From NCBI RefSeq assembly GCF_026342405.1, contig NZ_JAPEMU010000001.1:124001-188000 (forward strand): a stretch of DNA of 64,000 nt, read 5' to 3'. The stretch is from Kitasatospora sp. NBC_00240 (GTDB taxonomy: Bacteria; Actinomycetota; Actinomycetes; Streptomycetales; Streptomycetaceae). Numbering within the stretch: position 1 is the first letter of the stretch; each line of letters starts with the position of its first letter. Below are positions 1 to 64,000 of this stretch, piece after piece. The notes beneath the pieces were generated by a model, which was given only the letters and a program-made list of their open reading frames with translations, was not told where the DNA came from and did no database searches. The position numbers were made by a program, and so were the translations under genes.

Positions 1-63
1 GAGCATCTCCTTGGTGGTCAGGGGTCTGTCGCCTCTGCTGGGCGCGACGGCATCGGTGCTCAT
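1..63 (-). CDS. N-terminus of an unidentified protein (runs off the left edge)
   Basis: The first 21 codons of a leftward gene are visible. The ATG at 63 has an AAGGG ribosome site eight bases upstream, and the peptide starts MSTDAVAPSRGDRPLTTKEM. That is too little to assign a family. It is divergent from phnA with about 320 bp between the starts, so it may be a phosphonate gene such as a transporter or a 2-aminoethylphosphonate transaminase. This guess rests on position only. No signal peptide or membrane segment is seen in the visible part. Confidence 0.45.
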   Translation of the reverse strand, partial: MSTDAVAPSRGDRPLTTKEML

Positions 64-381
64 GGCGGTGCCCTTCGACTGGCTGCTGGTTGAAGCGGTG
101 CTCCACGAATCGACGGGTGCTGCGGGCTGTGCGGTCGAGGGCCGGGTGGTCCGGGCCGGCCTGCTGGTGGGGAACAGAAGAGCAGGACCGGCACCGCTCC
201 CGGAACGCCCGGATCGGCTATGCCTCCCATAACCTCACCGCCGCCGGGGCCCACCCACGTCCGAGCGGCCGGCCCCCGCGGCTATCACCCGCATAACGGA
301 ATCGGGGGTACCTGCGGGACGCACAGTCCAGCAGCCTTTGTGACGCAGAAGTCGAACAAGCCGATCTCCCGGGAGCCCTTC
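64..381. promoter_or_regulatory. Divergent intergenic region upstream of phnA
   Basis: These 318 bases separate the left-edge gene from phnA and must hold both promoters. Short open frames here have no good ribosome sites and no recognisable products. A strong purine-rich ribosome site (GGGAG, 371-375) lies just before the phnA GTG. I see no clear palindrome, so a LysR operator cannot be placed by eye. Confidence 0.4.
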
Positions 382-1710
382 GTGACGAACAAGACGTTCA
401 GTGTCAACGGCCGGACCTACACGACACCGGGGTGCCCGGTCGTGGTGATCTGCATCGACGGCAGCGAACCGGACTACCACCTGGAGGCGATGGCGGCCGG
501 CCGGATGCCCTGGCTCAGCAAGGTTCTCGCCGACGGTGGCAGCACCTGGGCGGCGCACTGCGCGATGCCCGCGCTGACCAACCCCAACAATGTGTCGATC
601 GCGACCGGCCGCCCTCCGAGCACGCACGGCATCAGCGGAAACTACCTCTTCGACCCGCAGCTCGGTGAGGAGGTGCTGATGAACGACAAGCGCTTCCTGC
701 GGGCACCCACCATCTTCGCCGCCGCGAACGAGGCCGGGCTGGACGTCGTCGTGGTGACGGCGAAGGACAAGCTGCGCCGGCTTCTGGGGGCCGGCCTGGT
801 CGAGGACGGCCCCCGGCTGGACGGCGGGACGGGCGTCGCCGCCCCGTCGCGCCGCGGCATCTGCTTCTCCGCCGAGAAGGCCGACCAGGCGACCTGGGAG
901 ACGAACGGGATCGGCGACGTCCTGGCACTGGTGGACCGGCCGCTGCCCGAGGTGTACTCGGCCGACCTCAGCGAGTTCGCGCTCGCCGCGGGCGCGGCGA
1001 TCATGGCGAGCCGCCCGGTGGACCTGATGTACCTGTCCCTGACCGACTACATCCAGCACAAGCACGCGCCGGGGACCGAGACCGCCAACGCGTTCTACGA
1101 GATGATCGACCGCTACGCCGCCAGACTGGACGAGTCCGGCGCGGTCGTGGTCCTGACCGCGGACCACGGCATGAGTGCGAAGAGCGACGAGGCGGGGGTG
1201 CCCCGCGTGGTCTATGTCGAGGACGAGGTGAAGCGTATTCTCGCTCTGGCGCCGGACGACGAACCCGAGGGTCTGCGGGTGATCCTCCCCATCACCGACC
1301 CGTACACCGTGCACCACGGCGCGCTCGGCTCCTTCGCCAGCGTCCACCTGCCGCCGGGAGCGGACCTCCAGGGCACGATCGACGCGCTGCGGGCGATCGA
1401 CGGGATCCAGGAGGTGCACGGCCGCGACGCGGCGGCCGAGCGGTTCTCGCTTCCCGCCGACCGGATCGGGGACATCGTGGTCCTTGCCGAGGCCGGCATC
1501 GCGCTCGGCCGGCACGCCGCCTGGCACGACCTCAGCCAGCTGGACGCCCCGCTGCGCTCCCACGGGGCCCTGGGCGAGCTGCGGATCCCCTTCCTGATCA
1601 ACCGTCGGCCGACCCGGCCCGACCCGCTCGGCAGTCCCCTCGGTGCGGAGGCCTGCGTGCACAACTACGACGCGTTCTGGGTGGCCACCACCTTGGTCGC
1701 CCAGCAGTAG
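382..1710 (+). CDS. phnA: Phosphonoacetate hydrolase
   Basis: This 442-residue protein belongs to the alkaline phosphatase/nucleotide pyrophosphatase superfamily and best fits PhnA, which cleaves the C-P bond of phosphonoacetate to acetate and phosphate using two zinc ions. The expected metal and nucleophile set is present in order: Asp26 in VICIDGSEPD, Thr66 in ALTNPNN, Asp222 and His226 in SLTDYIQHKH, Asp261 and His262 in TADHGM, and a late His394 in RSHGALG. I chose the GTG at 382 because GGAG lies six bases upstream; an in-frame GTG at 340 would add 14 residues. There is no signal peptide, so it is cytoplasmic. The dehydrogenase that would make its substrate follows 122 bp downstream on the same strand, as in known phnWAY-type loci. 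A related metal-dependent phosphodiesterase remains possible, but the neighbour makes PhnA much likelier. Confidence 0.88.
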   Translation: MTNKTFSVNGRTYTTPGCPVVVICIDGSEPDYHLEAMAAGRMPWLSKVLADGGSTWAAHCAMPALTNPNNVSIATGRPPSTHGISGNYLFDPQLGEEVLMNDKRFLRAPTIFAAANEAGLDVVVVTAKDKLRRLLGAGLVEDGPRLDGGTGVAAPSRRGICFSAEKADQATWETNGIGDVLALVDRPLPEVYSADLSEFALAAGAAIMASRPVDLMYLSLTDYIQHKHAPGTETANAFYEMIDRYAARLDESGAVVVLTADHGMSAKSDEAGVPRVVYVEDEVKRILALAPDDEPEGLRVILPITDPYTVHHGALGSFASVHLPPGADLQGTIDALRAIDGIQEVHGRDAAAERFSLPADRIGDIVVLAEAGIALGRHAAWHDLSQLDAPLRSHGALGELRIPFLINRRPTRPDPLGSPLGAEACVHNYDAFWVATTLVAQQ

Positions 1711-1832
1711 GCCCGCCGGTGGCCGGGTGCGAGCAGCGCCCGGCCGTCACCGGCTCGACAGCGGCCCCCACAGCCGCCCCAGCCGTGTACCGGCCCTGGT
1801 AGGCCACCCGACGACGACGTACGGAGTCTGCT

Positions 1833-3287
1833 GTGTTCCAACCGAGTTCCGATCACCTGCTCAACCACATCGACGGGCGGTGGCTCCCGGCCGCCGCCGG
1901 GCGCGTCCGCCCGAACATCAACCCGGCGAACACCGACGACGTGGTCGGTCGCTTCGCCGAGTCGGCGGCCGCCGACGCCGTCCACGCGGTCGACGCGGCC
2001 GCCGCCGCACAGCCCGGCTGGGACAGGCTGGGCCCGATCGACCGCGCCGGGCTCCTCGGCGGGGCCGCGCGACTGATCCGGGAGCGCCGCGAGATCTTCG
2101 CCGAGGCCATCACCCGGGAGCAGGGCAAGCGCCGCGGCGAAGGAAGCGGCGAGGTCGCGCGCGCACTGGCGATCCTGGACTTCGCGATCGGCGAGGCGCG
2201 CCGGCTCAACGGCGTGACCACGCCGGCCGAGGAGCCGAGGACCCTGGCGATGACCTTCCGCCGGCCGCTCGGCGTCGTCGGCCTCATCACGCCGTGGAAC
2301 TTCCCGGTGGCGATCCCGATGTGGAAGGTCGCCCCCGCCCTGGTGGCGGGCTGCACGGCCGTGCTCAAGCCCTCCCCGCTGACGCCGTGGACCTCGGCCC
2401 TGCTGGTGGAGGCCTTCGCCGACGCGGGGCTCCCGCCGGGCGTGCTCAACCTCGTCCAGGGGGACCGTGATCCGGGCGAGGCACTGGTCGGCGACCCCCG
2501 GGTGGCGGGCATCTCGTTCACCGGCTCGCTGCCGGTGGGGCAGGCCATCAACCGCGCGGGAGCGGGCCGCCTGATGCGTACCCAGCTGGAGCTGGGCGGC
2601 AAGAACGCGCTGCTCGTCCTCGCCGACGCCCAGCTGGAGGCGGCCGTCGACGCGATCGTGCTCGGTGCCTTCGGGCAGAGCGGGCAGCGGTGCAGCGCCA
2701 CCAGCCGGGTGGTGGTGGACCGCAGCGTGCGCGACGAGTTGCTGACACTGCTGGTGCCGCGGGTCCAGGCCATGCGGGTCGGACGCGGGGACCAGGAGTG
2801 GGCGGACATCGGCCCGGTGGTCAACGAGGAACGGCTGCGCGCCTGCCTGGACGCGGTGGAGGCGGCGCGCGCCGCCGGCGCCCGGGTGCTCTGCGGCGGA
2901 AAGGCCGTGGCCCTCGACACTCCCGGCTGGTTCATGGAGCCGACCGTCCTGGCAGAGGTCGCCTGGGACAGCGAGATCGCCCAGGAGGAGGTGTTCGGCC
3001 CGGTGCTCTCCATCATCGACTGCGACGGGTACGAGGACGCGATGCGGATCTCGAACTCGGTCCGGTACGGCATGTCGGGCACCATCTTCACCCGGGATCC
3101 GGCGCTGATCTTCCAGGCGCTGCAGGACTTCCAGGCGGGCATGCTCCATGTGAACCGGCCCGGTGTGGGTGCCTACTCGCACCTGCCGCACATGGGGGCC
3201 AAAGCCTCCCAGCTCGGCGCCCCCGAATGCTCGGCGGACGTCTGGCAGTTCTACACCGACCTCAGGTCAGCCTGCATCAGGTACTGA
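1833..3287 (+). CDS. phnY: Phosphonoacetaldehyde dehydrogenase candidate (NAD(P)-dependent ALDH family)
   Basis: This is a full-length 484-residue aldehyde dehydrogenase. It shows PWNFP at residues 154-158, FTGS at 229-232, general base Glu253 in ELGGKN and catalytic Cys287 in GQSGQRCS. By sequence it sits in the succinate-semialdehyde dehydrogenase-like part of the family. The arginine just before the nucleophile and the location behind phnA suggest that it oxidises phosphonoacetaldehyde to phosphonoacetate, feeding PhnA. The GTG start has GGAG seven bases upstream. Its 3' end overlaps the convergent regulator gene by 21 bp. The substrate is inferred from context; the enzyme class is certain. 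Confidence 0.8.
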   Translation: MFQPSSDHLLNHIDGRWLPAAAGRVRPNINPANTDDVVGRFAESAAADAVHAVDAAAAAQPGWDRLGPIDRAGLLGGAARLIRERREIFAEAITREQGKRRGEGSGEVARALAILDFAIGEARRLNGVTTPAEEPRTLAMTFRRPLGVVGLITPWNFPVAIPMWKVAPALVAGCTAVLKPSPLTPWTSALLVEAFADAGLPPGVLNLVQGDRDPGEALVGDPRVAGISFTGSLPVGQAINRAGAGRLMRTQLELGGKNALLVLADAQLEAAVDAIVLGAFGQSGQRCSATSRVVVDRSVRDELLTLLVPRVQAMRVGRGDQEWADIGPVVNEERLRACLDAVEAARAAGARVLCGGKAVALDTPGWFMEPTVLAEVAWDSEIAQEEVFGPVLSIIDCDGYEDAMRISNSVRYGMSGTIFTRDPALIFQALQDFQAGMLHVNRPGVGAYSHLPHMGAKASQLGAPECSADVWQFYTDLRSACIRY

Positions 3288-4202
3288 CCGCCGCCGGTCC
3301 GCGGGCCACTCGGCGACCGCCCGCACCAGGGCGACGAACACCTCCTCCGGCGGGGTGAGCACCCGGTCGGCGCGCCGCACCAGCGAAACGGTACGGGTCG
3401 GCGGCGGCGGATCGACGGTCAGCTCGGCCAGCATGCCGAACCCGATCTCCCGGCTCGTGGCGTGCTCGGAGAGCAGAGCGACCCCCAGCCCCTGGTGCGC
3501 TGACTCCTTGAGGGTGTCGGGCCCCCACAGGTCCCACTGCTCGACACCCTCAAGGCCCCAGGACCGCAGCGCGCTCTCCTGCAGCCGCCTGGTGGCCGAT
3601 CCCATCTCGCGCATCAGGAAGCGCTGGTCCGCGAGGTCGGCGGCCACCAGGGGCCGCCCGACCAACGGCGAACCCGGCGCGGCGACCAGCACCATCGCCT
3701 CCTCGAACATCGCCTCCGACAGCAGTTTCTCCTCGCGCGGCGGGTCGATGCACAGGCCGAGCGCGACCTCGCCGCGGATCAGCCAGGACTCCACGACGTC
3801 CTCGTTCCCGACCCGGATCTGGCAGGCCACCTTGGGGGCACGCGCGGCGAAGTCCGCCACCAGGCGGGGCAGGAGGTAGGTGCCGAGGGTGGTGGTACCG
3901 GCCAGTACCAGCCGGCCGCCGCCCAGCCCCCGGTAGTCCGAGACGGCCCGCTGGAGGGAGTCGACGATCTCGAAGATCCGCCGCGCGTGCTCGACCACCA
4001 CCTCACCCGCGGGGGTGGCCTGGGCGCCCTGGCTCGTCCGGTGCACCAGCTGGACACCGCACGAGCTCTCCAGATTCCGGATGTGATTCGAAACCGCGGG
4101 CTGGCTCATGTAGAGCGACTTGGCGGCCCCCGAGAATCCGCCGCTCTCCACCACTTTCACCAGGATTTCGAGTTGGGTGAGATTCAGCATGCCGACCAGC
4201 AT
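3267..4202 (-). CDS. LysR-family transcriptional regulator of the phosphonate/acetate block
   Basis: About 307-311 residues with an N-terminal winged helix-turn-helix ([20 protein letters not shown], then [14 protein letters not shown]) and a periplasmic-binding-protein-like effector domain. The start is uncertain: ATG at 4202 or ATG at 4190, the latter giving the typical LysR opening [10 protein letters not shown]. The gene lies between phnY, whose end it overlaps convergently, and acsA, from which it diverges, so control of one or both is likely. LysR regulators accompany phosphonoacetate pathways in other bacteria, with a pathway phosphonate as the usual inducer. The inducer here is unknown. 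Confidence 0.85.
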
Positions 4203-4336
4203 CCCATGCGGACGGGCGATACGTCTGCGGTTCTACCGGACGGAAATCCTCGCGATTCGGCAACGGAAAGCCGCCGTCGGGCGAAAAGCAGCATCCGGAC
4301 TTCCCCGGAAGATCCGCCAAAGAATGGGAGACGACA
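4203..4336. promoter_or_regulatory. lysR-acsA divergent promoter region
   Basis: This 134-bp spacer is the only non-coding DNA between the regulator and the synthetase. It contains a perfect inverted repeat CTTCC-CC-GGAAG at 4300-4311, about 25 bp before the acsA start, which could be a regulator site. The ribosome site GGGAG at 4326-4330 sits six bases before the TTG. Confidence 0.4.
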
Positions 4337-6226
<1,890 letters not shown>

Positions 6227-6400
6227 GCCGGGCAGGAGCGCCGCCCGTCACACGGCACTCCCCCGGCCCTCCTGAGGGCCGCCCGGTCCGGCGCGACGGC
6301 GAGCCGCGGGCAGGTCACGGCGGCCCCGACCGGACCGCCCCCCGACGGCGCCGGCTCCCGCAGCGCCGTTCGGGGCCCTTCGCGCTCGGACCGTCCGCCC

Positions 6401-9277
6401 TCACGCCGACAGCTTGCGCATCAGACGCACGCCCTGGGCCGCAGTCAGGTGCGGCAGGTAGGCCTTGCCGATCGCGCGGGTGATGCTGGGCAGGGCCGCC
6501 GGGTCCGGGTAGACCATGTACAGCGGCCGGTACTCGGGCTGGAACTTGGCCTTGAAGGCGAGCAGCGAGCGGAAGCCGTAGACCGGCTCCAGCACCTTGC
6601 CCATCCAGTCCAGCATCCGCTGCAGGGAGGTCGGGTCCTGGCCGCGGTCGGCGCGGGCCAGCGGCGCACCGGAGAGGGACAGGAAGCGGGCGCCCTCCTC
6701 CTTGAAGCCGAGCGCTGCGGAGGCGATCAGGAACTCCATCACGCCCCGGAACCCGTCGGAGCCGCGCCGCATGAAGTCCAGGGTCCAGCCGACCGGGCGG
6801 CCGTCCTCGTAGACGGGCATCCAGCTGGTCAGCCCGTGCACCTGGCGCTCCGGGTCGACGGCGATCAGCACCCGGACGGCCGGGTCCTCGAGTTCGTCCA
6901 GGCCGCCGAGGGTGAAGCCCATCTCCGGCAGGCCCTTGTCGCAGACCCACTCCTCGGAGATGGACCGGATCTGGTCCTTGATGTCGGCCGGGGCGTCGCG
7001 GTAGGTCCACCACTCGGCGACGATGCCCTGCTTGCCGGCCTTGTTCAGCGACGTCCTGATGTCCTGCCACTTCTTGCCGGTGAAGGCGAGCTCGGGCAGT
7101 GCCACCACGGTGTCCTCGGCGACCTGCAGGGAGCGCCAGCCGAGTTCGGCGGCGGCCGCGCGGATCTCGGGGGTGACGCTGTAGAAGCACGGGGTCCAGC
7201 CGCGCGCGTCGCAGTAGCGGGCGAACCCGGCCACCGCCCGGCGCCTGGCCTCCGGCTCGCCGAACGGGTCACCGGTGGTCAGCGCGACGGTGGACAGCAC
7301 CCGGTAGGGCACCGCCGCCTCGCCCGCCTCGTCGAACCAGTAGTGGTTCCCGTCCCAGGTGCTGATGAAGGACAGCGTGCTGCCGCCGTGGGCGGTGAGC
7401 AGGGCCCGGGCGCGGGCCGCGTCCTCCGCGTCCACATGCACCACCGGCCGGCGCAGCGCGACCAGCAGGGCGGACAGGGTCACCGTCCAGAACAGCAGTC
7501 CGCAGTAGGTGACCAGCATTCGGGCCACCGGCCCGGTGGCGATCGGGTAGTCGGACAGCAGTTCGCCGTAGGCCGGTGGCAGGTAGGCGGCGGGCAGCCC
7601 GGCGACCAGCCGGCCCACGGTGACGGCCGGGTCGTACTGGTCGCGGACCAGGCTGCCGACCCCGACGTAGGCCGTGGCGGTGAGCACCAGAGCCGTCGCG
7701 ATGACGGCGCACAGGCGCCGGACCACCCGGCGGCCCATCCGCAGCTGGAAGCGGTGCCGGGTGCGGATCAGCAGGGCGGTGGTCAGCACGGGCAGCAGCA
7801 GGGCCTCGACGAAGAACTCGACGACGGCCGCGGTGTCGGCCGGGTCCTGCAGGACGGAGAGGTCGTCGGCGAGCAGCCGGACCAGCAGGCAGATCCAGAT
7901 CAGCTCGGTGAGGACGGTGATCCGCCAGGCGGCGCGCAGGCCGCGCCGCAGGCCCTCCGCGAGTACCAGCAGCAGCGCGGGGACGGCGGCGGCCATCAGG
8001 CGTCCGGGTGAGTCGAAGAAGTCCTGGACGGCGTGCGCCCGGGCGCATTCGTGGACGGAGATCGAGCAGAGGTCGGCGATCTCGTCCGGTGCGTAGGAGC
8101 GCGAGAGGTAGAGGTCGGAAAGGCTGTTGAAGGGCCCGATGGCGTTGTCGTACAGCGAGGCGAAGAGCGGGCCGACCGCCGCCGCGACCAGGCAGAAGGC
8201 GACCAGGACGCGGGTCTCGTTGTGCGAGGACCGGCCGCGCCGGCGCAGCCGCAGACGGCGCCGGCGCCTCGCGCCGGAAGGCTCAGCCTCGGGGTCGCGG
8301 TGCGGGCCGTGGCGGTGCAGGAGGGCGCCGGCGGCGAGGCCGACGACGGCGGCGGTGAAACGCTGCAGGCCCTGCAGGTGGCCGATGTAGAGGGTGGCGA
8401 CCAGCGGGACGAGGACCACCGACAGGTGCATCCGGCGGCGCCACAGGATGGTCAGGCGGTAGCCGAGGACGGCGGCGAGCCCGAACAGCCCGACGCCCGG
8501 ACCGGTGGCGATCTGGTCGGCGATGTCCAGGGTCCAGCCCTCGCCGGCGGCGATCCCCAGGCGTACCAGGGCGGTGCCGAGCAGGGTAGCGACGACCTGG
8601 CCGGTGACCAGCACCAGGACGCTGCGGCGCCGGCCCAGCCGGCGTTCGGCGACCGGCCCGACCAGGAGGAGCAGCCCGCTGGTGAAGACGTAGGCGCTCA
8701 GGCCGGAGCACCAGACCAGCGAGGTGAGCGGGGTCCACCAGCGGCCGGCGTCCAGGGTGGGCAGGCCCACGCCGACATGCTCCAGGAGCGGCGTGGACGG
8801 CCCGTGGCGCAGGCTGCCGGTGGCCGCCCCGATGATCCACAGGGCCGCGAGCAGACCGAGGGTCAGCGGCGCCTTGCGCAGCCGGCGGGCCTGCCGCAGC
8901 CAGCGGGAACGGGCCGGTTCGGGCGTCGGTGCGGTCGGTCCCTCGACGGGGCCGGCGTCGGCGGGCGGCGCGGCGGCCGGGGTGGCGGGACCGGCGGAGG
9001 TGGCGCGACGGGCGGAGGTGTCGGGGGTGGGTTGCCGGCCGGCCGGGGCGGGGACGGCGACGGCGGGCGTCGTTCGGGTCGCCGCCGACGCGGCGTCGGA
9101 GACCGCTCGGGTCTCCGCGGACGCGGTGACGGACGGCGCTCGCGTGTCCGCGGATGCGGTGACGGAGGTTCCGGTCCGGGAGGTACCGGTGTCGGCGGTA
9201 CCGGTGTCGGCGGTACCGGTGTCGGCGGTACCGGTGTCGGCGGGCCCGTCGGCCGGGGTGGTGGCCGGGGCGCTCAT
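6401..9277 (-). CDS. Membrane-bound aminoacyl-lipid synthase candidate (DUF2156/MprF-like)
   Basis: A 958-residue protein in three parts. The first ~110 residues are a low-complexity Ala/Thr/Pro tail with tandem ADTGT units. The middle holds many hydrophobic segments; the first set looks rhomboid-like (LLLVGPVAERRLGRRRS), then long loops and more helices. The last ~330 residues form a soluble DUF2156 domain like the tRNA-dependent catalytic domain of lysyl-phosphatidylglycerol synthases (HGGSTLSFISTWDGNHYWF, SWMPVYEDGRPVGWTLDFMR). Such enzymes transfer an amino acid from aminoacyl-tRNA to a membrane lipid and reduce surface negative charge. The ATG at 9277 overlaps the esterase stop as ATGA, which is why I prefer it to the upstream ATG at 9307. 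The amino acid and lipid acceptor cannot be read from sequence. Confidence 0.72.
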   Translation of the reverse strand: MSAPATTPADGPADTGTADTGTADTGTADTGTSRTGTSVTASADTRAPSVTASAETRAVSDAASAATRTTPAVAVPAPAGRQPTPDTSARRATSAGPATPAAAPPADAGPVEGPTAPTPEPARSRWLRQARRLRKAPLTLGLLAALWIIGAATGSLRHGPSTPLLEHVGVGLPTLDAGRWWTPLTSLVWCSGLSAYVFTSGLLLLVGPVAERRLGRRRSVLVLVTGQVVATLLGTALVRLGIAAGEGWTLDIADQIATGPGVGLFGLAAVLGYRLTILWRRRMHLSVVLVPLVATLYIGHLQGLQRFTAAVVGLAAGALLHRHGPHRDPEAEPSGARRRRRLRLRRRGRSSHNETRVLVAFCLVAAAVGPLFASLYDNAIGPFNSLSDLYLSRSYAPDEIADLCSISVHECARAHAVQDFFDSPGRLMAAAVPALLLVLAEGLRRGLRAAWRITVLTELIWICLLVRLLADDLSVLQDPADTAAVVEFFVEALLLPVLTTALLIRTRHRFQLRMGRRVVRRLCAVIATALVLTATAYVGVGSLVRDQYDPAVTVGRLVAGLPAAYLPPAYGELLSDYPIATGPVARMLVTYCGLLFWTVTLSALLVALRRPVVHVDAEDAARARALLTAHGGSTLSFISTWDGNHYWFDEAGEAAVPYRVLSTVALTTGDPFGEPEARRRAVAGFARYCDARGWTPCFYSVTPEIRAAAAELGWRSLQVAEDTVVALPELAFTGKKWQDIRTSLNKAGKQGIVAEWWTYRDAPADIKDQIRSISEEWVCDKGLPEMGFTLGGLDELEDPAVRVLIAVDPERQVHGLTSWMPVYEDGRPVGWTLDFMRRGSDGFRGVMEFLIASAALGFKEEGARFLSLSGAPLARADRGQDPTSLQRMLDWMGKVLEPVYGFRSLLAFKAKFQPEYRPLYMVYPDPAALPSITRAIGKAYLPHLTAAQGVRLMRKLSA
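9182..9241. repeat. Four tandem copies of a 15-bp unit
   Basis: The unit GGTACCGGTGTCGGC is repeated four times without error at 9182-9196, 9197-9211, 9212-9226 and 9227-9241. On the coding (minus) strand it encodes the Ala-Asp-Thr-Gly-Thr repeats near the N-terminus of the DUF2156 protein. The unit length keeps frame, so copy number could vary by slippage without breaking the gene. Confidence 0.95.
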
Positions 9278-10599
9278 CCGATCAGTCCGGTCCGCTTGGC
9301 GAGCCATTGCAGGTTGTCACTGATGGCCGCCCGGAAGACGGTCCAGTCGTGCCAGCCCGGCTTGACCTGGAGCTGCACCGACACGTCCGCCCGGACGGCG
9401 GCCGCGTAGACCTTCTCCTGCTGGGGGCGGAACTCCTGGTCGTTGGAGCCGACCACGAAGATGCCGGCGGTGTCGGGGAACTTCTTGCGGGCCATCACGT
9501 GCATCGGGTCGACGGCGTCGAAGGCCGCCTCGTCGCCACCGAAGGCCTCCTTCACGCTCTTCCCGTGGTTGCCCAGGGTGGGCTCCTGCTGGCCGGAGAT
9601 GTTGATGAAGGAGCCGTAGACCTCGGGCGCGTTCAGGGCCAGTTGCAGGGAGCAGGTGCCGCCGAACGACAGGCCGGCCACCGCCCAGGACTGCCGTCCG
9701 GTCGCGGTCTGCAGGGTGTCGCGCACCCAGGCCGGGACGTCGTGGGCGAGGTAGGTCTGTGCCTTGGCCAGCCGGGAGTCCATGCAGAGCTGGTTCACCC
9801 AGGGCGAGCCGGTGGGGTCGGCGACCACCACGATCGGGGCCAGGCCCCGGTGGGCGTTCGCGAAGGTGTCCATCATGTCCTGCAGGCCCCCGGAGTTGAT
9901 CCAGTCCTCGGGCGCGCCGGGCTGGCCGGGCAGCAGGACCAGCACCGGCAGCAGCGGCCGCGGCGTGGCCTGGTAGGCGGGCGGCAGGTAGACGAAGCCC
10001 GGGCGGGTCCTGAAGGCGGACCGCGGGCCGGGTATCCGCACGCCGGCGATGGTGCCCTTGACGGGCAGGTCGGCGGGCGGGCTCCAGACGTCGGCCAGCG
10101 CCTTGCCGGGCGGCGCGCCGATCGTCCGGTCGGCCTGCGTGGTGTCCAAGGTCCCGGTGTCACTGATCCACGGCGCGAGCAGCACCCGCGCCGTGGGGTA
10201 CTGGTCGAACAGCCGGTTGACCTGGGAGGACGCCATCAGCACCGCCAGCCCGGCGGCGAGCGCGACCAGCGCCCGGCCGGGCCACCAGGGCAGCCGGCGC
10301 AGCCGGAACCCGGCCAGCGACAGCCCGAGGACCGCCATGCCGATCCACACCGTCACCTCGTCCGGCAGGCCCTCGGGGAAGGGCTGCCACCAGTCGTCGA
10401 CGGCCACGTCGATCAGCAGGGTGAGGGCCACGGCCAGAGCCACCGCGCAGGGCAGCAGGCGCAGTGCCCACCGCCGTCCGCGGGCCACCGCGAGCATCAA
10501 CAGCGCACCCCAGCCCACCGCCAGCACGGCGTACGCGATCGGCCCGTGCGTCAACGGCCAATCCAGCGGGTTCCAGGTGGCGGCGAGCGCCAGGGTCAT
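9274..10599 (-). CDS. Membrane-anchored esterase-D-like alpha/beta hydrolase
   Basis: This 441-residue protein has four hydrophobic segments in its first ~135 residues, followed by an extracellular esterase domain of the mycolyltransferase/esterase-D type. The nucleophile elbow is GLSFGGTC, and a late His lies in GWHDWTVF. I preferred the second of two adjacent ATGs (10599) because it lies four bases from AAGGAG, while the first (10602) lies one base away. Its stop overlaps the start of the DUF2156 gene (ATGA). In corynebacteria an esterase is encoded beside a DUF2156 aminoacyl-lipid synthase, so this enzyme may remove or move the aminoacyl group. That role is inference. Confidence 0.78.
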   Translation of the reverse strand: MTLALAATWNPLDWPLTHGPIAYAVLAVGWGALLMLAVARGRRWALRLLPCAVALAVALTLLIDVAVDDWWQPFPEGLPDEVTVWIGMAVLGLSLAGFRLRRLPWWPGRALVALAAGLAVLMASSQVNRLFDQYPTARVLLAPWISDTGTLDTTQADRTIGAPPGKALADVWSPPADLPVKGTIAGVRIPGPRSAFRTRPGFVYLPPAYQATPRPLLPVLVLLPGQPGAPEDWINSGGLQDMMDTFANAHRGLAPIVVVADPTGSPWVNQLCMDSRLAKAQTYLAHDVPAWVRDTLQTATGRQSWAVAGLSFGGTCSLQLALNAPEVYGSFINISGQQEPTLGNHGKSVKEAFGGDEAAFDAVDPMHVMARKKFPDTAGIFVVGSNDQEFRPQQEKVYAAAVRADVSVQLQVKPGWHDWTVFRAAISDNLQWLAKRTGLIG

Positions 10600-11277
10600 C
10601 ATGCTCCTTGCTTCGCGGCGCCCATGCGCGCCGCAATTCCACTACGCCGCGGCGTTGCCGCCGCGACCGTCCTACACACCCACGAACAGGAGCACCGGTA
10701 CGAACCGCCCGGGCACGATGCCGCGCTTTCGCGCGGCGCCGGCTGTTACGGACAGCGGGACACCCGGACACCGGGGAACGCGAGCCACCGGCCCCGCTCC
10801 GCCGGGTCTCCCGCCCCGCTCCGCCGGGACACCCGACCTGAAGGCGGCAGGGTGAACCCCTGCTGCATGTCGACGTGTCCAGCCGTGTTGTGGTTCCCCC
10901 GACGCCCCCGTACCCCGATCCGCCCTGCCCCGCCCCGGCCTCCCGATCCGTCCCGTCCCCCGTTCTACCAGCCCCGTTCTACCAGCCCAGGTAAGCACGG
11001 CCCACGACCGGGGTGGCCCGACGGCGCCCGACACGCCGTCGGTGAACACCCCCGGCCCAGGGCCGACCGACGGCACGCCGGGCGCCGGCGCGCAGGACCC
11101 GGGCGGTCGCCCGCCGGACGGACGGGCCGGCCCGCCCCGGACGGACCACCGGGCGACGGGACGCGCATGGACCGAACCCGCACGGCCAGCCGGGACGGGT
11201 GCCTGAAAGGCCGTGACGAATGCCCGAAGGGGCCGGGACGGGTGCCCGAAAGGCCGGGGCCGGTGCCCGAAAGGGCG
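10600..11277. other. Non-coding stretch between the esterase gene and the aspS leader
   Basis: About 680 bases with no convincing gene. Both flanking genes point away, so it holds both promoters. It contains a near-exact duplication of CCCCGTTCTACCAGCCC around 10960-10990 and, at 11197-11276, a run of four related elements described separately. Confidence 0.5.
11197..11276. repeat. Four imperfect 21-22-bp repeats next to the aspS promoter
   Basis: A core close to GGTGCCCGAAAGGCC occurs four times, with its TGCC at 11200, 11221, 11243 and 11264. The 21-22-bp spacing is about two helical turns, so all copies face the same side of the DNA. The array ends just before the putative -35 box at 11278, which suits iterated binding of an activator. 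Confidence 0.65.
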
Positions 11278-11307
11278 TTGCGACGACCGGTCCGGGCCCT
11301 CTAACCT
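11278..11307 (+). promoter_or_regulatory. Putative promoter of the T-box/aspS transcript
   Basis: TTGCGA (11278-11283) and TAACCT (11302-11307) are separated by 18 bp and resemble a primary-sigma promoter. The predicted start, near 11314, is right where the T-box stem I begins. Confidence 0.55.
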
Positions 11308-11314
11308 GTGCCCA

Positions 11315-11560
11315 ACGCGATGAGGGAGACGAGTACCCGAGGGATCCCGCGAGTCGAGAGAGCCGCCGGCAGCTGTGAAGGCGGCATCGCGCCCGAGGTG
11401 AAGACACTCCTGAGCGCGGGGAGGAAATGCCCCGCCGGCCGGCCGCCGTGATCGGGCCAGAACGAGGCTGCCGCCGATGGCGGCAGCGAAAGTGCGGTGG
11501 CACCGCGAGCCCCTTCTCGCCCGCACTCCCAAGGGATCACCCGACGTCCTACGGAGGACT
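11315..11560 (+). ncRNA. T-box riboswitch, translational type, specifier GAC
   Basis: The leader contains a stem I start (GATGAGGGAGACGAGTA at 11320-11336, with the GAGTA bulge typical of T-boxes), whose GGAG can pair with CTCC at 11407-11410. The likely specifier is GAC at 11403-11405, followed by A, meaning tRNA-Asp. The T-box core GTGGCACCGCG lies at 11497-11507; its UGGC bulge would pair with a GCCA acceptor end, and bacterial tRNA-Asp has G73. AGTGCGG (11491-11497) can pair with CCGCACT (11521-11527). There is no U-run, but GTCCT (11546-11550) can pair with AGGAC (11555-11559) and mask the ribosome site, so control is probably at translation. Uncharged tRNA-Asp should open the site. Confidence 0.85.
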
Positions 11561-11563
11561 GCG

Positions 11564-12886
11564 ATGATCCACCCCACCCCCCGTGTCCTGGTCGCCGACC
11601 TGCGGGAACACCTGGGGCGAACCGTTTCGGTCTGCGGCTGGGTGAACACCCTGCGCCTGCAACGCACGATGCAGTTCGTGCTGGTCCGGGACCACACCGG
11701 CACCACCCAGGTCACCCACCGACGCCTCGGCGCCGACGACCCGCTGGAAGAGCGGATCGAGGGACTGACCGTCGAGTCGGCCGTGCGCGTCACCGGCCTG
11801 GTGGTCGAGAACCCCGCCGTCCGGCTGGGCGGACTGGAGATCGTCCCGGAACGCGTCGAGGTGCTCAACCTCGCCGAGGCACCCCTGCCCGTGAACGAGC
11901 TCACCGGCCTGGAACACCGCCTCGACTGGCGGTTCCTGGACATCCGCCGGCGCCCCGCGGCCCAACTGCTCTTCGAGGTGCAGACCACCGTCGAACAGGC
12001 CCTGCGGGAGTTCGCGTACGCCGAGGGCTGCACCGAGATGCACACGCCCAAGCTGATGGGCACCGCCTCGGAGTCCGGCGCGGAGGTGTTCGAGCTGGGC
12101 TACTTCGGCCGCAGTGCCTACCTGGCGCAGTCCCCGCAGTTCTACAAGCAGATGGCGATCGCCGCCGGCATCGACCGGGTCTTCGAGATCGGTCCGGTGT
12201 TCCGCGCCGAACCCTCGTTCACCTCACGCCACGCGACCGAGTTCACCGGAGTGGACCTGGAACTCGCCTGGATCGAGGACGTCGAGGACGTGATGGCCTT
12301 CGAGGAACGGATGCTCGCGCACACCCTCACCCGGGTCGCCGAACAGCACGGCGCCGCGATCCAGCAGCAGTTCGGCGTGGAGGTGACCGTCCCGGCGCTG
12401 CCGTTCCCTCGGGTCACCATGGCCCGGGCCCAGGAGATCCTGCGGGCCGGCGGCTGGGACCGGGAGGGCTCGAAGACCGACCTGGACCCCGAGGGCGAGC
12501 GCGCGCTCGCCGCGCACATCCGGCAGGAGACCGGGCACGAGTTCGTGTTCGTGACCCACTATCCCGCCGGGATCCGGCCGTTCTACCACATGCGCCCGGC
12601 CGCCCGACCCGGCCTGACGCTCAGTTTCGACCTGCTGTGGAAGGGACTGGAGATCACCACCGGCGCGCAGCGCGAGCACCGGTACGAGGTACTGCTCGAA
12701 CAGGCCGCGGAGAAGGGCATCGGCACCGACTCGCTCCAGGACTACCTGAACTGCTTCCGTTACGGCTGCCCGCCGCACGGCGGACTGGGAATGGGCCTCG
12801 GCCGGGTCCTGATGGTGCTGCTCGGCCTGGACTCGATCCGCGAGGCCACCTTCCTGTTCCGTGGGCCCAACCGGCTGACCCCGTAG
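11564..12886 (+). CDS. aspS: Archaeal-type aspartate--tRNA(Asp/Asn) ligase
   Basis: A 440-residue class II synthetase with an N-terminal OB anticodon-binding domain (VSVCGWVNTLRLQRTMQFVL) and the AsxRS catalytic core: motif 2 around RVFEIGPVFRAEPSFTSRH and motif 3 GGLGMGLGRVLMVLLGL. It lacks the bacterial GAD insertion, so it is the short archaeal form, not the usual bacterial AspRS. The ATG at 11564 has GGAGG six bases upstream inside the T-box sequestering hairpin. Actinomycetes normally carry a ~590-residue AspRS elsewhere, so this is probably a second enzyme made when charged tRNA-Asp is scarce, or when the main enzyme is inhibited. Whether it also charges tRNA-Asn is not visible. Confidence 0.86.
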   Translation: MIHPTPRVLVADLREHLGRTVSVCGWVNTLRLQRTMQFVLVRDHTGTTQVTHRRLGADDPLEERIEGLTVESAVRVTGLVVENPAVRLGGLEIVPERVEVLNLAEAPLPVNELTGLEHRLDWRFLDIRRRPAAQLLFEVQTTVEQALREFAYAEGCTEMHTPKLMGTASESGAEVFELGYFGRSAYLAQSPQFYKQMAIAAGIDRVFEIGPVFRAEPSFTSRHATEFTGVDLELAWIEDVEDVMAFEERMLAHTLTRVAEQHGAAIQQQFGVEVTVPALPFPRVTMARAQEILRAGGWDREGSKTDLDPEGERALAAHIRQETGHEFVFVTHYPAGIRPFYHMRPAARPGLTLSFDLLWKGLEITTGAQREHRYEVLLEQAAEKGIGTDSLQDYLNCFRYGCPPHGGLGMGLGRVLMVLLGLDSIREATFLFRGPNRLTP

Positions 12887-12932
12887 GTCTCCCGATCCGG
12901 CCGGCGGCCGGCGGTGGCTGAGCCTGCCGACG

Positions 12933-12964
12933 CCCGGACGAGGACCGTCGAGTCCTCGTCCGGG
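12933..12964 (+). terminator. Intrinsic terminator of aspS
   Basis: A perfect 13-bp stem (CCCGGACGAGGAC, 12933-12945, with GTCCTCGTCCGGG, 12952-12964) closes a six-base loop 47 bp after the aspS stop. The 3' arm is partly repeated once more just downstream. Confidence 0.85.
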
Positions 12965-13097
12965 CCGTCGAGTCCTCGTCCCGGCGCCGGGCCGCGCAGG
13001 TGACGCGGCACGGCACCGCGCACACGGCCCGGGCGGGTGGCCGACACCCTGCGCTGCCGACCACCCGCACCCCGTCAAGACAGGTCCAGGACGCCGA

Positions 13098-13667
13098 CTA
13101 CCCGCAGGAGTCGCAGATTCCGGTCGCCGGCAGCTGCACGTAGCAGCCGGGGCAGATCGGTGCGGCCGGCTCGGGGAGCCGTGCGCGTCGGCGCTCGATC
13201 GCGGCCAGCAACCGGGGTGCGAGTGCCGGGACCCCGCCGCCGGGCGGCAGGGCGGCGCCGAAGCGGCGGTAGCAGTCCAGCCGGGCGGCGGCCGCGTGGT
13301 TCTCACGGTCGGTCTCCTCGGCGACCGCGGTCTCCCCCGCGATCGCCAGGACTTCCCGGTAGCCCTCGCCGACCATCCCGTCACTGGTGCGCACGACCAG
13401 TGCCGTCAGCGGCGGGTCACCACGCCGGTGGGCCTCGCGGACCACATGGCCCAGCACGCCGCCGATCCAGTTGTGCAGAAGCGCGGTCGTCCGGACGCCG
13501 GACGCCTTCTGGACCACCTCCGCCAGTTCCTTGTAGGTGATGACGGCGTGATAGGTCCCCGCCACGGTGACCAGGTGCGGATAGGCCTCCCCGGCCCAGA
13601 GCTGCTGGGCCTCCGCCGCCGCGACCGGAGAACCGTCCGCCTCACGCCAATAGCTGCGCTGTGCCAT
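13098..13667 (-). CDS. Hypothetical protein with C-terminal zinc-ribbon-like Cys4
   Basis: A 189-residue soluble protein I do not recognise. The first ~110 residues are alpha-helical with an ITYKELAEVVQ segment and a GDPPLTALVV segment. The extreme C-terminus carries two CxxC pairs (ICPGCYVQLPATGICDSCG), which probably bind zinc and often contact nucleic acid or protein. It stands alone between the aspS terminator and a GNAT gene. A role in DNA or RNA metabolism is possible but not shown. Confidence 0.75.
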   Translation of the reverse strand: MAQRSYWREADGSPVAAAEAQQLWAGEAYPHLVTVAGTYHAVITYKELAEVVQKASGVRTTALLHNWIGGVLGHVVREAHRRGDPPLTALVVRTSDGMVGEGYREVLAIAGETAVAEETDRENHAAAARLDCYRRFGAALPPGGGVPALAPRLLAAIERRRARLPEPAAPICPGCYVQLPATGICDSCG

Positions 13668-13965
13668 GCACCCGCCCTGTCCGTCGATCAGTGGTCACGG
13701 CCCGGCCGGGGCGTGATCGGTGACGTTCCGCGGCGGCCGCTCCGACCACGTGGCAGGCATCAGCCCGGCCGGGCCTCTCCGGAGCCGGACCACTTCGCAC
13801 GCCTGACGACCACCGGACCCATCGCCGGGCCACCGCGTCGGCGCCCATCTTGCTCCCGTCCGGGCCCGCACTCAACTTCCGTCGACAAAGCGACCGTTCG
13901 CGCGCACGAGCGCCCGCGGGCGGCGAACCCGGCGAACTACACCCACGGGGGTGGTCCGGCCGGCC

Positions 13966-14514
13966 TCAGATCGTGATCCAGTACCGCCGTACCGTCCCGA
14001 ACTCGGTCTCCTGGACGCCCTCCAGAACGCCGCCTTGACGCTCGATCGTCCGGACCGAGGCGATGTTGTCGGCCGCGCAGACCAGGAGCAGCCGGCCAAG
14101 ACCGAGGGCCCGTGCCTCGTCGAGCATCCGGCCCAGTGCCCAGGCCGCCAGGCCGCGCCGGCGGGAGGACGGCCGGACGCCGTAGCCGATGTGGCCGAAC
14201 CGCAGCACGAAGTCGCCGGGCCCGTACCGCAGGGCGATCCCGCCGTGCACCCGGCCGTCCTCGACGATCCACCGGTAAACCGCGCCCGCCCGGCCGGACT
14301 TCCCCTGCCGCTGCCCCTGCTGCAGCTCCGACCCCGGCACCGGCACCGGCTGATCGGCCAGCCGCGCCACCCAGGCCGCGAACCCGGCCGACGAGTCGAC
14401 CTCGTCGGAGCGCCGTAGCCCGAACCCGTCCTCGTGGGCGCCGGGCCCCCACTCGCCACGGGCCTCCAGCCAGGCGGCATGCAGACGGACGGTGGGCGCG
14501 ATCAGTTCAGGCAT
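13966..14514 (-). CDS. GNAT-family N-acetyltransferase
   Basis: About 182 residues with the acetyl-CoA loop in VRPSSRRRGLAAWALGRML and the later strand pattern of GNAT enzymes (DNIASVRTIERQGGVLEG). The start MPELIAPTVRL at 14514 is preferred; an ATG at 14556 would add an arginine-rich stretch with no better ribosome site. The C-terminal part (EFGTVRRYWITI) is typical of small-molecule acetyltransferases in streptomycetes. The substrate is unknown. Confidence 0.85.
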   Translation of the reverse strand: MPELIAPTVRLHAAWLEARGEWGPGAHEDGFGLRRSDEVDSSAGFAAWVARLADQPVPVPGSELQQGQRQGKSGRAGAVYRWIVEDGRVHGGIALRYGPGDFVLRFGHIGYGVRPSSRRRGLAAWALGRMLDEARALGLGRLLLVCAADNIASVRTIERQGGVLEGVQETEFGTVRRYWITI

Positions 14515-14676
14515 GGCGCGACGATACCGACCGCATCCGACGACTGCCACCCGCAATCCGACGTGAGCTCACGTCCCCCATAACGGACGGCTCACCAACT
14601 CCCGCCATTGCCATGTCACTTGACTGCCCCCGTCGCAAGGGCCGAAGTTCACCTGGGTCCGCGAGCATGGCCGGCC

Positions 14677-16218
14677 ATGAGGAACCTCAGTCGCCGCATC
14701 TTCATCCTGGGCGGGCTCACCACCGCTGGCGCCGCCGCGCTCCAACTCGGGGCGATGGCCCAGCCGTCGGCCGCCGCCTCCACCCCCTTCCCCTTCACGC
14801 TCGGCGTCGCCTCCGGAGAGCCGGACGACAGCAGCGTGGTGCTCTGGACGCGTCTGGCCCCCGCACCGACCAACGCGGACGGTCAGGGCGGCATGCCCAA
14901 CACCGACGTCGCCGTCGACTGGCAGGTGTCGACCAGCCAGAACTTCACCACCCTCGTCAGCTCCGGCACGGTCACCGCCCGCTACGCCCAGGCCCACGCG
15001 GTGCACGCGCTGGCCGGTGGACTCGCCCCGGACTCGGAGTACTACTACCGGTTCCGGGCCCAGGGGTTCATCTCCCCGGTGGGCCGGACCCGCACCGCGC
15101 CGGCGCCGGGCACGGTCGGGCGTGACTTCACCATGGCGTTCGCCTCGTGCGCCCACTACGAGAGCGGCTACTACACCGCCTACCGCCGGATGGCCGACGA
15201 CCGCCCCGACCTGATCCTGCACCTGGGCGACTACATCTACGAGGGCGGCGCCACCACCACGGGGGTACGCCAGCACCTCGGCGGCGAGATCGTGTCGCTG
15301 GCCGACTACCGCCGCCGCTACGCGCTCTACCGCAGCGACCCGGACCTGCAGGCCGCGCACGCGATCGCGCCGTGGCTGGTGGTGCCGGACGACCACGAGG
15401 TGGAGAACAACTACGCCAACATGGTCCGCGCCGACAGCAGCCCCGCGTTGACGGCGGCCCAGTGGACCGCGCGACGCACCGCCGCGTACCAGGCCTACTT
15501 CGAGAACATGCCGCTGCGGGCCGCCGCGACGCCCTCCGGCAACAGCATCCAGCTCTACCGCCGGGTCCGCTGGGGCACCCTCGCCACGTTCCACATGCTC
15601 GACACCCGTCAGTTCCGCGACGACCAGGCCTGCGGCGACGGGACGAAGGTCTGCGCCGACGCCGATCTGGCCAACCGTTCGATCACCGGCACGGCCCAGG
15701 AGTCATGGCTGCTCGACGGACTCGGCCAGCACTTGAGCACCTGGGACCTCATCGGCCAGCAGGTCTTCTTCGCCCGCAACGTGAACGCGTCCGGCGCGAT
15801 GAACATGGACGCCTGGGACGGGTACCGGGCCGGCCGGGCGCGGATCCAGCAGGGCATCATCGACCGGGCCGTACGCAACCCCGTCGTCCTCACCGGCGAC
15901 GTGCACGCGTCGTGGGGCAACGACCTCAAGGCCGACTACGCCGATCCGTCGTCGGCGACGATCGGCTCCGAGCTGGTCTGCACCTCCATCACCAGCGGCG
16001 GCGACGGGAGCGCCACCACGGCGATCCCCAACGGGTCGCTCAACCCGCACCTGCGCTTCTACTCCAACCGGCGCGGCTACGTCCGCACGCAGATCACGCC
16101 GTCGCAGCTCACCGCCGACTTCCGGTCGGTGGCGTCGGTGACCGAGCACGGCGTCGCGGCGACCACCGCCAAGACCTTCATCATCCACGACGGACAGCCG
16201 GGGTTGGCCGATGCGTAA
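14677..16218 (+). CDS. phoD: Secreted alkaline phosphatase/phosphodiesterase, PhoD family
   Basis: This 513-residue protein has a Tat signal (SRRIFILGG, then an Ala-rich stretch ending near AAAS), an N-terminal PhoD domain (FTLGVASGEPDDSSVVLWTRLAP) and the metallophosphatase core: FASCAHYESGYY, LHLGDYIYEG, VPDDHEVENNY and LTGDVHASWGND. PhoD enzymes fold before export and use iron and calcium to release phosphate from phosphodiesters and monoesters outside the cell. The ATG at 14677 directly precedes the Tat motif. The gene overlaps the next secreted-protein gene by 8 bp, so the two are co-translated. No clear PHO box is seen upstream. Confidence 0.92.
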   Translation: MRNLSRRIFILGGLTTAGAAALQLGAMAQPSAAASTPFPFTLGVASGEPDDSSVVLWTRLAPAPTNADGQGGMPNTDVAVDWQVSTSQNFTTLVSSGTVTARYAQAHAVHALAGGLAPDSEYYYRFRAQGFISPVGRTRTAPAPGTVGRDFTMAFASCAHYESGYYTAYRRMADDRPDLILHLGDYIYEGGATTTGVRQHLGGEIVSLADYRRRYALYRSDPDLQAAHAIAPWLVVPDDHEVENNYANMVRADSSPALTAAQWTARRTAAYQAYFENMPLRAAATPSGNSIQLYRRVRWGTLATFHMLDTRQFRDDQACGDGTKVCADADLANRSITGTAQESWLLDGLGQHLSTWDLIGQQVFFARNVNASGAMNMDAWDGYRAGRARIQQGIIDRAVRNPVVLTGDVHASWGNDLKADYADPSSATIGSELVCTSITSGGDGSATTAIPNGSLNPHLRFYSNRRGYVRTQITPSQLTADFRSVASVTEHGVAATTAKTFIIHDGQPGLADA

Positions 16219-17473
16219 GCTCTCAGTTCTCGGCGCGGCCGCCGCGGGCTTCGCGGCGGTCCTCGTCATGGTCTCCCCGGCCTCGGCGGCGGGGCCCTCG
16301 TCCTGGGTGACGGCGAACAGCGACGCCACCGGTGACCAGGACTCCTCCTCGATCGCGACCGACCGCCTCGGCGACGTCGCGGTGGTCTGGGAGGACGACC
16401 GCGACTCGACCGACCCCGGCGACAACGCGCACAGCGACGTGTGGGTGCGGACGTTCCGTAACGGCGTCCCGGCCTACGAGACGAAGCTCTCGGCCGGTGG
16501 GACCGCCGGCACGGCCTGGCGGCATCTCCAGCCCGACGTGGGACTCGACGACCGGGGCAACGCCGTCGTCGTGTGGGCGGAGGACCCGGACGGCAACGGG
16601 CTCTACAACATCGTCTACCGGGTGCTCTCCCCGACCGGCGCGGTCCTCGGCTCCGGTCGGGCCAACGCGAGCGCCGACGGCCAGCAGATCCACCCGCGGG
16701 TCGCGGTCGATCCGGACGGCGCGCCGGGCAGCACCACCGCGGTCGCGTTCTCCGTGGTGTGGGAGGACATCCAGGGCACCGCGGCGGCGACGGTGAAGGC
16801 GGCCGGGTTCACCGGGACCACGACGAAGGCCTACGAGGTGACGGTCAACGCGGCCGGCGGGGCGCACCACAACCCCGACGTCGCGACCTCCGCCTCGGGC
16901 GACGCCGTCGTGGTCTGGGACGAGGACACCGACAACAACGGCTACTACCAGATCGGTCTGGTGAAGCTGGCCAAGGCGAACGGGGCCGTCGCACTCACCC
17001 GCCGCAGCGCCAACAGCCTCGGCGGCGGGCAGCAGCAGCGCCCGGCCGTGGCCGCCGACTTCAACGGCGACTTCGCCGTGGCATGGGAGTCCGATCACAC
17101 CGGCACCCGTGGCGTCTGGGCCCGGTCGTTCACCGCGACCGGCACCGCCGGCTCCGCCGAGGTGGAGATCTCCGGCGGGGCCGGAGCCGGCAATCCCACC
17201 GTCGGCATCGACGACCAGCGCGACGCCGTGGTCGGCTGGAGCGTCGCCGGCACCGATCCGGCGGTCTGGGCCCGAGGCCTCAACCCCGACGGCACCTTCG
17301 CCGGCCGGCTGCCGGCCCAGTCCGTCAGCCAGGTCACGACCGGTCGGCAGGAGCAGGCCGCGGTGGCCTCCTCCCCGTTCGGCACGCTCGCGATGTCGTA
17401 CACCGACGACAACGACGGCAACACCTTCGACCAGGTCCTGCTGAGTCTGGGCGCGACCAACTCGGACTGGTGA
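16211..17473 (+). CDS. Secreted beta-propeller-like repeat protein
   Basis: A 420-residue protein with a Sec signal peptide (cleavage near PASAA) and six or seven repeats of ~50 residues built around P(D/A)VA...GDAVVVWDED(T/R)D. The repeated D-x-D-N-G-like turns suggest calcium-binding blades of a propeller. I do not recognise a catalytic site. It overlaps phoD by 8 bp and is followed by a strong terminator, so it is the last gene of a two-gene operon. It may be a scaffold, a surface anchor or a substrate-binding partner of the phosphatase; this is inferred from coupling only. Confidence 0.82.
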   Translation: MRKLSVLGAAAAGFAAVLVMVSPASAAGPSSWVTANSDATGDQDSSSIATDRLGDVAVVWEDDRDSTDPGDNAHSDVWVRTFRNGVPAYETKLSAGGTAGTAWRHLQPDVGLDDRGNAVVVWAEDPDGNGLYNIVYRVLSPTGAVLGSGRANASADGQQIHPRVAVDPDGAPGSTTAVAFSVVWEDIQGTAAATVKAAGFTGTTTKAYEVTVNAAGGAHHNPDVATSASGDAVVVWDEDTDNNGYYQIGLVKLAKANGAVALTRRSANSLGGGQQQRPAVAADFNGDFAVAWESDHTGTRGVWARSFTATGTAGSAEVEISGGAGAGNPTVGIDDQRDAVVGWSVAGTDPAVWARGLNPDGTFAGRLPAQSVSQVTTGRQEQAAVASSPFGTLAMSYTDDNDGNTFDQVLLSLGATNSDW

Positions 17474-17516
17474 CGTCCTGACGATTGCGGGGTGAACATC
17501 TGCCCCGGGTGCCGTC

Positions 17517-17550
17517 GGGCGCCCACATCCGCGGCCGGGTGTGGGCGCCC
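17517..17550 (+). terminator. Intrinsic terminator of the phoD operon
   Basis: GGGCGCCCACA (17517-17527) pairs perfectly with TGTGGGCGCCC (17540-17550) over 11 bp and is followed by TT. It lies between two converging genes and may act both ways. Confidence 0.88.
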
Positions 17551-17647
17551 TTCCGCGGCCCGAACCGCTCGGGCAGGTCCGCCCACGGCGTCCCGGCCCG
17601 GTGCGGCAGCCCCGCCCGGGCGCCGTTGGGTGCACCACCCGGGCGGG

Positions 17648-18214
17648 TCAGCGGCCGAACAGCCGTCGCAGGCCGCGGCGTTCGGGCCTCGCCTGCGGTT
17701 GGGGCGGGGACGGGCGGGTGACCGCAACGGCGGGCGCCGGCTCGTCCAGGAGCGCCACCACTGCCGTCAGGAAGGCCGCCAACTCCGGTGCCGGACCGGA
17801 ACCGAGGTTGGCATGGCTGCCGTCCGCCCATTCGCCGAGCACCGTGTACGGCTCCCCGGTGAACGGGTTCACCGCGAGCTCCAAGGTGAAGTACCGGCAG
17901 TGGTCGGCGCCGTCCGGCTGCACGACGGCGGTGTAGTACGCCTCGGCCGGTCCGGCGGGCCGCGGCAGCACGACCACCAGCAGCCGGTGCGGACCCAAGG
18001 TGATCAGATGCGCGTCCAGGCCGTCGCTCGGCAGCCGTTCCTCGGCAGGCAGCCGCCCGCCGAAGTCGTCCCAGAGGGTGACCAGCCCGGCCCCGAACCC
18101 CTGGGCCGGGACGCCCTCCAGCATCCGCGGCCCGAGGTCCCGGGCAAGGCCCGCGAGCACCTGATGCGCGAACCGGTAGTGATGGGGCCGAGGTTCGTTC
18201 TCCACGATGTCCAT
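17648..18214 (-). CDS. Hypothetical cytosolic protein
   Basis: About 188 residues (195 if the GTG at 18235 is used). It is acidic and has no membrane segment. The middle part (HCRYFTLELAVNPFTGEPYTVLGEW) looks like a mixed alpha/beta fold, and the C-terminus is a proline/arginine tail ending RRGLRRLFGR. I do not recognise the family. The gene faces the phoD terminator and is transcribed away from soxR's end. Confidence 0.65.
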   Translation of the reverse strand: MDIVENEPRPHHYRFAHQVLAGLARDLGPRMLEGVPAQGFGAGLVTLWDDFGGRLPAEERLPSDGLDAHLITLGPHRLLVVVLPRPAGPAEAYYTAVVQPDGADHCRYFTLELAVNPFTGEPYTVLGEWADGSHANLGSGPAPELAAFLTAVVALLDEPAPAVAVTRPSPPQPQARPERRGLRRLFGR

Positions 18215-18402
18215 GCGCGGAAGTATGTCGATCACACCGGGATCGGCCGAATCGCCTTCCCCGGCGGCGGTGCGGCGCTTCGGCGAGACCGGCTGTGGCC
18301 AGCGGTCGCTGCGCCAGGTGACATCTCAGCAGTGGCCGCGGACCACCCGCCGCCGCGGCCCCGGACGCCTCCCGGTCGGCGCGCCCAGCTGGGCGCCGTC
18401 GC

Positions 18403-18867
18403 TCACAGCCGCCGGGGCCCGGCGCCGTCCTCGGCGAGCGCATCGCCGGGGTTCAGCAGGGCGCATGCCTTCATCGAGAGACATCCGCAGCCGATGCAGC
18501 CGGTGAGTTCGGCCTCGAGGCGCTCGATGGTCTGCCGACGCTCCTCCAGCCGGTGCTTCCAGCCACGCGAGGCGCGCTGCCACTCCTGGTGACTCGGCGG
18601 ACGGTCGAGCGGCACATCGGCGAACGCCTCCCGGAGGTCCTGCAACGGGATGCCGATCCGTTTGGCCACCGATACCAGGGCGACCCGGCGCAGCATGTGC
18701 CGGGGGTAGCGGCGCTGGTTGCGTTCGTCGCGCTCGGACGCGATCAGGCCGAGCTCTTCGTAGAACCGTAGCGCGGAGACCGCCGCCCCGGTCCGCGCGC
18801 TCACCTCGCCGATGCTCAGCCAGTCGTCCGGGGTGGCCCGGTCGTCGCCAGGGCGATAGTTCGTCAT
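18403..18867 (-). CDS. soxR: Redox-sensing MerR-family regulator SoxR
   Basis: A 154-residue MerR protein with an N-terminal helix-turn-helix (LSIGEVSARTGAAVSALRFYEELGL), a dimerisation helix and the SoxR cysteine cluster CIGCGCLSMKAC that holds a [2Fe-2S] centre. In actinomycetes SoxR responds to redox-cycling compounds, often the producer's own pigments. The ATG has AAGGAGG six bases upstream. Its promoter and that of the divergent ferredoxin share the SoxR box at 18886-18903. Confidence 0.95.
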   Translation of the reverse strand: MTNYRPGDDRATPDDWLSIGEVSARTGAAVSALRFYEELGLIASERDERNQRRYPRHMLRRVALVSVAKRIGIPLQDLREAFADVPLDRPPSHQEWQRASRGWKHRLEERRQTIERLEAELTGCIGCGCLSMKACALLNPGDALAEDGAGPRRL

Positions 18868-18885
18868 GCGGGGCCTCCTTGTTGA

Positions 18886-18903
18886 CCTCAAGCTTACTTG
18901 AGG
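18886..18903. promoter_or_regulatory. SoxR box
   Basis: CCTCAAGCTTACTTGAGG is an 18-bp element with perfect 7-bp arms. It closely matches the known SoxR operator and lies between soxR and the ferredoxin gene, 19 bp from the soxR start. Confidence 0.92.
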
Positions 18904-18963
18904 CCCTACGGTCGGCTGCGTCGGAACGGCAAGCAGCAACGACCGGAAGAGGACGGTAGTCCG

Positions 18964-19287
18964 ATGACCTTTGTGATCGCCCTGCCCTGCGTGGACGTCA
19001 AGGACAAGGCATGCATCGACGAGTGCCCCCTCGACTGCATCTACGAGGGAGAGCGCATGGTCTACATCAACCCGGACGAATGCATCGACTGCGGCGCGTG
19101 CGAGCCGGTCTGCCCCGTCGAGGCGATCCTCTTCGAGGACGACACCCCGGAGGAGTGGAAGCACTTCACCGCCGTGAACGCCGAGTTCTTCGCGGACCTC
19201 GGCTCCCCCGGCAGCAGCGCGAAGCTCGGACCGATCGGAAGGGACCATCCGATCGTGGCGGCGCTGCCGTTTCAGGGAGCTGAGTGA
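18964..19287 (+). CDS. fdxA: 7Fe ferredoxin
   Basis: This 107-residue protein matches FdxA-type ferredoxins with a [3Fe-4S] and a [4Fe-4S] cluster: CIDECPLDCI in the first half and CIDCGACEPVCPVEAI in the second, then an ~45-residue C-terminal extension. It is divergent from soxR across a single SoxR box, so it is probably induced by redox stress and may carry electrons to a reductase or cytochrome P450, or help re-reduce SoxR. The last two roles are inference. Confidence 0.93.
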   Translation: MTFVIALPCVDVKDKACIDECPLDCIYEGERMVYINPDECIDCGACEPVCPVEAILFEDDTPEEWKHFTAVNAEFFADLGSPGSSAKLGPIGRDHPIVAALPFQGAE

Positions 19288-19468
19288 GCCAGCAGATCTC
19301 GGCGCCGCACCTGGCCCCGACCGCCGACATCTGCGGCCCAACCGAGGGCACCGACGGCGTCCCGCACGTCGAGGAGACCGCCGAACGGAAGCCGAGGTCT
19401 CCCACCGCACCGACCGGCTCGGCGAGCGGAGGCCGCCTGCTGCCAGCCGGAGGCGGTGCCGGTGCCGT

Positions 19469-20106
19469 TCAGCGCCGGAACTGGCGCCGGTACGTCGAGG
19501 GGCTGACCCCCATCGTCACGCGGAAGTGGTGGCGGAACCCCGCCACGGTCAGGCCCACCCGGGCGGGCACCGCTTGGATCGGATGGTCCGTGGAATCCAG
19601 GAGTACGGCACCGGCCCGGATCCGCTGCTGGGTGATCCAGCGCCCGGGCGGCAGGCCGGCCGCGTCGGCGAATCGGCGTTAGAACTGCCGTACCGACAGG
19701 TGTGCGAGGTCGGCCAGTTCGTCGACGGCGAGCCGTCGGTGCAGGTGTTCCAGGGCGTACCGCATGGCGGTGCTGACCGGGTCGTCGGACGGTGCCCTGG
19801 CCACCGGATGCTCCGCGAACTGGGCTTGGCCGCCCTCGCGGTGCGAGGCCACGACATTCTGCGGGCCACCCGAGCGGCAACGTCGGCGCCGTGGTCGTTG
19901 CGGACGAGGTGCAGACAGGCGTCGATGCCGGCGGCCGTTCCGGCGGCCGTGATGACCGATCCGTGGTCGACGTAGAGCACCGAGGCGTTGACCGTCACCG
20001 CCGGATGGCGCTCCTGGAGCAGGCGGGCGTGCCGCCAGTGGGTGGTCGCCTCCTTCCCGTCCAGCAGCCCCGCGGCGGCCAGGGCGAACGCGCCGCTGCA
20101 GGTGAG
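19469..20106 (-). pseudogene. Broken GlxA-like AraC-family regulator
   Basis: Read on the minus strand, the remains show a DJ-1-like sensor part (CSGAFALAAAGLLDGKEATT, then VNASVLYVDHGSVITAAGTA) and an AraC DNA-binding part (AVDELADLAHLSVRQF, then VGLTVAGFRHHFRVTMGVSP), ending at a TGA at 19469. Three lesions are visible. A one-base loss near 19857 breaks the frame inside ARRMVVASHREGG. A TAA at 19679-19681 replaces the usual Tyr after VRQF. The N-terminal half of the sensor is missing where it meets a transposase remnant. The protein cannot be made; targets are unknown. Confidence 0.88.
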
Positions 20107-20222
20107 AGTCGGTGGTCGGCAGGTGAGTCCGTTGCTCGGCGGGGAAGTTGTAGAACGCCAGCAGTTCGTCCTGGTCGTCGGTGATCTTCGGGGATCTTCG
20201 GGGCGGTCTTGGGCGGGACCAC
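20107..20222 (-). mobile_element. Remnant of an IS256-family transposase
   Basis: On the minus strand a short stretch reads TDDQDELLAFYNFPAEQ followed by THLPTTDS, which matches the C-terminal DDE region of IS256/mutator transposases (typically LLAFYDFPAEHWIHLRTTNP). Upstream, KTAPKI fits the preceding segment in another frame. The two parts are separated by an exact 10-bp tandem duplication (ATCTTCGGGG, 20184-20193 and 20194-20203) that breaks the frame. No terminal repeats are left. The join with the GlxA-like remnant lies near 20106. Confidence 0.75.
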
Positions 20223-20230
20223 CATGGTTG

Positions 20231-20671
20231 TCACACCGCCGAGAGCCATACGACCGGTAGGTAGCGGCTGGGAGGTCGCACCGGTGGCAGCCGCAGGCCC
20301 GGATGCGGGTTCGGGCCGACGACAGCCGTCACTTCGGCCGCCGGGTAGCCGAACAGGTCGATGTCGTCGAGGACCACCGCCACCGCGGACGGCCGGGTCG
20401 GCCTCGGCTCGCATCGGCGCAGTTCCACGGCCGCGAATCCGTGCCTGTCGTGGTCGGCGCGACCCAGGCGATCCATGCTGTCCCCCCAGAGGACGAGCTC
20501 CACGCCCTCGTAGCAGGCCGAGAAGGCCCAGCCTGCCTGACAGATCCAGGTCTCGCGCACATCCGCCAGAGTCGCGACCGCCCACTGGCACTCCCGCTCG
20601 GACATGCCGAATCGCAGAACACCGGCATCCTGCGGCAGAGCGAGACCCGTCCCCGGCGACAACTCGAACAT
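20231..20671 (-). CDS. Hypothetical protein
   Basis: A 146-residue soluble protein I do not recognise. It has RFGMSERECQWAVATLADV near the start and VAVVLDDIDLFGYPAAEVTA in the second half, as in small single-domain proteins found beside immunity-type or unknown loci in streptomycetes. It ends within 10 bp of the transposase remnant, so its 3' end may have been altered. No clear ribosome site precedes the ATG. Confidence 0.6.
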   Translation of the reverse strand: MFELSPGTGLALPQDAGVLRFGMSERECQWAVATLADVRETWICQAGWAFSACYEGVELVLWGDSMDRLGRADHDRHGFAAVELRRCEPRPTRPSAVAVVLDDIDLFGYPAAEVTAVVGPNPHPGLRLPPVRPPSRYLPVVWLSAV

Positions 20672-21263
20672 CCCAGGATGATCGCCGCACCGGGCGTACG
20701 AAGCAACGGCCCCCGTCGGGCCGGCATCCGGCGGTACCCGCGCCTGGGCGCGCTACCGGCGTTCGAGGCCCACGAATGCGCAGGCGAGCCACTTCCCCGG
20801 GAGCGCGGCCGGGACGGCCGGCCGGCGGGGAGTGCCGGGCCGACGGCTGAGGCCCCCTCGAACAACCCGGGCGGGGGAAGACCACCCGTGGCCGTGGAAC
20901 CCCGTCGGTCCTCGGGAACATGTGCCGGGCAGGAGCCGGTGGAAGCGAGGCCCGACGGTCGTGCTGCTCAGGGCCCGTCCGTTGTGCCTTCTCCTGACGC
21001 CGGGGAGAGCAGGGGGACGCCGCCCCCTCACCGGGCCACCGGCCCGACGGGGCTGCCGGCAACACCGCCCGGTGTCCGGCGGCCCCGCCCGTTGCGCCCC
21101 GCCGCCCGAAACCACGCCCGCACGAGCGTGGCACCACCCGCGGCCCCACCCGCGTGTCGCCCGATCGGGCCATCCGGCGGGCGGGCGCGGCGGGCGGATG
21201 CGATCTTCGGAGCACGCGGCTCCTTCGCCGCCATCGCCTTGGACCCGACGCCTGGAGGCCCGG
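20672..21263. other. Non-coding stretch before the DUF4389 gene
   Basis: About 590 bases between a leftward and a rightward gene. Open frames here lack ribosome sites and recognisable products. I see no RNA gene and no strong hairpin. It probably holds both promoters and debris from the adjacent decayed zone. Confidence 0.4.
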
Positions 21264-22088
21264 ATGTGGGACGCTCCCCCTGCCGCTGCGCCCGCCGCGG
21301 CCGAGTTCCTGCCGACCCTGGACATGCCGGAGCCGGAGGATCAGAACCGGCTGACCGTGCTGCTGCGCCTCCTGATGCTCATCCCGCAGTTCATCGTGGT
21401 GTGGGTGCTGTCGGTGGTGGCCTTCTTCGTGAGCGTGATCGGCTGGTTCGGGGCACTCGCGCTCGGCCGGCTGCCGGACTTCGCGGCCACCTACCTGGCG
21501 GGCTTCGTCGCCTACGAGACGCGGGTGAACGCGTACGCGATGCTGACCCACGACCGGTATCCGCCGTTCGCGTTCCAGACGCCGGAGTACCCCGTGCGGG
21601 TCGGGCTGAAGCCGGGGGAGCTCAACCGGCTGGCGGTCTTCTTCCGGCTGATCCTGGCCATCCCCGCGGCGATCGTGCAGAGCGTACTGCTGACGGGGTG
21701 GTGGACGGTGTCGTTCATCAGCTGGCTGGTGGTGCTGATCCTGGGCCGGATGCCGCGGCCGCTGTTCGAGGCCAGCGCGGCGATCGTGCGCTACCGGATG
21801 CGGTTCCAGGCGTACCTGCTGATGCTCACCGCCGCCTACCCGAAGGGGCTCTTCGGCGAGGACCCGTCCACCCCCGCCGCCGCCCCGGGCGCCGTGGCCT
21901 CGGCGACCCGTCCGCTGGTGCTCAGCGGCGCGGGGCGCGGGCTGCTGGTCGTCTTCATCCTGGTGGGGATCGCCGCCTCGCTCACCTCCTCCCTGACCGG
22001 CACGTTCACCTCGGACGACGACAACGACGACCTGTCCGGGCACGTCACCGCGCCGCTGCACCCCGGACCGGTCCTGGCCGGGCGCTGA
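21264..22088 (+). CDS. DUF4389 membrane protein
   Basis: A 274-residue membrane protein with two repeats of a domain made of a hydrophobic hairpin and an amphipathic segment (LTVLLRLLMLIPQFIVVWVL and LAVFFRLILAIPAAIVQSVL), which is the DUF4389 pattern, plus a final C-terminal helix (GLLVVFILVGIAASL). GGAGG lies five bases before the ATG. The function of the family is not established. Confidence 0.85.
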   Translation: MWDAPPAAAPAAAEFLPTLDMPEPEDQNRLTVLLRLLMLIPQFIVVWVLSVVAFFVSVIGWFGALALGRLPDFAATYLAGFVAYETRVNAYAMLTHDRYPPFAFQTPEYPVRVGLKPGELNRLAVFFRLILAIPAAIVQSVLLTGWWTVSFISWLVVLILGRMPRPLFEASAAIVRYRMRFQAYLLMLTAAYPKGLFGEDPSTPAAAPGAVASATRPLVLSGAGRGLLVVFILVGIAASLTSSLTGTFTSDDDNDDLSGHVTAPLHPGPVLAGR

Positions 22089-22122
22089 GCCGGAGCGGCC
22101 GGGTCGGGCCGGCCGGGTCGGT

Positions 22123-23241
22123 TCACCCCCGGTCGGCCGGGACCGCCGGGTGCTGCCAGAGCCCCCGGGCCGCGAGCAGCGGCAGGACGCCCTCGCCCAC
22201 CTGGTAGGCCTCCTCCAGGTGCGGGATGCCGGAGAGGATGAACTCCCGGACGCCCACCCGGTGGTACTCCCCGATCAGGTCGGCAACCTCCTGGTGGCTG
22301 CCCACCAGTGCGGTGCCGGCGCCGCCCCGCACCAGCCCGATGCCGGCCCACAGACCCGGGTGCACCTCCAACCGGTCGGTGGCGCCGCCGTGCAGCTCCC
22401 GCATCCGCCGCTGGCCGTCCGACTCGCTTCGGGCCAGGGCGAGTTGGGTACTGCGAATCCGCTCCGGGCTCATCCCGGCGAGCAGCCGTTCGGCCTCGGC
22501 CCAGGCCTGCGCGGAGGTGTCCCTGGCGATCACGTGCAGTCGGATCCCGAACCGGGGCGTGCGGCCCCGGGCCCGGGCCAGGCCGCGGATCCACTCGATC
22601 TTCTCCCGCACCTGCGCGGGGGGCTCGCCCCAGGTGAGGTACACGTCCGCGTGCCGGGCCGCGACCGCGCCGGCCGCCGTCGAGGAGCCGCCGAAGTAGA
22701 TCTCCGGCGCGGGATCCGGGCACCGGGCCAACCGGGCCTGCTCCACCCGCAGATGCTCCCCCTCGTGGTCGACGCTCTCCCCCGCCCAGAGCCGCCGGAC
22801 GATCCCGAGGAACTCGTCCGCCCGGGCGTAGCGCCCCTCCTTGTCCAGGAAGTCGCCGTAGGCGCGCTGTTCGGCCGACTCGCCGCCCGTCACCACGTTG
22901 AGCAGCAGCCGGCCGTGGGACTGGCGCTGGTAGCTGGCCGCCATCTGGGCGGCCAGGGTGGGGCTCAGCTGTCCCGGGCGGAAGGCGACCAGGAACTTGA
23001 GCCGCTCGGTGACCTGGGTGAGCATGGCCGTGGTCAGCCAGGCGTCCTCGCACCAGACGCCGGTGGGGGTCAGCGCGCCGGCGAAGCCGAGCTGCTCGGC
23101 CGTCCGGGCGATCTGGCCGAGGTATTCGATGCTCGGGGGGCGGTCGGCGCCCGCCGTGCCGGGCGTCGACCCGTGGCCGCCGCCGACCACGTGGCGACTG
23201 TCGCCGGTGGTGGGCAGGAACCAGTGGAAGGTCAGGGACAT
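22123..23241 (-). CDS. ssuD: Alkanesulfonate monooxygenase, FMNH2-dependent
   Basis: This 372-residue luciferase-like enzyme is a full match to SsuD, which releases sulfite from C1-C10 sulfonates using reduced FMN. Hallmarks are PTGVWCEDAWL, FLVAFRPG, LLNVVTGG, YLTWGEPPAQV, RFGIRLHVIARD, GLVRGGAGTALVG and IPHLEEAYQVGE. The ATG has AGGAG upstream. It lies 84 bp behind a flavin reductase that can supply FMNH2, and these two appear to be a separate transcription unit from the larger cluster, after a strong hairpin at 23971-24007. No SsuABC transporter is adjacent; the nearby transporter is of the peptide type. Confidence 0.93.
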   Translation of the reverse strand: MSLTFHWFLPTTGDSRHVVGGGHGSTPGTAGADRPPSIEYLGQIARTAEQLGFAGALTPTGVWCEDAWLTTAMLTQVTERLKFLVAFRPGQLSPTLAAQMAASYQRQSHGRLLLNVVTGGESAEQRAYGDFLDKEGRYARADEFLGIVRRLWAGESVDHEGEHLRVEQARLARCPDPAPEIYFGGSSTAAGAVAARHADVYLTWGEPPAQVREKIEWIRGLARARGRTPRFGIRLHVIARDTSAQAWAEAERLLAGMSPERIRSTQLALARSESDGQRRMRELHGGATDRLEVHPGLWAGIGLVRGGAGTALVGSHQEVADLIGEYHRVGVREFILSGIPHLEEAYQVGEGVLPLLAARGLWQHPAVPADRG

Positions 23242-23325
23242 GGGGACTCCTGGGACGGGCGGCGGGCGGCTGTGCGGGCCGCGTGGAGGTGCCGGGCGGT
23301 GGCTCCGGCACCGGACGGGGCCGGG

Positions 23326-23871
23326 TCAGCTCCGGTGGGCACCGGCGCCCGGGGCGGACGTGAACCCGCCGAAGGCGCCGTCGTGGTGCACCAGCGGGCC
23401 GACGTCCTCCCGCGCCAGGGTGTCGACGACCTCACCGACCACCATCAGGTGGTCGCCGACCTCCTGGAGCAGCACCGGACGCGCCGTCAGCCAGGCGGCG
23501 ACCCCGGCCAGGACGGGCGTGCCCAGCTCGTCGGGCGTCCAGTCGGTGCCGGCGAAGCGGTCGACGCCGCTGCGGGCGAACCGGGCCGCCAGCGCCTCCT
23601 GGCCCCGGCCGAGGATGTGCACGGCGAAGCTGCCGGCCGCCCGGACGGCCGGGGCCGCCGAGGCGGTGGCCGACACGTAGAAGGACACCAGGGCCGGGTC
23701 CAGGCTGACCGAGGTGAAGGAGGTGGCGGTGAACCCGGCGGGGCCCGGCACGGTGATGACGGTGACGCCCGCGGCCTGCCGGCGCAGGGTGCGGCGCAGC
23801 CGGTCGGCCGGTAGGGGTACCGGGCCGGTCGGCCTGAGCTGGGTAACGGGGAGGTCCTGGGTGATGGTCAC
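23326..23871 (-). CDS. Flavin reductase (FMN/NAD(P)H), partner of monooxygenases
   Basis: A 181-residue split-barrel flavin reductase with GVTVITVPGPAGFTATSFTS near residue 35 and FAVHILGRGQ near residue 83. It should reduce free FMN for SsuD-type enzymes. It is not homologous to E. coli SsuE but plays the same part in many actinomycete loci. The start is a GTG with AAGGA upstream. It precedes ssuD on the same strand. Confidence 0.88.
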   Translation of the reverse strand: MTITQDLPVTQLRPTGPVPLPADRLRRTLRRQAAGVTVITVPGPAGFTATSFTSVSLDPALVSFYVSATASAAPAVRAAGSFAVHILGRGQEALAARFARSGVDRFAGTDWTPDELGTPVLAGVAAWLTARPVLLQEVGDHLMVVGEVVDTLAREDVGPLVHHDGAFGGFTSAPGAGAHRS

Positions 23872-23970
23872 GGGGATTTCCTTCCGGGGAGGCGAGTCGG
23901 CGCTACGGCGGTCGGGCCTGCATCGGTCGGGCGGCGGGCTCGCGGGCGGTGCCGGGGGTGACCGGCGGGA

Positions 23971-24007
23971 CGGGTCCGGTCCGAACCGTCCGGACGGACC
24001 GGACCCG
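23971..24007 (-). terminator. Strong hairpin ending the large sulfur operon
   Basis: CGGGTCCGGTCCG (23971-23983) pairs perfectly with CGGACCGGACCCG (23995-24007) over 13 bp around an 11-base loop. It lies 27 bp after the hydrolase stop and before the flavin reductase start, so it probably separates two transcription units. Confidence 0.8.
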
Positions 24008-24033
24008 TCCCGGCGGTGCGGGCGGAACGGACC

Positions 24034-24948
24034 TCAGCGGGGCGGTTCCTCGACCGTGAGCAGGCGGGGCAGGTCCGGGCCGCCGCGCAGGCGCTCCAGC
24101 CACTGGACGAGCTGCGCCGCGACGCTGCGGTGGGTGGCGTCGTTGAGCACGTCGTGCCGGCCGTCCTCGACCAGCACCAGGACGGCGGCGGGCAGGCGCG
24201 CGGCGAACTCGCGGACGGCCTGCGGCGGGGCGACGGGGTCGGCCGCGCCGTGCAGGACCAGGACGGGCAGCCGTCCGGGCGACGCCGGGGGCGGCCCGTC
24301 CTCCCCGAGCGGCGCCGGGGCCACGGCCGGCGCCGGGTTCAGCGCCGGGTTCAGGGCCGGGTTCAGGGCCGGGTTCAGGGCCGGGTTCAGCGCCGGAGCG
24401 AGCAGCGCGTCCGGGACGCGGTCCGCGAAGCGGCCCCGGCCGAACGCCGGATCGGCCGTCAGCACACCGCGGTGGGCCGGGCAGGACGTCCGGGCCGCCA
24501 GCTCCTCCTCCCAGCCGTCGGGCGCCGGGGCGCCGGCCGTCAGCGGCAGCGCGGCGAGCACCAGACCGTCCGGCCGTGTCCCGGCCTCCCGGGCGGCGGC
24601 CAGCGCCCGCAGGGCGCCGGTGTCCGACCCGGCCAGCACCACGGGTGCCGGGGCCTGCCGGGCGACGGCCGCGAAGGCCGCCGTCACGTCGGCGGGCGCC
24701 GGGTCCGGGCCGAGGCCGAGCGCGTGGACGCCGTAGCCGTCAGCGGCCAGCCGGCGGCCGAACCGCTGGTAGACGGCCGGGTTCTCGCCCCGGCCGGGGA
24801 GCAGCACCACGGTGCCGCGCCGGGCGGCGCCCTCGGCGGGCTCCCAGACGAGCGTGCCGGGCTGCGAGTCGGGGGCGGCGGCCGCCGGGGCGGGGGCGAG
24901 CGGGGCCGGGGCGGGGGCGAGCGGGGCCGGCGCGAGGTGGGCGCTCAT
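24034..24948 (-). CDS. Alpha/beta hydrolase with tandem ALNP linker
   Basis: A 304-residue alpha/beta hydrolase. After a proline/alanine-rich N-terminus it shows the oxyanion strand TVVLLPGRGENP, a degenerate elbow LAGSDTGAL, and a late Asp/His pair in LHGAADPVAPP and EDGRHDVLND. The elbow lacks the classic GxSxG because the position before the turn is GSD, so activity may depend on an unusual nucleophile. Between cap and core lie five ALNP repeats from a 12-bp tandem repeat. It is coupled by ATGA to the upstream monooxygenase gene, so it probably acts on the product or substrate of the sulfur pathway, for example a thioester or S-ester. The substrate is unknown. Confidence 0.75.
   Translation of the reverse strand: MSAHLAPAPLAPAPAPLAPAPAAAAPDSQPGTLVWEPAEGAARRGTVVLLPGRGENPAVYQRFGRRLAADGYGVHALGLGPDPAPADVTAAFAAVARQAPAPVVLAGSDTGALRALAAAREAGTRPDGLVLAALPLTAGAPAPDGWEEELAARTSCPAHRGVLTADPAFGRGRFADRVPDALLAPALNPALNPALNPALNPALNPAPAVAPAPLGEDGPPPASPGRLPVLVLHGAADPVAPPQAVREFAARLPAAVLVLVEDGRHDVLNDATHRSVAAQLVQWLERLRGGPDLPRLLTVEEPPR
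24333..24402. repeat. Tandem 12-bp repeat inside the hydrolase gene
   Basis: The unit GCCGGGTTCAGG, with minor changes, is repeated about five times and encodes successive Ala-Leu-Asn-Pro units. The length keeps frame. Confidence 0.85.
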
Positions 24949-26114
24949 CGGGCGCTCCCGGCGGTGACCGGGGCGGCCAGCCGGGCGGCGGCCTCGCGGG
25001 CCGCCTCGGTGCGCTCGCGCCGAGCGACCTCCTGGCGGACCAGCGGCAGCAGGTGGCGACCGTAGTCCAGCGCGTCCTCAAGCGGGTCGTAGCCGCGGAT
25101 CAGCAGGGTGCTGACGCCGATGTCGACGTAGTCGAGCAGGGCCTGCGCGACCGTTTCGGGGGTGCCCACCAGCGCGGTCGAGTTGCCCGCGGCGCCGGTC
25201 GCGGCGGCCGGGGCGGTCCACAGGGCGCGGTCGTGCCGGTCGGCCTTGGCGGCGGCCGCGAGCAGCCGCTGCGAGCCGGCGTTCTGCGGCCGGGCGTCGG
25301 GCCCGACCGGGAGGATCGCACGCTTGCCCACGAAGGAGCCGCCGCCCCGGCCGCGGTTCTGGATGGTGTCCAGGATGCCGTGGGCCCGCTCCCAGGCCTC
25401 CTCCTCGGTGCGGCCCAGGATCGGCCGGAAGGAGACGCTGATCCGGGGCGGCGTGCTGCGCCCGGCGGCCTCGGCGCCGGCCCGGACGGCCGCGATCTGC
25501 TCGGCCGTCTCGGCGAGCGGCTCGCCCCAGAGCGCGAAGACGTCCGCGTGCTTGCCGCCGACCCGGTAGGCCGCCTCGGACGACCCGCCGAAGTAGAGCG
25601 GGATGCGCGGCTGCTGGACGGGCCGGACCTCGGCGTGGAAGTCCTCCAGCCGGTAGTGCGGGCCCTGGTGGTCGAACGGGCCCTCACTGGTCCAGGCCTT
25701 GGTGAGGACGTCCAGGTAGTCGTCGCTGCGGTCGTAGCGCTCGTCCTTGGGGAGGTAGTCGCCGTCCCGGCGCTGCTCGGCGTCGTGGCCCCCGGTGATG
25801 ATGTGGACGGCGACCCGGCCGCCGGAGAACTGGTCCAGGGTGGCGAAGGTACGGGCCGCCAGGGTGGGGGCGACGAAGCCCGGCCGGTGCGCGACCAGCA
25901 GGCCCAGACGTTCGGTGTGGGCGGCCACGTGGGCGGCGACCTGGCTGCCGTCCGGGCTGGAGGAGCCGTAGCCGATCAGGATCCGGTCGAAGCCGGCCTC
26001 CTCGTGGGCCTTGGCGAAGCGCCGGGTGAAGTCGGGGTCGACGACCGGACCGGTGGCGGGGCGGGTCTCGGAGACGTCGGTGGTGCCGATCATGCCGATG
26101 AACTCGACGGGCAT
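24945..26114 (-). CDS. SsuD-like FMN-dependent monooxygenase (LLM class), copy 1
   Basis: A 389-residue luciferase-fold enzyme starting MPVEFIGMIGTTD. It shares with SsuD the segments [50 protein letters not shown] and FALWGEPLAETAEQI, but it has a longer C-terminal part (AAGNSTALVGTPETVAQALL) and is a different subgroup. Such enzymes use FMNH2 and oxygen to cleave C-S bonds in sulfonates, sulfones or related compounds. The stop overlaps the hydrolase start (ATGA). It is closely similar to the enzyme at 29835-30926; together they flank the molybdoenzyme and SfnB-like genes. The substrate is unknown. Confidence 0.88.
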   Translation of the reverse strand: MPVEFIGMIGTTDVSETRPATGPVVDPDFTRRFAKAHEEAGFDRILIGYGSSSPDGSQVAAHVAAHTERLGLLVAHRPGFVAPTLAARTFATLDQFSGGRVAVHIITGGHDAEQRRDGDYLPKDERYDRSDDYLDVLTKAWTSEGPFDHQGPHYRLEDFHAEVRPVQQPRIPLYFGGSSEAAYRVGGKHADVFALWGEPLAETAEQIAAVRAGAEAAGRSTPPRISVSFRPILGRTEEEAWERAHGILDTIQNRGRGGGSFVGKRAILPVGPDARPQNAGSQRLLAAAAKADRHDRALWTAPAAATGAAGNSTALVGTPETVAQALLDYVDIGVSTLLIRGYDPLEDALDYGRHLLPLVRQEVARRERTEAAREAAARLAAPVTAGSAR

Positions 26115-26176
26115 GGTGTCAGGGCCTTTCGTACGGTGGCTCGGGAGAACTCGGTGGTGACGGTGGGGTGGTGCGG

Positions 26177-27442
26177 TCAGGAGCGGGTGCGCAGCAGGGC
26201 TCGCTGCCCGGCGGCGAGCAGGACGGTGTCGTCCTGCGGGGTGTGGATGCGGCTGCAGAGCACGTTGCGCAGGTGGCGCTGGAGCGGGTTGTCGTAGGTG
26301 AGCGCGTTGTTGCCGATCAGGGCGACGGCCTGTTCGACCGCGCCGATCGCGGCCCGGGTGCCGAGCACCTTGGCGCCGGCGGCCTCCTCGGCGGCGGCCG
26401 GCTCGCCCGCGTCGACGGCCCGCGCCAGGGCGGTCACCAGCCGTTCGGCGCCGGCCAGCGTCACCTCGATCTCGCCGACGGCGCTCTGGAAGCGCGGCAG
26501 GCTCGCCAGCGGCGCACCGAGCGCGGTGGGGACCCGCTCGTGCAGGAAGCCGGTCAGCCATTCCAGGGCGGTCCGGGCCACGCCGAGGTAGAGGGCGGTG
26601 AGCCCGAGCGAGTTCCAGGCCCCGGCCGCCGTGTCCCGGCCGCCGTCCGCGCCGGGCCGGGCGAGACCGGCGACGTGCCCGTACGGGACACGGACGGCGT
26701 CGAGCAGCACGTCGTCGCTGCGGCTGGCGCGTAGGCCGAGGTGGTTCCAGGTCCGCTCGACGGTCAGGCCCGGAGTGTCGGAGCGGACCAGGAAGCTGCC
26801 GACACGGGGTTCGGGCTCGTCGGTGCGGGCCCAGACCAGCATCCAGCGCAGGGCCTCCGCACCGGTGGAGAAGATCTTGCGGCCGGTCAGCTCCCAGTGG
26901 TCGCCGTGGCGGCGGGCGACGGTCGCGGGCAGTCCGCCGCGTACGGGGGTACCCAGATCGGGCTCCACCCGCAACGCGTTGACCAGGGCGGGCCGCTCGG
27001 CGGACTCGGCGAGCAGCTCCGCGTACACCTCGGCGGGCCAGTGCGGGGTGCGGGCCTCGGCGGCGTGGGTGAACAGGGTCATCGCGGTGACCAGGGCCAC
27101 CGCCGGGTCGCCCGCGCCGAGGGCGCCGAGGATCCGGACGGTGTCGGCGAGCCGGCTGCCGGGGCCGCCGGAGCGGGCGCCGACGGTGGCGGTGAGCAGC
27201 CCGGCCCGGTGCACGGCCTCGATGCCCCGGTAGGGGAAGGAGGCTTCGCGGTCGTGTTCCTCCGCGTGCGCGGCGAGGGCGGCGGTGACGGCCGGCAGCC
27301 CGTCGAGGTCGGGGGCGGGGAGGACCGGAAGAGCGGAGGGGATGGACGGAACGGACGGGACGGGCGGGACCAGCGAGACGGGCGGGGCGGGCGGGTGCGG
27401 GGCCCCTTGCTGGATCAGCTGCTGGGTCGGTTGCTGGGTCAT
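26177..27442 (-). CDS. SfnB-like sulfur acquisition oxidoreductase (acyl-CoA dehydrogenase fold)
   Basis: A 421-residue acyl-CoA-dehydrogenase-fold flavoprotein after a proline-rich N-terminus of ~45 residues. It has the FMN/FAD domain features HWELTGRKIFSTGAEALRW and an ALIGNNALTYDNPLQRHLRNVLCS segment. The usual catalytic glutamate of fatty-acid dehydrogenases is not evident. This branch includes DszC and SfnB, flavin-dependent monooxygenases of sulfides, sulfoxides or sulfones in sulfur-scavenging operons. Its ATG shares one base with the stop of the molybdoenzyme gene (TGATG), so it is translationally coupled. The role is inferred from family and cluster. Confidence 0.8.
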   Translation of the reverse strand: MTQQPTQQLIQQGAPHPPAPPVSLVPPVPSVPSIPSALPVLPAPDLDGLPAVTAALAAHAEEHDREASFPYRGIEAVHRAGLLTATVGARSGGPGSRLADTVRILGALGAGDPAVALVTAMTLFTHAAEARTPHWPAEVYAELLAESAERPALVNALRVEPDLGTPVRGGLPATVARRHGDHWELTGRKIFSTGAEALRWMLVWARTDEPEPRVGSFLVRSDTPGLTVERTWNHLGLRASRSDDVLLDAVRVPYGHVAGLARPGADGGRDTAAGAWNSLGLTALYLGVARTALEWLTGFLHERVPTALGAPLASLPRFQSAVGEIEVTLAGAERLVTALARAVDAGEPAAAEEAAGAKVLGTRAAIGAVEQAVALIGNNALTYDNPLQRHLRNVLCSRIHTPQDDTVLLAAGQRALLRTRS

Positions 27443-29838
27443 CAGGGGGCTTTCGGGTCGGTGGGCGGCTCGGTGGGCGGCTCGGCGGGGGCTGCCGGTG
27501 CGGTGGGCGCGGCGGTGCGCCGGACGAAGGCGGGCGGGGTGCGGACGGTGACCGGGGGCGGCTCGCCGTCGCTCCATCGTTCGAGCTGGACCAGGGCGTG
27601 CTGGCCGACACAGCCCTGGGAGAGCCGCGAGCTGGGCAGGTCGGCGGTCAGCACGTTGGGGTTTCCGTGGGCGCAGAGCGGCGGCTCCACCCCGGGGACG
27701 GGGTCGAACCAGGCGCCGGTGGGCAGCCGGACGACCCCGGGGCGGACCCGCTCGGTGAGCCGGGCGCCGGCCAGGCAGGCACCGCGGTCGTTGAAGATCC
27801 GGACCAACTCACCCTCCCGGATGCCCCGTTCGTCGGCGTCGGTCGGGTGCAGCTCGACCGCCTCCCGGCCGGCGACCTTGGCCGCCAGGCTGACGGCACC
27901 GGTGTCGAGCTGGCTGTGCAGCCGGGTGGCCGGCTGGTTGGCGATCAGCAGCAGCGGGTGCCGTCCGGCGGCCGGCCCGCCGAGCCGCTCCTCGGGCTCC
28001 AGCCAGCTCGGGTGGCCCGGGCAGTCCGGCAGGCCCATCGCCGCGATCGTGGCCGAGGCGAGTTCGATCCGGCCGCTGGGGGTACCCAAGGGAAAGCGTC
28101 GTGGGTCCGCTCTGAACTTCTCGAACAGGGTGAACTCCGATGGCTCTGCAGGCAGTTGCCACTCCCCCGCCGACCAGAACTCGTCGAAGGCGGGCGGCTG
28201 CGCGCGGCCGGAGGCGGTCAGCTCGGCCGCCCATTCGGCGTACAGATGCTCCAGCCAGCGGCGCGGGGTGCGCCCCTCGGTGAAGCGTTCGCCGAAGCCG
28301 AGCCGCCCGGCGAGGGCGGCCAGCACGGCATGGTCGTCACGGGCCTCGCCGACCGGGTCGACGGCGCGGTGCATGGCGATCAGGTGGGTGTCGCGGCGGC
28401 CGCCGCCGAAGTCCTCGCGTTCCAGGGTGGTGGTGACGGGCAGCACGATGTCGGCGTGCCGGGCGGTGGCGGTCCAGTGCGGTTCGTGGACGATGACGGT
28501 GTCGGGGCGGGCGAAGGCGCGGCGGAGCCGGCCGAGGTCCTGGTGGTGGTGGAAGGGGTTGCCGCCGGCCCAGTGGACCAGCCGGATGTCGGGGTAGGTG
28601 TACCGGGCGCCGTCGTAGTCGAACTGCTCGCCGGGGTGCAGCAGCAGGTCGGCGATCCGGGCGCAGGGGATGAAGTCCTGGACGGGGTTGGGCTCCTGGG
28701 GCAGGAACGGCAGCCGCAGCCGCGGTCCCGTGTCGCCGACGTCGCCCATCGATCCGTAGCCGTGGCCGAAGCCGCCGCCCGGCAGGCCGATCTGGCCGAG
28801 CACGGCGGCCAGCGCCAGCCCGGCCCAGACCGGCTGCTCGCCGTACCGGGCGCGCTGCAGCGACCAGGTGACGGTGACCAGGGTGCGGGTGGCGGCCATC
28901 CGGCGGGCCAGGGCGCGGATCCGGCCCGGCTCGATCCCGCAGATCGCGGCCGCCCAGTCGGCATCCTTGACGACGCCGTCAGGCCCGCCGTGCAGGTAGT
29001 CGGCCAGGGTGTCGAAGCCGGTGGTGCAGGCGTCGAGGAAGGCGCGGTCGTGCAGCCCTTCGCTGACCAGGGTGTGGGTGAGGGCCAGCATCAGCGCGGT
29101 GTCGGTGGCCGGGGCGACCGGGTACCAGTCGGTGGCGGGCCCCTCGGGCAGGTCCTCCCGCAGCGGGCTGACCAAGGCCACCTCGACGCCACGGGCGGCG
29201 AGTTCGGCGAGGTGCCCGGGGGTACCGTGCCGGGTGACGCCGCCCGGGGTGACGTAGACGTTCTTGGCGGGGATACCGCCGAAGGCGACGATCAGGCGGC
29301 TGTGCCCGGTGATGGTGGGCCAGGAGGACGCGGCGCGCAGCACCGTCTCGGCGTCACCGACCAGGTGCGGCAGCAGCACCAGCGAGGTGCCCAGGCTGTA
29401 GGAATTCCGGGAGCCGGTGTACCCGCCGAACTGGCCTAGGAAGCGGTGCAGTTGGCTCTGCGCATGATGGAACCGCCCAGCACTGGCCCAACCGTAGGAA
29501 CCGCCGAAAACCGCCCGGTTGCCGTGCTCAAGGCGGACCCGGTCGAGTTCGGCGGCCACCAGGTCCAACGCGTGCTCCCACTCCACCTCGACGAACGGCT
29601 CCGCGCCGCGCGCGGTCGAGGGCCCGGGGCCGTGCTCCAGCCAGCCCTGCCGGACCGCCGGACGGCGGACCCGGGTCGGGTGGTCGAGCGCGCCGGCCAC
29701 CCCGCCGAGCAGCGGGGACGGGGAGGGGTCGGCGGGGTGCGGCAGCACCTCGACGCCGCCCCTCGCACCGGGGCGGACACCGAAGGCGCCCCAGTGCGAG
29801 GTGGTGGGCGAGGTCCGGGGTGGGAGGACGGAGGTCAT
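27442..29838 (-). CDS. BisC/DMSO-reductase-type molybdopterin oxidoreductase
   Basis: A 798-residue bis-MGD molybdoenzyme. It opens with SHWGAFGVRPG and has GGSYGWASAGRFHHAQSQ near residue 115, whose serine fits the molybdenum ligand of the BisC/TorA/DMSO reductase group. Later cofactor loops include VHWAGGNPFHHHQDL and LPVTTTLEREDFGG. There is no Tat signal and no 4Fe-4S Cys motif, so it is a soluble cytoplasmic S- or N-oxide reductase like biotin sulfoxide reductase. In this operon it probably reduces a sulfoxide, or keeps a sulfur intermediate reduced. ATGA overlap with the upstream monooxygenase and TGATG overlap with the SfnB-like gene show tight coupling. Confidence 0.88.
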   Translation of the reverse strand: MTSVLPPRTSPTTSHWGAFGVRPGARGGVEVLPHPADPSPSPLLGGVAGALDHPTRVRRPAVRQGWLEHGPGPSTARGAEPFVEVEWEHALDLVAAELDRVRLEHGNRAVFGGSYGWASAGRFHHAQSQLHRFLGQFGGYTGSRNSYSLGTSLVLLPHLVGDAETVLRAASSWPTITGHSRLIVAFGGIPAKNVYVTPGGVTRHGTPGHLAELAARGVEVALVSPLREDLPEGPATDWYPVAPATDTALMLALTHTLVSEGLHDRAFLDACTTGFDTLADYLHGGPDGVVKDADWAAAICGIEPGRIRALARRMAATRTLVTVTWSLQRARYGEQPVWAGLALAAVLGQIGLPGGGFGHGYGSMGDVGDTGPRLRLPFLPQEPNPVQDFIPCARIADLLLHPGEQFDYDGARYTYPDIRLVHWAGGNPFHHHQDLGRLRRAFARPDTVIVHEPHWTATARHADIVLPVTTTLEREDFGGGRRDTHLIAMHRAVDPVGEARDDHAVLAALAGRLGFGERFTEGRTPRRWLEHLYAEWAAELTASGRAQPPAFDEFWSAGEWQLPAEPSEFTLFEKFRADPRRFPLGTPSGRIELASATIAAMGLPDCPGHPSWLEPEERLGGPAAGRHPLLLIANQPATRLHSQLDTGAVSLAAKVAGREAVELHPTDADERGIREGELVRIFNDRGACLAGARLTERVRPGVVRLPTGAWFDPVPGVEPPLCAHGNPNVLTADLPSSRLSQGCVGQHALVQLERWSDGEPPPVTVRTPPAFVRRTAAPTAPAAPAEPPTEPPTDPKAP

Positions 29839-30926
29839 GCGCTCGCCGCACCCGCGAGCACCGGGTCACCGGCGTCCACCTGGTCGCGCACCAGCGTGAC
29901 CAGCTTGCCGTAGTCCCGGGCGTCCGCCAGCTGGTCGAAGCCGCGGATCAGCAGCGTGCCGACACCGAGCGCGGTGTAGTCCAGCAGGGATTCGGCGACC
30001 TGCTCGTACGAGCCCACCAGGGCCGTGGAGTTGCCGGCCGCGCCGGTGGCCTTGGCGACCGCCGTCCAGAGCCGCTTGTCGTGCAGGTCGCCCTCGGCCG
30101 CGGCCGCCAGCAGGCGCTGCGAGCCCTCCTGGGCGGAGTGGTCGAGGTTGAAGGCCTTGCGCAGGTCGCCGACCTTCTCCTTGGTGAGCCGGAGGATCTC
30201 GGCGGCGCGCTCCCAGGCGGCGGCCTCGGTCTCGGCCGGGATCGGCCGCAGGCTGACGCTGAACGCCGGGTCCCGGCCGTAGGGTTCGGCCGCCGCGCGG
30301 ACCTGGCGGATCCGCTCGGCGATCCCGGCCAGCGGCTCGCCCCAGAAGGCGTAGACGTCGGCGTGCCGGCCGCCGACCCGGACGGCGTCGGCGGACGCGC
30401 CGCCGAAGTAGACCGGGATCGGCCGCTCGGGCCGGACGGCGGACAGGCCGCCCTTCACCGAGTAGAACTCGCCCTCGTGGTCGAAGGGTTCGGCCGACTC
30501 CCAGGTGCGGCGGACCACCTGGAGGAAGTCGTCGGTGCGGCGGTATCGGGTTTCCTTGTCACTGAAGTCGCCGTCCCTGGCCTGGTCCTTGTCGTCGCCG
30601 CCGGTGATCACGTGCAGGGCGACCCGGCCGGGGTGGAAGGCGTCCAGGGTGGCGTACTTGCGAGCCGCGACGGTCGGCGAGACAAAGCCCGGGCGGTGTG
30701 CGAGCAGCACGCCGAGGCGGGTGGTGTGGGTGAGCACCTGGTCAGCGACGGTGAAGCCGTCGGGGCTGGCGGAGGAGTGCGCGATCAGCACCCGGTCGAA
30801 GCCGGACTCCTCGTGGGCCAGCGCCAGTTCACGCAGGTAGCCGGGCTGGACGACGGGGCCGGTGTCCTGGGTGTCGGTCTCGCTGAACGGCTTGGTGGCG
30901 GCGAGGCCGATGAACTCGACGGGCAT
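29835..30926 (-). CDS. SsuD-like FMN-dependent monooxygenase (LLM class), copy 2
   Basis: A 363-residue luciferase-fold enzyme starting MPVEFIGLAATKP, a paralogue of the enzyme at 24945-26114. Shared blocks include VLLAHRPGFVSPTVAAR, VALHVITGGDDKDQARDGD, PVYFGGASADAVRVGG and YAFWGEPLAGIAERI. Two close paralogues in one operon suggest related substrates or a heteromeric enzyme. The gene follows the ABC ATPase by 85 bp, and its stop overlaps the molybdoenzyme start (ATGA). Confidence 0.88.
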   Translation of the reverse strand: MPVEFIGLAATKPFSETDTQDTGPVVQPGYLRELALAHEESGFDRVLIAHSSASPDGFTVADQVLTHTTRLGVLLAHRPGFVSPTVAARKYATLDAFHPGRVALHVITGGDDKDQARDGDFSDKETRYRRTDDFLQVVRRTWESAEPFDHEGEFYSVKGGLSAVRPERPIPVYFGGASADAVRVGGRHADVYAFWGEPLAGIAERIRQVRAAAEPYGRDPAFSVSLRPIPAETEAAAWERAAEILRLTKEKVGDLRKAFNLDHSAQEGSQRLLAAAAEGDLHDKRLWTAVAKATGAAGNSTALVGSYEQVAESLLDYTALGVGTLLIRGFDQLADARDYGKLVTLVRDQVDAGDPVLAGAASA

Positions 30927-31010
30927 GACGGTACTCCAGACGTGGGTCGGTGAAGGGGGTGGTGTGACGAGGTACGGGTGGCGGCGGCCGCCGAGGGCGC
31001 GGGGCGGGCC

Positions 31011-32114
31011 TCAGCGTGCGTCGGCGGTGAGCCGCTCGCGCCAGTCGGCGGCGCGATGGCAGGAGACCGTGCGGCCGGGGGCGCCGTGCTCCGCCGCGGC
31101 CGGGGCCTGCCGGCAGTCGTCGGCGGCGAAGGGGCAGCGGTGCGCGAACACGCAGGCACCGGCGGCAGGTTGGAGGGTCCACTCGGGCCGGGGCTCGCGC
31201 GGGCGCAGCTGGGCGGGCGTGATCCGGTGCTCGCGGCGGACGCTGGGAGCGGAGGCGGTGAGCAGCGCGGTGTACGGGTGCAGCGGGTTGGTCAGGACGT
31301 CCTCGGCGGGCCCCTGCTCGACCAGCCGGCCGCGGTAGAGGACGGCGATCCGGTCGGCGATGCCGGCCAGCGAGCTGAGGTCGTGCGAGATGATCACGAC
31401 GGCCAGGCCGAGGCTGCGGCGCAGCTCGTCCAGGAGCAGCAGGACGTGGTTGCGGTTGGAGGCGTCGAGCGCGCTGACCGGCTCGTCCGCGAGCAGCAGC
31501 CGTGGGCGGGTGACCACGGACCGGGCGAGCGAGACCCGCTGGCGCTGACCGCCGGACAGCCGGCCGGGCGTACGCTCGGCGAACTCTGCCGGCAGGCCGA
31601 CGAGTTCGAGTGCCTCGCGGATCCGCTCGGCACGCTCGCCGCGCTCGGTTCCGGTGCCGACGGTGAGCGGTTCGCCGACGATCTCGCCGACCGTGAGGTC
31701 CGGGTCGAGGGAGCGCAGCGGGTCCTGGAACATGTACTGGATCCGGCCGCTGCGCCGCAACTCCCGCAGGGGGCGGCCGCGCAGGCCGGTGACCTCCTCG
31801 CCGTCGACGGTGATCCGCCCACCGACGACCGGGGCCAGGCCGACGACGGCGCGGGCCAGGGTGGTCTTCCCGGAGCCGGTCTCGCCGATGACGCCGAGGA
31901 TCTCGCCCGCCCGGGCGTCCAGGGAGACATCGTCGAGGACGCGTTCGGCGGCCCGGCCGGGGCGGCGGCCGTAGGCGACGGAGAGCCCGCTGATCCGCAG
32001 CAGCGGTTCGGCGTCGGCGCTCGCCTGCCGGGCGGCCGCGGGGGCGGTGGCGGTGGCATTGGCAGTGGAGGTGGCATTGGCAGTGGCGGTGGCAGTGGCG
32101 GTGCTGGGGCTCAT
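31011..32114 (-). CDS. ABC transporter ATPase, OppF/DppF type
   Basis: A 367-residue ATPase with Walker A GETGSGKTTL, signature LSGGQRQRVSLAR, Walker B LLLADEPVSALD and the oligopeptide-type C-terminal Cys-rich end (CVFAHRCPFAADDCRQ), which in this family may hold an iron-sulfur centre. The first ~35 residues are low-complexity Ala/Thr/Asn encoded by short repeats at 32040-32105. It starts in ATGA overlap with the partner ATPase gene. Confidence 0.92.
   Translation of the reverse strand: MSPSTATATATANATSTANATATAPAAARQASADAEPLLRISGLSVAYGRRPGRAAERVLDDVSLDARAGEILGVIGETGSGKTTLARAVVGLAPVVGGRITVDGEEVTGLRGRPLRELRRSGRIQYMFQDPLRSLDPDLTVGEIVGEPLTVGTGTERGERAERIREALELVGLPAEFAERTPGRLSGGQRQRVSLARSVVTRPRLLLADEPVSALDASNRNHVLLLLDELRRSLGLAVVIISHDLSSLAGIADRIAVLYRGRLVEQGPAEDVLTNPLHPYTALLTASAPSVRREHRITPAQLRPREPRPEWTLQPAAGACVFAHRCPFAADDCRQAPAAAEHGAPGRTVSCHRAADWRERLTADAR
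32040..32105. repeat. Low-complexity GGTGGC/AGTGGC repeat at the start of the ATPase gene
   Basis: Short units such as GGTGGCATTGGCAGT recur and encode the Ala/Thr/Asn N-terminal tail of the OppF-type ATPase. The tail is not part of the ABC domain. Confidence 0.75.
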
Positions 32115-33199
32115 GCGGTCACCTCCTGGAGGGTTCGGTAGGTCAGGTCGGCGGTGCTGGTGGCGGTAGCGCCGGTGGCGAAGGCGCCGGCGAGGGCGAG
32201 TTCGTCGGCCCGGCCGCAGCGCACCCGGCGGCCGTCGGGCCGGACGGTCAGCGGGACGGGCGCGTCGGAGCAGGTGGGCGTGGCGAACGAGCAGCGGTCG
32301 GCGAAGCGGCATCCGACGGGGGCGGCGCCGGCCTCCGGCGGGCGGCCGGGGATCACCGCGAGGTCGCGGCGCTGCCAGTCGCCGATCGAGGCGACCCGGA
32401 GCAGGGCCTCGGTGTAGGGGTGGGCGGGGGCGGCGACGACCTCGGCGGTCGGCCCGTCCTCGACGATCTCGCCCGCGTAGAAGACCAGGATCCGGTCGCA
32501 GACCTCGGCGACCACCGCGAGGTCGTGGGTGACCAGCAGCAGGGCGAGTCCGCGCTCGGTCCGCAGCTTGGCGAGCAGTTCCAGCACCTCGGCCTGGACG
32601 ACGGTGTCCAGTGCGGTGGTGGCCTCGTCGGCGACCAGCAGCTCTGGCTCGCCGGCCACCGCGACGGCGATCAGCACGCGTTGCAGCATGCCGCCGGACA
32701 GCTCGTGCGGGTACTGGTGGTAGACCTCCTCCGGCCGGTGCAGGCCGACCGAGGCGAACAGCTCGATCGCGCGCTCCCGGGCGGCGGCACGGTTCAGGCC
32801 GTGCCGCAGTCGCAGCGGTTCGGCCAGCTGGCGGCCGACGGTGAGGGAGGGGTTGAGGTAGGAGGCCGGGTCCTGGAAGACGGCGCCGAGGCGGGTGCCG
32901 CGCACCTGCTCCCACTGGCGTTCCGTGAGGGCGGTGAGCTCGGTGCCGGCCAGGTCGATCCGGCCGGCGGAGACGGCGACGCCGGGGGCTCCGACGCCGA
33001 GCACCGAGCGGCAGGTGAGGGTCTTGCCGCTGCCTGATTCGCCGACCAGTCCGACGGCCTCGCCGGCCCGGACGCGGAAGCTCACGTCGCGGACGGCCTC
33101 GGCGCGGCCGGCGCCGACGGTGATGTGCAGCCCGTCCACGGTCAGGACGGGTGCGCCCGGGGTGGTGGTGGCGTCCGGGTCACGCGGGGAGGGGGGCAT
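32111..33199 (-). CDS. ABC transporter ATPase, OppD/DppD type
   Basis: A 362-residue ATPase with Walker A GESGSGKTLT, Q-loop in VFQDPASYLNP, signature ELSGGMLQRVLIA, Walker B LLVADEATTALD and the OppD-type C-terminal Cys motif (CRFADRCSFATPTC). It overlaps the permease gene by 20 bp at its start and the second ATPase by ATGA at its end. Confidence 0.93.
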   Translation of the reverse strand: MPPSPRDPDATTTPGAPVLTVDGLHITVGAGRAEAVRDVSFRVRAGEAVGLVGESGSGKTLTCRSVLGVGAPGVAVSAGRIDLAGTELTALTERQWEQVRGTRLGAVFQDPASYLNPSLTVGRQLAEPLRLRHGLNRAAARERAIELFASVGLHRPEEVYHQYPHELSGGMLQRVLIAVAVAGEPELLVADEATTALDTVVQAEVLELLAKLRTERGLALLLVTHDLAVVAEVCDRILVFYAGEIVEDGPTAEVVAAPAHPYTEALLRVASIGDWQRRDLAVIPGRPPEAGAAPVGCRFADRCSFATPTCSDAPVPLTVRPDGRRVRCGRADELALAGAFATGATATSTADLTYRTLQEVTA

Positions 33200-34112
33200 C
33201 GGCCTGCTCCTTCGGTGCGGGCTGCTCGGACGGGCCGGCGCGGTGGGGACGTACGGCCCTGGCGGTGGCGGCGCCGCGGGCCCTGGCCGGTTCGGTCCCG
33301 GCCGCCCCGGCGTCGCGGACGGCGTCGGCGAGCAGGTTGAGCGCGCCGACGGTGAGCATGATCAGGGTGGCCGGCAGGATCGGGGCCCAGGGCTGCTGGG
33401 CGAGGAAGCCCAGGTCGCTGGCGAGCATGCCGCCCCAGGTCGGGGCCGGCGGCTGGACACCGACGCCGAGGAAGGTCAGCGAGGTGACCGTCAGCAGGGC
33501 GGTGGCCAGCGCGTGGGCGGTGGTGACGGCGACGGTCGGCAGGATCTTGGACCACAGGTGGGTCCGCAGGATCCAGCGGCGCGAGGCGCCCATCAGCTCG
33601 GCCGCCTGCACGTACTGGGCCTGGGTGAAGCCCAGTGCCGCGGCCCGGGTGACCCGGAAGAACAGCGGTGAGAGCAGCACCCCGAGGGCGAGCATCGCCT
33701 GGTGCAGGCCGTTGCCGAAGACTCCGACCGCGGCGATCGCGAAGAGCGTGAACGGCAGGGTCATCAGGGCGTCCACCGCCCGCAGCGACACCCACTCGAA
33801 GACCCGGCCGAGCCAGAGCGAGGCGATTCCCGGGACGATGCCGAGCAGCATCGCCGCCGCCACCGCCTCCACCGCGCCGGCCACCGATTCGCCGGTGCCG
33901 GCGAGCAGCCGGCTGAGCACGTCGCGTCCCAGGTAGTCGGTGCCGAGCAGGTGCGCGCCGCCGGGGGCGCCGAGCAGCTGGGCGGTGTCCTGGGCGAGCG
34001 GGTCCTGCGGGGCGAGGGCGCCGCCGAACAGGGCGAGCAGGGCGACGGCGGCGAGCACCGGCAGGGCGATCCGGGCGGTCCGCAGCCGCAGCGTGCGGCG
34101 GATCGTTCTCAT
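33180..34112 (-). CDS. ABC transporter permease, OppC/DppC type
   Basis: A 310-residue inner-membrane permease with about six transmembrane segments, the N-terminal OppC domain (PLAQDTAQLLGAPG, then HLLGTDYLGRDVLSRL) and the cytoplasmic coupling loop (EAA motif) around YVQAAELMGASRRWILRTHL. Its ATG overlaps the stop of the partner permease gene (ATGA at 34109-34112). The C-terminus is a charged soluble tail. Confidence 0.93.
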   Translation of the reverse strand: MRTIRRTLRLRTARIALPVLAAVALLALFGGALAPQDPLAQDTAQLLGAPGGAHLLGTDYLGRDVLSRLLAGTGESVAGAVEAVAAAMLLGIVPGIASLWLGRVFEWVSLRAVDALMTLPFTLFAIAAVGVFGNGLHQAMLALGVLLSPLFFRVTRAAALGFTQAQYVQAAELMGASRRWILRTHLWSKILPTVAVTTAHALATALLTVTSLTFLGVGVQPPAPTWGGMLASDLGFLAQQPWAPILPATLIMLTVGALNLLADAVRDAGAAGTEPARARGAATARAVRPHRAGPSEQPAPKEQADAPLPA

Positions 34113-35161
34113 GGCTGACTCCCTTGCCGGGGGCGGGCCTTGGCGGCCCGGCGGGCGGCCGGGTTGAGGGCGAGCAGGCCGGCGTCGACGGCGAGGTTGG
34201 CGATCAGCACGACGGCGACGGTGACCAGCAGGGTGCCCTGGATGACGGGGACGTCGTGCTGCTGGGCGGCCTGCAGGGAGAGCTGGGCGATGCCCGGCAG
34301 GTTGAAGATCCGCTCGGTGACCACCGCGCCGCCGATCAGCATCGGCACGCTCATCCCGAGGACGGTGACGGCCGGGCCGGCGGCGTTGCGCAGGACGTGG
34401 CCGAAGAGCACCCGCCGGGCGGGCAGGCCGCGCATCACGGCGCCGGTCACGTAGTTCTCGCGCAGCGCGCCGACCAACGAGGTGCGCAGCTGCCGGGCGA
34501 TGCCGGCCGCCGCGTCCAGGCTCAGGGCGAGGGCCGGCAGGACGGCGAACCGCAGCCACTGGCCCGGGTCCTGGCCGAACGGGACGTATCCGCCGGAGGG
34601 CAGCAGCCCGGCCTGCACGGAGAGCACGGCGATCAGGCCGATGGCGATCACGAAGGCGGGCAGGGTGCCCAGCACCGAGCAGATGCCGGTGATCGCCAGG
34701 TCGAGCCGGCCGCCGTTGCTGCGGGCGGCGGCGATGCCGGCGGCGCCGCCGAGCAGGACGGCGAACAGCAGGGCGAGGCCGGCGATCGACAGGTCGACGG
34801 GCAGCGCGGCGGCGATGCTGTCGGCCACCGGCAGGGTGGTGAACCAGGAGTGGCCGAGGTCGCCGCCGAGGGCGTGCCCGAGCCAGCTGGTGAACTGCTC
34901 GGCGAGCGGCCGGTCGAGCCCGAACTCGTGGTTCATCCGGGCGATGTCGGCCGGCGTGGCGGTCTCGCCGAGGACGGCGGCGCCGGGGTTGGCCTCGGAG
35001 AGTGCGCCCAGGCCGAAGGTGATCAGGGAGGAGATCAGGAAGACGGTGGCGGTGGTCAGCAGGGCCCGGGCCGGGCCGCGCGGCGCCCGCGCGGCCCGGG
35101 CGGCGAGCACCCGGCCCCGCCCGCCCTGGCGGGCGGGCGCGGGCGCGAGGAGCGCTGTCAC
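34109..35161 (-). CDS. ABC transporter permease, OppB/DppB type
   Basis: A 350-residue permease with about six transmembrane segments, the typical NHEFGLDRPLAEQFTSWLG segment and the coupling loop ENYVTGAVMRGLPARRVLFG. The start is a GTG at 35161 that overlaps the binding-protein stop as GTGA. Its N-terminal ~45 residues are Arg/Ala-rich and cytoplasmic. Confidence 0.92.
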   Translation of the reverse strand: MTALLAPAPARQGGRGRVLAARAARAPRGPARALLTTATVFLISSLITFGLGALSEANPGAAVLGETATPADIARMNHEFGLDRPLAEQFTSWLGHALGGDLGHSWFTTLPVADSIAAALPVDLSIAGLALLFAVLLGGAAGIAAARSNGGRLDLAITGICSVLGTLPAFVIAIGLIAVLSVQAGLLPSGGYVPFGQDPGQWLRFAVLPALALSLDAAAGIARQLRTSLVGALRENYVTGAVMRGLPARRVLFGHVLRNAAGPAVTVLGMSVPMLIGGAVVTERIFNLPGIAQLSLQAAQQHDVPVIQGTLLVTVAVVLIANLAVDAGLLALNPAARRAAKARPRQGSQP

Positions 35162-36708
35162 GGCGCGGTCACCCCCTCGAAGCGCTGGACGACGGTGAAC
35201 TCGGGGATGGCGGAGACGGTCTTCTGCCGGGCCAGGATCCGCGGCACGCTGTAGAGGAAGATGTTGGGCATGGTGCGCACCGCGAGGGCCGTGGCGGCCT
35301 GGAGGTTCTTCGGGTAGTCGGGCGAGTCGAGCGGGGTCCGGGAGACCAGGTCGACGGCGGCCTTGAGCTCGGGCGGCGTGCTGCGGCCGGGGTTCATCAG
35401 CCCCTGCTCGCCGAAGAGCACCTGGAAGGCCTGCGGCGCGGAGTCGCGGCCGGCGAACTGGTCGGTGAACAGGGCCCGGGAGTGCTGGATGTAGATGATC
35501 TGGGTCGCCTGGGCGGCCGGGATGACCTCGATGGTGGTCTTGATCCCGACCTCCTTCAGCTGGGCCTGGAGCTGCTCGGGCAGGCCCTGTGCGGCGGTGG
35601 TGGTGATGGTCAGCTCCACCCCGTCCGGGTGCCCGGCCTGGGCGAGCAGTTCCTTGGCCTTGGCCGGGTCGTGCGGGAAGAGGTCGGCGGAGCCGGCGTC
35701 GTACCCGACGTAGCCCTTGGGGAAGGGCTGGTAGCTGACGTCGCCGAAGCCGAACTGCTGGGTCTTGAGCAGGGCTTCGCGGTCGATCGCGTACTTGAGG
35801 GCCTGCACCACCAGCGGGTTGTCGAAGGGTGCCTTGGTGGGGTTGATGTCGAGCACCGCGACCACCAGGGACGGGATGACCTGGACCTCCAGGCCGGCGG
35901 CCTTGGCGGCGGCCACCTGGCTGCCGGGGATCTGGGCGACGTTGTACTGGCCCGACTGCAGGGCGGCGACGACGGTGGAGGCGTCGGGCAGCGGGTAGAT
36001 CTCGAAGTCGTCGAGCTTGATGCTCGACGCGTCCCAGTAGCCGGGGTTGCGCTTCAGCACGGCCTTGGCGTTCTGGGTGTAGGAGCTGAGCGTGAACGGC
36101 CCGGCGCCGACCGGGCGGGAGGCGAGGCCGGCCGCGTCCCCCTCGAAGGCCTTCGGGCTGACGATCATTCCGGTCTTGCCCGCCAGCAGGTTCGGCAGCT
36201 GGTAGTCGGCCTGGGTGAGCGTCAGCACCACGGTCTGGGGGTCGGGTGCGGCGACGTCCTTGATGTGCACCAGCTGTGGGGCGACCAGCGACTTGGGGTC
36301 GGTGCGGCCGCGGTCCAGGCTCTTCTTCACCGCGGTCGCGTCGAGCGGCGTGCCGTCGCTGAAGCTCAGGCCGTCGCGGAGCTTGAAGGTGACGGCGGTG
36401 CCGTCCGGGCTGTACGTCCAGCCGGTGGCGAGGGCGGGGACGGCGTCGCCCTTCTCGTTCAGCTTGGTGAGGCCGGCGTAGACCAGTGAGAGGTCGTGGA
36501 CGTCCCAGCCCGCCGAGGAGAACACCGGGTCCCATGAAGTGGGCAGCGCCCAGCCCCACTTGACGGTGCCACCGGCCGCATCGCCGGCCGTGACGGGAGC
36601 GCCTGAGCCGCAGGCGGCGAGGGCGAGGGTCGCCGCGGTGCCCAGCGCGAGGCCGAGGAAGGAGCGTCTGGCAAGGGTCGAACGGGTGCTGCTGACGGGG
36701 GCGTTCAT
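35158..36708 (-). CDS. Lipoprotein substrate-binding component (peptide/nickel-type ABC)
   Basis: A 516-residue solute-binding protein of the OppA/DppA class. It has a twin-arginine sequence (ARRSFLGLA) followed by a lipobox ending at Cys33 (LALAACGS), so it is probably Tat-exported and lipid-anchored. Family segments include WTYSPDGTAVTFKLRDGLSFSDGTP (split here by residue ~105) and AIDREALLK. In sulfur loci such transporters carry sulfur compounds, not peptides. It is the first structural gene after the leader peptide, with AAAGGTGA before the ATG, and the last base of its frame couples to the permease. Confidence 0.9.
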   Translation of the reverse strand: MNAPVSSTRSTLARRSFLGLALGTAATLALAACGSGAPVTAGDAAGGTVKWGWALPTSWDPVFSSAGWDVHDLSLVYAGLTKLNEKGDAVPALATGWTYSPDGTAVTFKLRDGLSFSDGTPLDATAVKKSLDRGRTDPKSLVAPQLVHIKDVAAPDPQTVVLTLTQADYQLPNLLAGKTGMIVSPKAFEGDAAGLASRPVGAGPFTLSSYTQNAKAVLKRNPGYWDASSIKLDDFEIYPLPDASTVVAALQSGQYNVAQIPGSQVAAAKAAGLEVQVIPSLVVAVLDINPTKAPFDNPLVVQALKYAIDREALLKTQQFGFGDVSYQPFPKGYVGYDAGSADLFPHDPAKAKELLAQAGHPDGVELTITTTAAQGLPEQLQAQLKEVGIKTTIEVIPAAQATQIIYIQHSRALFTDQFAGRDSAPQAFQVLFGEQGLMNPGRSTPPELKAAVDLVSRTPLDSPDYPKNLQAATALAVRTMPNIFLYSVPRILARQKTVSAIPEFTVVQRFEGVTAP

Positions 36709-37078
36709 GATGCTGCGTCACCTTTCGGGTGCACGCCGGACCGGCCCTTGTCGGGGGCGGCCGGGCAGTGCAAGGGGCGCCGCGTCGGGGCGGGCCGACG
36801 GCGCTGGAGGGCAGGACGGGGTGTGCCGGGACAGGGCGCCCGGAATCAGGGTGTGCCGGGACGGGCCGCGGGACGGCAGAGCCGTCCGGGCCAGGAGGGG
36901 CGGACCGATGGTTGCGGGCAGGAGCCGACGGCTCTGGGAGCCCGGAACAAGGGGGTTTCGGCCCGGCACAGGGGCAACGGGCGCGGCCGGTCAGGCCTGA
37001 CGGGGTGCGGCCGGGGCGACGGTCGGACCGTCGGGGGCCGTGGATCGGCAGGTGTGGTGGCGGCCGGGGGGCGCTGGG
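36709..37078 (-). promoter_or_regulatory. Leader/attenuator region between the leader peptide and the binding protein
   Basis: These ~370 transcribed bases contain no gene but several inverted repeats: CGACGGTC-G-GACCGTCG at 37017-37033, the 12-bp palindrome GTCAGGCCTGAC at 36990-37001, and GAGCCGACGGCTC near 36926. They may form the alternative structures of an attenuator coupled to translation of the Cys-ending leader. I cannot decide the pairing by eye. Confidence 0.5.
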
Positions 37079-37153
37079 TCAGCGACAGAGAGCGCTGCTG
37101 GTGCGCCGGAAGTCCACGAAGCGGCACACCACACCGGGGTGCGTCGAAAGCAT
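37079..37153 (-). CDS. 24-residue Cys-ending leader peptide
   Basis: A short frame of 24 codons begins at 37153 and ends in VDFRRTSSALCR, the signature of the leader peptides (V-D-L/F-x-R-x-x-S-A-L-C) found before sulfur genes in streptomycetes. It has cysteines at residues 10 and 23. The ATG is the predicted transcription start (see the promoter entry), so the message is probably leaderless. Ribosome stalling at the Cys codons when cysteine is low would report sulfur status to the downstream ABC/monooxygenase operon. The mechanism is inference from family and position. Confidence 0.82.
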   Translation of the reverse strand: MLSTHPGVVCRFVDFRRTSSALCR

Positions 37154-37159
37154 GCGCTC

Positions 37160-37206
37160 ATCCTGTCCGGGCCGCGCCGCCCTGTCAATGGACACCAAAC
37201 GGTGTC
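37160..37206 (-). promoter_or_regulatory. Promoter and palindromic operator of the sulfur operon
   Basis: On the minus strand, TTGACA (37183-37188) and CAGGAT (37160-37165) are 17 bp apart, and the leader ATG lies seven bases past the -10 box. Two bases upstream of the -35 box is a perfect palindrome GACACC-AAAC-GGTGTC (37191-37206). Its position just before the -35 box suits an activator, or a repressor that blocks polymerase. Confidence 0.72.
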
Positions 37207-37287
37207 TCATTCGTCGGACCGTCAGCCCCTCCCGAACCCGCCGGTCAGGCCCGTCGGAGGCCACCGCCGCCGGCCCCGCCCACTCGC

Positions 37288-38247
37288 TCAGCGGCCCCGT
37301 GACCGGTCGGTGGCGAACGCCGGGTGCCGCTCCGCGTACGCCGGGTGGAGCCACAGCGGGCCGTTCCCGCTCTCCAGGCGAACGGCGCGGGTGGGCGGGC
37401 GGCGGTCCGCCGTCAGCAGGTCCAGGTCGGCGCGGGTCAGGCTCAGATGGCGCTCCAGCGCCGCGTCCGGGTCGAGCAGCCCGCCCTCGGGCCGCAGTCG
37501 CAGCTGCGGGGCGACCGCCCGTACCGCCTCCAGGTACTCCCCCAGCGGTCGCCAGCCGGGCACCACCCGACGGCCGGCCGGCCCGACGAGGAGCAGGGTC
37601 GGCAGCGCGTAGCGGTACCCGTCGCCGGCCTCCTTGGCCGCGCCCGGGTGGGGCGGCGGACCGCGCAGGCCGAGCACCTCGGGCACCGGCGCGCGCGCCT
37701 CGGCACGGTCGGCCGCCAGCCGCTCCAGCGTCCGGCGATCCGTCATGTCGGCCAGCAACGACTCCTCGTCGAGACCGGGCAGGCCGGCGACGGCGGTACG
37801 CACCCGGTCGGTGCTGTCGGCCGGCTCGCCCAGTACGAAGACGCTCTCCCGGAGCCGGCGCAGCACCGCCGCCGCCACCGCCGGGCCCTGGCGCCGCGCC
37901 GCGACGGCGGCCAGCGAGGCCGGGCGACTGCAGGCCGCCACCCGGGCGAGCCGGACGGCGTGCGGGGCGCCGGTGTGGGCGCTGATCTCCGCGACGTAGC
38001 GGGCGTACCAGGCCGTCTCGGCGGCCGGGTCGGGCGCCGGGTCGTCCTCCTCCTCGTCGAAGAGCATCCCGTAGGCCGGCCGCCAGACGGCCCGGCCCGC
38101 CAACAGGGCGCGCAGCCTGCGGAGTTTGGGTTCGGAGCCCCAGGCCCAGGGACAGAGCGGGTCGGTGTACTCCACCACCTCCAGCCCGCCGGCGGGTTCG
38201 GCGGCGGGTGGCTCGGGGGCGCCCGGCCCGGCGGAGGCGGCGGTCAT
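37288..38247 (-). CDS. DsbA-fold thiol oxidoreductase (FrnE/HCCA isomerase-like)
   Basis: A 319-residue DsbA-family protein with active-site segment TDPLCPWAWGSEPK at residues 28-41. Only the first cysteine of a CxxC is present (CPWA), as in isomerase-like or kappa-GST-like members, so it may bind glutathione-like or other thiols and not make disulfides. There is no signal peptide, so it is cytosolic. Its ATG overlaps the Rrf2 stop (ATGA), so regulator and thiol protein are made together, which points to thiol or redox sensing. The ligand is unknown. Confidence 0.82.
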   Translation of the reverse strand: MTAASAGPGAPEPPAAEPAGGLEVVEYTDPLCPWAWGSEPKLRRLRALLAGRAVWRPAYGMLFDEEEDDPAPDPAAETAWYARYVAEISAHTGAPHAVRLARVAACSRPASLAAVAARRQGPAVAAAVLRRLRESVFVLGEPADSTDRVRTAVAGLPGLDEESLLADMTDRRTLERLAADRAEARAPVPEVLGLRGPPPHPGAAKEAGDGYRYALPTLLLVGPAGRRVVPGWRPLGEYLEAVRAVAPQLRLRPEGGLLDPDAALERHLSLTRADLDLLTADRRPPTRAVRLESGNGPLWLHPAYAERHPAFATDRSRGR

Positions 38248-38726
38248 ACCAGGACGTCCGCCCGCTGCCGGACGGAGGGCGTGCCGGGCTGGGCCGGGCC
38301 GGGTGCGGAGCCACCGGAGGGGGCCCCGACGAGGGCGGAGACGGTGACCCGGCCGAGGATCGCGGCGGCGCTGTCCTCGACCGCGCGCCAGACGTCCGGC
38401 AGGCCCTGCGCCGGTGCGGGGTAGTCGAGTTGGTCCAGCGGTTCGCCGCGCAGGGTCATCAGCCCGCCGTCGACCGCGCGCATCACGTCGAGCAGGCTGA
38501 TCTCCTCGGCGGGCCGGCCGAGCCAGTACCCGCCCTCGCAGCCGCGCTGGCTGCGCACCAGCCCGGCCCGGCGCAGGTCGCCGACGACGGACTTCAGGAA
38601 GCGGAACGGAATCTCCTGGGACGAGGCGATGCTCTCGCAGGTGAGCGGACGGGCCGTGTCGCGGGCGAGTTCGACCAGGGCCCGCGCGGCGTAGTCCGCC
38701 TTCGCGGAAATATGCATGTGCACCAT
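38244..38726 (-). CDS. Rrf2-family transcriptional regulator
   Basis: A 160-residue Rrf2 protein: winged helix in ISAKADYAARALVELAR and SQEIPFRFLKSVVGDLRRAGLV, wing RSQRGCEGGYWLGRP, and a dimerisation helix. The three-cysteine iron-sulfur set of IscR is absent; only Cys30 and the cysteine of RGCEGGY remain. It may therefore respond to a small molecule or protein, as CymR does with cysteine synthase. GAGAGGGG precedes the ATG. Rrf2 proteins control sulfur genes in several bacteria, and this one sits between the two leader-peptide units, making it the best local candidate for their regulator. Confidence 0.88.
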   Translation of the reverse strand: MVHMHISAKADYAARALVELARDTARPLTCESIASSQEIPFRFLKSVVGDLRRAGLVRSQRGCEGGYWLGRPAEEISLLDVMRAVDGGLMTLRGEPLDQLDYPAPAQGLPDVWRAVEDSAAAILGRVTVSALVGAPSGGSAPGPAQPGTPSVRQRADVLV

Positions 38727-38887
38727 TATCCCCTCTCAGGTCGCCGACACCAGGCCTTTCGGTCACGGACGGCCCTGCACCGGAGCGGCAGGAGGCGCCC
38801 TGACCAGGGCGCCGGCCGGGCGGCGACAGGCGTGAAATCCGCGCGCGGGCGTCGGCCGGGGCGGGCGGCGCAGGCATTGGACACCTC

Positions 38888-38917
38888 TTGACATCCTTTC
38901 GGCCACAGCCCTAGCGT
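38888..38917 (+). promoter_or_regulatory. Promoter of the second leader peptide/cupin unit
   Basis: TTGACA (38888-38893) and TAGCGT (38912-38917) are 18 bp apart, and the leader ATG at 38925 lies eight bases past the -10 box, so the message is probably leaderless. GGACACC (38879-38885) sits two bases upstream of the -35 box, matching one half of the palindrome at the other leader promoter. Confidence 0.7.
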
Positions 38918-38924
38918 CCTGTCC

Positions 38925-39005
38925 ATGCCCCACCGTGTCCCGCTCCGCGCCGCGCACCGCGCCGACTGTCCGTCGGCGCCGTCCGCGCTCTGTCGCGCCA
39001 GCTGA
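38925..39005 (+). CDS. 26-residue leader peptide with SALC motif
   Basis: A 26-codon frame starting MPHRVPLRAAHRAD and ending APSALCRAS. The SALCR end is the same as in the leader before the sulfur operon, and cysteines lie at residues 15 and 23. Promoter layout is also the same. It precedes the cupin gene by 184 bp of GC-rich DNA able to form hairpins. It is likely a cis-acting attenuation peptide responding to cysteine supply. Confidence 0.72.
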   Translation: MPHRVPLRAAHRADCPSAPSALCRAS

Positions 39006-39189
39006 AGGACACCGCCGCCCGGGCGGGCCGCCCGCCGCCCGACCCGCGCCCGCCGGCGCCCCGCCACCCGGATCCCCACCGGGCGCTGCCGACGTCCCCG
39101 ATCCCGTTCGGCCCCTCAGGATGTCGCAGGTCCGCCCGCCTCAGCGCGCCCTCTCCCGCCCGCACGCCTTCTCCCGTACAAGGAACGTC

Positions 39190-39783
39190 ATGAGCCCAGC
39201 AGCGCACCCGCACCCCGACTCCGACTCCAGCCCCGAGGCCGGTGACAGCGCCCACCCGCACAGCCACGCCGAGAGCCCGGGCGCCCGCCCCGTCACCGAG
39301 GCCGGCGCCGGGTTCCACCCGCACCTGCCCGACCGCCAGGCCCCGGCCGCCCCGCTGGCGGCCCGGCTGCACCACATCCGGGCCGGCGCACTGGACGGGG
39401 ACACCGCGCAGACCGGCGGGATGCGGAGGTTCGCGGCCGTCAGCGGCCAGACGGTGGGATCGGAGAAGCTCTGGATGGGCCAGACCCATGTCGCACCCGC
39501 CACCTCGTCCTCCGACCACCACCACGGCGAGTCCGAGACCGCGATCTACGTGGTGAGCGGGCATCCGGTCTTCGTCTTCGCGGACGCCTCCGCCGGCGAG
39601 CCGGAGGAGGTGCGCCTGGAGACCGGCCCGGGTGACTACATCTTCGTCCCGCCGTTCGTCCCGCACCGCGAGGAGAACCCGGACCCGGACGTGGAGGCCG
39701 TGGTGGTGATCGCACGCAGCACCCAGGAGGCGATCGTGGTCAACCTTCCGAGCCTGTACCCCGCCGGCGGGGACGATAACTGA
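39190..39783 (+). CDS. Cupin-domain metalloprotein
   Basis: A 197-residue protein. The first ~55 residues are His/Pro/Ser-rich, then a single cupin barrel follows. Cupin motif 1 is in DHHHGESETAIYVVSG, with three histidines and a glutamate able to bind iron or another metal, and motif 2 is in GPGDYIFVPPFVPHREENP. The ATG has AAGGA upstream. Lying behind a Cys-type leader peptide, it is probably made under sulfur limitation. It could be a dioxygenase acting on a thiol or sulfinate, but the sequence alone does not prove this. Confidence 0.82.
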   Translation: MSPAAHPHPDSDSSPEAGDSAHPHSHAESPGARPVTEAGAGFHPHLPDRQAPAAPLAARLHHIRAGALDGDTAQTGGMRRFAAVSGQTVGSEKLWMGQTHVAPATSSSDHHHGESETAIYVVSGHPVFVFADASAGEPEEVRLETGPGDYIFVPPFVPHREENPDPDVEAVVVIARSTQEAIVVNLPSLYPAGGDDN

Positions 39784-39899
39784 CGCGGGGTCAGAACGGC
39801 GGCACCGCCGGCCCGACAGCGTCCGGCGCGGTAACCGGCGCGCGTGCCGGGCGCCGGAAGCGGCCCCGGCCGGGCCGGCCTCGCCGGTAGGTTGGCCGG

Positions 39900-40532
39900 A
39901 TGAGCGAAGGACTGCCGCCGGGCGGCGTCGAGATCACCGAGGCGCAGGCGGCGGCCCGCTGGACGAAGGCCTGGACCCCGGCCGAGGTGACCGGCCGGCT
40001 CGCGGGGCTCGCCGCCCCCTGGTGCGTCGCCGGGGGCTGGGCCCTGGACGACTTCCGGGGCGGGCGGAGCCGCGCGCACAGCGACCTGGAGATCAGCGTC
40101 CCGGCCGCGCGGTTCCCGGAGCTGGTGGCCTGCCTCCCCGGGTACGACTTCGACGTGGTGGCGTCCGGGCGGCTCTGGTCGGGCCGCTCCCCCGAGCTGC
40201 TGGAGCTGACCCACCAGACCTGGCTCCGCGACCCGTCGACCGGCGAGTACCTGGTCGACGTGTTCCGTGAGCCGCACGACGGCCCGCTCTGGATCTGCCG
40301 CCGCGACCCGTCGATCCGGCTGCCGTACACCGAGGTCGTCGAGCGCTCCCCGGATGGGATCCCCTACCTCGCACCGGAGTTGGTCCTGCTCTTCAAGGCC
40401 AAGGGGGACCGCGCCAAGGACCGGCTGGACTTCACCGCCACCCTCCCCCTGCTGGACGCCACCCGCCGGGCCCGGCTGGCCGACCTGCTCGGCCGGGCAC
40501 ATCCGGGACACCCTTGGCTGGCGGAGCTCTGA
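39900..40532 (+). CDS. Nucleotidyltransferase of the aminoglycoside/lincosamide adenylyltransferase type
   Basis: A 210-residue protein with the polymerase-beta-like nucleotidyltransferase core: WCVAGGWALDDFRGG followed by SRAHSDLEISV, where the aspartates would bind metal. Related proteins adenylylate aminoglycosides or lincosamides, but many are housekeeping enzymes of unknown target. It lies alone ahead of the sirtuin gene. No resistance context is seen, so I give no drug name. Confidence 0.78.
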   Translation: MSEGLPPGGVEITEAQAAARWTKAWTPAEVTGRLAGLAAPWCVAGGWALDDFRGGRSRAHSDLEISVPAARFPELVACLPGYDFDVVASGRLWSGRSPELLELTHQTWLRDPSTGEYLVDVFREPHDGPLWICRRDPSIRLPYTEVVERSPDGIPYLAPELVLLFKAKGDRAKDRLDFTATLPLLDATRRARLADLLGRAHPGHPWLAEL

Positions 40533-40597
40533 CCGGGCGGCGCAGCGGACCCGCCGGGCCCGCGCGGGACGCCCGGCCGTTCCCGCCCGGGCCGATC

Positions 40598-40612
40598 TAT
40601 GCTGCTTCTATG
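40598..40612 (+). promoter_or_regulatory. -10 box and leaderless start of the sirtuin gene
   Basis: TATGCT (40598-40603) lies six bases before the ATG at 40610, so transcription would start at or next to the start codon. There is no ribosome site upstream of this ATG. A -35 box is not clear. Confidence 0.5.
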
Positions 40613-41509
40613 CATGTGCATCGGACACCCGGCGGACCGGAGAGCGGACCGACGAACGGGCCGGAGGGCGGACCGGCTCCGGAAGGCGCCGGCCTGGCGG
40701 CGCTCGAACGCCTGCTGGCCGGCCGGGACGTCACGGTGCTGAGCGGCGCGGGGCTCTCCACCGAGTCGGGCATCCCCGACTACCGGGGCGCCACCGGCAG
40801 TCTGCGCCGCCACACCCCGATGACGTACCAGGAGTTCACCGCGAGCGAGCAGGGCCGCCGCCGGTACTGGGCCCGCAGTCACGTCGGCTGGCAGGCGATC
40901 GCCCGGGCCGAGCCCAACGCCGGCCACCGGGCGGTGGAGGGGCTGCGGCGGGCCGGGTACCTCTCGGCCGTGATCACCCAGAACGTGGACGGGCTGCACC
41001 GCGCGGCCGGCACCGTCGGCGCGGTGGAACTGCACGGCGGCCTCGACCGGGTGGTCTGCCTGGACTGCGGGCGGAGCAGCTCCCGCGCGGACCTCGACCG
41101 GCGACTGCGCGCGCTCAACGGCACCCTGTTCGTCCCGAGGGCGGCGCTCAACCCGGACGGGGACGTCCAGCTCCCGGGCGCAGTGGTGGACGCTTTCCGG
41201 ATCGCGCCGTGCGAGGCCTGCGGCGGGGTCCTCAAACCCGATGTGGTCTTCTTCGGCGAGAGCGTCCCCAAGCCCCGGGTCCAGCACTGCTACGACCTGG
41301 TCGACGCCGCCCGGGCCTTGCTGGTCCTCGGATCCTCCCTGACGGTGATGTCCGGGCTGCGCTTCGTGCGCCACGCCGCCCGGGCCGGCAAACCCGTCGC
41401 GATCGTCAACCAGGGGGCGACCCGCGGGGACGCGTACGCGACGGCCACGGTCCCGCTGCCGCTCGGCGCCACGCTGACCACCCTGCTGGAGCGGCTCACG
41501 ACGCCTTGA
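40610..41509 (+). CDS. NAD-dependent protein deacylase (sirtuin)
   Basis: A 299-residue Sir2-family enzyme: NAD loop LSGAGLSTESGIPDYRG, TQNVDGLH, catalytic histidine in VELHGGLDR, zinc cysteines CLDC and CEAC, and VFFGESVP/LGSSLTV. It removes acyl groups from lysines, consuming NAD. The N-terminal ~35 residues are a Gly/Pro-rich tail. The message is probably leaderless. A possible client is the acetyl-CoA synthetase, a known sirtuin target in other bacteria, but it is 35 kb away. Confidence 0.93.
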   Translation: MHVHRTPGGPESGPTNGPEGGPAPEGAGLAALERLLAGRDVTVLSGAGLSTESGIPDYRGATGSLRRHTPMTYQEFTASEQGRRRYWARSHVGWQAIARAEPNAGHRAVEGLRRAGYLSAVITQNVDGLHRAAGTVGAVELHGGLDRVVCLDCGRSSSRADLDRRLRALNGTLFVPRAALNPDGDVQLPGAVVDAFRIAPCEACGGVLKPDVVFFGESVPKPRVQHCYDLVDAARALLVLGSSLTVMSGLRFVRHAARAGKPVAIVNQGATRGDAYATATVPLPLGATLTTLLERLTTP

Positions 41510-41513
41510 AGCC

Positions 41514-41566
41514 CCGGGCGGGGCGGTACCTTCCGTCTGCCCGCCGTACCGCACCACCCCGCCCGG
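41514..41566. terminator. Bidirectional terminator between the sirtuin and SDR genes
   Basis: CCGGGCGGGG (41514-41523) pairs with CCCCGCCCGG (41557-41566), and inside it GCGGTAC (41523-41529) pairs with GTACCGC (41546-41552). The hairpin lies between the converging genes. Confidence 0.75.
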
Positions 41567-41576
41567 CCCGGCCCGG

Positions 41577-42488
41577 TCACAGGGGATCGCCGAGCGGGCC
41601 GTACTCCTCCTCCAGCTCGGCGGCCCAGTGCGCGGCGAAGTCCGGCCGGCTGCCGTCCGCGTCGGTGAATCCGTACTCCTTGGAGAGGCCCCAGGTGGCC
41701 AGGGCCCGCCCGGTCCGCGCCAGCACGGCCGGGTCGGCGGCCAGCGCGGCGACCGCCCGCCCCAGGTAGGCGGGGGTCTCGGAGTACGCGAAGTTCGGGT
41801 CCTCGGCCGCGCCGTCCCGCCAGTTCTCCTCGGTGACGCCGAAGTGCTCCAGCATGGCCTCCGAGCGCAGGAAGCCGGGGGTGAGCGCCACGGCGGCGAC
41901 ACCGTGCGGCTTGAGCTCGGCGGCCTGGGCGAAGGCCAGCCGGATCACCGCCGACTTCGCCAGGTCGTAGAAGAACGAGCCCCGGTAGCGGGCGGTGTTG
42001 CCGTCGGTGACCTCCACCACCAGCCCGCTCCCCCGGGCGACCATCAGCGGCAGCGCGAACCGGCTGGTGATCACATGGGTCTCGACGGCCTGCCGGAGCA
42101 GCCGCAGGCCGCGCTCCAGGTCCTGCTCCCACAGGGGGTATTCCCAGTCGGTCAGCGGGTCGCCGCCCCAGACGGAGTTGACCAGGACGTCGAGCCGGCC
42201 GTCCTGCTCGGCCGCGATGCGGTCCACCAGCGCGCGGACCTCCGCCGGCCGGCTGTGGTCGGTGCGGACCGGGATGCCCAGGCCGCCGGCCGCGGTCACC
42301 CGCTCGGCGGTCTCCTCGATGGTCTCGGCGCGGCCCAGCTCGGAGCGGCCGGCCGCGCTGCTGCGGCCCGACACGTACACCGTCGCACCGGCGGCGCCGA
42401 GCTCGACGGCGATCCCGCGCCCACCGCCCCGGGTGCCGCCGGCCACCAGGGCCACCCGTCCGGCCAGCGGCCGGTGGTGTGTCGTCAT
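41577..42488 (-). CDS. Short-chain dehydrogenase/reductase
   Basis: A 303-residue SDR with the cofactor loop VAGGTRGGGRGIAVELG, an NSVWGG segment in place of NNAG, and YDLAKSAV holding the catalytic Tyr and Lys. The glycine-rich loop followed by SGRSS suggests NADP. It is coupled by ATGA to the upstream TetR gene, so it is the regulated output of that pair. Substrate unknown, perhaps a toxic carbonyl compound sensed by the TetR protein. Confidence 0.9.
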   Translation of the reverse strand: MTTHHRPLAGRVALVAGGTRGGGRGIAVELGAAGATVYVSGRSSAAGRSELGRAETIEETAERVTAAGGLGIPVRTDHSRPAEVRALVDRIAAEQDGRLDVLVNSVWGGDPLTDWEYPLWEQDLERGLRLLRQAVETHVITSRFALPLMVARGSGLVVEVTDGNTARYRGSFFYDLAKSAVIRLAFAQAAELKPHGVAAVALTPGFLRSEAMLEHFGVTEENWRDGAAEDPNFAYSETPAYLGRAVAALAADPAVLARTGRALATWGLSKEYGFTDADGSRPDFAAHWAAELEEEYGPLGDPL

Positions 42489-43102
42489 GTTTCCTCCAGG
42501 TCGTGGCTGTGACGGGGTGGGACGTGCGGGGCCAGTACGGCGCCGAGTTCGCGCCGGAGCCGCTCGGCCAGGGTGCCGTCCCGCTCCAGCGCCCAGGTGA
42601 GACCGGCGCCGGCGGTGATCGCCTGCAGGGTGCCGGCCAGCGCACCGACGTCCGTCCCCGGGAGCAGCTCGCCCGCGCGGACGGCCTCCGCCAGCAGGGC
42701 CTCGACCGCCCGCCCCTGCGCCCGGTGGACGGCCAGGGCGCGCTCGTGCAGCTGCGGGTCGGTGAGGTCGGTGCAGAGGAAGGCCAGGTGGTTGGCGAAG
42801 CGCTCGGGTGTGGCCATCGGGGCCGTCGAGCCGACCGTCAGCGCCACCAGCGCCCCGAGCGCGGAGGGGTGTTCCCGGCGCAGCTTTTCGGGCAGCTCGT
42901 CCGCGTCGGCGACGGACCGGTCGGCGAGCGCCAGCAGCAGGCCGCGCTTGGAGCCGAACCGCTGCAGCAGTGTGCCGGGCACCAGTCCGACCTCGCCGGC
43001 GACCGCTGCCAGGGTGAATCCGGCGGGGCCCACCCGGCCGATCACCTCGGCCGCCGCGCGCAGGATCACCACGTCGTCGACCCCTCGGGGGCGTCCGGCC
43101 AC
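42485..43102 (-). CDS. TetR-family repressor
   Basis: A 205-residue TetR protein with an N-terminal helix-turn-helix (FTLAAVAGEVGLVPGTLLQRFGSKRGLL) and an all-helical ligand domain. It begins with GTG after GAGGTGAG. A perfect AT-rich inverted repeat lies just upstream at 43117-43142 and is very probably its own operator. It overlaps the SDR gene by ATGA. Confidence 0.92.
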   Translation of the reverse strand: MAGRPRGVDDVVILRAAAEVIGRVGPAGFTLAAVAGEVGLVPGTLLQRFGSKRGLLLALADRSVADADELPEKLRREHPSALGALVALTVGSTAPMATPERFANHLAFLCTDLTDPQLHERALAVHRAQGRAVEALLAEAVRAGELLPGTDVGALAGTLQAITAGAGLTWALERDGTLAERLRRELGAVLAPHVPPRHSHDLEET

Positions 43103-43116
43103 CGTTGCTCACCTCA

Positions 43117-43142
43117 TTAATAAATGGCTTTTCATTTATTAA
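43117..43142. promoter_or_regulatory. AT-rich TetR operator
   Basis: TTAATAAATG (43117-43126) and CATTTATTAA (43133-43142) form a perfect 10-bp inverted repeat around six bases. It stands out in otherwise very GC-rich DNA and overlaps the likely promoter of the TetR-SDR unit. Confidence 0.88.
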
Positions 43143-43364
43143 ACCGGCCACCCTCGGAGAAGGCAACCGGCACCCCCGGACGGCGTCCGGCCTCGGGCCT
43201 CGAACCGGGAGCGGCCGGCGGGCGGGCGCCCGGCGCCACGAAGCCCCGGCGCCCCGGGGACGGCGGCTGGCTCACCGTCCCGGGGCGCCGGGGCACCGGT
43301 CCTTCTTCACGCGCGGTCGGGGCCGCACCCGCCCCCGCGGGCCGGGCCTCCCCGGCCCCGGGCG

Positions 43365-43670
43365 TCACCCCGCGGGCTGGGGATCACCGACCGGCGGCGC
43401 GTCGGCCGCGCCGAAGGCGGCCGGGGGAACCGCTTCGGAGCCCGGCGCACTGCCCGCCGCCTGCATCGTGCGGCGCACCGCATCCAGGCAGGGCGCACAG
43501 TAGCGGTCCGGCAGCCCGTCGGGGCCACCGGGACCGGGCGACGGCGCCGGCCCGGTCGGCTGCAACCGGCTCCCGCAGAGGGACCGGCTGCCGTCCTCCT
43601 TCGCAACCACATGCCACAGCAGACTCCGCCCCTGCGTGCTGTGGTCGGCTTCGGCTCGCATCTCGTGCAC
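43365..43670 (-). CDS. Small Cys-containing hypothetical protein
   Basis: A 101-residue protein starting with GTG (GGGAGGG five bases upstream). It has LLWHVVAKEDGSRSLCGSRL and, about 35 residues later, YCAPCLDAV, so three cysteines and a histidine could bind zinc. The C-terminus is Ala/Pro-rich. This type is common in streptomycetes, with no known function. Confidence 0.72.
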   Translation of the reverse strand: MHEMRAEADHSTQGRSLLWHVVAKEDGSRSLCGSRLQPTGPAPSPGPGGPDGLPDRYCAPCLDAVRRTMQAAGSAPGSEAVPPAAFGAADAPPVGDPQPAG

Positions 43671-43780
43671 GGGACCCTCCCAAGGTCAGACGGGAATGGC
43701 TTGACCTCATGCAACCGCCGGGCAGCCCTGACGGCCAGCCGGATTCACCCGCCCGGGCCACCGGCCGGCACCGCCCGGAC

Positions 43781-43818
43781 GGGCGGCGGGACGGCCCTGG
43801 CCTGCCGTCCCGCCGCCC
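43781..43818 (-). terminator. Strong terminator of the GH16 gene
   Basis: GGGCGGCGGGACGG (43781-43794) pairs perfectly with CCGTCCCGCCGCCC (43805-43818) over 14 bp around a 10-base loop, about 105 bp past the GH16 stop. Confidence 0.88.
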
Positions 43819-43924
43819 ACCGGTACCCGCTGACTGCCTGTACGGCCCGTGCTCCCGTTGCTCCGAAGGAGGGACCGGCCGCCGCCCGCCGGGGCTCCCC
43901 GGGTCGCGCCGGGGACCGGCCGGG

Positions 43925-45151
43925 CTACCGCCAGACCCGCAGGTAGTCGGCGGCGAAGGTGATCGGCTTGGTGCTGTCCGGCGCCGGGTGGTAGCGCCCC
44001 GCGCTGACGGAGAGGTTGAGGATCAGGTAGGCCGACCACTGGCTGCCGACACCCGTCCGGTCGGAGTAGACCTTGGTGTTGTTGACGTACCAGTCGTCGG
44101 AGGTGGCGCCGCACAGCACCCCGACGGTCACCCAGGCCCCGGGCGCGACCGCCTTCGGATTCGCGTAGTTGGCGGAGCCGCTCCGGACGTGGTTGGTGAG
44201 TTCGAGGAGATCGGGGTGGTCGGGGTGGTACTCGAACACATCGACCTCGTTGCCGCCGTTCTTCCAGGTCCACAGCGCCGGCCAGGCACCCGACCTGGCC
44301 GGGAGCTGCACCCGGGTCTCGATGTAGTCGCCGGTACGGACCTTGAAGTCGCGCGCCGACCCCTCGGTGGTGAGCAGGCCCGTCGTCCAGGACTGCAGGC
44401 CGTTCTCCAGCACCCGCGAGCCGGGCCGGGCGGTGAAGGTGGCCGCTCCGTCGGCGACCGTGACGGCGTCCTGGGCGAGCAGGTCCAGCTTGTTGTCCTT
44501 CGGGTTGTGGTCGCCGTACTCGTAGGCGCTGGTCCGGGTACCGACCCAGGTGCCGCCCCAGTCGATGGGGCGGCTGAACTCCTCCAGGAAGACCGGCGAC
44601 CGGCCGGCGACCGGCGGCGCCGTCGCCGGGACCGCCGGGACGGTCGGGACGGTCGGGACCGCCGGGACGGTCGGGGCTGACGGGGCGGTCGGGACGGTCG
44701 GCACAGCGGGGACGGTCGGGACGGCCGGGACGGCGGCCGGTCGGACCGTCAGCGTGGTGCCGAACAGGTTGTGGTAGCCGGAGGCGTCCCGGTAGAAGCC
44801 GAACTGGAGGTAGGTGCCGGCCGGGAAGGCCCGGGCGCGGGTGGTCATGGTGATCCCGGTGGGGCAGATCCGGACGTCCGACGCCGATCCGGGGAAGTCC
44901 AGATTGTGCCCGGCGAAGTCCCGGACCCCGACCCCTAGGGACCGTACGGTCTGACATCGCGAGGACAGCACCGTGAGGGTGGCGGACACCTCGGCGCCGG
45001 CGGTGGCACCGGTCGGGGTGAGCCGGAGCTGGACCACCACCGGGGCCGCGACCGCCGCCTGTCCCGGGAGCGCGGCCAGCGCGAGCAGGAGGGCGACCGC
45101 GGTCGCGGTGGCGGAGCGGACTATGACGGCCAGGCAGTGCTTGCTGATCAC
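43925..45151 (-). CDS. Secreted glycoside hydrolase family 16-like protein
   Basis: A 408-residue protein with a Sec signal peptide (cleavage near AVAAP), an N-terminal beta domain of ~110 residues with three cysteines, a Val-Pro-Thr/Ala linker of ~35 residues and a C-terminal GH16 jelly roll. The catalytic ExDxxE pattern is present as NEVDVFEYH. The substrate could be a beta-glucan, agar-type or other beta-linked polysaccharide; the cleft residues do not decide this. The linker arises from short repeats and separates a probable binding module from the catalytic one. Confidence 0.85.
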   Translation of the reverse strand: MISKHCLAVIVRSATATAVALLLALAALPGQAAVAAPVVVQLRLTPTGATAGAEVSATLTVLSSRCQTVRSLGVGVRDFAGHNLDFPGSASDVRICPTGITMTTRARAFPAGTYLQFGFYRDASGYHNLFGTTLTVRPAAVPAVPTVPAVPTVPTAPSAPTVPAVPTVPTVPAVPATAPPVAGRSPVFLEEFSRPIDWGGTWVGTRTSAYEYGDHNPKDNKLDLLAQDAVTVADGAATFTARPGSRVLENGLQSWTTGLLTTEGSARDFKVRTGDYIETRVQLPARSGAWPALWTWKNGGNEVDVFEYHPDHPDLLELTNHVRSGSANYANPKAVAPGAWVTVGVLCGATSDDWYVNNTKVYSDRTGVGSQWSAYLILNLSVSAGRYHPAPDSTKPITFAADYLRVWR

Positions 45152-45694
45152 GGAGTCTTCCTTCCTGGGGTCGAGCCCCTGGAAGACCGGGCCGCCGATC
45201 GACGACGGCCCTCCGGGCCGGGGGGCCGCGGCTCTTCACCACGTCGGACCTACCGCCACCCAGGAAAGCTCAGCTGTGAGAAGACGATCACACAGGACCG
45301 CACCGGGCTCCCGGGGAGCTGGGCCAACTGGGCCAACCTTCGACGAGTCAGATCGACCATCCGTCAACAAGCCCTGTGGCCGCGGAAGACGCAGGACATG
45401 ACGGGGTCTCGGGAACGGGCGAACACGGTCCTGTGGGGCCGGACCGGCCGGCCGGGTCACGACCGGCCCCCAACGGGCCGGCGCAGGGCCGATCGGGTGG
45501 CCGGACTTCGCCGTGCGGGTGAGCCGGGCAATCCGACCCACCCGCGAGGGCGAAGCGCCGGTGGAGTGCGGTGATCGACCCGCCCCGCCCGCCCAGGGCC
45601 GGCGGGCACCGCACCCGCAGCGGGCGACCTGTCGCCCCCCACCGGAAGCGAGAACGATGAAACCTGTGCTCGGGCGCGCCCGATCCACGTCCAC
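45152..45694. other. Non-coding stretch between GH16 and lipoprotein genes
   Basis: About 540 bases between divergent genes. No gene or RNA is supported. There are small inverted repeats such as CGGTCC-TGTGGGGCC-GGACCG near 45426-45446 and CGGGCGCGCCCG near 45671. It presumably holds both promoters. Confidence 0.4.
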
Positions 45695-46030
45695 ATGAAT
45701 CCACGTCCCGCCCCGTTCGCCCTGCTGCTCGCGCTCGCCGCCCTGAGCGGCTGCGCCGTCTCGGACGACGGCTCGCTCGACGCCCAGGCCGGTGCGGCCG
45801 CCCCGACCTGCCTGGTGCACCAGGCGAAGGCTCCCGGCAGCCGCTACACGGCCAGCGAACGGGCCGACACCAAGTCCGTGCTGGAGAGGATGCGGTACTA
45901 CACCGCCAACGGCACCAAGGACTTCTGCGACGGCCGGCCCGCCACCGGCACCGACCGCCGATGGACCGACCTCTACACGGCCCTGGGCGGCGACCGCGCC
46001 CACCTGGCCGCCACGGCCCGTACTCCGTAG
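45695..46030 (+). CDS. Small secreted lipoprotein
   Basis: A 111-residue protein with signal peptide and lipobox LAALSGC, so Cys20 would carry the lipid anchor. The mature part has two more cysteines (PTCLVHQ and DFCDGRP) about 40 residues apart, and a short YTASERADTKSVLERMRYYT helix. I do not recognise the family. No strong ribosome site precedes the ATG. Confidence 0.75.
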   Translation: MNPRPAPFALLLALAALSGCAVSDDGSLDAQAGAAAPTCLVHQAKAPGSRYTASERADTKSVLERMRYYTANGTKDFCDGRPATGTDRRWTDLYTALGGDRAHLAATARTP

Positions 46031-46183
46031 ACCGGCGCCCGGCGCTGGGCCAGATGGAGGGGCCGGGTGGAGGGGCCGTCAGGTCCGTGGCTCCGGGGCC
46101 CGCCTGGCAGGATGGCGGGCAGCCGGACCGGCCGCGCCGCACCAGGTGGCGCTCGCCCGCCGGCGGGGACGGGAGAGTTGTCA

Positions 46184-47344
46184 GTGAAGCACCGCTCATG
46201 GGACGAGTCGGCCGTCCACCGCTCCCGCGTCCGCGGCAGCATGCTCGGCGGAGCCATCGGGGACGCCCTGGGCAATCCGGTCGAATTCCTGTCCCTGGAC
46301 GCGATCCGGGCCAAGTACGGGGCGGCCGGGGTCACCGGGCCGGTCGCGGACGCCGAGGGGGTGATCGGGCGGATCACCGACGACACCCAGATGACGCTGT
46401 TCACCGCCGAGGGCTACCTGCTCGGGCATGCCCGGTCCCGGGCGAAGAGCAGCGGAGGCGCCGAGCCGGCCCTGGTCCGCGAGGCCTACCTGCGCTGGCT
46501 GGACACCCAGAACCATCCTGCCCCGCCGCCCGCGGACGGCGCCGGCCACCGTTACGGGTGGCTGCGCGAGGAGCCCTGGCTGTACGCCCGACGCGCCCCC
46601 GGCAACGCCTGTCTCTCCGGACTGCGGTCGACGCACGTCCCCCGCCGGGGCGAGAAGCTCGACGGCACTCCGGGCCCGGTGAACCCCGATTCCAAGGGCT
46701 GCGGCACGGTGATGCGCTCGGCGCCGTTCGGGTTCGCCGGTCTCGCTCCGGACCAGGCCTTCGAACTCGCCGCCGCCTGCGCGCAGATCACCCACGGCCA
46801 CCCCACCGGCTACTACGCGGCGGGGGCCTTCGCCGCCCTGGTCGGCCACCTGGTCGAGGGTGACTCGCTGCAGGCCGCCGTCCTGCGGACGCTGCACCTG
46901 TTGTCGCGTTACCAGGGGCACCAGGAGACGACCGCCGCCCTCCGCGCGGCCCTCGACCTGGCCGCCGACGGCGAGGCGACCCCGGAGAAGGTGGAGAGCC
47001 TCGGCGCGGGCTGGGTCGCCGAGGAGGCGCTCAGCATCGCGGTCTACGCGGCGCTGGCCCCCACCCGGCCGCAGGTCTACCGCCTGGACCACAACGGCAC
47101 GCACTGCGACCCGAGGCCGCCGCGGACCCCTGTCGAGGCGGCCTTCCTGCTGTCCGTCAACCACTCCGGCGACAGCGACTCCACCGGCTCCCTCTGCGGC
47201 AACCTGCTGGGCGCGCTGCACGGGGACGTCCGGCTGCCGCAGGCCTGGCTGGCCCAGGTCGAGGGACGCGCCGTGATCGCCGCCCTGGCGGACGACTTCG
47301 CGGCCGAGGTCCACCCCGGTGAGCGGCGCCCCTGGACCCACTGA
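46184..47344 (+). CDS. ADP-ribosylglycohydrolase family protein
   Basis: A 386-residue DraG/ARH-type enzyme. Metal-binding residues lie in GAIGDALGNPVEF, ITDDTQMTLFTAEG and HSGDSDSTGSLCGNLLG, the usual magnesium sites for removing ADP-ribose from proteins or from O-acetyl-ADP-ribose. The GTG at 46184 has GGGAG eight bases upstream. No ADP-ribosyltransferase is nearby. A sirtuin, which makes O-acetyl-ADP-ribose, lies 5 kb upstream, but a link is only possible. Confidence 0.9.
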   Translation: MKHRSWDESAVHRSRVRGSMLGGAIGDALGNPVEFLSLDAIRAKYGAAGVTGPVADAEGVIGRITDDTQMTLFTAEGYLLGHARSRAKSSGGAEPALVREAYLRWLDTQNHPAPPPADGAGHRYGWLREEPWLYARRAPGNACLSGLRSTHVPRRGEKLDGTPGPVNPDSKGCGTVMRSAPFGFAGLAPDQAFELAAACAQITHGHPTGYYAAGAFAALVGHLVEGDSLQAAVLRTLHLLSRYQGHQETTAALRAALDLAADGEATPEKVESLGAGWVAEEALSIAVYAALAPTRPQVYRLDHNGTHCDPRPPRTPVEAAFLLSVNHSGDSDSTGSLCGNLLGALHGDVRLPQAWLAQVEGRAVIAALADDFAAEVHPGERRPWTH

Positions 47345-47360
47345 CGCCGCGGCCGCCGGC

Positions 47361-47386
47361 GGGAGCCCCTCCGACCGGGGGCTCCC
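47361..47386 (+). terminator. Terminator of the ADP-ribosylglycohydrolase gene
   Basis: GGGAGCCCC (47361-47369) pairs with GGGGCTCCC (47378-47386) 17 bp after the stop codon. Confidence 0.82.
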
Positions 47387-47486
47387 TGTCCCGGGGACCG
47401 CGCCCGACCGCCGGATCCTATGAGCGGTGGGCACCCCCATGAACGGCTGCCTGGTAACCCCGGCCGGCCACGGGCAGCCTGGTGGC

Positions 47487-47915
47487 ATGACGGAACAGCA
47501 GCGGGCGCCCGAGGTATGGCGTCGCGAGAACGACTCCTCCCAACTGACCGCCCCCCGGGTCCTGGTCCGGGTCTTCCTCGGCCCGGGCGCACTGGAGCCG
47601 GGGATCGGGTTCTACGAGCGGCTGCAGGGGGTGACGGCCGATGCCCGGTTCGCCTTCGGCGCCCTGCGGCTGGCCACGGTCGGGGCCTTCCTGCTGATCG
47701 AGGGCCCCGAGGCGGAGCTGGCCCCGTTCCGCTCCACCACCGGCACCCTGCTGGTGGACGACGTGCGGCCGTACCACGACCGGCTGGTCGCCGCGGGCGC
47801 GGAGATCGTCTTCCCGTTCCAGGAGGTACCCACCGGGGCCGGGTTCAACGCCCGCCACCCGGACGGCACGGTCGTCGAGTACGTCCACCATCGGCCCACG
47901 GCGGAGGGTCGCTGA
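47487..47915 (+). CDS. VOC-family (glyoxalase fold) protein
   Basis: A 142-residue protein with the paired beta-alpha-beta-beta-beta fold: VRVFLGPGALEPGIGFYERL in the first half and RHPDGTVVEYVHHRP at the end, where Glu and His could bind a metal. It is shorter than ring-cleaving dioxygenases and could be a binding or resistance protein. The ATG at 47487 is preferred. It stands alone. Confidence 0.82.
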   Translation: MTEQQRAPEVWRRENDSSQLTAPRVLVRVFLGPGALEPGIGFYERLQGVTADARFAFGALRLATVGAFLLIEGPEAELAPFRSTTGTLLVDDVRPYHDRLVAAGAEIVFPFQEVPTGAGFNARHPDGTVVEYVHHRPTAEGR

Positions 47916-48106
47916 AGGCGGCCGGTGGCAGGTGGCGCACGGACCCGTCCGGCCGCTCCCCACCCGACTGGTCCCCCGTGAGCCGCCCTGCCGTGCGCAC
48001 GCGCACTCGCCGACGCGCCCCGCTCGCGCGCCCGCCGGCGCGGACCGGCCGGACGGGTTGGTGCGTCGGCCCCCCGACGGGGCCTTCGGGATGGCACGGT
48101 GGGGGT

Positions 48107-48853
48107 ATGTGCGGTCGCTACGTCTCCACCTCCTCCGTCCAGGACCTGGCCGAGTACTTCGGCGCGGTCGGCCTCCCCACCGCCGAGACGCTCGCCCCGA
48201 GCTGGAACGTGGCGCCGACGGACCCGATCCTGGTGGCCCTGCAGCGCCTGGACCGGGAGACCGGTGAGCTGGTCCGCCAGCTCCGGCAGGTGCGCTGGGG
48301 CCTGGTGCCGTCCTGGTCGAAGGACCCGGGCGGCGGGGCCCGGATGATCAACGCCCGGGCCGAGACCGTCCACGAGAAGCCCGCCTTCCGCAAGGCGTTC
48401 GCCGCCCGCCGGTGCCTGATCCCGGCCGACGGGTACTACGAGTGGAAGCCGGTGCCCGCCGCCGAGGGGGCGAAGGCGTACAAGCAGCCGTACTTCCTTG
48501 CACCTGCCGCCGGCACCCTGCTGCCGATGGCCGGCCTGTACGAATTCTGGCGGGACCGGAGCGTGCCGGAGGACGACCCGGCGGCCTGGCTCACCACTGC
48601 GACGATCATCACCACCGACGCCACCGACGCGGCCGGCCGGGTCCACGACCGGATGCCGCTGACCATCGACGCGGCGGACTTCGACGCCTGGCTCGACCCC
48701 GAGCTGACCGACGCCGTCGAACTGCGCCGGCTGCTGCACACCCCGGCCGGCGGCGAGCTGCGGATCACGCCGGTCTCCACCGCCGTGAACTCCGTCCGCA
48801 ACAACGGCGCGCAGCTGCTCGAGACGGTGCCGGACCCGCTGCCCGTCACCTGA
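48107..48853 (+). CDS. SOS-response-associated peptidase/abasic-site shield (YedK/HMCES)
   Basis: A 248-residue SRAP-domain protein starting MCGRY. After removal of Met the new N-terminal Cys forms a stable thiazolidine link with abasic sites in single-stranded DNA. Other active-site parts are present: SWNVAPTDP, MINARAETVHEKPAF, CLIPADGYYEW and GRVHDRMPL. The ATG at 48107 must be right because Cys2 is catalytic. No LexA box is seen directly upstream. Confidence 0.93.
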   Translation: MCGRYVSTSSVQDLAEYFGAVGLPTAETLAPSWNVAPTDPILVALQRLDRETGELVRQLRQVRWGLVPSWSKDPGGGARMINARAETVHEKPAFRKAFAARRCLIPADGYYEWKPVPAAEGAKAYKQPYFLAPAAGTLLPMAGLYEFWRDRSVPEDDPAAWLTTATIITTDATDAAGRVHDRMPLTIDAADFDAWLDPELTDAVELRRLLHTPAGGELRITPVSTAVNSVRNNGAQLLETVPDPLPVT

Positions 48854-48979
48854 GCCGGCACCTCGTGGCGGCGGCCGGGCCGGGGTGAGGCATCTCTCAG
48901 TACCGGCCGGGCGGGGTTTGACCGCAGACGAACGGGTCAGACGGGAGCGGTCCATGTTCCCGGCACGAAGAGTGAACCC

Positions 48980-50479
48980 TTGAGTCCAGCGTCATCGAGA
49001 GCCCTCCTGTCCAACGGCGGCGGCACCCCCGCCGCCGGCACCGTCACCCCGGCGCCTGCGGCCGGCAGATCCCTCGCGGTCGGGGACGTCACCGTCGTCG
49101 AGCGGGGGATGCTGCGACGGGCGGTGTCCGCCGCGGCCCTCGGCAACGCCATGGAGTGGTTCGACTTCGGCGTCTACAGCTATCTGGCGGTGACCCTCGG
49201 CAAAGTCTTCTTCCCGACCGCGGGCGGCGCCACCCAGCTGCTGGCCACCTTCGGGACCTTCGCCGCGGCCTTCCTGATCCGGCCGCTGGGCGGTCTGGTC
49301 TTCGGGCCGCTGGGTGACCGGATCGGCCGGCAGAAGGTGCTCGCGGCCACCATGATCATGATGGCCGCCGGCACCTTCGCGATCGGGCTGATCCCCTCCT
49401 ACGCCACCATCGGCATCTGGGCCCCCGTCCTGCTGCTGGTCGCCCGGATGGTGCAGGGCTTCTCCACCGGCGGGGAGTACGGCGGCGCGACGACCTTCAT
49501 CGCCGAGTACGCCCCCGACCGGCGCCGGGGCTTCCTCGGCAGCTGGCTGGAGTTCGGCACCCTGGTGGGGTACGTGGCGGGCGCCGCGCTGGTGACGCTG
49601 ATGACCTCGGCCCTGGACGAGTCGAGCCTGCTCTCCTGGGGCTGGCGACTGCCGTTCCTGATCGCCGGCCCGCTCGGCCTGATCGGCCTCTACCTGCGGA
49701 TGCGGCTGGAGGAGACCCCGGCCTTCCGCAAGCTGCAGGAGCAGGCCGAGCCGGCGGACCGGCAGCGCCCGAAGGGCGGGTTGCGGGAGCTGCTGACCAC
49801 GCACCGGCGGGCCCTGCTGCTCTGCATGGCGCTCGTCCTGGTCTACAACGTGACCGACTACATGCTGCTGTCGTACCTGCCGACCTACCTGACCGCCGAG
49901 CTCGCCTTCGACGCCACCCACGGCCTGCTGGTGATCATCGCCGCGATGGTGCTGATGATGGCCGTCAACGGCCCGGTCGGACACCTCTCGGACCGGATCG
50001 GGCGGCGGCCGGTGCTGATGGCCGGCTGCCTCGGCTTCCTGCTGCTGTCCGTGCCCGCGCTGCTGCTGATCCGGGGCGGTGAGCAGTGGGGCGTCCTGCT
50101 CGGCGTCGGCGGGCTGTGCCTGCTGCTCAGCTGCTTCACCGGCACGATGCCGGCCTCGCTGCCGGCACTGTTCCCGACCCGGGTGCGGTACGGCGCGATG
50201 TCGGTGGGGTTCAACATCTCGGTCTCGCTGTTCGGCGGCACCACCCCGCTGGTGGTCACCTCGCTGATCAATGCCACCGGGGACCGGATGATGCCCGCGT
50301 ACTACATGATGGCGGCCGCCGTGATCGGCGCGGCCGCGGTGTGGCTGATGCCGGAGAGCGCCGGACGCCCGCTGCCCGGCTCGCCGCCCGCGGTGGCCTC
50401 GCCGGAGGAGGCCCGCGAGCTGGTCGCCCGGGCGCGCGGCGGGGTCGTCGGCGTCCGCAGCCCGGCCGTGGCCCGGTAG
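48980..50479 (+). CDS. MFS transporter, ProP-like (metabolite:H+ symporter family)
   Basis: About 499 residues with 12 transmembrane segments. MHS-family signatures are GNAMEWFDFGVYSYL, GDRIGRQKVL and RMVQGFSTGGEYGGA. Members take up osmolytes such as proline or betaine, or carboxylates such as citrate and ketoglutarate. The start is uncertain: the TTG at 48980 has only a weak ribosome site, and the ATG of MLRRAVSAAAL near residue 44 would still keep all helices. A TTGACC-GCAGACGAAC-GGGTCA inverted element lies about 60 bp upstream. Two tandem terminators follow. Confidence 0.88.
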   Translation: MSPASSRALLSNGGGTPAAGTVTPAPAAGRSLAVGDVTVVERGMLRRAVSAAALGNAMEWFDFGVYSYLAVTLGKVFFPTAGGATQLLATFGTFAAAFLIRPLGGLVFGPLGDRIGRQKVLAATMIMMAAGTFAIGLIPSYATIGIWAPVLLLVARMVQGFSTGGEYGGATTFIAEYAPDRRRGFLGSWLEFGTLVGYVAGAALVTLMTSALDESSLLSWGWRLPFLIAGPLGLIGLYLRMRLEETPAFRKLQEQAEPADRQRPKGGLRELLTTHRRALLLCMALVLVYNVTDYMLLSYLPTYLTAELAFDATHGLLVIIAAMVLMMAVNGPVGHLSDRIGRRPVLMAGCLGFLLLSVPALLLIRGGEQWGVLLGVGGLCLLLSCFTGTMPASLPALFPTRVRYGAMSVGFNISVSLFGGTTPLVVTSLINATGDRMMPAYYMMAAAVIGAAAVWLMPESAGRPLPGSPPAVASPEEARELVARARGGVVGVRSPAVAR

Positions 50480-50545
50480 GCCGCCGGCCACGAGGGCCCG
50501 GACGCACGGCCTCGCGACCGTGGCTTCCCGGCCGTAGCCTCCGGA

Positions 50546-50591
50546 CCGGTGCCCGTGAGAGCGTGCCCCCGCACACCCTCACGGGCACCGG
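50546..50591 (+). terminator. First terminator after the ProP-like gene
   Basis: CCGGTGCCCGTGAG (50546-50559) pairs perfectly with CTCACGGGCACCGG (50578-50591) over 14 bp. The loop can itself pair. Confidence 0.87.
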
Positions 50592-50593
50592 CG

Positions 50594-50621
50594 CGCCCGG
50601 GCGGACGCCTCCGCCCGGGCG
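50594..50621 (+). terminator. Second tandem terminator
   Basis: CGCCCGGGCGGA (50594-50605) pairs with TCCGCCCGGGCG (50610-50621) over 12 bp around a CGCC tetraloop, two bases after the first hairpin. Confidence 0.82.
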
Positions 50622-50801
50622 GCCGATCGACCGGGAAAGGCGTCCGTCAGGACCTGCCCGCTGCCCGGACCGGCCGGGTGTCGTCCTGCGGCGGCCGGCC
50701 GCCCCGGGGTCGGCACTCGGACCGTCAGGCTCCCTGCCGCGGCGTACTCGGACGTCCTGCTGAGCACGGGCCCCGTGGGCGGGCGGCCAGGGCACGCGGC
50801 C

Positions 50802-50832
50802 CGGGTGCGGACCGCCCGGCGGCCCGCACCCG
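50802..50832 (-). terminator. Terminator of the secreted protein gene
   Basis: CGGGTGCGG (50802-50810) pairs with CCGCACCCG (50824-50832) just past the stop of the leftward gene at 50847. Confidence 0.7.
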
Positions 50833-50846
50833 TCGCTGCTCCTGCG

Positions 50847-51323
50847 TCAGTAGACCAGGATGTCCCAGTGGCTGCCCTCGTTGCAGTAGATGTTGCCGGA
50901 GGCCGCCTTCCACTGCGGGTAGCCGTCCCCGCGGTAGCCGATGTAGGTGAAGCTGTTCTGGACGTACCCGTCGATGCAGGAGTTCCGGGAGATGTCGACC
51001 TTGTAGCCGTTGTAGTGGCTGTAGGTGCCGGAGGCGTGGCCGACCTCCGTCCCACCCGTGATGTTGATTGCGCAGCCGCTGGACTGCTTGAGGGTGATGA
51101 TCGTGCTGACGGTGCCGGAGTTGATCTGCTCGAACGAGGTGCAGGTCGAGTTGGAGCGGGTGGTGCAGTTGCCGCTGGAGCTCCAGGTGATCCCGGCGCT
51201 CCTGAACTGGCTCGCGGCCGTCGCCTGGGACACCTTGCTGCCGCTGGCGACGGCCGCGGGGGCGGTGACGGTGAACGCGGCCATGGCCAGGACCACGACG
51301 GTGACTGCGGAACGGGGCTTCAT
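50847..51323 (-). CDS. Secreted protein with peptidase-M15-like His/Asp motif
   Basis: A 158-residue protein with a Sec signal peptide (cleavage near AAVASG) and a mature domain rich in Ser, Thr and Cys. Cysteine pairs (NCTTRSNSTC, and later SGC/NSC/YC) should form disulfides. The stretch GGTEVGHASGTYSHYNGYKVDI places His, His and Asp as in zinc DD-peptidases of the M15 type, and a late His lies in EGSHWDILVY. It may be a small extracellular peptidase acting on cell walls, but homology is uncertain. GGGAG precedes the ATG. Confidence 0.72.
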   Translation of the reverse strand: MKPRSAVTVVVLAMAAFTVTAPAAVASGSKVSQATAASQFRSAGITWSSSGNCTTRSNSTCTSFEQINSGTVSTIITLKQSSGCAINITGGTEVGHASGTYSHYNGYKVDISRNSCIDGYVQNSFTYIGYRGDGYPQWKAASGNIYCNEGSHWDILVY

Positions 51324-51704
51324 TCGCTCTCCCGGGTAGGGCGGTGGACCTCGGACGAGGGGGTTCGGGTGCCCGGGCCGTTCGATCTCCGGCCGTGGCC
51401 GAGGCCGGCGCCCGGCGCGCCCGCGACCGGCGTCTGACCGGGCGCGGGGGGACGGCGGCGGGGCCGGGGCACGGCGGGCGGATCGCGGCTGGTGGGCGGT
51501 GCGCTTCCGGAGGGGGCGGGACCTGGGGTGCGGTGCCGCCGGACCAGAATGGCGGCCCGACTGTCTATGCGGGTAGAGCCGGGCGGTGAATTTCCCGTGA
51601 CCGTCATGTATCCGACAAGCGTGCTTGGCTCATCCCGACTGGTACGCTGCCGCTTCGCCGATTCTGTTAACGCTCACAATCCATCGAGAGGCAGCAGCGA
51701 GGTC
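51324..51704. promoter_or_regulatory. Divergent spacer between the secreted protein and sigma-factor genes
   Basis: About 380 bases. The half near the sigma gene (51590-51700) is noticeably less GC-rich than its surroundings, as expected for promoters. I see no gene, RNA or palindrome strong enough to name. Confidence 0.4.
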
Positions 51705-52352
51705 ATGATCTCCGACGGGGCGGCCAAGGAGTTCCACGACTACTTCGAGCGCCACCACGCCGAACTGGCCCGCCTCGCACACCTCCTGACGGGCGGTACG
51801 CACGCCGACGACGCCCCCGACGACCTCGCCGCCGACGCCCTGGCCGCCGTCCGCCGCGACTGGGAGCGGACCCACCGGGCCGACCGTCCGACGACCCACG
51901 CACACCGGGCCGTCATCAGCCTCGCCCGTGAACGGGCCCGCCGGGCGGCACGGACCCGGCGCCTCGCAGCACTGCTCCGCCCGTACCGGCCCGGGCCGAC
52001 CGCGCGAGCCAGGCCCACCGAGGTCGCGGCGCACCCCGACCGGGCGGGCGCCAAGGCCACCCCGGACGTACGGGAGGCCCTGGCCCGGCTGCCGTTCCGC
52101 AGCCGGGTCTGCGTCGTCCTGCGGTACGCCTTCGACCTCTCGGAGCGGGACGTCGCACGGACCCTCCGGCTGCCGGTCGGCGCCGTGCGGCGCCGGACCT
52201 CCAAGGGCTCGGCGCAGCTCCGGCGCCTGCTCGGCGCCCCGACCGTCGACCACCCGAGAGACGTACGCCCTGCGCCGGCCGTCCGACCACCACCCGTCCG
52301 AACGGGCCGAACGGGCCGAACGGGCGATCCGGGCCCCGCGCGGACCGGCTGA
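51705..52352 (+). CDS. ECF-like RNA polymerase sigma factor (SigE-type)
   Basis: About 215 residues. Region 2 is recognisable but degenerate (EFHDYFERHHAELARLAHLLTG, then DDLAADALAAVRRDW). Region 4 is clear (ALARLPFRSRVCVVLRYAFDLSERDVARTL, then RLPVGAVRRRTSKGSAQLRRLL). A Pro/Arg/Thr-rich C-terminal tail of ~40 residues is extra. No anti-sigma gene follows; the next gene is a chaplin. Its regulon is unknown. Confidence 0.82.
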   Translation: MISDGAAKEFHDYFERHHAELARLAHLLTGGTHADDAPDDLAADALAAVRRDWERTHRADRPTTHAHRAVISLARERARRAARTRRLAALLRPYRPGPTARARPTEVAAHPDRAGAKATPDVREALARLPFRSRVCVVLRYAFDLSERDVARTLRLPVGAVRRRTSKGSAQLRRLLGAPTVDHPRDVRPAPAVRPPPVRTGRTGRTGDPGPARTG

Positions 52353-52593
52353 CGCGTCGGAGGGCCGGGCCCGGGCGGCCGGGCGGGCCCGGGGCGCACC
52401 CCGGACCGGCGGGCCGTCCGGGAGCGGCGCTGGGCCGGATGCCGTTCGGGCGGGTGAACGGACCGTGTGCCCGCGCGACGCGCGGCCCGGTTGGTGCAAA
52501 GACTGGTCGGGAGGTGTCACCACCAGGCACGAGATGCTGCCGGTGGTGGCTTCTTCATGAACCTGCACCATCCCCTCAGGAATGGAGAAGACC

Positions 52594-52836
52594 GTGAAAG
52601 ACCTCCACAAGGCTCTCGTTCTCGCCGGCGCCGCCGCCGCGCTCGTGCTCGGATCGGCCGGCGCGGCGAGCGCCTCGTCCACCGCAGAGGGCATCGCCGT
52701 CGGGTCGCCGGGCATCCTGTCCGGCAATGTCATCCAGATCCCGATCCACATCCCGATCAACGCCTGCGGCAACAGCGTCAACGTGCTGGGCGCGCTGAAC
52801 CCGGCGTTCGGCAACGTCTGCATCAACGAGGGCTGA
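52594..52836 (+). CDS. Short chaplin
   Basis: About 80 residues with a Sec signal peptide ending near GAASAS and one chaplin domain: IPIHIPINACGNSVNVLGALNPAFGNVCIN, seen in two parts with the conserved cysteines about 18 residues apart (the motif runs from residue ~46). Short chaplins assemble into amyloid-like fibrils that coat aerial hyphae. The GTG at 52594 has GGAGAAG six bases upstream and is preferred to the ATG at 52582, whose AGGA touches it. This gene alone strongly supports a streptomycete-type host. Confidence 0.9.
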   Translation: MKDLHKALVLAGAAAALVLGSAGAASASSTAEGIAVGSPGILSGNVIQIPIHIPINACGNSVNVLGALNPAFGNVCINEG

Positions 52837-52855
52837 CGTCCTTCCACGGCTTTGA

Positions 52856-52891
52856 GCGGGGTCGGCGGCCGTCACGGCCTGCCGGCCCCGC
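52856..52891 (+). terminator. Terminator of the chaplin gene
   Basis: GCGGGGTCGGCGGCCG (52856-52871) pairs with CGGCCTGCCGGCCCCGC (52875-52891), with one wobble and one bulge, 20 bp past the stop. Confidence 0.75.
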
Positions 52892-53035
52892 CTCATGCGT
52901 CGCGCCGTCACCCCGGGGGCGTCGCGCGCCGCCGCCCGCACCCCGGGCCGCACCCGGCCCGGCCGGGCGGTCGACCGGCCGCCCGCGAACCTGACGTCCG
53001 GACACCGGGGCACGGGGACACCCGGCCCCGCGCCC

Positions 53036-53488
53036 TCACTCGGTACTGTCGGCCACCGCCTGCCGGATCCGGCCGAGCAGCGCCCGCAGCTGTTCCCGTT
53101 CGGCCGGTGCCAGCGTCCCGGTGGCGACGGCGAGCGCGCTCCCGTCCAACTCCTCCGCCTCCTGGTAGTGCCGGGCGCCCAGCTCGGTGAGGGCGAGCAG
53201 GAAGGCCCGCCGGTCCTCCGGATGGCGGATCCGCTCGACCAGACCGTCGCGCTCCAGGCTGTCCACGATGGTGGTCGTGGTGCGCGGGGCGTTGCCGAGC
53301 AGGTCGCTGAGGTCCCGCATCCGCAGCGGCTCCCCTGTCCTGGCCAGCACCCGCAGGGCCCTCAGCCGGGCCACCGAGGCCCCGTGCTCACGCAGCCTGC
53401 CGTCGACGAAGATCCGCAACTGATGCGTGGTGGCGAACAGTTCGTCCACCAGGACATCACTGCTGCCAAATCCCTGTTCATCCGCCAT
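53036..53488 (-). CDS. MarR-family regulator
   Basis: A 150-residue winged-helix regulator: LRMRDLSDLLGNAPRTTTTIVDSLERDGLVERIRHPEDRRAFLLAL (seen in two pieces of the wing) is the MarR DNA-binding region. It is divergent from an MFS efflux gene 62 bp away and almost certainly represses it until a drug or phenolic ligand binds. I chose MADEQ at 53488. Confidence 0.9.
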   Translation of the reverse strand: MADEQGFGSSDVLVDELFATTHQLRIFVDGRLREHGASVARLRALRVLARTGEPLRMRDLSDLLGNAPRTTTTIVDSLERDGLVERIRHPEDRRAFLLALTELGARHYQEAEELDGSALAVATGTLAPAEREQLRALLGRIRQAVADSTE

Positions 53489-53517
53489 CGTGCGACTCTC
53501 CTCGTCCCCGCGCTTTA

Positions 53518-53544
53518 TGAGCACCATCATAGTGAGTATGCTCA
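53518..53544. promoter_or_regulatory. Inverted repeat in the marR-MFS spacer with -10 box
   Basis: TGAGCA (53518-53523) and TGCTCA (53539-53544) form an inverted repeat, and GAGTATGCTC lies inside the second half. TATGCT (53537-53542) fits a -10 box eight bases before the MFS ATG, so that message is probably leaderless and would be blocked by a protein bound here. Confidence 0.65.
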
Positions 53545-53550
53545 GCTTCT

Positions 53551-55044
53551 ATGAGCACTCGCATCAGCCAGCGCTACGTCGTACCGATCATGACCGTCTC
53601 CATCACCTTCATCTGCATCGTCGACGGCGCCATCACCACCGTCGCGCTGCCCAGCATCGCCCGCCAGTTCCACCTCACCGCAGCCTCGCTCAGCAGCGTC
53701 GTCGTCGTGTACCCGGTCTGCCTGGGCATCATGATCCCCTCCTCCGCCTGGCTGCTGGAACGCTTCGGCGGCTGCCGGATGCTGCTGTGGTCCCTCGGCG
53801 TGTTCACCGCGGCCTCCGTGCTCTGCGGGGCCGCCCCCGACCTGCCCTCGCTGGTCGCCGCCCGCGCCCTGCAGGGCCTGGCCGCAGGGCTGCTCACCCC
53901 CACCTCGCAGGCCCTGCTGTTCCGCACCTTCAGCCACTCCGAACAGGTCCGGCTGTCCCGACTGCTGATCATCCCGCAGCAGATCGCCCCCGCCGTCGCC
54001 CCGCTGCTCGGCGGCGTGCTCGTCACCGGACTGTCCTGGCGCTGGGTCTTCTACGTCAACGTGCCGATCGGCGCCCTGGCCATGCTCTTCGGGCTGCTCT
54101 TCCTCGCCGAGCACCGCGACCACGCGCCCGGCCGGCTCGACCTGCGCGGCCTGCTGCTCAGCGCCGCCGCCACCGGCACCCTGATGTACGGGGTGTGCGC
54201 CGGCCCCGACCTCGGCTGGAGCCGGCCCCTGGTGCTGGCGGCCCTGGCCGGCGGCGCCGTGCTGCTCGTCCTGGCGATCCGGACCGAACTCCGGGTGCCC
54301 GAACCCGTCCTACGGCTGCGGCTCTTCCGTGACCGGCTGTTCCGCGACACCAACCTGATCAGCCTGGTCGGCTTCGTCCCGGTGCTGGGCGCGATGTTCC
54401 TCACCCCCTTGTTCGTCCAGGACGCACTCGGCGGCAGCGCGCTGGCCAGCGGCAGCGTCACCTTCACCGAGTCCTTCGGCGTCCTGCTGACCATGCAGGT
54501 GGTCGGCGTGCTCTACGCCCGGATCGGGCCGCGGGTGATCATCGGCACCGGGCTGCTGGGCGTCACCGCCGCCCTGCTGCTCTTCGCCACCGCGGACGCC
54601 CACACCGGCCTGTGGGCGATGCGCGGCTACATGTTCCTGCTCGGGCTCGCCATGGGGGCGTTCTTCATGCCCACCACGATCGCCTCGTTCACCACCGTCG
54701 CCCGGGTCGACGTGGCCCACGCGGCCACCCTCAACACCGTGGTCCGGCAGACCGGCGCGGCCCTGGCGCCGGCGACCGTCACCACCCTGCTGGTCCTCCA
54801 CCCCACCGGCGCGGGCAGCGCCGGACCGCCCCTGACGGCCTACCAGCACAGCTACCTGGCCCTCGCCCTGATCGCGGCGGCCGCGGCGGTCTTCGCCTTC
54901 ACCATGCCCGACGCCGGCGCCCGCAAGGCGGCGGCCGCCACCGCCGCCCCCGCGGCGGATCCCGCGCCGACGGCCACCGCAGCGACCGGGGCGACCGCCG
55001 AGGCCGGCCACCGCCCGGCCGCCCGGTCCGGCCCGCGGAGCTGA
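53551..55044 (+). CDS. MFS multidrug efflux transporter (DHA2/EmrB-QacA type)
   Basis: A 497-residue protein with about 14 transmembrane segments. The DHA2 signature DGAITTVALPSIARQFH is in helix 1, and motif C-like LLGGVLVTGLSWRWVFYVNVPIG in helix 5-6. It should export hydrophobic drugs in exchange for protons. The Ala/Pro tail of ~50 residues is cytosolic. Control by the divergent MarR gene is very likely. Confidence 0.92.
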   Translation: MSTRISQRYVVPIMTVSITFICIVDGAITTVALPSIARQFHLTAASLSSVVVVYPVCLGIMIPSSAWLLERFGGCRMLLWSLGVFTAASVLCGAAPDLPSLVAARALQGLAAGLLTPTSQALLFRTFSHSEQVRLSRLLIIPQQIAPAVAPLLGGVLVTGLSWRWVFYVNVPIGALAMLFGLLFLAEHRDHAPGRLDLRGLLLSAAATGTLMYGVCAGPDLGWSRPLVLAALAGGAVLLVLAIRTELRVPEPVLRLRLFRDRLFRDTNLISLVGFVPVLGAMFLTPLFVQDALGGSALASGSVTFTESFGVLLTMQVVGVLYARIGPRVIIGTGLLGVTAALLLFATADAHTGLWAMRGYMFLLGLAMGAFFMPTTIASFTTVARVDVAHAATLNTVVRQTGAALAPATVTTLLVLHPTGAGSAGPPLTAYQHSYLALALIAAAAAVFAFTMPDAGARKAAAATAAPAADPAPTATAATGATAEAGHRPAARSGPRS

Positions 55045-55100
55045 CCGCCCGGCCCGCCCCCGCTGTCCGGTCGGCACCGCCGGTCGGTCGCCGCTGCCGG

Positions 55101-55361
55101 TCAGTCGACCTCCAGGTACCCGACCACGACCACCGTCCGAAGGACCGTCACGTGGTAGACGACCAGTACGTGGTCGACCTCGTCGCGGTACAGCCGGAGC
55201 CGGCCGCCCGGGCGCGGTTCCCCCAGGTCGGGACGGACGGAGAGGACGGTCAGCACCCGGTCCAGCGCCCGGGCCTGGCCGGCCGAGAGCCCGGCCAGCT
55301 GCTCCTCCGCGAACGGCGAGAGGACGACCTGGGCGCGGCGGGGCGGGTTCCTGGGCGGCAC
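55101..55361 (-). CDS. RelE/ParE-fold toxin-like protein
   Basis: An 86-residue basic protein with the RelE/ParE pattern: a first helix after VVLSPFAEEQLAGLS, then beta strands GRLRLYRDEVDHVLVVYHVTVLRTVVVV split across the end. No antitoxin gene lies directly upstream (55362-55633 is empty) or downstream, so it is an orphan, or its partner is unrecognised. It may be inactive or a regulator. Confidence 0.65.
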   Translation of the reverse strand: MPPRNPPRRAQVVLSPFAEEQLAGLSAGQARALDRVLTVLSVRPDLGEPRPGGRLRLYRDEVDHVLVVYHVTVLRTVVVVGYLEVD

Positions 55362-55633
55362 GTCCGCAAGTCTGCCCTGCCCCGGGCCCGGCGGGGGTGC
55401 TCTTCACCGAAACGAGCGCCTGGACAGCACCACCGCCGGCGGCGGCGCGGGCTGCGGCACAGTTGGGCGCCGGGCGGGTGACGTCGGTGAGGGCGGCTCC
55501 GAAGTCGGTGTCGAGGAGCGCCGTCAGGAGCTGCTGCCGGCGGCCGTGCTCCTTGGCCGGGTGAAGCGGGCGGTGGGCGTCGCGAGTACTGCCGACCTGC
55601 TCGGTCGGGGTTGCGGGTGGGGGGCGGCGGTGG

Positions 55634-56908
55634 TCAGAGGAAGTGCCGGATGGGGACGGTGGCCGTCTCCAGCGCACGTCGTGCCAGGCCGCGCCGGCGC
55701 CAGCGGGCCGGGGCGACGCGTTCGCTGCGTGCTACGTCCTCGTCGAAGTGCTTGTCGAGCTGCGCGGTGAAGTCCTCGTCGACGACGGCCAGCACCACCT
55801 CCTCGTCGTGGTCCAGGGAGCGGCGGTTGAAATTCGCCGACCCGATGACCGCGGCGGCGCCGTCCACGGTCAGGACCTTCGCGTGCATCATCGTCGGACC
55901 GTAGCGCCACACCGTGATCCCGCAGGCGGCCATCTCCTCGAAGTACCGCTCGCCCGCCAGCTGGCACACCCGCTTGTCGGTGTGCCGGCCGGGGACCAGC
56001 AGCTCCACCTCCACCCCGCGCCGGGCGGCCGCGCACAGCAGGTCGACGAAGTAGGCGTCCGGCGCGAAGTAGGCGGTCGCCAGCCGCAACCGCTGCTCGG
56101 CCGACGAGATGACGACCCGCATCAGCGTCTGCAGGTCCTGCCACCCGACACTGGCGGAGCCGCGCACCACCTGGACGACCGCGCGTCCCGGCTGTTCGTG
56201 CTCCTCGAAACGGTCCGCCCCGTCGTACAGGCCGTCCGGGCGGCACTCCGCCCAGTTCTGGGCGAACGCCGCGGCGATGCCGTCCACCGCCGGACCGCGG
56301 ACCTGGACGTGGGTATCCCGCCACTCGCCGGGGTGACGGGCATCACCGCACCACTCCTCGGCTATGCCCACCCCGCCGGTGAAGGCCGTCCGGCCGTCCA
56401 CGACCAGCACCTTGCGGTGGCAACGATGGTTCTGCTTCAGCGGCGACAGCCGCGCCGGGCGGCGGAACCAGGCCACCCGTACGCCGGAGGCCGCCATCAG
56501 ATCGACCAGTTCCGGCTCGATCAGGCGGCTGCCGAAACCGTCCAGCAACAGCCGAACCCGCAGCCCCTCGGCGGCCTTGCGCGCGAGTGCCCGCGCGAAG
56601 CGGCCGGCGATGTCACCACGCCAGTACACGAACGTCGTCATGTCGACGGTACGACGGGCCCCCTCGATCGCCCCCAGCATCGCCGGGAAGATCTCATCGC
56701 CGTTGCGCAACGGCAGAAGTTCGTTCCCCTCGGTCGCCGCGATACCGATCAGGCCCTCCAACCTGCGCCTCAACGCCTGCCCCCGGACGCCCGGCCCGGA
56801 CCCGACCGGGACAGGCGACACGATCTCCGGCACAACGGACTCGGACAGCAATGTTCCCCCTCGAAGGACGCGAACGACAGCGGCCCTCGGGTACCCGCTC
56901 ACCGGCAT
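55634..56908 (-). CDS. Phospholipase D/cardiolipin synthase family protein
   Basis: A 424-residue enzyme with two HKD motifs: HRCHRKVLVVDGRTAFTGG and MMHAKVLTVDGAAAVIGSANFN. It has no transmembrane helices of its own at the N-terminus, so it may bind the membrane from the cytosol. It transfers phosphatidyl groups, making cardiolipin or hydrolysing phospholipids. The ATG at 56908 has GAGGAG four bases upstream. Confidence 0.88.
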   Translation of the reverse strand: MPVSGYPRAAVVRVLRGGTLLSESVVPEIVSPVPVGSGPGVRGQALRRRLEGLIGIAATEGNELLPLRNGDEIFPAMLGAIEGARRTVDMTTFVYWRGDIAGRFARALARKAAEGLRVRLLLDGFGSRLIEPELVDLMAASGVRVAWFRRPARLSPLKQNHRCHRKVLVVDGRTAFTGGVGIAEEWCGDARHPGEWRDTHVQVRGPAVDGIAAAFAQNWAECRPDGLYDGADRFEEHEQPGRAVVQVVRGSASVGWQDLQTLMRVVISSAEQRLRLATAYFAPDAYFVDLLCAAARRGVEVELLVPGRHTDKRVCQLAGERYFEEMAACGITVWRYGPTMMHAKVLTVDGAAAVIGSANFNRRSLDHDEEVVLAVVDEDFTAQLDKHFDEDVARSERVAPARWRRRGLARRALETATVPIRHFL

Positions 56909-57110
56909 TCGACTCCTCGTCGTGGGACTCCTCGTCGTTGAACGCCCCCGCCCCGTCTCCGACCGCGAATTCGCCATGGAGCCGGCAACTCGTCGACCTA
57001 CCGACCGTCGACCGGGAGCCGCGCAAGTACCGGGACACGATCGAGGAGACGGCCCACGGGCATGGCCCGCCCGCAGGAAACGGCTCCCCGAGGCTCCGTA
57101 GACTGGTTCG

Positions 57111-57899
57111 ATGTTCCTGCGCAGCCTCCATGACCGTGCCGTTCTCGAAGCCCGCTTCCGGCGCGACCCGGACCTCCATCTGATGGAGCTCGGCGACCTC
57201 GACGACCTGCTCTGGCCGGACACCTCCTGGTTCACGGCCGCGCCCGACGGCCCGGTGGCACTGCTCTACGCGGTCGGCGAGATCCCGACCCTGCTGGCCC
57301 TCGGGTCCCCCGCCGAGTCCGCCGCTGTCGAGGACCTGGTCCGCGCGATGCTGCCCGTCCTGCCGCGCCGATTCTTCGGCCATCTCTCAGGTGACGCTTC
57401 CAAGGTGCTGGAGGAGGCGTACGAGGTGCGCAGCCGCAGCACGCTGCTGCGCATGGCCCTCTCCGACATGGCGCTCGTGGCTTCTCACCCCGCCGGCCCC
57501 TGGAAGCCCGACCTGCTCACGCGCACCGATCTTCCCGACCTGCTAAGGCTCTTCGCGGAGGCCTGTCCCGGCAACTGGTTCGACGACCGGATGCTGGACA
57601 CCGGCCAGTACGTCGGCGTCCGGGACGGGGGCCGGCTGATCGCGGTCGCCGGCGTCCACGTCTGGTCGCCCGTCCAGCGGGTCGCCGCTCTCGGCAACGT
57701 CACGACGAGCCCCGAACTGCGGGGACGCGGCGCTGCCGGAGCGTGCGTGGCCGCGCTCTGCCGACAGCTCGCGAAGACCACCGACCACATCGGGCTCAAC
57801 GTCCGGGCGGACAACGCCACGGCCATCGCCCTGTACCGGCGGCTTGGCTTCACCGAGGTCGCCAGGTTCACCGAGGCGGTCTTCACGGCGCTCCCGTAG
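57111..57899 (+). CDS. GNAT-family N-acetyltransferase with extra N-terminal domain
   Basis: A 262-residue protein. The C-terminal ~130 residues form a GNAT fold with the acetyl-CoA loop TTSPELRGRGAAGACVAALC and the end ADNATAIALYRRLGFTEV. The N-terminal half resembles another degenerate GNAT domain (WPDTSWFTAAPDGPVALLY), so it is probably a tandem-GNAT protein. Substrate unknown. Confidence 0.87.
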   Translation: MFLRSLHDRAVLEARFRRDPDLHLMELGDLDDLLWPDTSWFTAAPDGPVALLYAVGEIPTLLALGSPAESAAVEDLVRAMLPVLPRRFFGHLSGDASKVLEEAYEVRSRSTLLRMALSDMALVASHPAGPWKPDLLTRTDLPDLLRLFAEACPGNWFDDRMLDTGQYVGVRDGGRLIAVAGVHVWSPVQRVAALGNVTTSPELRGRGAAGACVAALCRQLAKTTDHIGLNVRADNATAIALYRRLGFTEVARFTEAVFTALP

Positions 57900-57994
57900 G
57901 CCCGAGCCCCTGAAGGCCGATCGAACCCGACCCGCCCCCGTCACATTCCGGCCCCGGGCGGGCAGGGCGGTCCGCGAGCACGGGAGCACCGGCC

Positions 57995-58645
57995 TCAGTG
58001 CGTGACGAAGTCGACGACGAGGCTGATGGTGGTGGCGAGGATGCTGGCGCCGAAGACGTAGGACAGCAGGCAGTGCCGCAGGACCACCGCGCGGATCCCG
58101 GAGTTGGAGACGCTGGTGTCGGAGACCTGGTACGTCATGCCGAGGTTGTAGCTGAAGTACAGGAAGTCGCTGTACTTCGGCGGGTCCTCGGAGTTGAAGT
58201 CGATGCCGCCGCCCGGGTCCCCGTAGTACAGGTCCGCGTAGCGGGTGGCGTACATCAGGTGCAGGGCCGCCCAGGCCGCGAAGACGCCGGCGAGCGCGGT
58301 GGCCGCCGCGGCGTGGCCGCCGGCGGATTGCGCACTGCCCGGGTGGCCGACCAGGAGCAGCATCACGATGCCGAGCAGGCCGCCCAGGGCGGCCGAGACC
58401 ACCAGGAGTTCCTCGGCGACCGGACGGAAGTCCTCGCGCCGGACGTTGCGCCGGGTGGCGCCGGCGTCCATCGGCCAGAGCACCACCCAGCCCGCCACCA
58501 CGAAGACCGAGCCGACCGTGGCGATGGCGGCCAGGATCCCGAGCGGCAGCCTGGTCAGCCCACCGACGAGCAGCCCGACCAGGGCTCCGAGGATCGTCGC
58601 ACCGGCCAGCCTGGGCCCCGCGGACTGCGGAAGCCGCCGGCTCAC
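57995..58645 (-). CDS. DUF1345 membrane protein
   Basis: A 216-residue membrane protein with about five hydrophobic segments and the DUF1345 signature near the end of the third loop ([22 protein letters not shown], split near residue 145, then [16 protein letters not shown]). The function is not established. No partner gene is evident. Confidence 0.88.
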
Positions 58646-58788
58646 CGGACGGCCCGGGGGCCCGGCACGGCGAGGGCGCCGCCCCCGGGTACCGGCCGGG
58701 GCGCGCCGGTGACGGCGGTCGGCATTCGCTCACCCTCCTCGCGCACGGCCCGCCCGGACACGGGAGGCGTCCGGGCGGTACGTCGTCC

Positions 58789-59100
58789 CTACACGGTGGC
58801 CCGGGCGGCGCGGGCGGCCCGGGCCACCCCGTCGCTCAGGAGCGACGAGACGTCGGCGAGGCGCCGGGCCGCGGTGTCGAGGACGCCGCGCGAGGCGGCG
58901 CCGGTGATCTGGTCGGAGAGGCCTTCGGACAGTTGCTCCAGGCTTCGGACGGCGGCGGCCACCGCCGCCAGCAGGTGCTCCTCGTCGCCGAGCCGGAAGC
59001 GCTGGTCGCGGGCGCGGCAGACGGGATCGACGGCGGTACGGCGCAGCTGACGGTCCACCTCGTGGACGGCGGTGGCGAGCGGGTGCTGTTCGATGCTCAT
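58789..59100 (-). CDS. Small helical hypothetical protein
   Basis: A 103-residue all-helical protein with heptad-like leucines (LLAAVAAAVRSLEQLSEGLS, ARRLADVSSLLSDGVARAAR). GGAGG lies eight bases before the ATG at 59100. I do not recognise a family. It may form a coiled coil. Confidence 0.65.
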   Translation of the reverse strand: MSIEQHPLATAVHEVDRQLRRTAVDPVCRARDQRFRLGDEEHLLAAVAAAVRSLEQLSEGLSDQITGAASRGVLDTAARRLADVSSLLSDGVARAARAARATV

Positions 59101-59280
59101 GCCGGCTCCTCCGGTGCGGGGCTCGGCCGCGGCGGCCGCCCGCCCCAGTCCTACCATCAGTGCGGCGCGCGACGGCGCATCCGAGGGCGTGTCCGCCTGC
59201 CGTACCCACCCGGACACCGTCCGCCCCGCCCCCTGCGGGGGTGACGGGATGACGGAGCGACGGGATGACGGGCCGACAAC

Positions 59281-59317
59281 CGGGGACGCGGGCCGACGGG
59301 CGCCGAGCGCGTCCCCG
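59281..59317 (-). terminator. Terminator of the murE-like gene
   Basis: CGGGGACGCG (59281-59290) pairs with CGCGTCCCCG (59308-59317) directly next to the stop codon of the leftward gene. Confidence 0.75.
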
Positions 59318-60778
59318 TCAGCGGGCGGTGAGCTCGCGGACCACCCGCATGTCCTCGAACGGGAGGGCCCGGTCGCCGATCAGCTGGTAGGTCTCCGATC
59401 CCTTGCCCGCGACCAGCACGATGTCGCCCGGCCCCGCGTGCTCCAGCGCGTGGGCGATGGCCTGGCGCCGGTCGGTGATCCGCTCGTGGGCGGCGTCGGT
59501 GCCCCGCAGGCCTTCCGTGATGGCGTCGAGGATCGCCTCCGGATCCTCGCTGCGCGGGTTGTCGCTGGTGAGCACGACCAGGTCGGAGTAGCGGCCGGCG
59601 ATCGCGCCCATCGGTGCCCGCTTGGTCGCGTCCCGGTCGCCGCCGCACCCGAAGACGGTGATCACCCGCGCGGTGGCGAAGCCGCGGACGGTGGCCAGGG
59701 CCTTCTCCAGCGAGTCGGTGGAGTGCGCGTAGTCGACCACCACGGTGGCCCCGGCGGGGGTGGTGAGCGTCTCGAAGCGGCCGGGGATCTGCGGGAGCCG
59801 CTCCAGTGCGCGGAGGATGTCGGGAACGTCGTGCCCGAGCTGGTGGCAGGCCGCGACGGCGGCGAGCGCGTTGTACACCCCGAAGAGGCCCGGCACCGGC
59901 ACCCGCGCGCGGTGCGTCCGGCCGGCGTGCTGGAGGCGGAACGCGCTGCCCGCGGGGGTGACCACCACGTCGGTCGCCCGGTAGTGCGCCGGGGCGTCGA
60001 TCCCGTACGTGAGCGCCGCCGGCATCAGCGCCAGGATCTCCGCGGCGACCGGGTCGTCGGCGTTCACCACCGCCCGCTCGCACAGGCCCGCGAAGAGCCG
60101 CAGCTTGGCCTGCTTGTAGGCCGCCATGGTGCCGTGGTCGTCCAGGTGGTCCGGGCTGAGGTTGGTGAACACCCCGGTCCGGGCGAAGACATGGTCGGTG
60201 CGGTGCTGGGCGAGCGCCATCGAGGAGACCTCCATCACCACCGTCCGGGCCCGGCCGTCGCGCAGGTGGGCGAGGATCCGCTGGAGGTCGACGGGCTGCG
60301 GCGTGGTGGGCGTGCTGGTGGCCAGCGGCACCGGCCGGCCGCCCAGGCGTGGTCCGCCGGTGCCGATCACACCGACCGGCGCCGAGCTGAGTTCGGTGAC
60401 CACGCTCTCGATCATCGCCGCGACGGACGTCTTGCCGTTGGTGCCGGTGACGGCCACCACGTCCATCGCGCGGCCCGGCTCGCCGAACCACCGGGCGGCG
60501 GCCAGCGAGGCCGCCACCCTGGTGTCCTCGACCCGGACCACGCACATCCCCTCGGGCGGGTCGGCGGGCGTACGACTGACCAGCGCGGCCACCGCACCGG
60601 CCGCGGCGGCCCGGTGCAGGTGGTCGTGCCCGTCGGCGCGCCGGCCCGGCACGGCGACGAACAGCCACCGCTCCCCCGTGTGGGCGGAGCTGTCCGACAC
60701 CCCGCCGGTGACCTCCGGCGAGGGGTCGCCCCGCAGAACGGTGTACGGGTGGCCGGCCAGGAGGTCGGACAGCTTCAC
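59318..60778 (-). CDS. murE: UDP-MurNAc-tripeptide synthetase homologue (MurE)
   Basis: A 486-residue Mur ligase with all three domains: UDP-binding N-terminus (GVSDSSAHTGERWLFVAVPG), ATP loop VTGTNGKTSVAAMIE, and a C-terminal domain with DNPRSEDPEAI, the motif that selects diaminopimelate. Thus it should add DAP to UDP-MurNAc-L-Ala-D-Glu. Streptomycetes have a murE in the division/cell-wall cluster; no other dcw gene is near this one, so it is probably a second copy for a special stage, or a resistance-type duplicate. The GTG at 60778 has AGGAG seven bases upstream. Confidence 0.9.
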   Translation of the reverse strand: MKLSDLLAGHPYTVLRGDPSPEVTGGVSDSSAHTGERWLFVAVPGRRADGHDHLHRAAAAGAVAALVSRTPADPPEGMCVVRVEDTRVAASLAAARWFGEPGRAMDVVAVTGTNGKTSVAAMIESVVTELSSAPVGVIGTGGPRLGGRPVPLATSTPTTPQPVDLQRILAHLRDGRARTVVMEVSSMALAQHRTDHVFARTGVFTNLSPDHLDDHGTMAAYKQAKLRLFAGLCERAVVNADDPVAAEILALMPAALTYGIDAPAHYRATDVVVTPAGSAFRLQHAGRTHRARVPVPGLFGVYNALAAVAACHQLGHDVPDILRALERLPQIPGRFETLTTPAGATVVVDYAHSTDSLEKALATVRGFATARVITVFGCGGDRDATKRAPMGAIAGRYSDLVVLTSDNPRSEDPEAILDAITEGLRGTDAAHERITDRRQAIAHALEHAGPGDIVLVAGKGSETYQLIGDRALPFEDMRVVRELTAR

Positions 60779-60923
60779 TCGGGGCTCCTCGGGTCGGTTC
60801 GGTTGCGTAAGGGCCGGCGGTCCGCGGGCGGACAGCGGCGGGCCGGCGGACGGCGGCGGGCCGGCGGACGCCCCGGTGGCTCCCCTGGCGCCGGCCCGGC
60901 CCCGGCCCTCGCGCCGCCGGGCC

Positions 60924-61835
60924 TCACCAGGTCCTCGCCACGGCCAGCAGCCGTTCGCGGACCAGCTCCACCTGCGGGTTGTCCGAGCCGGCCGGCCGCC
61001 GTACGAGGTACGCGGTGTTGATCGGCGGGTCCTCGGGGTCGTGCAGCAGCACCAGCTCGCCGGCGGCGAGCCGGCTGCGGCAGAGATAGCCCGGCAGGAC
61101 GCTCCAGCCGGCGCCGGCGGTGAGCGCCGCCAGGACACCCCGCAGATCCGGGACGGTGACGGCGGCCCGGGCGCCGAGGCGGCGGTCGAAGACGTGCCGC
61201 CAGTAGCGGCGAGCTATCGGCAGGTCCTCGGCGTAGCTGATCAGCGGCACGTCGTCCAAGGCCTCGGGCAGGTCCCGGCCGGCCAGCCGCCGCGCCCAGA
61301 CCGGCGCGGCGACCAGGACGAACTCCTCGTCCGCGAGCGGCACGGCGCTGAGCGTCCGGCCCCGGGGCCGCCGGGTGGCGACGACCAGGTCGTGCCGGCC
61401 GGCCCGGAGTTCCTCCAGGAGCGGATCGGTCAGGCCGGTGACCACCCGCAGCCGCAGGCCCTCGACGACCAGCGGCGCCAGCGCCGGGAGGAGGCAGGTG
61501 CTGAGGAACTCGGCCGGCCCGGCCAGGTGGACCGGCTCCGCGGCGATCGGCTCGCCCTCGCCGCGGGCGACGGCCGCCAGTTCGTCCAGCGGGGCGCGGA
61601 CCCGGGCGGCGTACTCCTCGGCGAAGGCCAGCGGGGTCACCCCGCGCGCGCCGCGTTCGAAGAGCCGGCGGCCCAGCCGCTGCTCCAGGGTGCGGATCTG
61701 GGCCGTGACCGTGGACTGCGACAGCCCCAGCCGGTGGGCCGCCGCGGTGAAGGACCCGGAGCGGTGGACCGCCAGGAAGGTGCGCAGCAGGTTCAGGTCC
61801 AGGGGGCCCGTCCCGGTGGCGTCCCGATCGCTCAT
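60924..61835 (-). CDS. LysR-family regulator
   Basis: A 303-residue LysR protein (ArgP-like by its opening LDLNLLRTFLAVHRSGSFTA, then LGLSQSTVTAQIRTLEQRLG) with a full effector domain. It is divergent from a DJ-1-family gene across 234 bp that hold three palindromic half-site pairs, so it probably controls that gene. The inducer is unknown. Confidence 0.9.
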   Translation of the reverse strand: MSDRDATGTGPLDLNLLRTFLAVHRSGSFTAAAHRLGLSQSTVTAQIRTLEQRLGRRLFERGARGVTPLAFAEEYAARVRAPLDELAAVARGEGEPIAAEPVHLAGPAEFLSTCLLPALAPLVVEGLRLRVVTGLTDPLLEELRAGRHDLVVATRRPRGRTLSAVPLADEEFVLVAAPVWARRLAGRDLPEALDDVPLISYAEDLPIARRYWRHVFDRRLGARAAVTVPDLRGVLAALTAGAGWSVLPGYLCRSRLAAGELVLLHDPEDPPINTAYLVRRPAGSDNPQVELVRERLLAVARTW

Positions 61836-61926
61836 GGGCGGAGTCTACGGGCCCCCGGAGGCCGGCCGGACCGGGCGCGCGGGTCGCCCCGGGGTCCGCG
61901 CCGGCGCGCGGATCATTCCCGAACGA

Positions 61927-61981
61927 GGCATCGGTGTTCCGATGCCCGGCATCGGTGCGCCCATTGGTCGCCGATGCCGGG
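61927..61981. promoter_or_regulatory. Nested palindromes, probable LysR operator
   Basis: GGCATCGG-TGTT-CCGATGCC (61927-61946) is perfect over 8 bp. It is followed at once by CCCGGCATCGG (61945-61955) and CCGATGCCGGG (61971-61981), perfect over 11 bp around 15 bases. The same ATCGG half-site is thus used four times between the LysR and DJ-1 genes. Confidence 0.8.
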
Positions 61982-62069
61982 CGGGGCTACGTTCGAGGCG
62001 ATGAGCGATCCGGCGTCCCGGCCACGGGACGCCGGCGCCCGGCCTACCACCCCACGGAGTGAACCGACC

Positions 62070-62765
62070 ATGGCTAAGATCCTTTTCGTGCTGACCGGTG
62101 CCGACCACTGGACGCTGGCGGACGGCACCAAGCACCCGACCGGCTTCTGGGCCGAGGAGGCCGTCACGCCCTACCAGGCGTTCACCGCCGCCGGCCACGA
62201 GATCGTCTTCGCCACCCCCGGCGGCGTGGTCCCGACCGTGGACAAGGGCAGCCTCGCCCCGGAGTACAACGGCGGCGAGGAGGGCGCGCGGGCCGTCGCG
62301 GACACCCTGGCCGGTATCTCCGGGCTCCAGCACCCGCTCAAGCTGCAGGACGTGGCGCTGGAGGACTACGACGCCGTGTTCTACCCGGGCGGGCACGGCC
62401 CGATGGAGGACCTCGCGGTCGACGCCGACTCCGGCCGGCTGCTCACCCTCGCGCTGAAGTCCGGCAAGCCGCTGGGCGTGGTCTGCCACGGGCCCGCCGC
62501 GCTGCTGGCGGCCCGCAACGAGGACGGCACCTCGCCGTTCGCCGGCTACCGGCTGACCGGCTTCAGCAACACCGAGGAGACCCAGGCCGGACTCGCCGAC
62601 CGGGCGAAGTGGCTGCTGCAGGACCGCCTGGTGGCGCTCGGCGCGGACTTCCAGGAGGGCGCGGCCTGGGCCCCGTTCGTCGTCACCGACCGCAACCTGG
62701 TGACCGGCCAGAACCCGGCCTCCTCGGCGCCGCTGGCCGCGGAGCTGCTGAAGCGGCTGGGCTGA
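62070..62765 (+). CDS. DJ-1/PfpI-family protein (Hsp31-like glyoxalase III candidate)
   Basis: A 231-residue class I glutamine-amidotransferase-like protein with the nucleophilic cysteine in GVVCHGPAALL, PGGHGPMEDLAVD, and the Hsp31-type opening FVLTGADHWTLADGTKHPTG (residues ~5-24). Related enzymes convert methylglyoxal to lactate or repair glycated molecules. It is probably induced by the divergent LysR regulator. A bidirectional terminator follows. Confidence 0.87.
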   Translation: MAKILFVLTGADHWTLADGTKHPTGFWAEEAVTPYQAFTAAGHEIVFATPGGVVPTVDKGSLAPEYNGGEEGARAVADTLAGISGLQHPLKLQDVALEDYDAVFYPGGHGPMEDLAVDADSGRLLTLALKSGKPLGVVCHGPAALLAARNEDGTSPFAGYRLTGFSNTEETQAGLADRAKWLLQDRLVALGADFQEGAAWAPFVVTDRNLVTGQNPASSAPLAAELLKRLG

Positions 62766-62790
62766 GCCCCGGCCCGGATCCGGCCCGGAT

Positions 62791-62820
62791 CCCCGCGTGC
62801 CCGTCGACCGGCACGCGGGG
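62791..62820. terminator. Bidirectional terminator between the DJ-1 and GNAT genes
   Basis: CCCCGCGTGCC (62791-62801) pairs perfectly with GGCACGCGGGG (62810-62820) over 11 bp around eight bases. The genes converge here. Confidence 0.85.
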
Positions 62821-62903
62821 CTCCGGGCCGGTCAGCTCGCGGGCCTGCGGGCCGCCCGGCACGCGGGGCTCCGGGCCGGTCAGCTCGCGTGGCTGTGGGC
62901 CGC
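62808..62903. repeat. 48-bp tandem duplication at the GNAT stop codon
   Basis: The 48 bases at 62808-62855 are repeated, with two or three changes, at 62856-62903. The second copy spans the GNAT stop (62880-62882) and last codons; the first copy carries the same stop in non-coding DNA. It also duplicates one arm of the terminator. Confidence 0.85.
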
Positions 62904-63509
62904 CCGGCGGGCGGGCCGCCACATGGTCGTCACGACATGGCCGGAGGGCACGGTGATCTGGTCCCGGGGGACGAAGCCGGCCCGCGCGTACCGGGCGTCG
63001 TTCGCCGGGTTGGACGACTCCAGGTAGGCGGGTGAGCCGAGAGCGTCGATCCGGGCCAGGCTCTCCGCCAGCAGGCGCATCCCCAGGCCCTTGCCGCGGT
63101 GGTCGTCGTGGGTGCCGAGTAGGGTGAGGTAGTGGTGCGGCTCCTCCGGCCGGGCCGCGTCGAGCTGCTCGAAGATCCGCAGGATCTCGTCGGCGCCCGC
63201 CCGGCCCACAGCGTCCGGCAGCAGGCGCCCCAGGGCGTCCTCCTCCTCGTGGGTCAGCTCGGAGCCGCCCGGCGGGATCCAGACCGCCGCGGACTCCACC
63301 CGCCGGGTGACGAACGTCCACGGGTAGCGCAGGGCCGAGACCAGGTACAGCCGCCACATCGCCCCCGCCTGCTCCGCCCGCCGGTCGGTGTCGGGGAAGA
63401 CCGGCCCCCAGAGCGGGTCCTGGAAGAACGCGGTCGTCATGGTGGCGACGAGCGCGTCGATGTCCGCGGGCACGGCGACCCGCACGGGCGTGGGCAGTTC
63501 GGTGGTCAC
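62880..63509 (-). CDS. GNAT-family N-acetyltransferase
   Basis: A 209-residue GNAT enzyme with HHYLTLLGTHDDHRGKGLGM and RLLAESLARID forming the acetyl-CoA site, and the end SSNPANDARYARAGFVP. Its 3' end lies in a tandem 48-bp duplication. The resemblance is to small-molecule acetyltransferases common in streptomycetes, substrate unknown. Confidence 0.88.
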   Translation of the reverse strand: MTTELPTPVRVAVPADIDALVATMTTAFFQDPLWGPVFPDTDRRAEQAGAMWRLYLVSALRYPWTFVTRRVESAAVWIPPGGSELTHEEEDALGRLLPDAVGRAGADEILRIFEQLDAARPEEPHHYLTLLGTHDDHRGKGLGMRLLAESLARIDALGSPAYLESSNPANDARYARAGFVPRDQITVPSGHVVTTMWRPARRAAHSHAS

Positions 63510-63654
63510 CTGTCCACCCTAGTCGCGGCCCTGACCTGGCGGTTCCCCGACACGGATCCCCGGCATGCCCGGCCCCGACGCGGGGCGCGGCGGTCGGGCA
63601 GGCGGCGGACCGGAGCGTCCGGCCGGGCGGGACGGGGCCCGCCCGGCCGGACGG

Positions 63655-64000
63655 TCAGGGACGGCCCTTCGGGGCGTTCTCGGCGGTCCGCGCCGGGTCG
63701 GTCTCGGCGATGGGGGCGAGGATCTCGTCCATCGCCTTCAGCAGGCCCTCGTCCAGGGTCACCCCGGCCGCCTTGACGTTCTCCGCCACCTGCTCGGGCC
63801 GGGAGGCGCCGATGATCGCGGCGGAGACGTTCCGGTTCTGCAGCACCCAGGCGACGGCCAGCTGGGCCAGGCTCAGACCGGCCTGCTCGGCGAGCGGGCG
63901 GAGCAGCTGGACACTCTCCAGCACGTCCTGGCGCAGCCAGCGGGAGACGAAGTTCGCGCCGCCCTTGGTGTCGGTGGCCCGGGAGCCGGCCGGCGGCTCG
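63655..64000 (-). CDS. C-terminal part of an aldo/keto reductase (continues past the right edge)
   Basis: About 114 residues of the C-terminus are visible. LSLAQLAVAWVLQNRNVSAAIIGASRPEQVAENV is the NADPH-binding end of aldo/keto reductases (positions ~32-65 of the visible part), in the voltage-gated-potassium-channel beta-subunit-like branch. It ends with an acidic tail (ETDPARTAENAPKGRP). The N-terminal barrel with the catalytic Tyr and Lys lies outside the window. Confidence 0.88.
   Translation of the reverse strand, partial: EPPAGSRATDTKGGANFVSRWLRQDVLESVQLLRPLAEQAGLSLAQLAVAWVLQNRNVSAAIIGASRPEQVAENVKAAGVTLDEGLLKAMDEILAPIAETDPARTAENAPKGRP

Follow-up and report, generated by a model that had tools for sequence, protein, structure and literature searches.

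A conserved Streptomycetaceae operon with a predicted role in organosulfur scavenging and an optional BisC-family molybdoenzyme

Results

Gene content and layout of the locus

In the window, which is the whole 64,000-nucleotide stretch of DNA analysed and to which all coordinates refer, we found a run of 14 genes on the minus strand of a Kitasatospora-type chromosome, in an order that is kept in many relatives. Read along that strand, an SBP_bac_5 lipoprotein is followed by OppB, OppC, OppD, OppF, a luciferase-like monooxygenase (LLM1), a BisC-family molybdoenzyme, an ACAD-fold flavoenzyme (ACAD), LLM2, an alpha/beta hydrolase, a flavin reductase (FR) and LLM3, and further upstream the unit takes in the genes of an Rrf2 regulator and a DsbA-like protein as well as a leader peptide ORF. 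Between 22123 and 36708 the minus strand encodes every gene family that the original prediction of an organosulfur scavenging island at 22123..39783 had named. The extent had to be corrected: the stretch 38935-39783, occupied by a cupin ORF on the plus strand, was rejected as part of the operon. The Rrf2 regulator, the DsbA-like gene and the regulatory leader had been missed. The claim that most genes overlap by ATGA proved too broad: among the 11 junctions from the lipoprotein gene to LLM3, five are four-base overlaps (one of them with a GTG start), two are overlaps of 20 bases and 1 base, and four are gaps of 84, 62, 162 and 84 bases.

The lipoprotein (35158..36708; this and all features below are on the minus strand) matches PF00496 with 255 bits and carries the lipobox LAAC; its best NCBIfam match is GsiB with 173 bits, under the cut-off of 594. 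With the OppB-type (34109..35161; PF00528, PF19300) and OppC-type (33180..34112; PF00528) permeases and the OppD-type (32111..33199) and OppF-type (31011..32114) ATPases, both matching PF00005 and PF08352, it makes up an ABC importer of the peptide/nickel/Opp class, i.e. SBP_bac_5, two BPD permeases and two ATPases with oligo_HPY. A tRNA-Ala called by ARAGORN at 33236-33311 was rejected, as it falls within oppC, on the strand opposite to it, and the Rfam scan (E up to 0.5) gave no tRNA there and just two matches in all, both far under their gathering scores. The alpha/beta hydrolase is encoded at 24034..24948 (PF12146, PF12697). The DsbA-like thioredoxin-fold protein (37288..38247), which has a single-cysteine CPWAW motif and weak matches above cut-off to PF13743/PF01323, is encoded by a gene whose start ATG and the stop of the Rrf2 gene share a four-base overlap (ATGA).

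Regulatory region

The Rrf2-family regulator (38244..38726) scores 103.6 bits against PF02082 and 101.7 bits against TIGR00738 (cut-off 73.3), which places it in the Rrf2 superfamily; its best equivalog is CymR (NF047409) with 68.5 bits, under the cut-off of 195. It has two conserved cysteines and is without the three-cysteine cluster motif that is a hallmark of IscR. A perfect palindrome, GACACC-GTTT-GGTGTC (37191..37206), is the predicted regulator site and may be bound by the Rrf2 protein; GACACC-N4-GGTGTC is found upstream of the importer in 29 of the 31 orthologous loci described below, with TTGACA immediately following in all 29. In the window, a promoter consisting of TTGACA, a 17-base spacer and CAGGAT (37160..37188) was predicted by eye; a simple sigma-70 promoter/terminator scan found nothing, this promoter included. 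Allowing one mismatch, the palindrome occurs at 38 places in the genome compared to 26 for a reversed control, and we therefore drew no regulon.

An ORF at 37079..37153, encoding MLSTHPGVVCRFVDFRRTSSALCR, is predicted from sequence and conservation to be a cysteine-responsive attenuator leader. A leader peptide ending in RTSSALCR or a close variant is present in 28/31 loci, being diverged in two and beyond the contig end in one, and the only match to its strict C-terminal codon pattern in the genome is the operon locus. The score against NF042934, a model for 'putative leader peptide' (actinobacterial cis-regulatory), is 14.8 bits over residues 11-23, under the cut-off of 27. The conserved ending suggests cysteine attenuation, and the leader peptide together with the CymR-like, albeit sub-threshold, Rrf2 regulator points to cysteine or sulfur control.

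Core and optional genes

Conservation was assessed on 31 orthologous Streptomycetaceae loci, i.e. the one in the window and 30 fetched ones. The original prediction had proposed a search of genomes for the same gene set. The 30 fetched loci have the genes in the order seen in the window, apart from the optional genes, a swap of LLM3 and FR in five of them, and contig ends, so the gene set is not a product of chance. Optional are BisC (13 intact and 3 decayed copies), LLM1 (17 of 31) and LLM3 (19 of 31); all else is core, including the DsbA-like gene, which is present in 30 loci and in the remaining one would lie beyond the contig edge at which that locus stops. ACAD and LLM2 form an invariant pair, also where BisC is absent. 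The HMM scan, in which some frames were over-extended (length ranges of OppF, ACAD and LLM3), counted 28 FR and 30 OppF genes, the synteny table one more of each. Left out of the comparison were the one locus given by a search of genome contigs with ACAD (K. indigofera, L007), as its contig is of equal length to that of L066, and a partial ACAD match of 74% (G458). For the ACAD tree, longer rows were trimmed to the last 425 residues, and L069, whose ACAD is split over frames, was omitted; a first tree including it gave 7 changes.

Flavin-dependent monooxygenases

LLM1 (29835..30926) and LLM2 (24945..26114), both matching PF00296, are paralogs with 58% identity, and LLM3 (22123..23241) is an SsuD-like enzyme with 442.5 bits to TIGR03565, under the cut-off of 518. 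The flavin reductase next to LLM3 (23326..23871) matches PF01613 with 124 bits. All three LLMs score best to SsuD models and not to NtaA/DmoA. With 125-160 bits against an SfnG cut-off of 382.95, none of the three could be assigned as an SfnG ortholog. We then compared the residues equivalent to W195, R225 and R296 of MsuD, whose variants R225A, R296A and W195A gave no measurable sulfite according to the accessible text of the MsuD study (PMC8234197). LLM3 retains the full sulfonate-binding set W/R/H/R in 19/19 orthologs. In LLM1 and LLM2 the tryptophan is kept, and the two arginines are replaced by S and T in 17/17 LLM1 and by S and T/S in 31/31 LLM2 sequences (R225 to S and R296 to T/S in 48/48), which rules out both as alkanesulfonate monooxygenases by this residue test. 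Among the 120 LLM2 homologues in the matches listed, S takes the place of R225 in all 120, and R296 is replaced by T in 110, by S in 9 and by V in 1. The genome also encodes an LLM2 paralog that adjoins an SBP_bac_3 protein and a permease, i.e. an amino-acid-type ABC importer.

ACAD (26177..27442) is a predicted group D S-monooxygenase. It scores 108.7 bits against the SfnB model TIGR04022, well under the cut-off of 430.9, and is 26% identical to an annotated SfnB; against the DszC model it reaches 25.6 bits (cut-off 850). The best structural match of its model is a flavin-containing monooxygenase, and an ACAD-fold desulfinase is among its weak matches. Dms1-3, which are ACAD-fold group D enzymes, act together with an FMN reductase in the oxidation of dimethyl sulfide and DMSO, as described in the accessible part of PMC13352529. 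The ACAD-LLM2 pair recurs in Proteobacteria: relatives of it lie near sfnB/sfnG/msuE in Rhizobium, and on a Comamonadaceae plasmid an ACAD relative has genes for cysteine dioxygenase and rhodanese and ssu genes as neighbours. Other ACAD paralogs (L096, L097, L099 and L100) had no LLM neighbour in the HMM scan.

The BisC-family molybdoenzyme

The molybdoenzyme (27442..29838; PF00384, PF01568, PF18364) belongs to the BisC/DMSO reductase family, with molybdopterin and dinucleotide-binding domains and, in an alignment with DMSO reductase, Tyr/Trp/Ser at the positions that we take to be the active-site residues of that enzyme. It scores 908.4 bits against TIGR00509 (bisC_fam), under the curated cut-off of 1017.55. 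The motifs GGSYGW and YS are kept in 13/13 intact copies, each of which lies directly before ACAD, and in the operons with a decayed copy, whose open frames were taken in by the HMM profile, the other genes are retained. Since BisC is among the optional genes, this predicted sulfoxide reductase is likely an add-on, and BisC as an obligatory step is ruled out.

In the BisC tree, for which only the longer piece of the Pseudonocardia protein, split over two frames, was used, the copies of the Streptomycetaceae operon form one clade, and a single clade uniting them with copies from rhizobial and Pseudonocardia clusters was rejected (AU p 0.00012). By these sequences, the BisC of such clusters traces to at least two branches of the family, and the rejection of one shared clade suggests repeated acquisition or replacement of BisC in clusters of ACAD, LLM2 and an importer. 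At 19 other actinobacterial BisC loci, there was no strong ACAD or LLM match nearby and a weak one in four (L122-L124 and L134). Beyond the peptide-importer group we fetched 12 loci of the ACAD-LLM2 type and found BisC in none of them; the sample is small and related, and in one locus (L144) the opposite strand encodes a peptide-type importer.

Comparison with known systems

The operon would share its two-component FMNH2 logic, i.e. a predicted S-oxygenase of ACAD fold, SsuD-like enzymes and a common flavin reductase, with the sfn/msu pathway of Pseudomonas and Acinetobacter (SfnG, MsuC, MsuD/SsuD, MsuE and Dms1-3). It differs from this pathway in LLMs and an ACAD that miss the SfnG and SfnB cut-offs, the latter by far, in a peptide-type importer, and in the addition of BisC, the hydrolase, the DsbA-like protein, Rrf2 and the leader peptide. 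In the accessible texts, the sfn/msu enzymes work in series on the dimethyl sulfone and methanesulfonate route and free sulfite (PMC8234197, PMC13352529). LLM3, an SsuD-like enzyme that has the full sulfonate site and adjoins a flavin reductase, resembles the Ssu alkanesulfonate system, but the importer here is peptide-type and not SsuABC, and LLM1 and LLM2 are without R225 and R296 equivalents. Other known systems are seuABC, the sulfonate-ester genes of Corynebacterium, and the 4S desulfurization genes with the roles DszC-DszA-DszB-DszD. Unlike the 4S genes, the operon has an importer and BisC, ACAD barely matches DszC, and Pfam/NCBIfam profile scores placed none of the operon's genes in a desulfinase family. 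Known BisC is cytoplasmic, and the molybdoenzyme, with no evident signal peptide, resembles BisC/MtsZ/DMSO reductases as a predicted molybdenum S/N-oxide reductase with the GGSYGW and YS motifs; its sub-threshold family score and its setting among oxygenases set it apart.

The pairing of an oxide reductase with oxygenases had been called unusual, which holds for actinobacterial BisC at the 19 loci above. However, plasmid clusters of Rhizobium, Neorhizobium and Pseudonocardia (the latter with a split BisC) also combine BisC, a peptide-type importer, an LLM2-like protein (48-50%) and ACAD (44-51%). They differ in an extra FAD-linked (D-lactate-type) oxidase and in BisC from other family branches. 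The rhizobial ones additionally share with the operon an FMN reductase and a DsbA/HCCA-isomerase-like protein; the DsbA-like protein of the plasmid clusters has SPW near its N-terminus instead of CPW, and the rhizobial ones gave no BLAST match to that of the window. Literature titles among the matches listed did not describe the gene set of the operon, and searches on methionine or biotin sulfoxide reductases in the context of FMNH2 and sulfur starvation, or on FMNH2-dependent monooxygenases of Kitasatospora, gave nothing. As far as the titles listed show, the operon is a variant, not previously described, of known sulfur-scavenging islands.

Discussion

The original prediction was a pathway of import, reduction at sulfur, oxidative cutting and hydrolysis. 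Its general theme, organosulfur scavenging, is well supported by the sulfonate site of LLM3, the leader peptide, the CymR-like (sub-threshold) Rrf2 and the sulfur genes next to relatives of ACAD and of the ACAD-LLM2 pair; two points have to be revised, in that S-oxide reduction is dispensable and neither LLM1 nor LLM2 has the arginines that bind sulfonates. Our preferred, still tentative reading is a conserved operon, likely switched on by cysteine or sulfur shortage, whose importer would bring in an organic molecule bearing a thioether or sulfoxide. BisC, as an optional adaptor, would convert sulfoxide to thioether, the starting point of the core pathway; a common specificity for S-configured sulfoxides is reported for BisC, MtsZ and DorA (PMC5122715). 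ACAD would then oxygenate the sulfur, by analogy with Dms1-3, LLM2, aided by LLM1, would cut the C-S bond of a non-sulfonate intermediate, and LLM3, where present, would release sulfite from the resulting sulfonate, all with FMNH2 from the flavin reductase. The hydrolase and the DsbA-like protein may process the carbon part or a thiol. Given the peptide-type importer of the operon and the amino-acid-type importer next to the LLM2 paralog, our first guess for the substrate is a small peptide or an amino acid that is S-substituted.

Rather unlikely, in our judgement, is that BisC serves housekeeping repair of free methionine sulfoxide or biotin sulfoxide and shares no substrate with ACAD and LLM2, the operon being purely oxidative (thioether to sulfone to sulfinate/sulfonate to sulfite). 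The dispensability of BisC would fit, as would the accessible text of PMC5122715, where BisC and MtsZ act on these two free sulfoxides. Such a role sits poorly with the invariable position of intact copies directly before ACAD, with other BisC lineages in rhizobial ACAD-LLM2-importer clusters and with the lack of BisC in the 12 loci outside the peptide-importer group, small and related as this sample is (with the L144 importer on the opposite strand).

In the reactions of DmoA and CmoJ, the carbon adjacent to the sulfur of a thioether is hydroxylated, whereupon a thiol is released. If LLM1 and LLM2 did the same, BisC would be needed since the thioether would be the sole substrate, and ACAD would oxidise a later product, e.g. 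a sulfinate, as MsuC does. This scheme accommodates the missing sulfonate arginines, and the core single-cysteine DsbA-like protein could handle thiols; the accessible text of PMC8234197 supplies precedents in two C-S cleaving enzymes of group C, DmoA for dimethyl sulfide and CmoJ in cysteine salvage, and in the oxidation of methanesulfinate by MsuC. We nevertheless regard it as improbable, given that LLM1 and LLM2 are nearest to SsuD/MsuD and not to the NtaA/DmoA family, and that the ACAD-LLM2 pair is invariant even without BisC. A nitrogen or carbon role, with LLMs cutting C-N bonds as in NTA/EDTA degradation, BisC reducing N-oxides and the importer taking up chelates or peptides, draws on an importer class common to nickel, opine-metal and peptide importers and on a BisC family model named for S/N-oxide reductases, but is highly improbable in view of the LLM scores to SsuD over NtaA/DmoA, the sulfonate site of LLM3, the conserved cysteine codons of the leader peptide and the ACAD relative adjoining cysteine dioxygenase, rhodanese and ssu genes.

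Going beyond the adaptor role of BisC preferred here, the operon might correct the stereochemistry at sulfur and exploit a single nutrient in all its oxidation states, in a reductive-oxidative cycle assembled independently in actinobacteria and rhizobia, which we consider a speculative and doubtful extension. The operon provides a testable, probably cysteine-controlled pathway for an organosulfur nutrient in actinomycetes, and it raises the question why an S-oxide reductase stands beside S-oxygenases in more than one lineage. As to annotation, LLM2-type proteins, many of which are named 'alkanesulfonate monooxygenase', are without the sulfonate residues (120/120 among the matches listed) and probably have another function.

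Organisation and conservation of the operon

In the window (G000:C1:124001-188000, within a 10.4 Mb genome), the operon lies on the minus strand and comprises, in order of transcription, genes for an Rrf2 regulator (38726-38244) and a DsbA-like protein (38247-37288), a leader peptide ORF (37153-37079), the genes of a peptide-type ABC importer, namely the solute-binding protein (SBP, 36708-35158) followed by OppB, OppC, OppD and OppF, and genes for a luciferase-like monooxygenase (LLM1, 30926-29835), a BisC-family molybdoenzyme (29838-27442), a flavoenzyme of the acyl-CoA dehydrogenase fold (ACAD, 27442-26177), LLM2 (26114-24945), an alpha/beta hydrolase (24948-24034), a flavin reductase (23871-23326) and LLM3 (23241-22123). 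Between SBP and LLM3, genes overlap at 7 of the 11 junctions, by four bases in five of these seven. A tRNA-Ala called by ARAGORN (33236-33311, plus strand) is probably false, as it lies inside oppC on the opposite strand and is absent from the list of the Rfam scan. The ORF at 39900-40532 (plus strand) matches PF10706 weakly (24.5 bits, cut-off 21) and may be aminoglycoside 2''-adenylyltransferase-like.

Of 394 genomes of the family scanned with ACAD, 104 had a match at E 1e-60. We retrieved 30 additional regions in which ACAD identity is at least 67%, leaving out genome G458 (partial 74% match), and analysed them together with the window as 31 loci. The closest named relatives are Kitasatospora, with the window ACAD being 90% identical to that of K. 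indigofera and 90-91% to that of K. herbaricolor. The importer, ACAD and LLM2 are present in all 31 loci (the ACAD of L069 is split over frames), Rrf2 and DsbA in 30 each, and the hydrolase and the flavin reductase in 29 each; the absent copies of the latter four are positions at contig ends (L078, L081). The operon is real and conserved across these loci. LLM1 was found in 17 of the loci, with at least five gains or losses on the ACAD tree (30 rows), and LLM3 in 19, the contigs of L078 and L081 stopping short of its position; five of these LLM3 copies are just 55-57% identical and have exchanged order with the flavin reductase.

BisC is an accessory gene

BisC, a predicted S-oxide reductase, is intact in 13 loci, a remnant or frame-broken in three (L074, L079, L092) and absent from 15, with at least six changes of the intact gene on the ACAD tree (30 rows). 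In the three loci with a decayed bisC, the other core genes of the operon are retained, a sign that the reductive step is being lost. The operon also occurs on an Embleya plasmid, with LLM1, LLM3, the same palindrome type and the leader but without BisC. The oxidative core thus stands without the reductase, and BisC is accessory and undergoing loss in places. The original prediction paired an oxide reductase with oxygen-dependent C-S cleaving enzymes. This pairing is borne out, but with reduction as an optional step.

BisC-family genes are uncommon (14 of 396 phylum-sampled and 13 of 70 genus genomes at E 1e-150); nine of the 13 genus genomes hold a copy near that of the window (at least 77% over most of the length), one (G567) a broken copy and three a distant one. 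In a quick BisC tree of 43 rows, several of them long, the operon copies form one clade. A single clade uniting them with the rhizobial and Pseudonocardia copies was rejected on this tree (p 0.00012), which would be explained either by separate recruitment of BisC or by its replacement.

Related clusters elsewhere

Adjoining ACAD and LLM2 genes with one-permease importers occur in the Proteobacteria Pseudoroseomonas, Bradyrhizobium, Paracoccus, Pararhizobium, Rhizobium and Haematobacter, and on a Comamonadaceae plasmid ACAD is flanked by cysteine dioxygenase, rhodanese and ssu genes. On five alphaproteobacterial plasmids (L146, L160, L163, L164, L165), YcnI/DUF1775 and CopD/CopC-type (copper) genes come after ACAD-LLM2 and a one-permease ABC importer. 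Plasmids of Rhizobium (three fetched) and Neorhizobium encode a DsbA/HCCA-isomerase-like protein, an FAD-linked oxidase, BisC, a peptide-type importer, an LLM2-like protein (48-50% identity), ACAD (44-46%) and an FMN reductase, with sfnB, sfnG and msuE near one of these clusters; a Pseudonocardia plasmid has a comparable set, in which BisC is divided between two frames.

BisC lies within about 11 kb of ACAD in at least 12 of the 40 ACAD plasmid matches listed, counting BisC among the matches listed. Such co-occurrence counts are biased, since BisC itself was the basis for choosing three of the four rhizobial regions. Six other plasmid BisC regions (L138, L141, L142, L143, L148, L149) have no ACAD by annotation and count against the specificity of the association; L141 and L142 have a peptide-type importer or solute-binding gene near BisC, and L149 has LLM genes. 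Strong ACAD or LLM matches were found in none of 19 other actinobacterial BisC loci (weak ones in L122-L124 and L134). No BisC was found in the 12 ACAD loci that fall outside the group with peptide-type importers (L098, L101, L144-L146, L160-L166); of these, L161 and L162 do not show a typical neighbourhood, and L144 does have a peptide-type importer, encoded on the other strand.

The rhizobial and Pseudonocardia clusters (L136, L137, L139, L140, L147) come with an FAD-linked (D-lactate-type) oxidase, and Neorhizobium has a 3-mercaptopyruvate sulfurtransferase as well, which may indicate that the carbon part is a 2-hydroxy or 2-oxo acid. Beside the Pseudonocardia cluster (L137, 22683-28367), genes for a rhodanese, a second LLM, hydroxyethylthiazole kinase and an ABC importer suggest thiazole or thiamine sulfur salvage.

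Regulatory region

A perfect palindrome, GACACC-N4-GGTGTC, is located directly 5' of CATTGACA in 29 of the 31 loci, with an ATG 53-54 bases from its start in most of them, and is a putative Rrf2 binding site. The leader peptide M-x-x-THP-x-VVCR-Y/F-VD-x-x-RTSSALCR, or a close variant, is encoded in 28 loci, including L089, though the palindrome is unmatched there; it has diverged in L076 and L077, and the contig of L078 stops short of it. In the window, TTGACA and CAGGAT, spaced by 17 bases, lie 5' of the leader ATG; this pair is absent from the list of a sigma-70 scan. The leader matches the NCBIfam 'putative leader peptide' and the Rrf2 regulator its best equivalog, CymR, both below cut-off; the operon may be under cysteine-responsive attenuation.

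Function and candidate substrate

The operon very probably serves organosulfur scavenging, in agreement with the original prediction. It is of the same kind as the sfn/msu/dsz systems, as a variant that is itself new. By residue test, two of the three SsuD-like monooxygenases are not sulfonate enzymes; among the matches listed, neither sulfonate-binding arginine is present in the LLM2-type proteins P0121-P0240, many of which bear the name alkanesulfonate monooxygenase. The importer is of the peptide type, its best model being GsiB (sub-threshold). In the same genome, an LLM2 paralog (58%) adjoins an SBP_bac_3 protein and a permease, which favours, as a guess, an S-substituted amino acid or small peptide as candidate substrate. 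This paralog locus (L157, G000:C1:3843000-3862900) has SBP_bac_3 proteins, a permease and a transposase-like ORF nearby.
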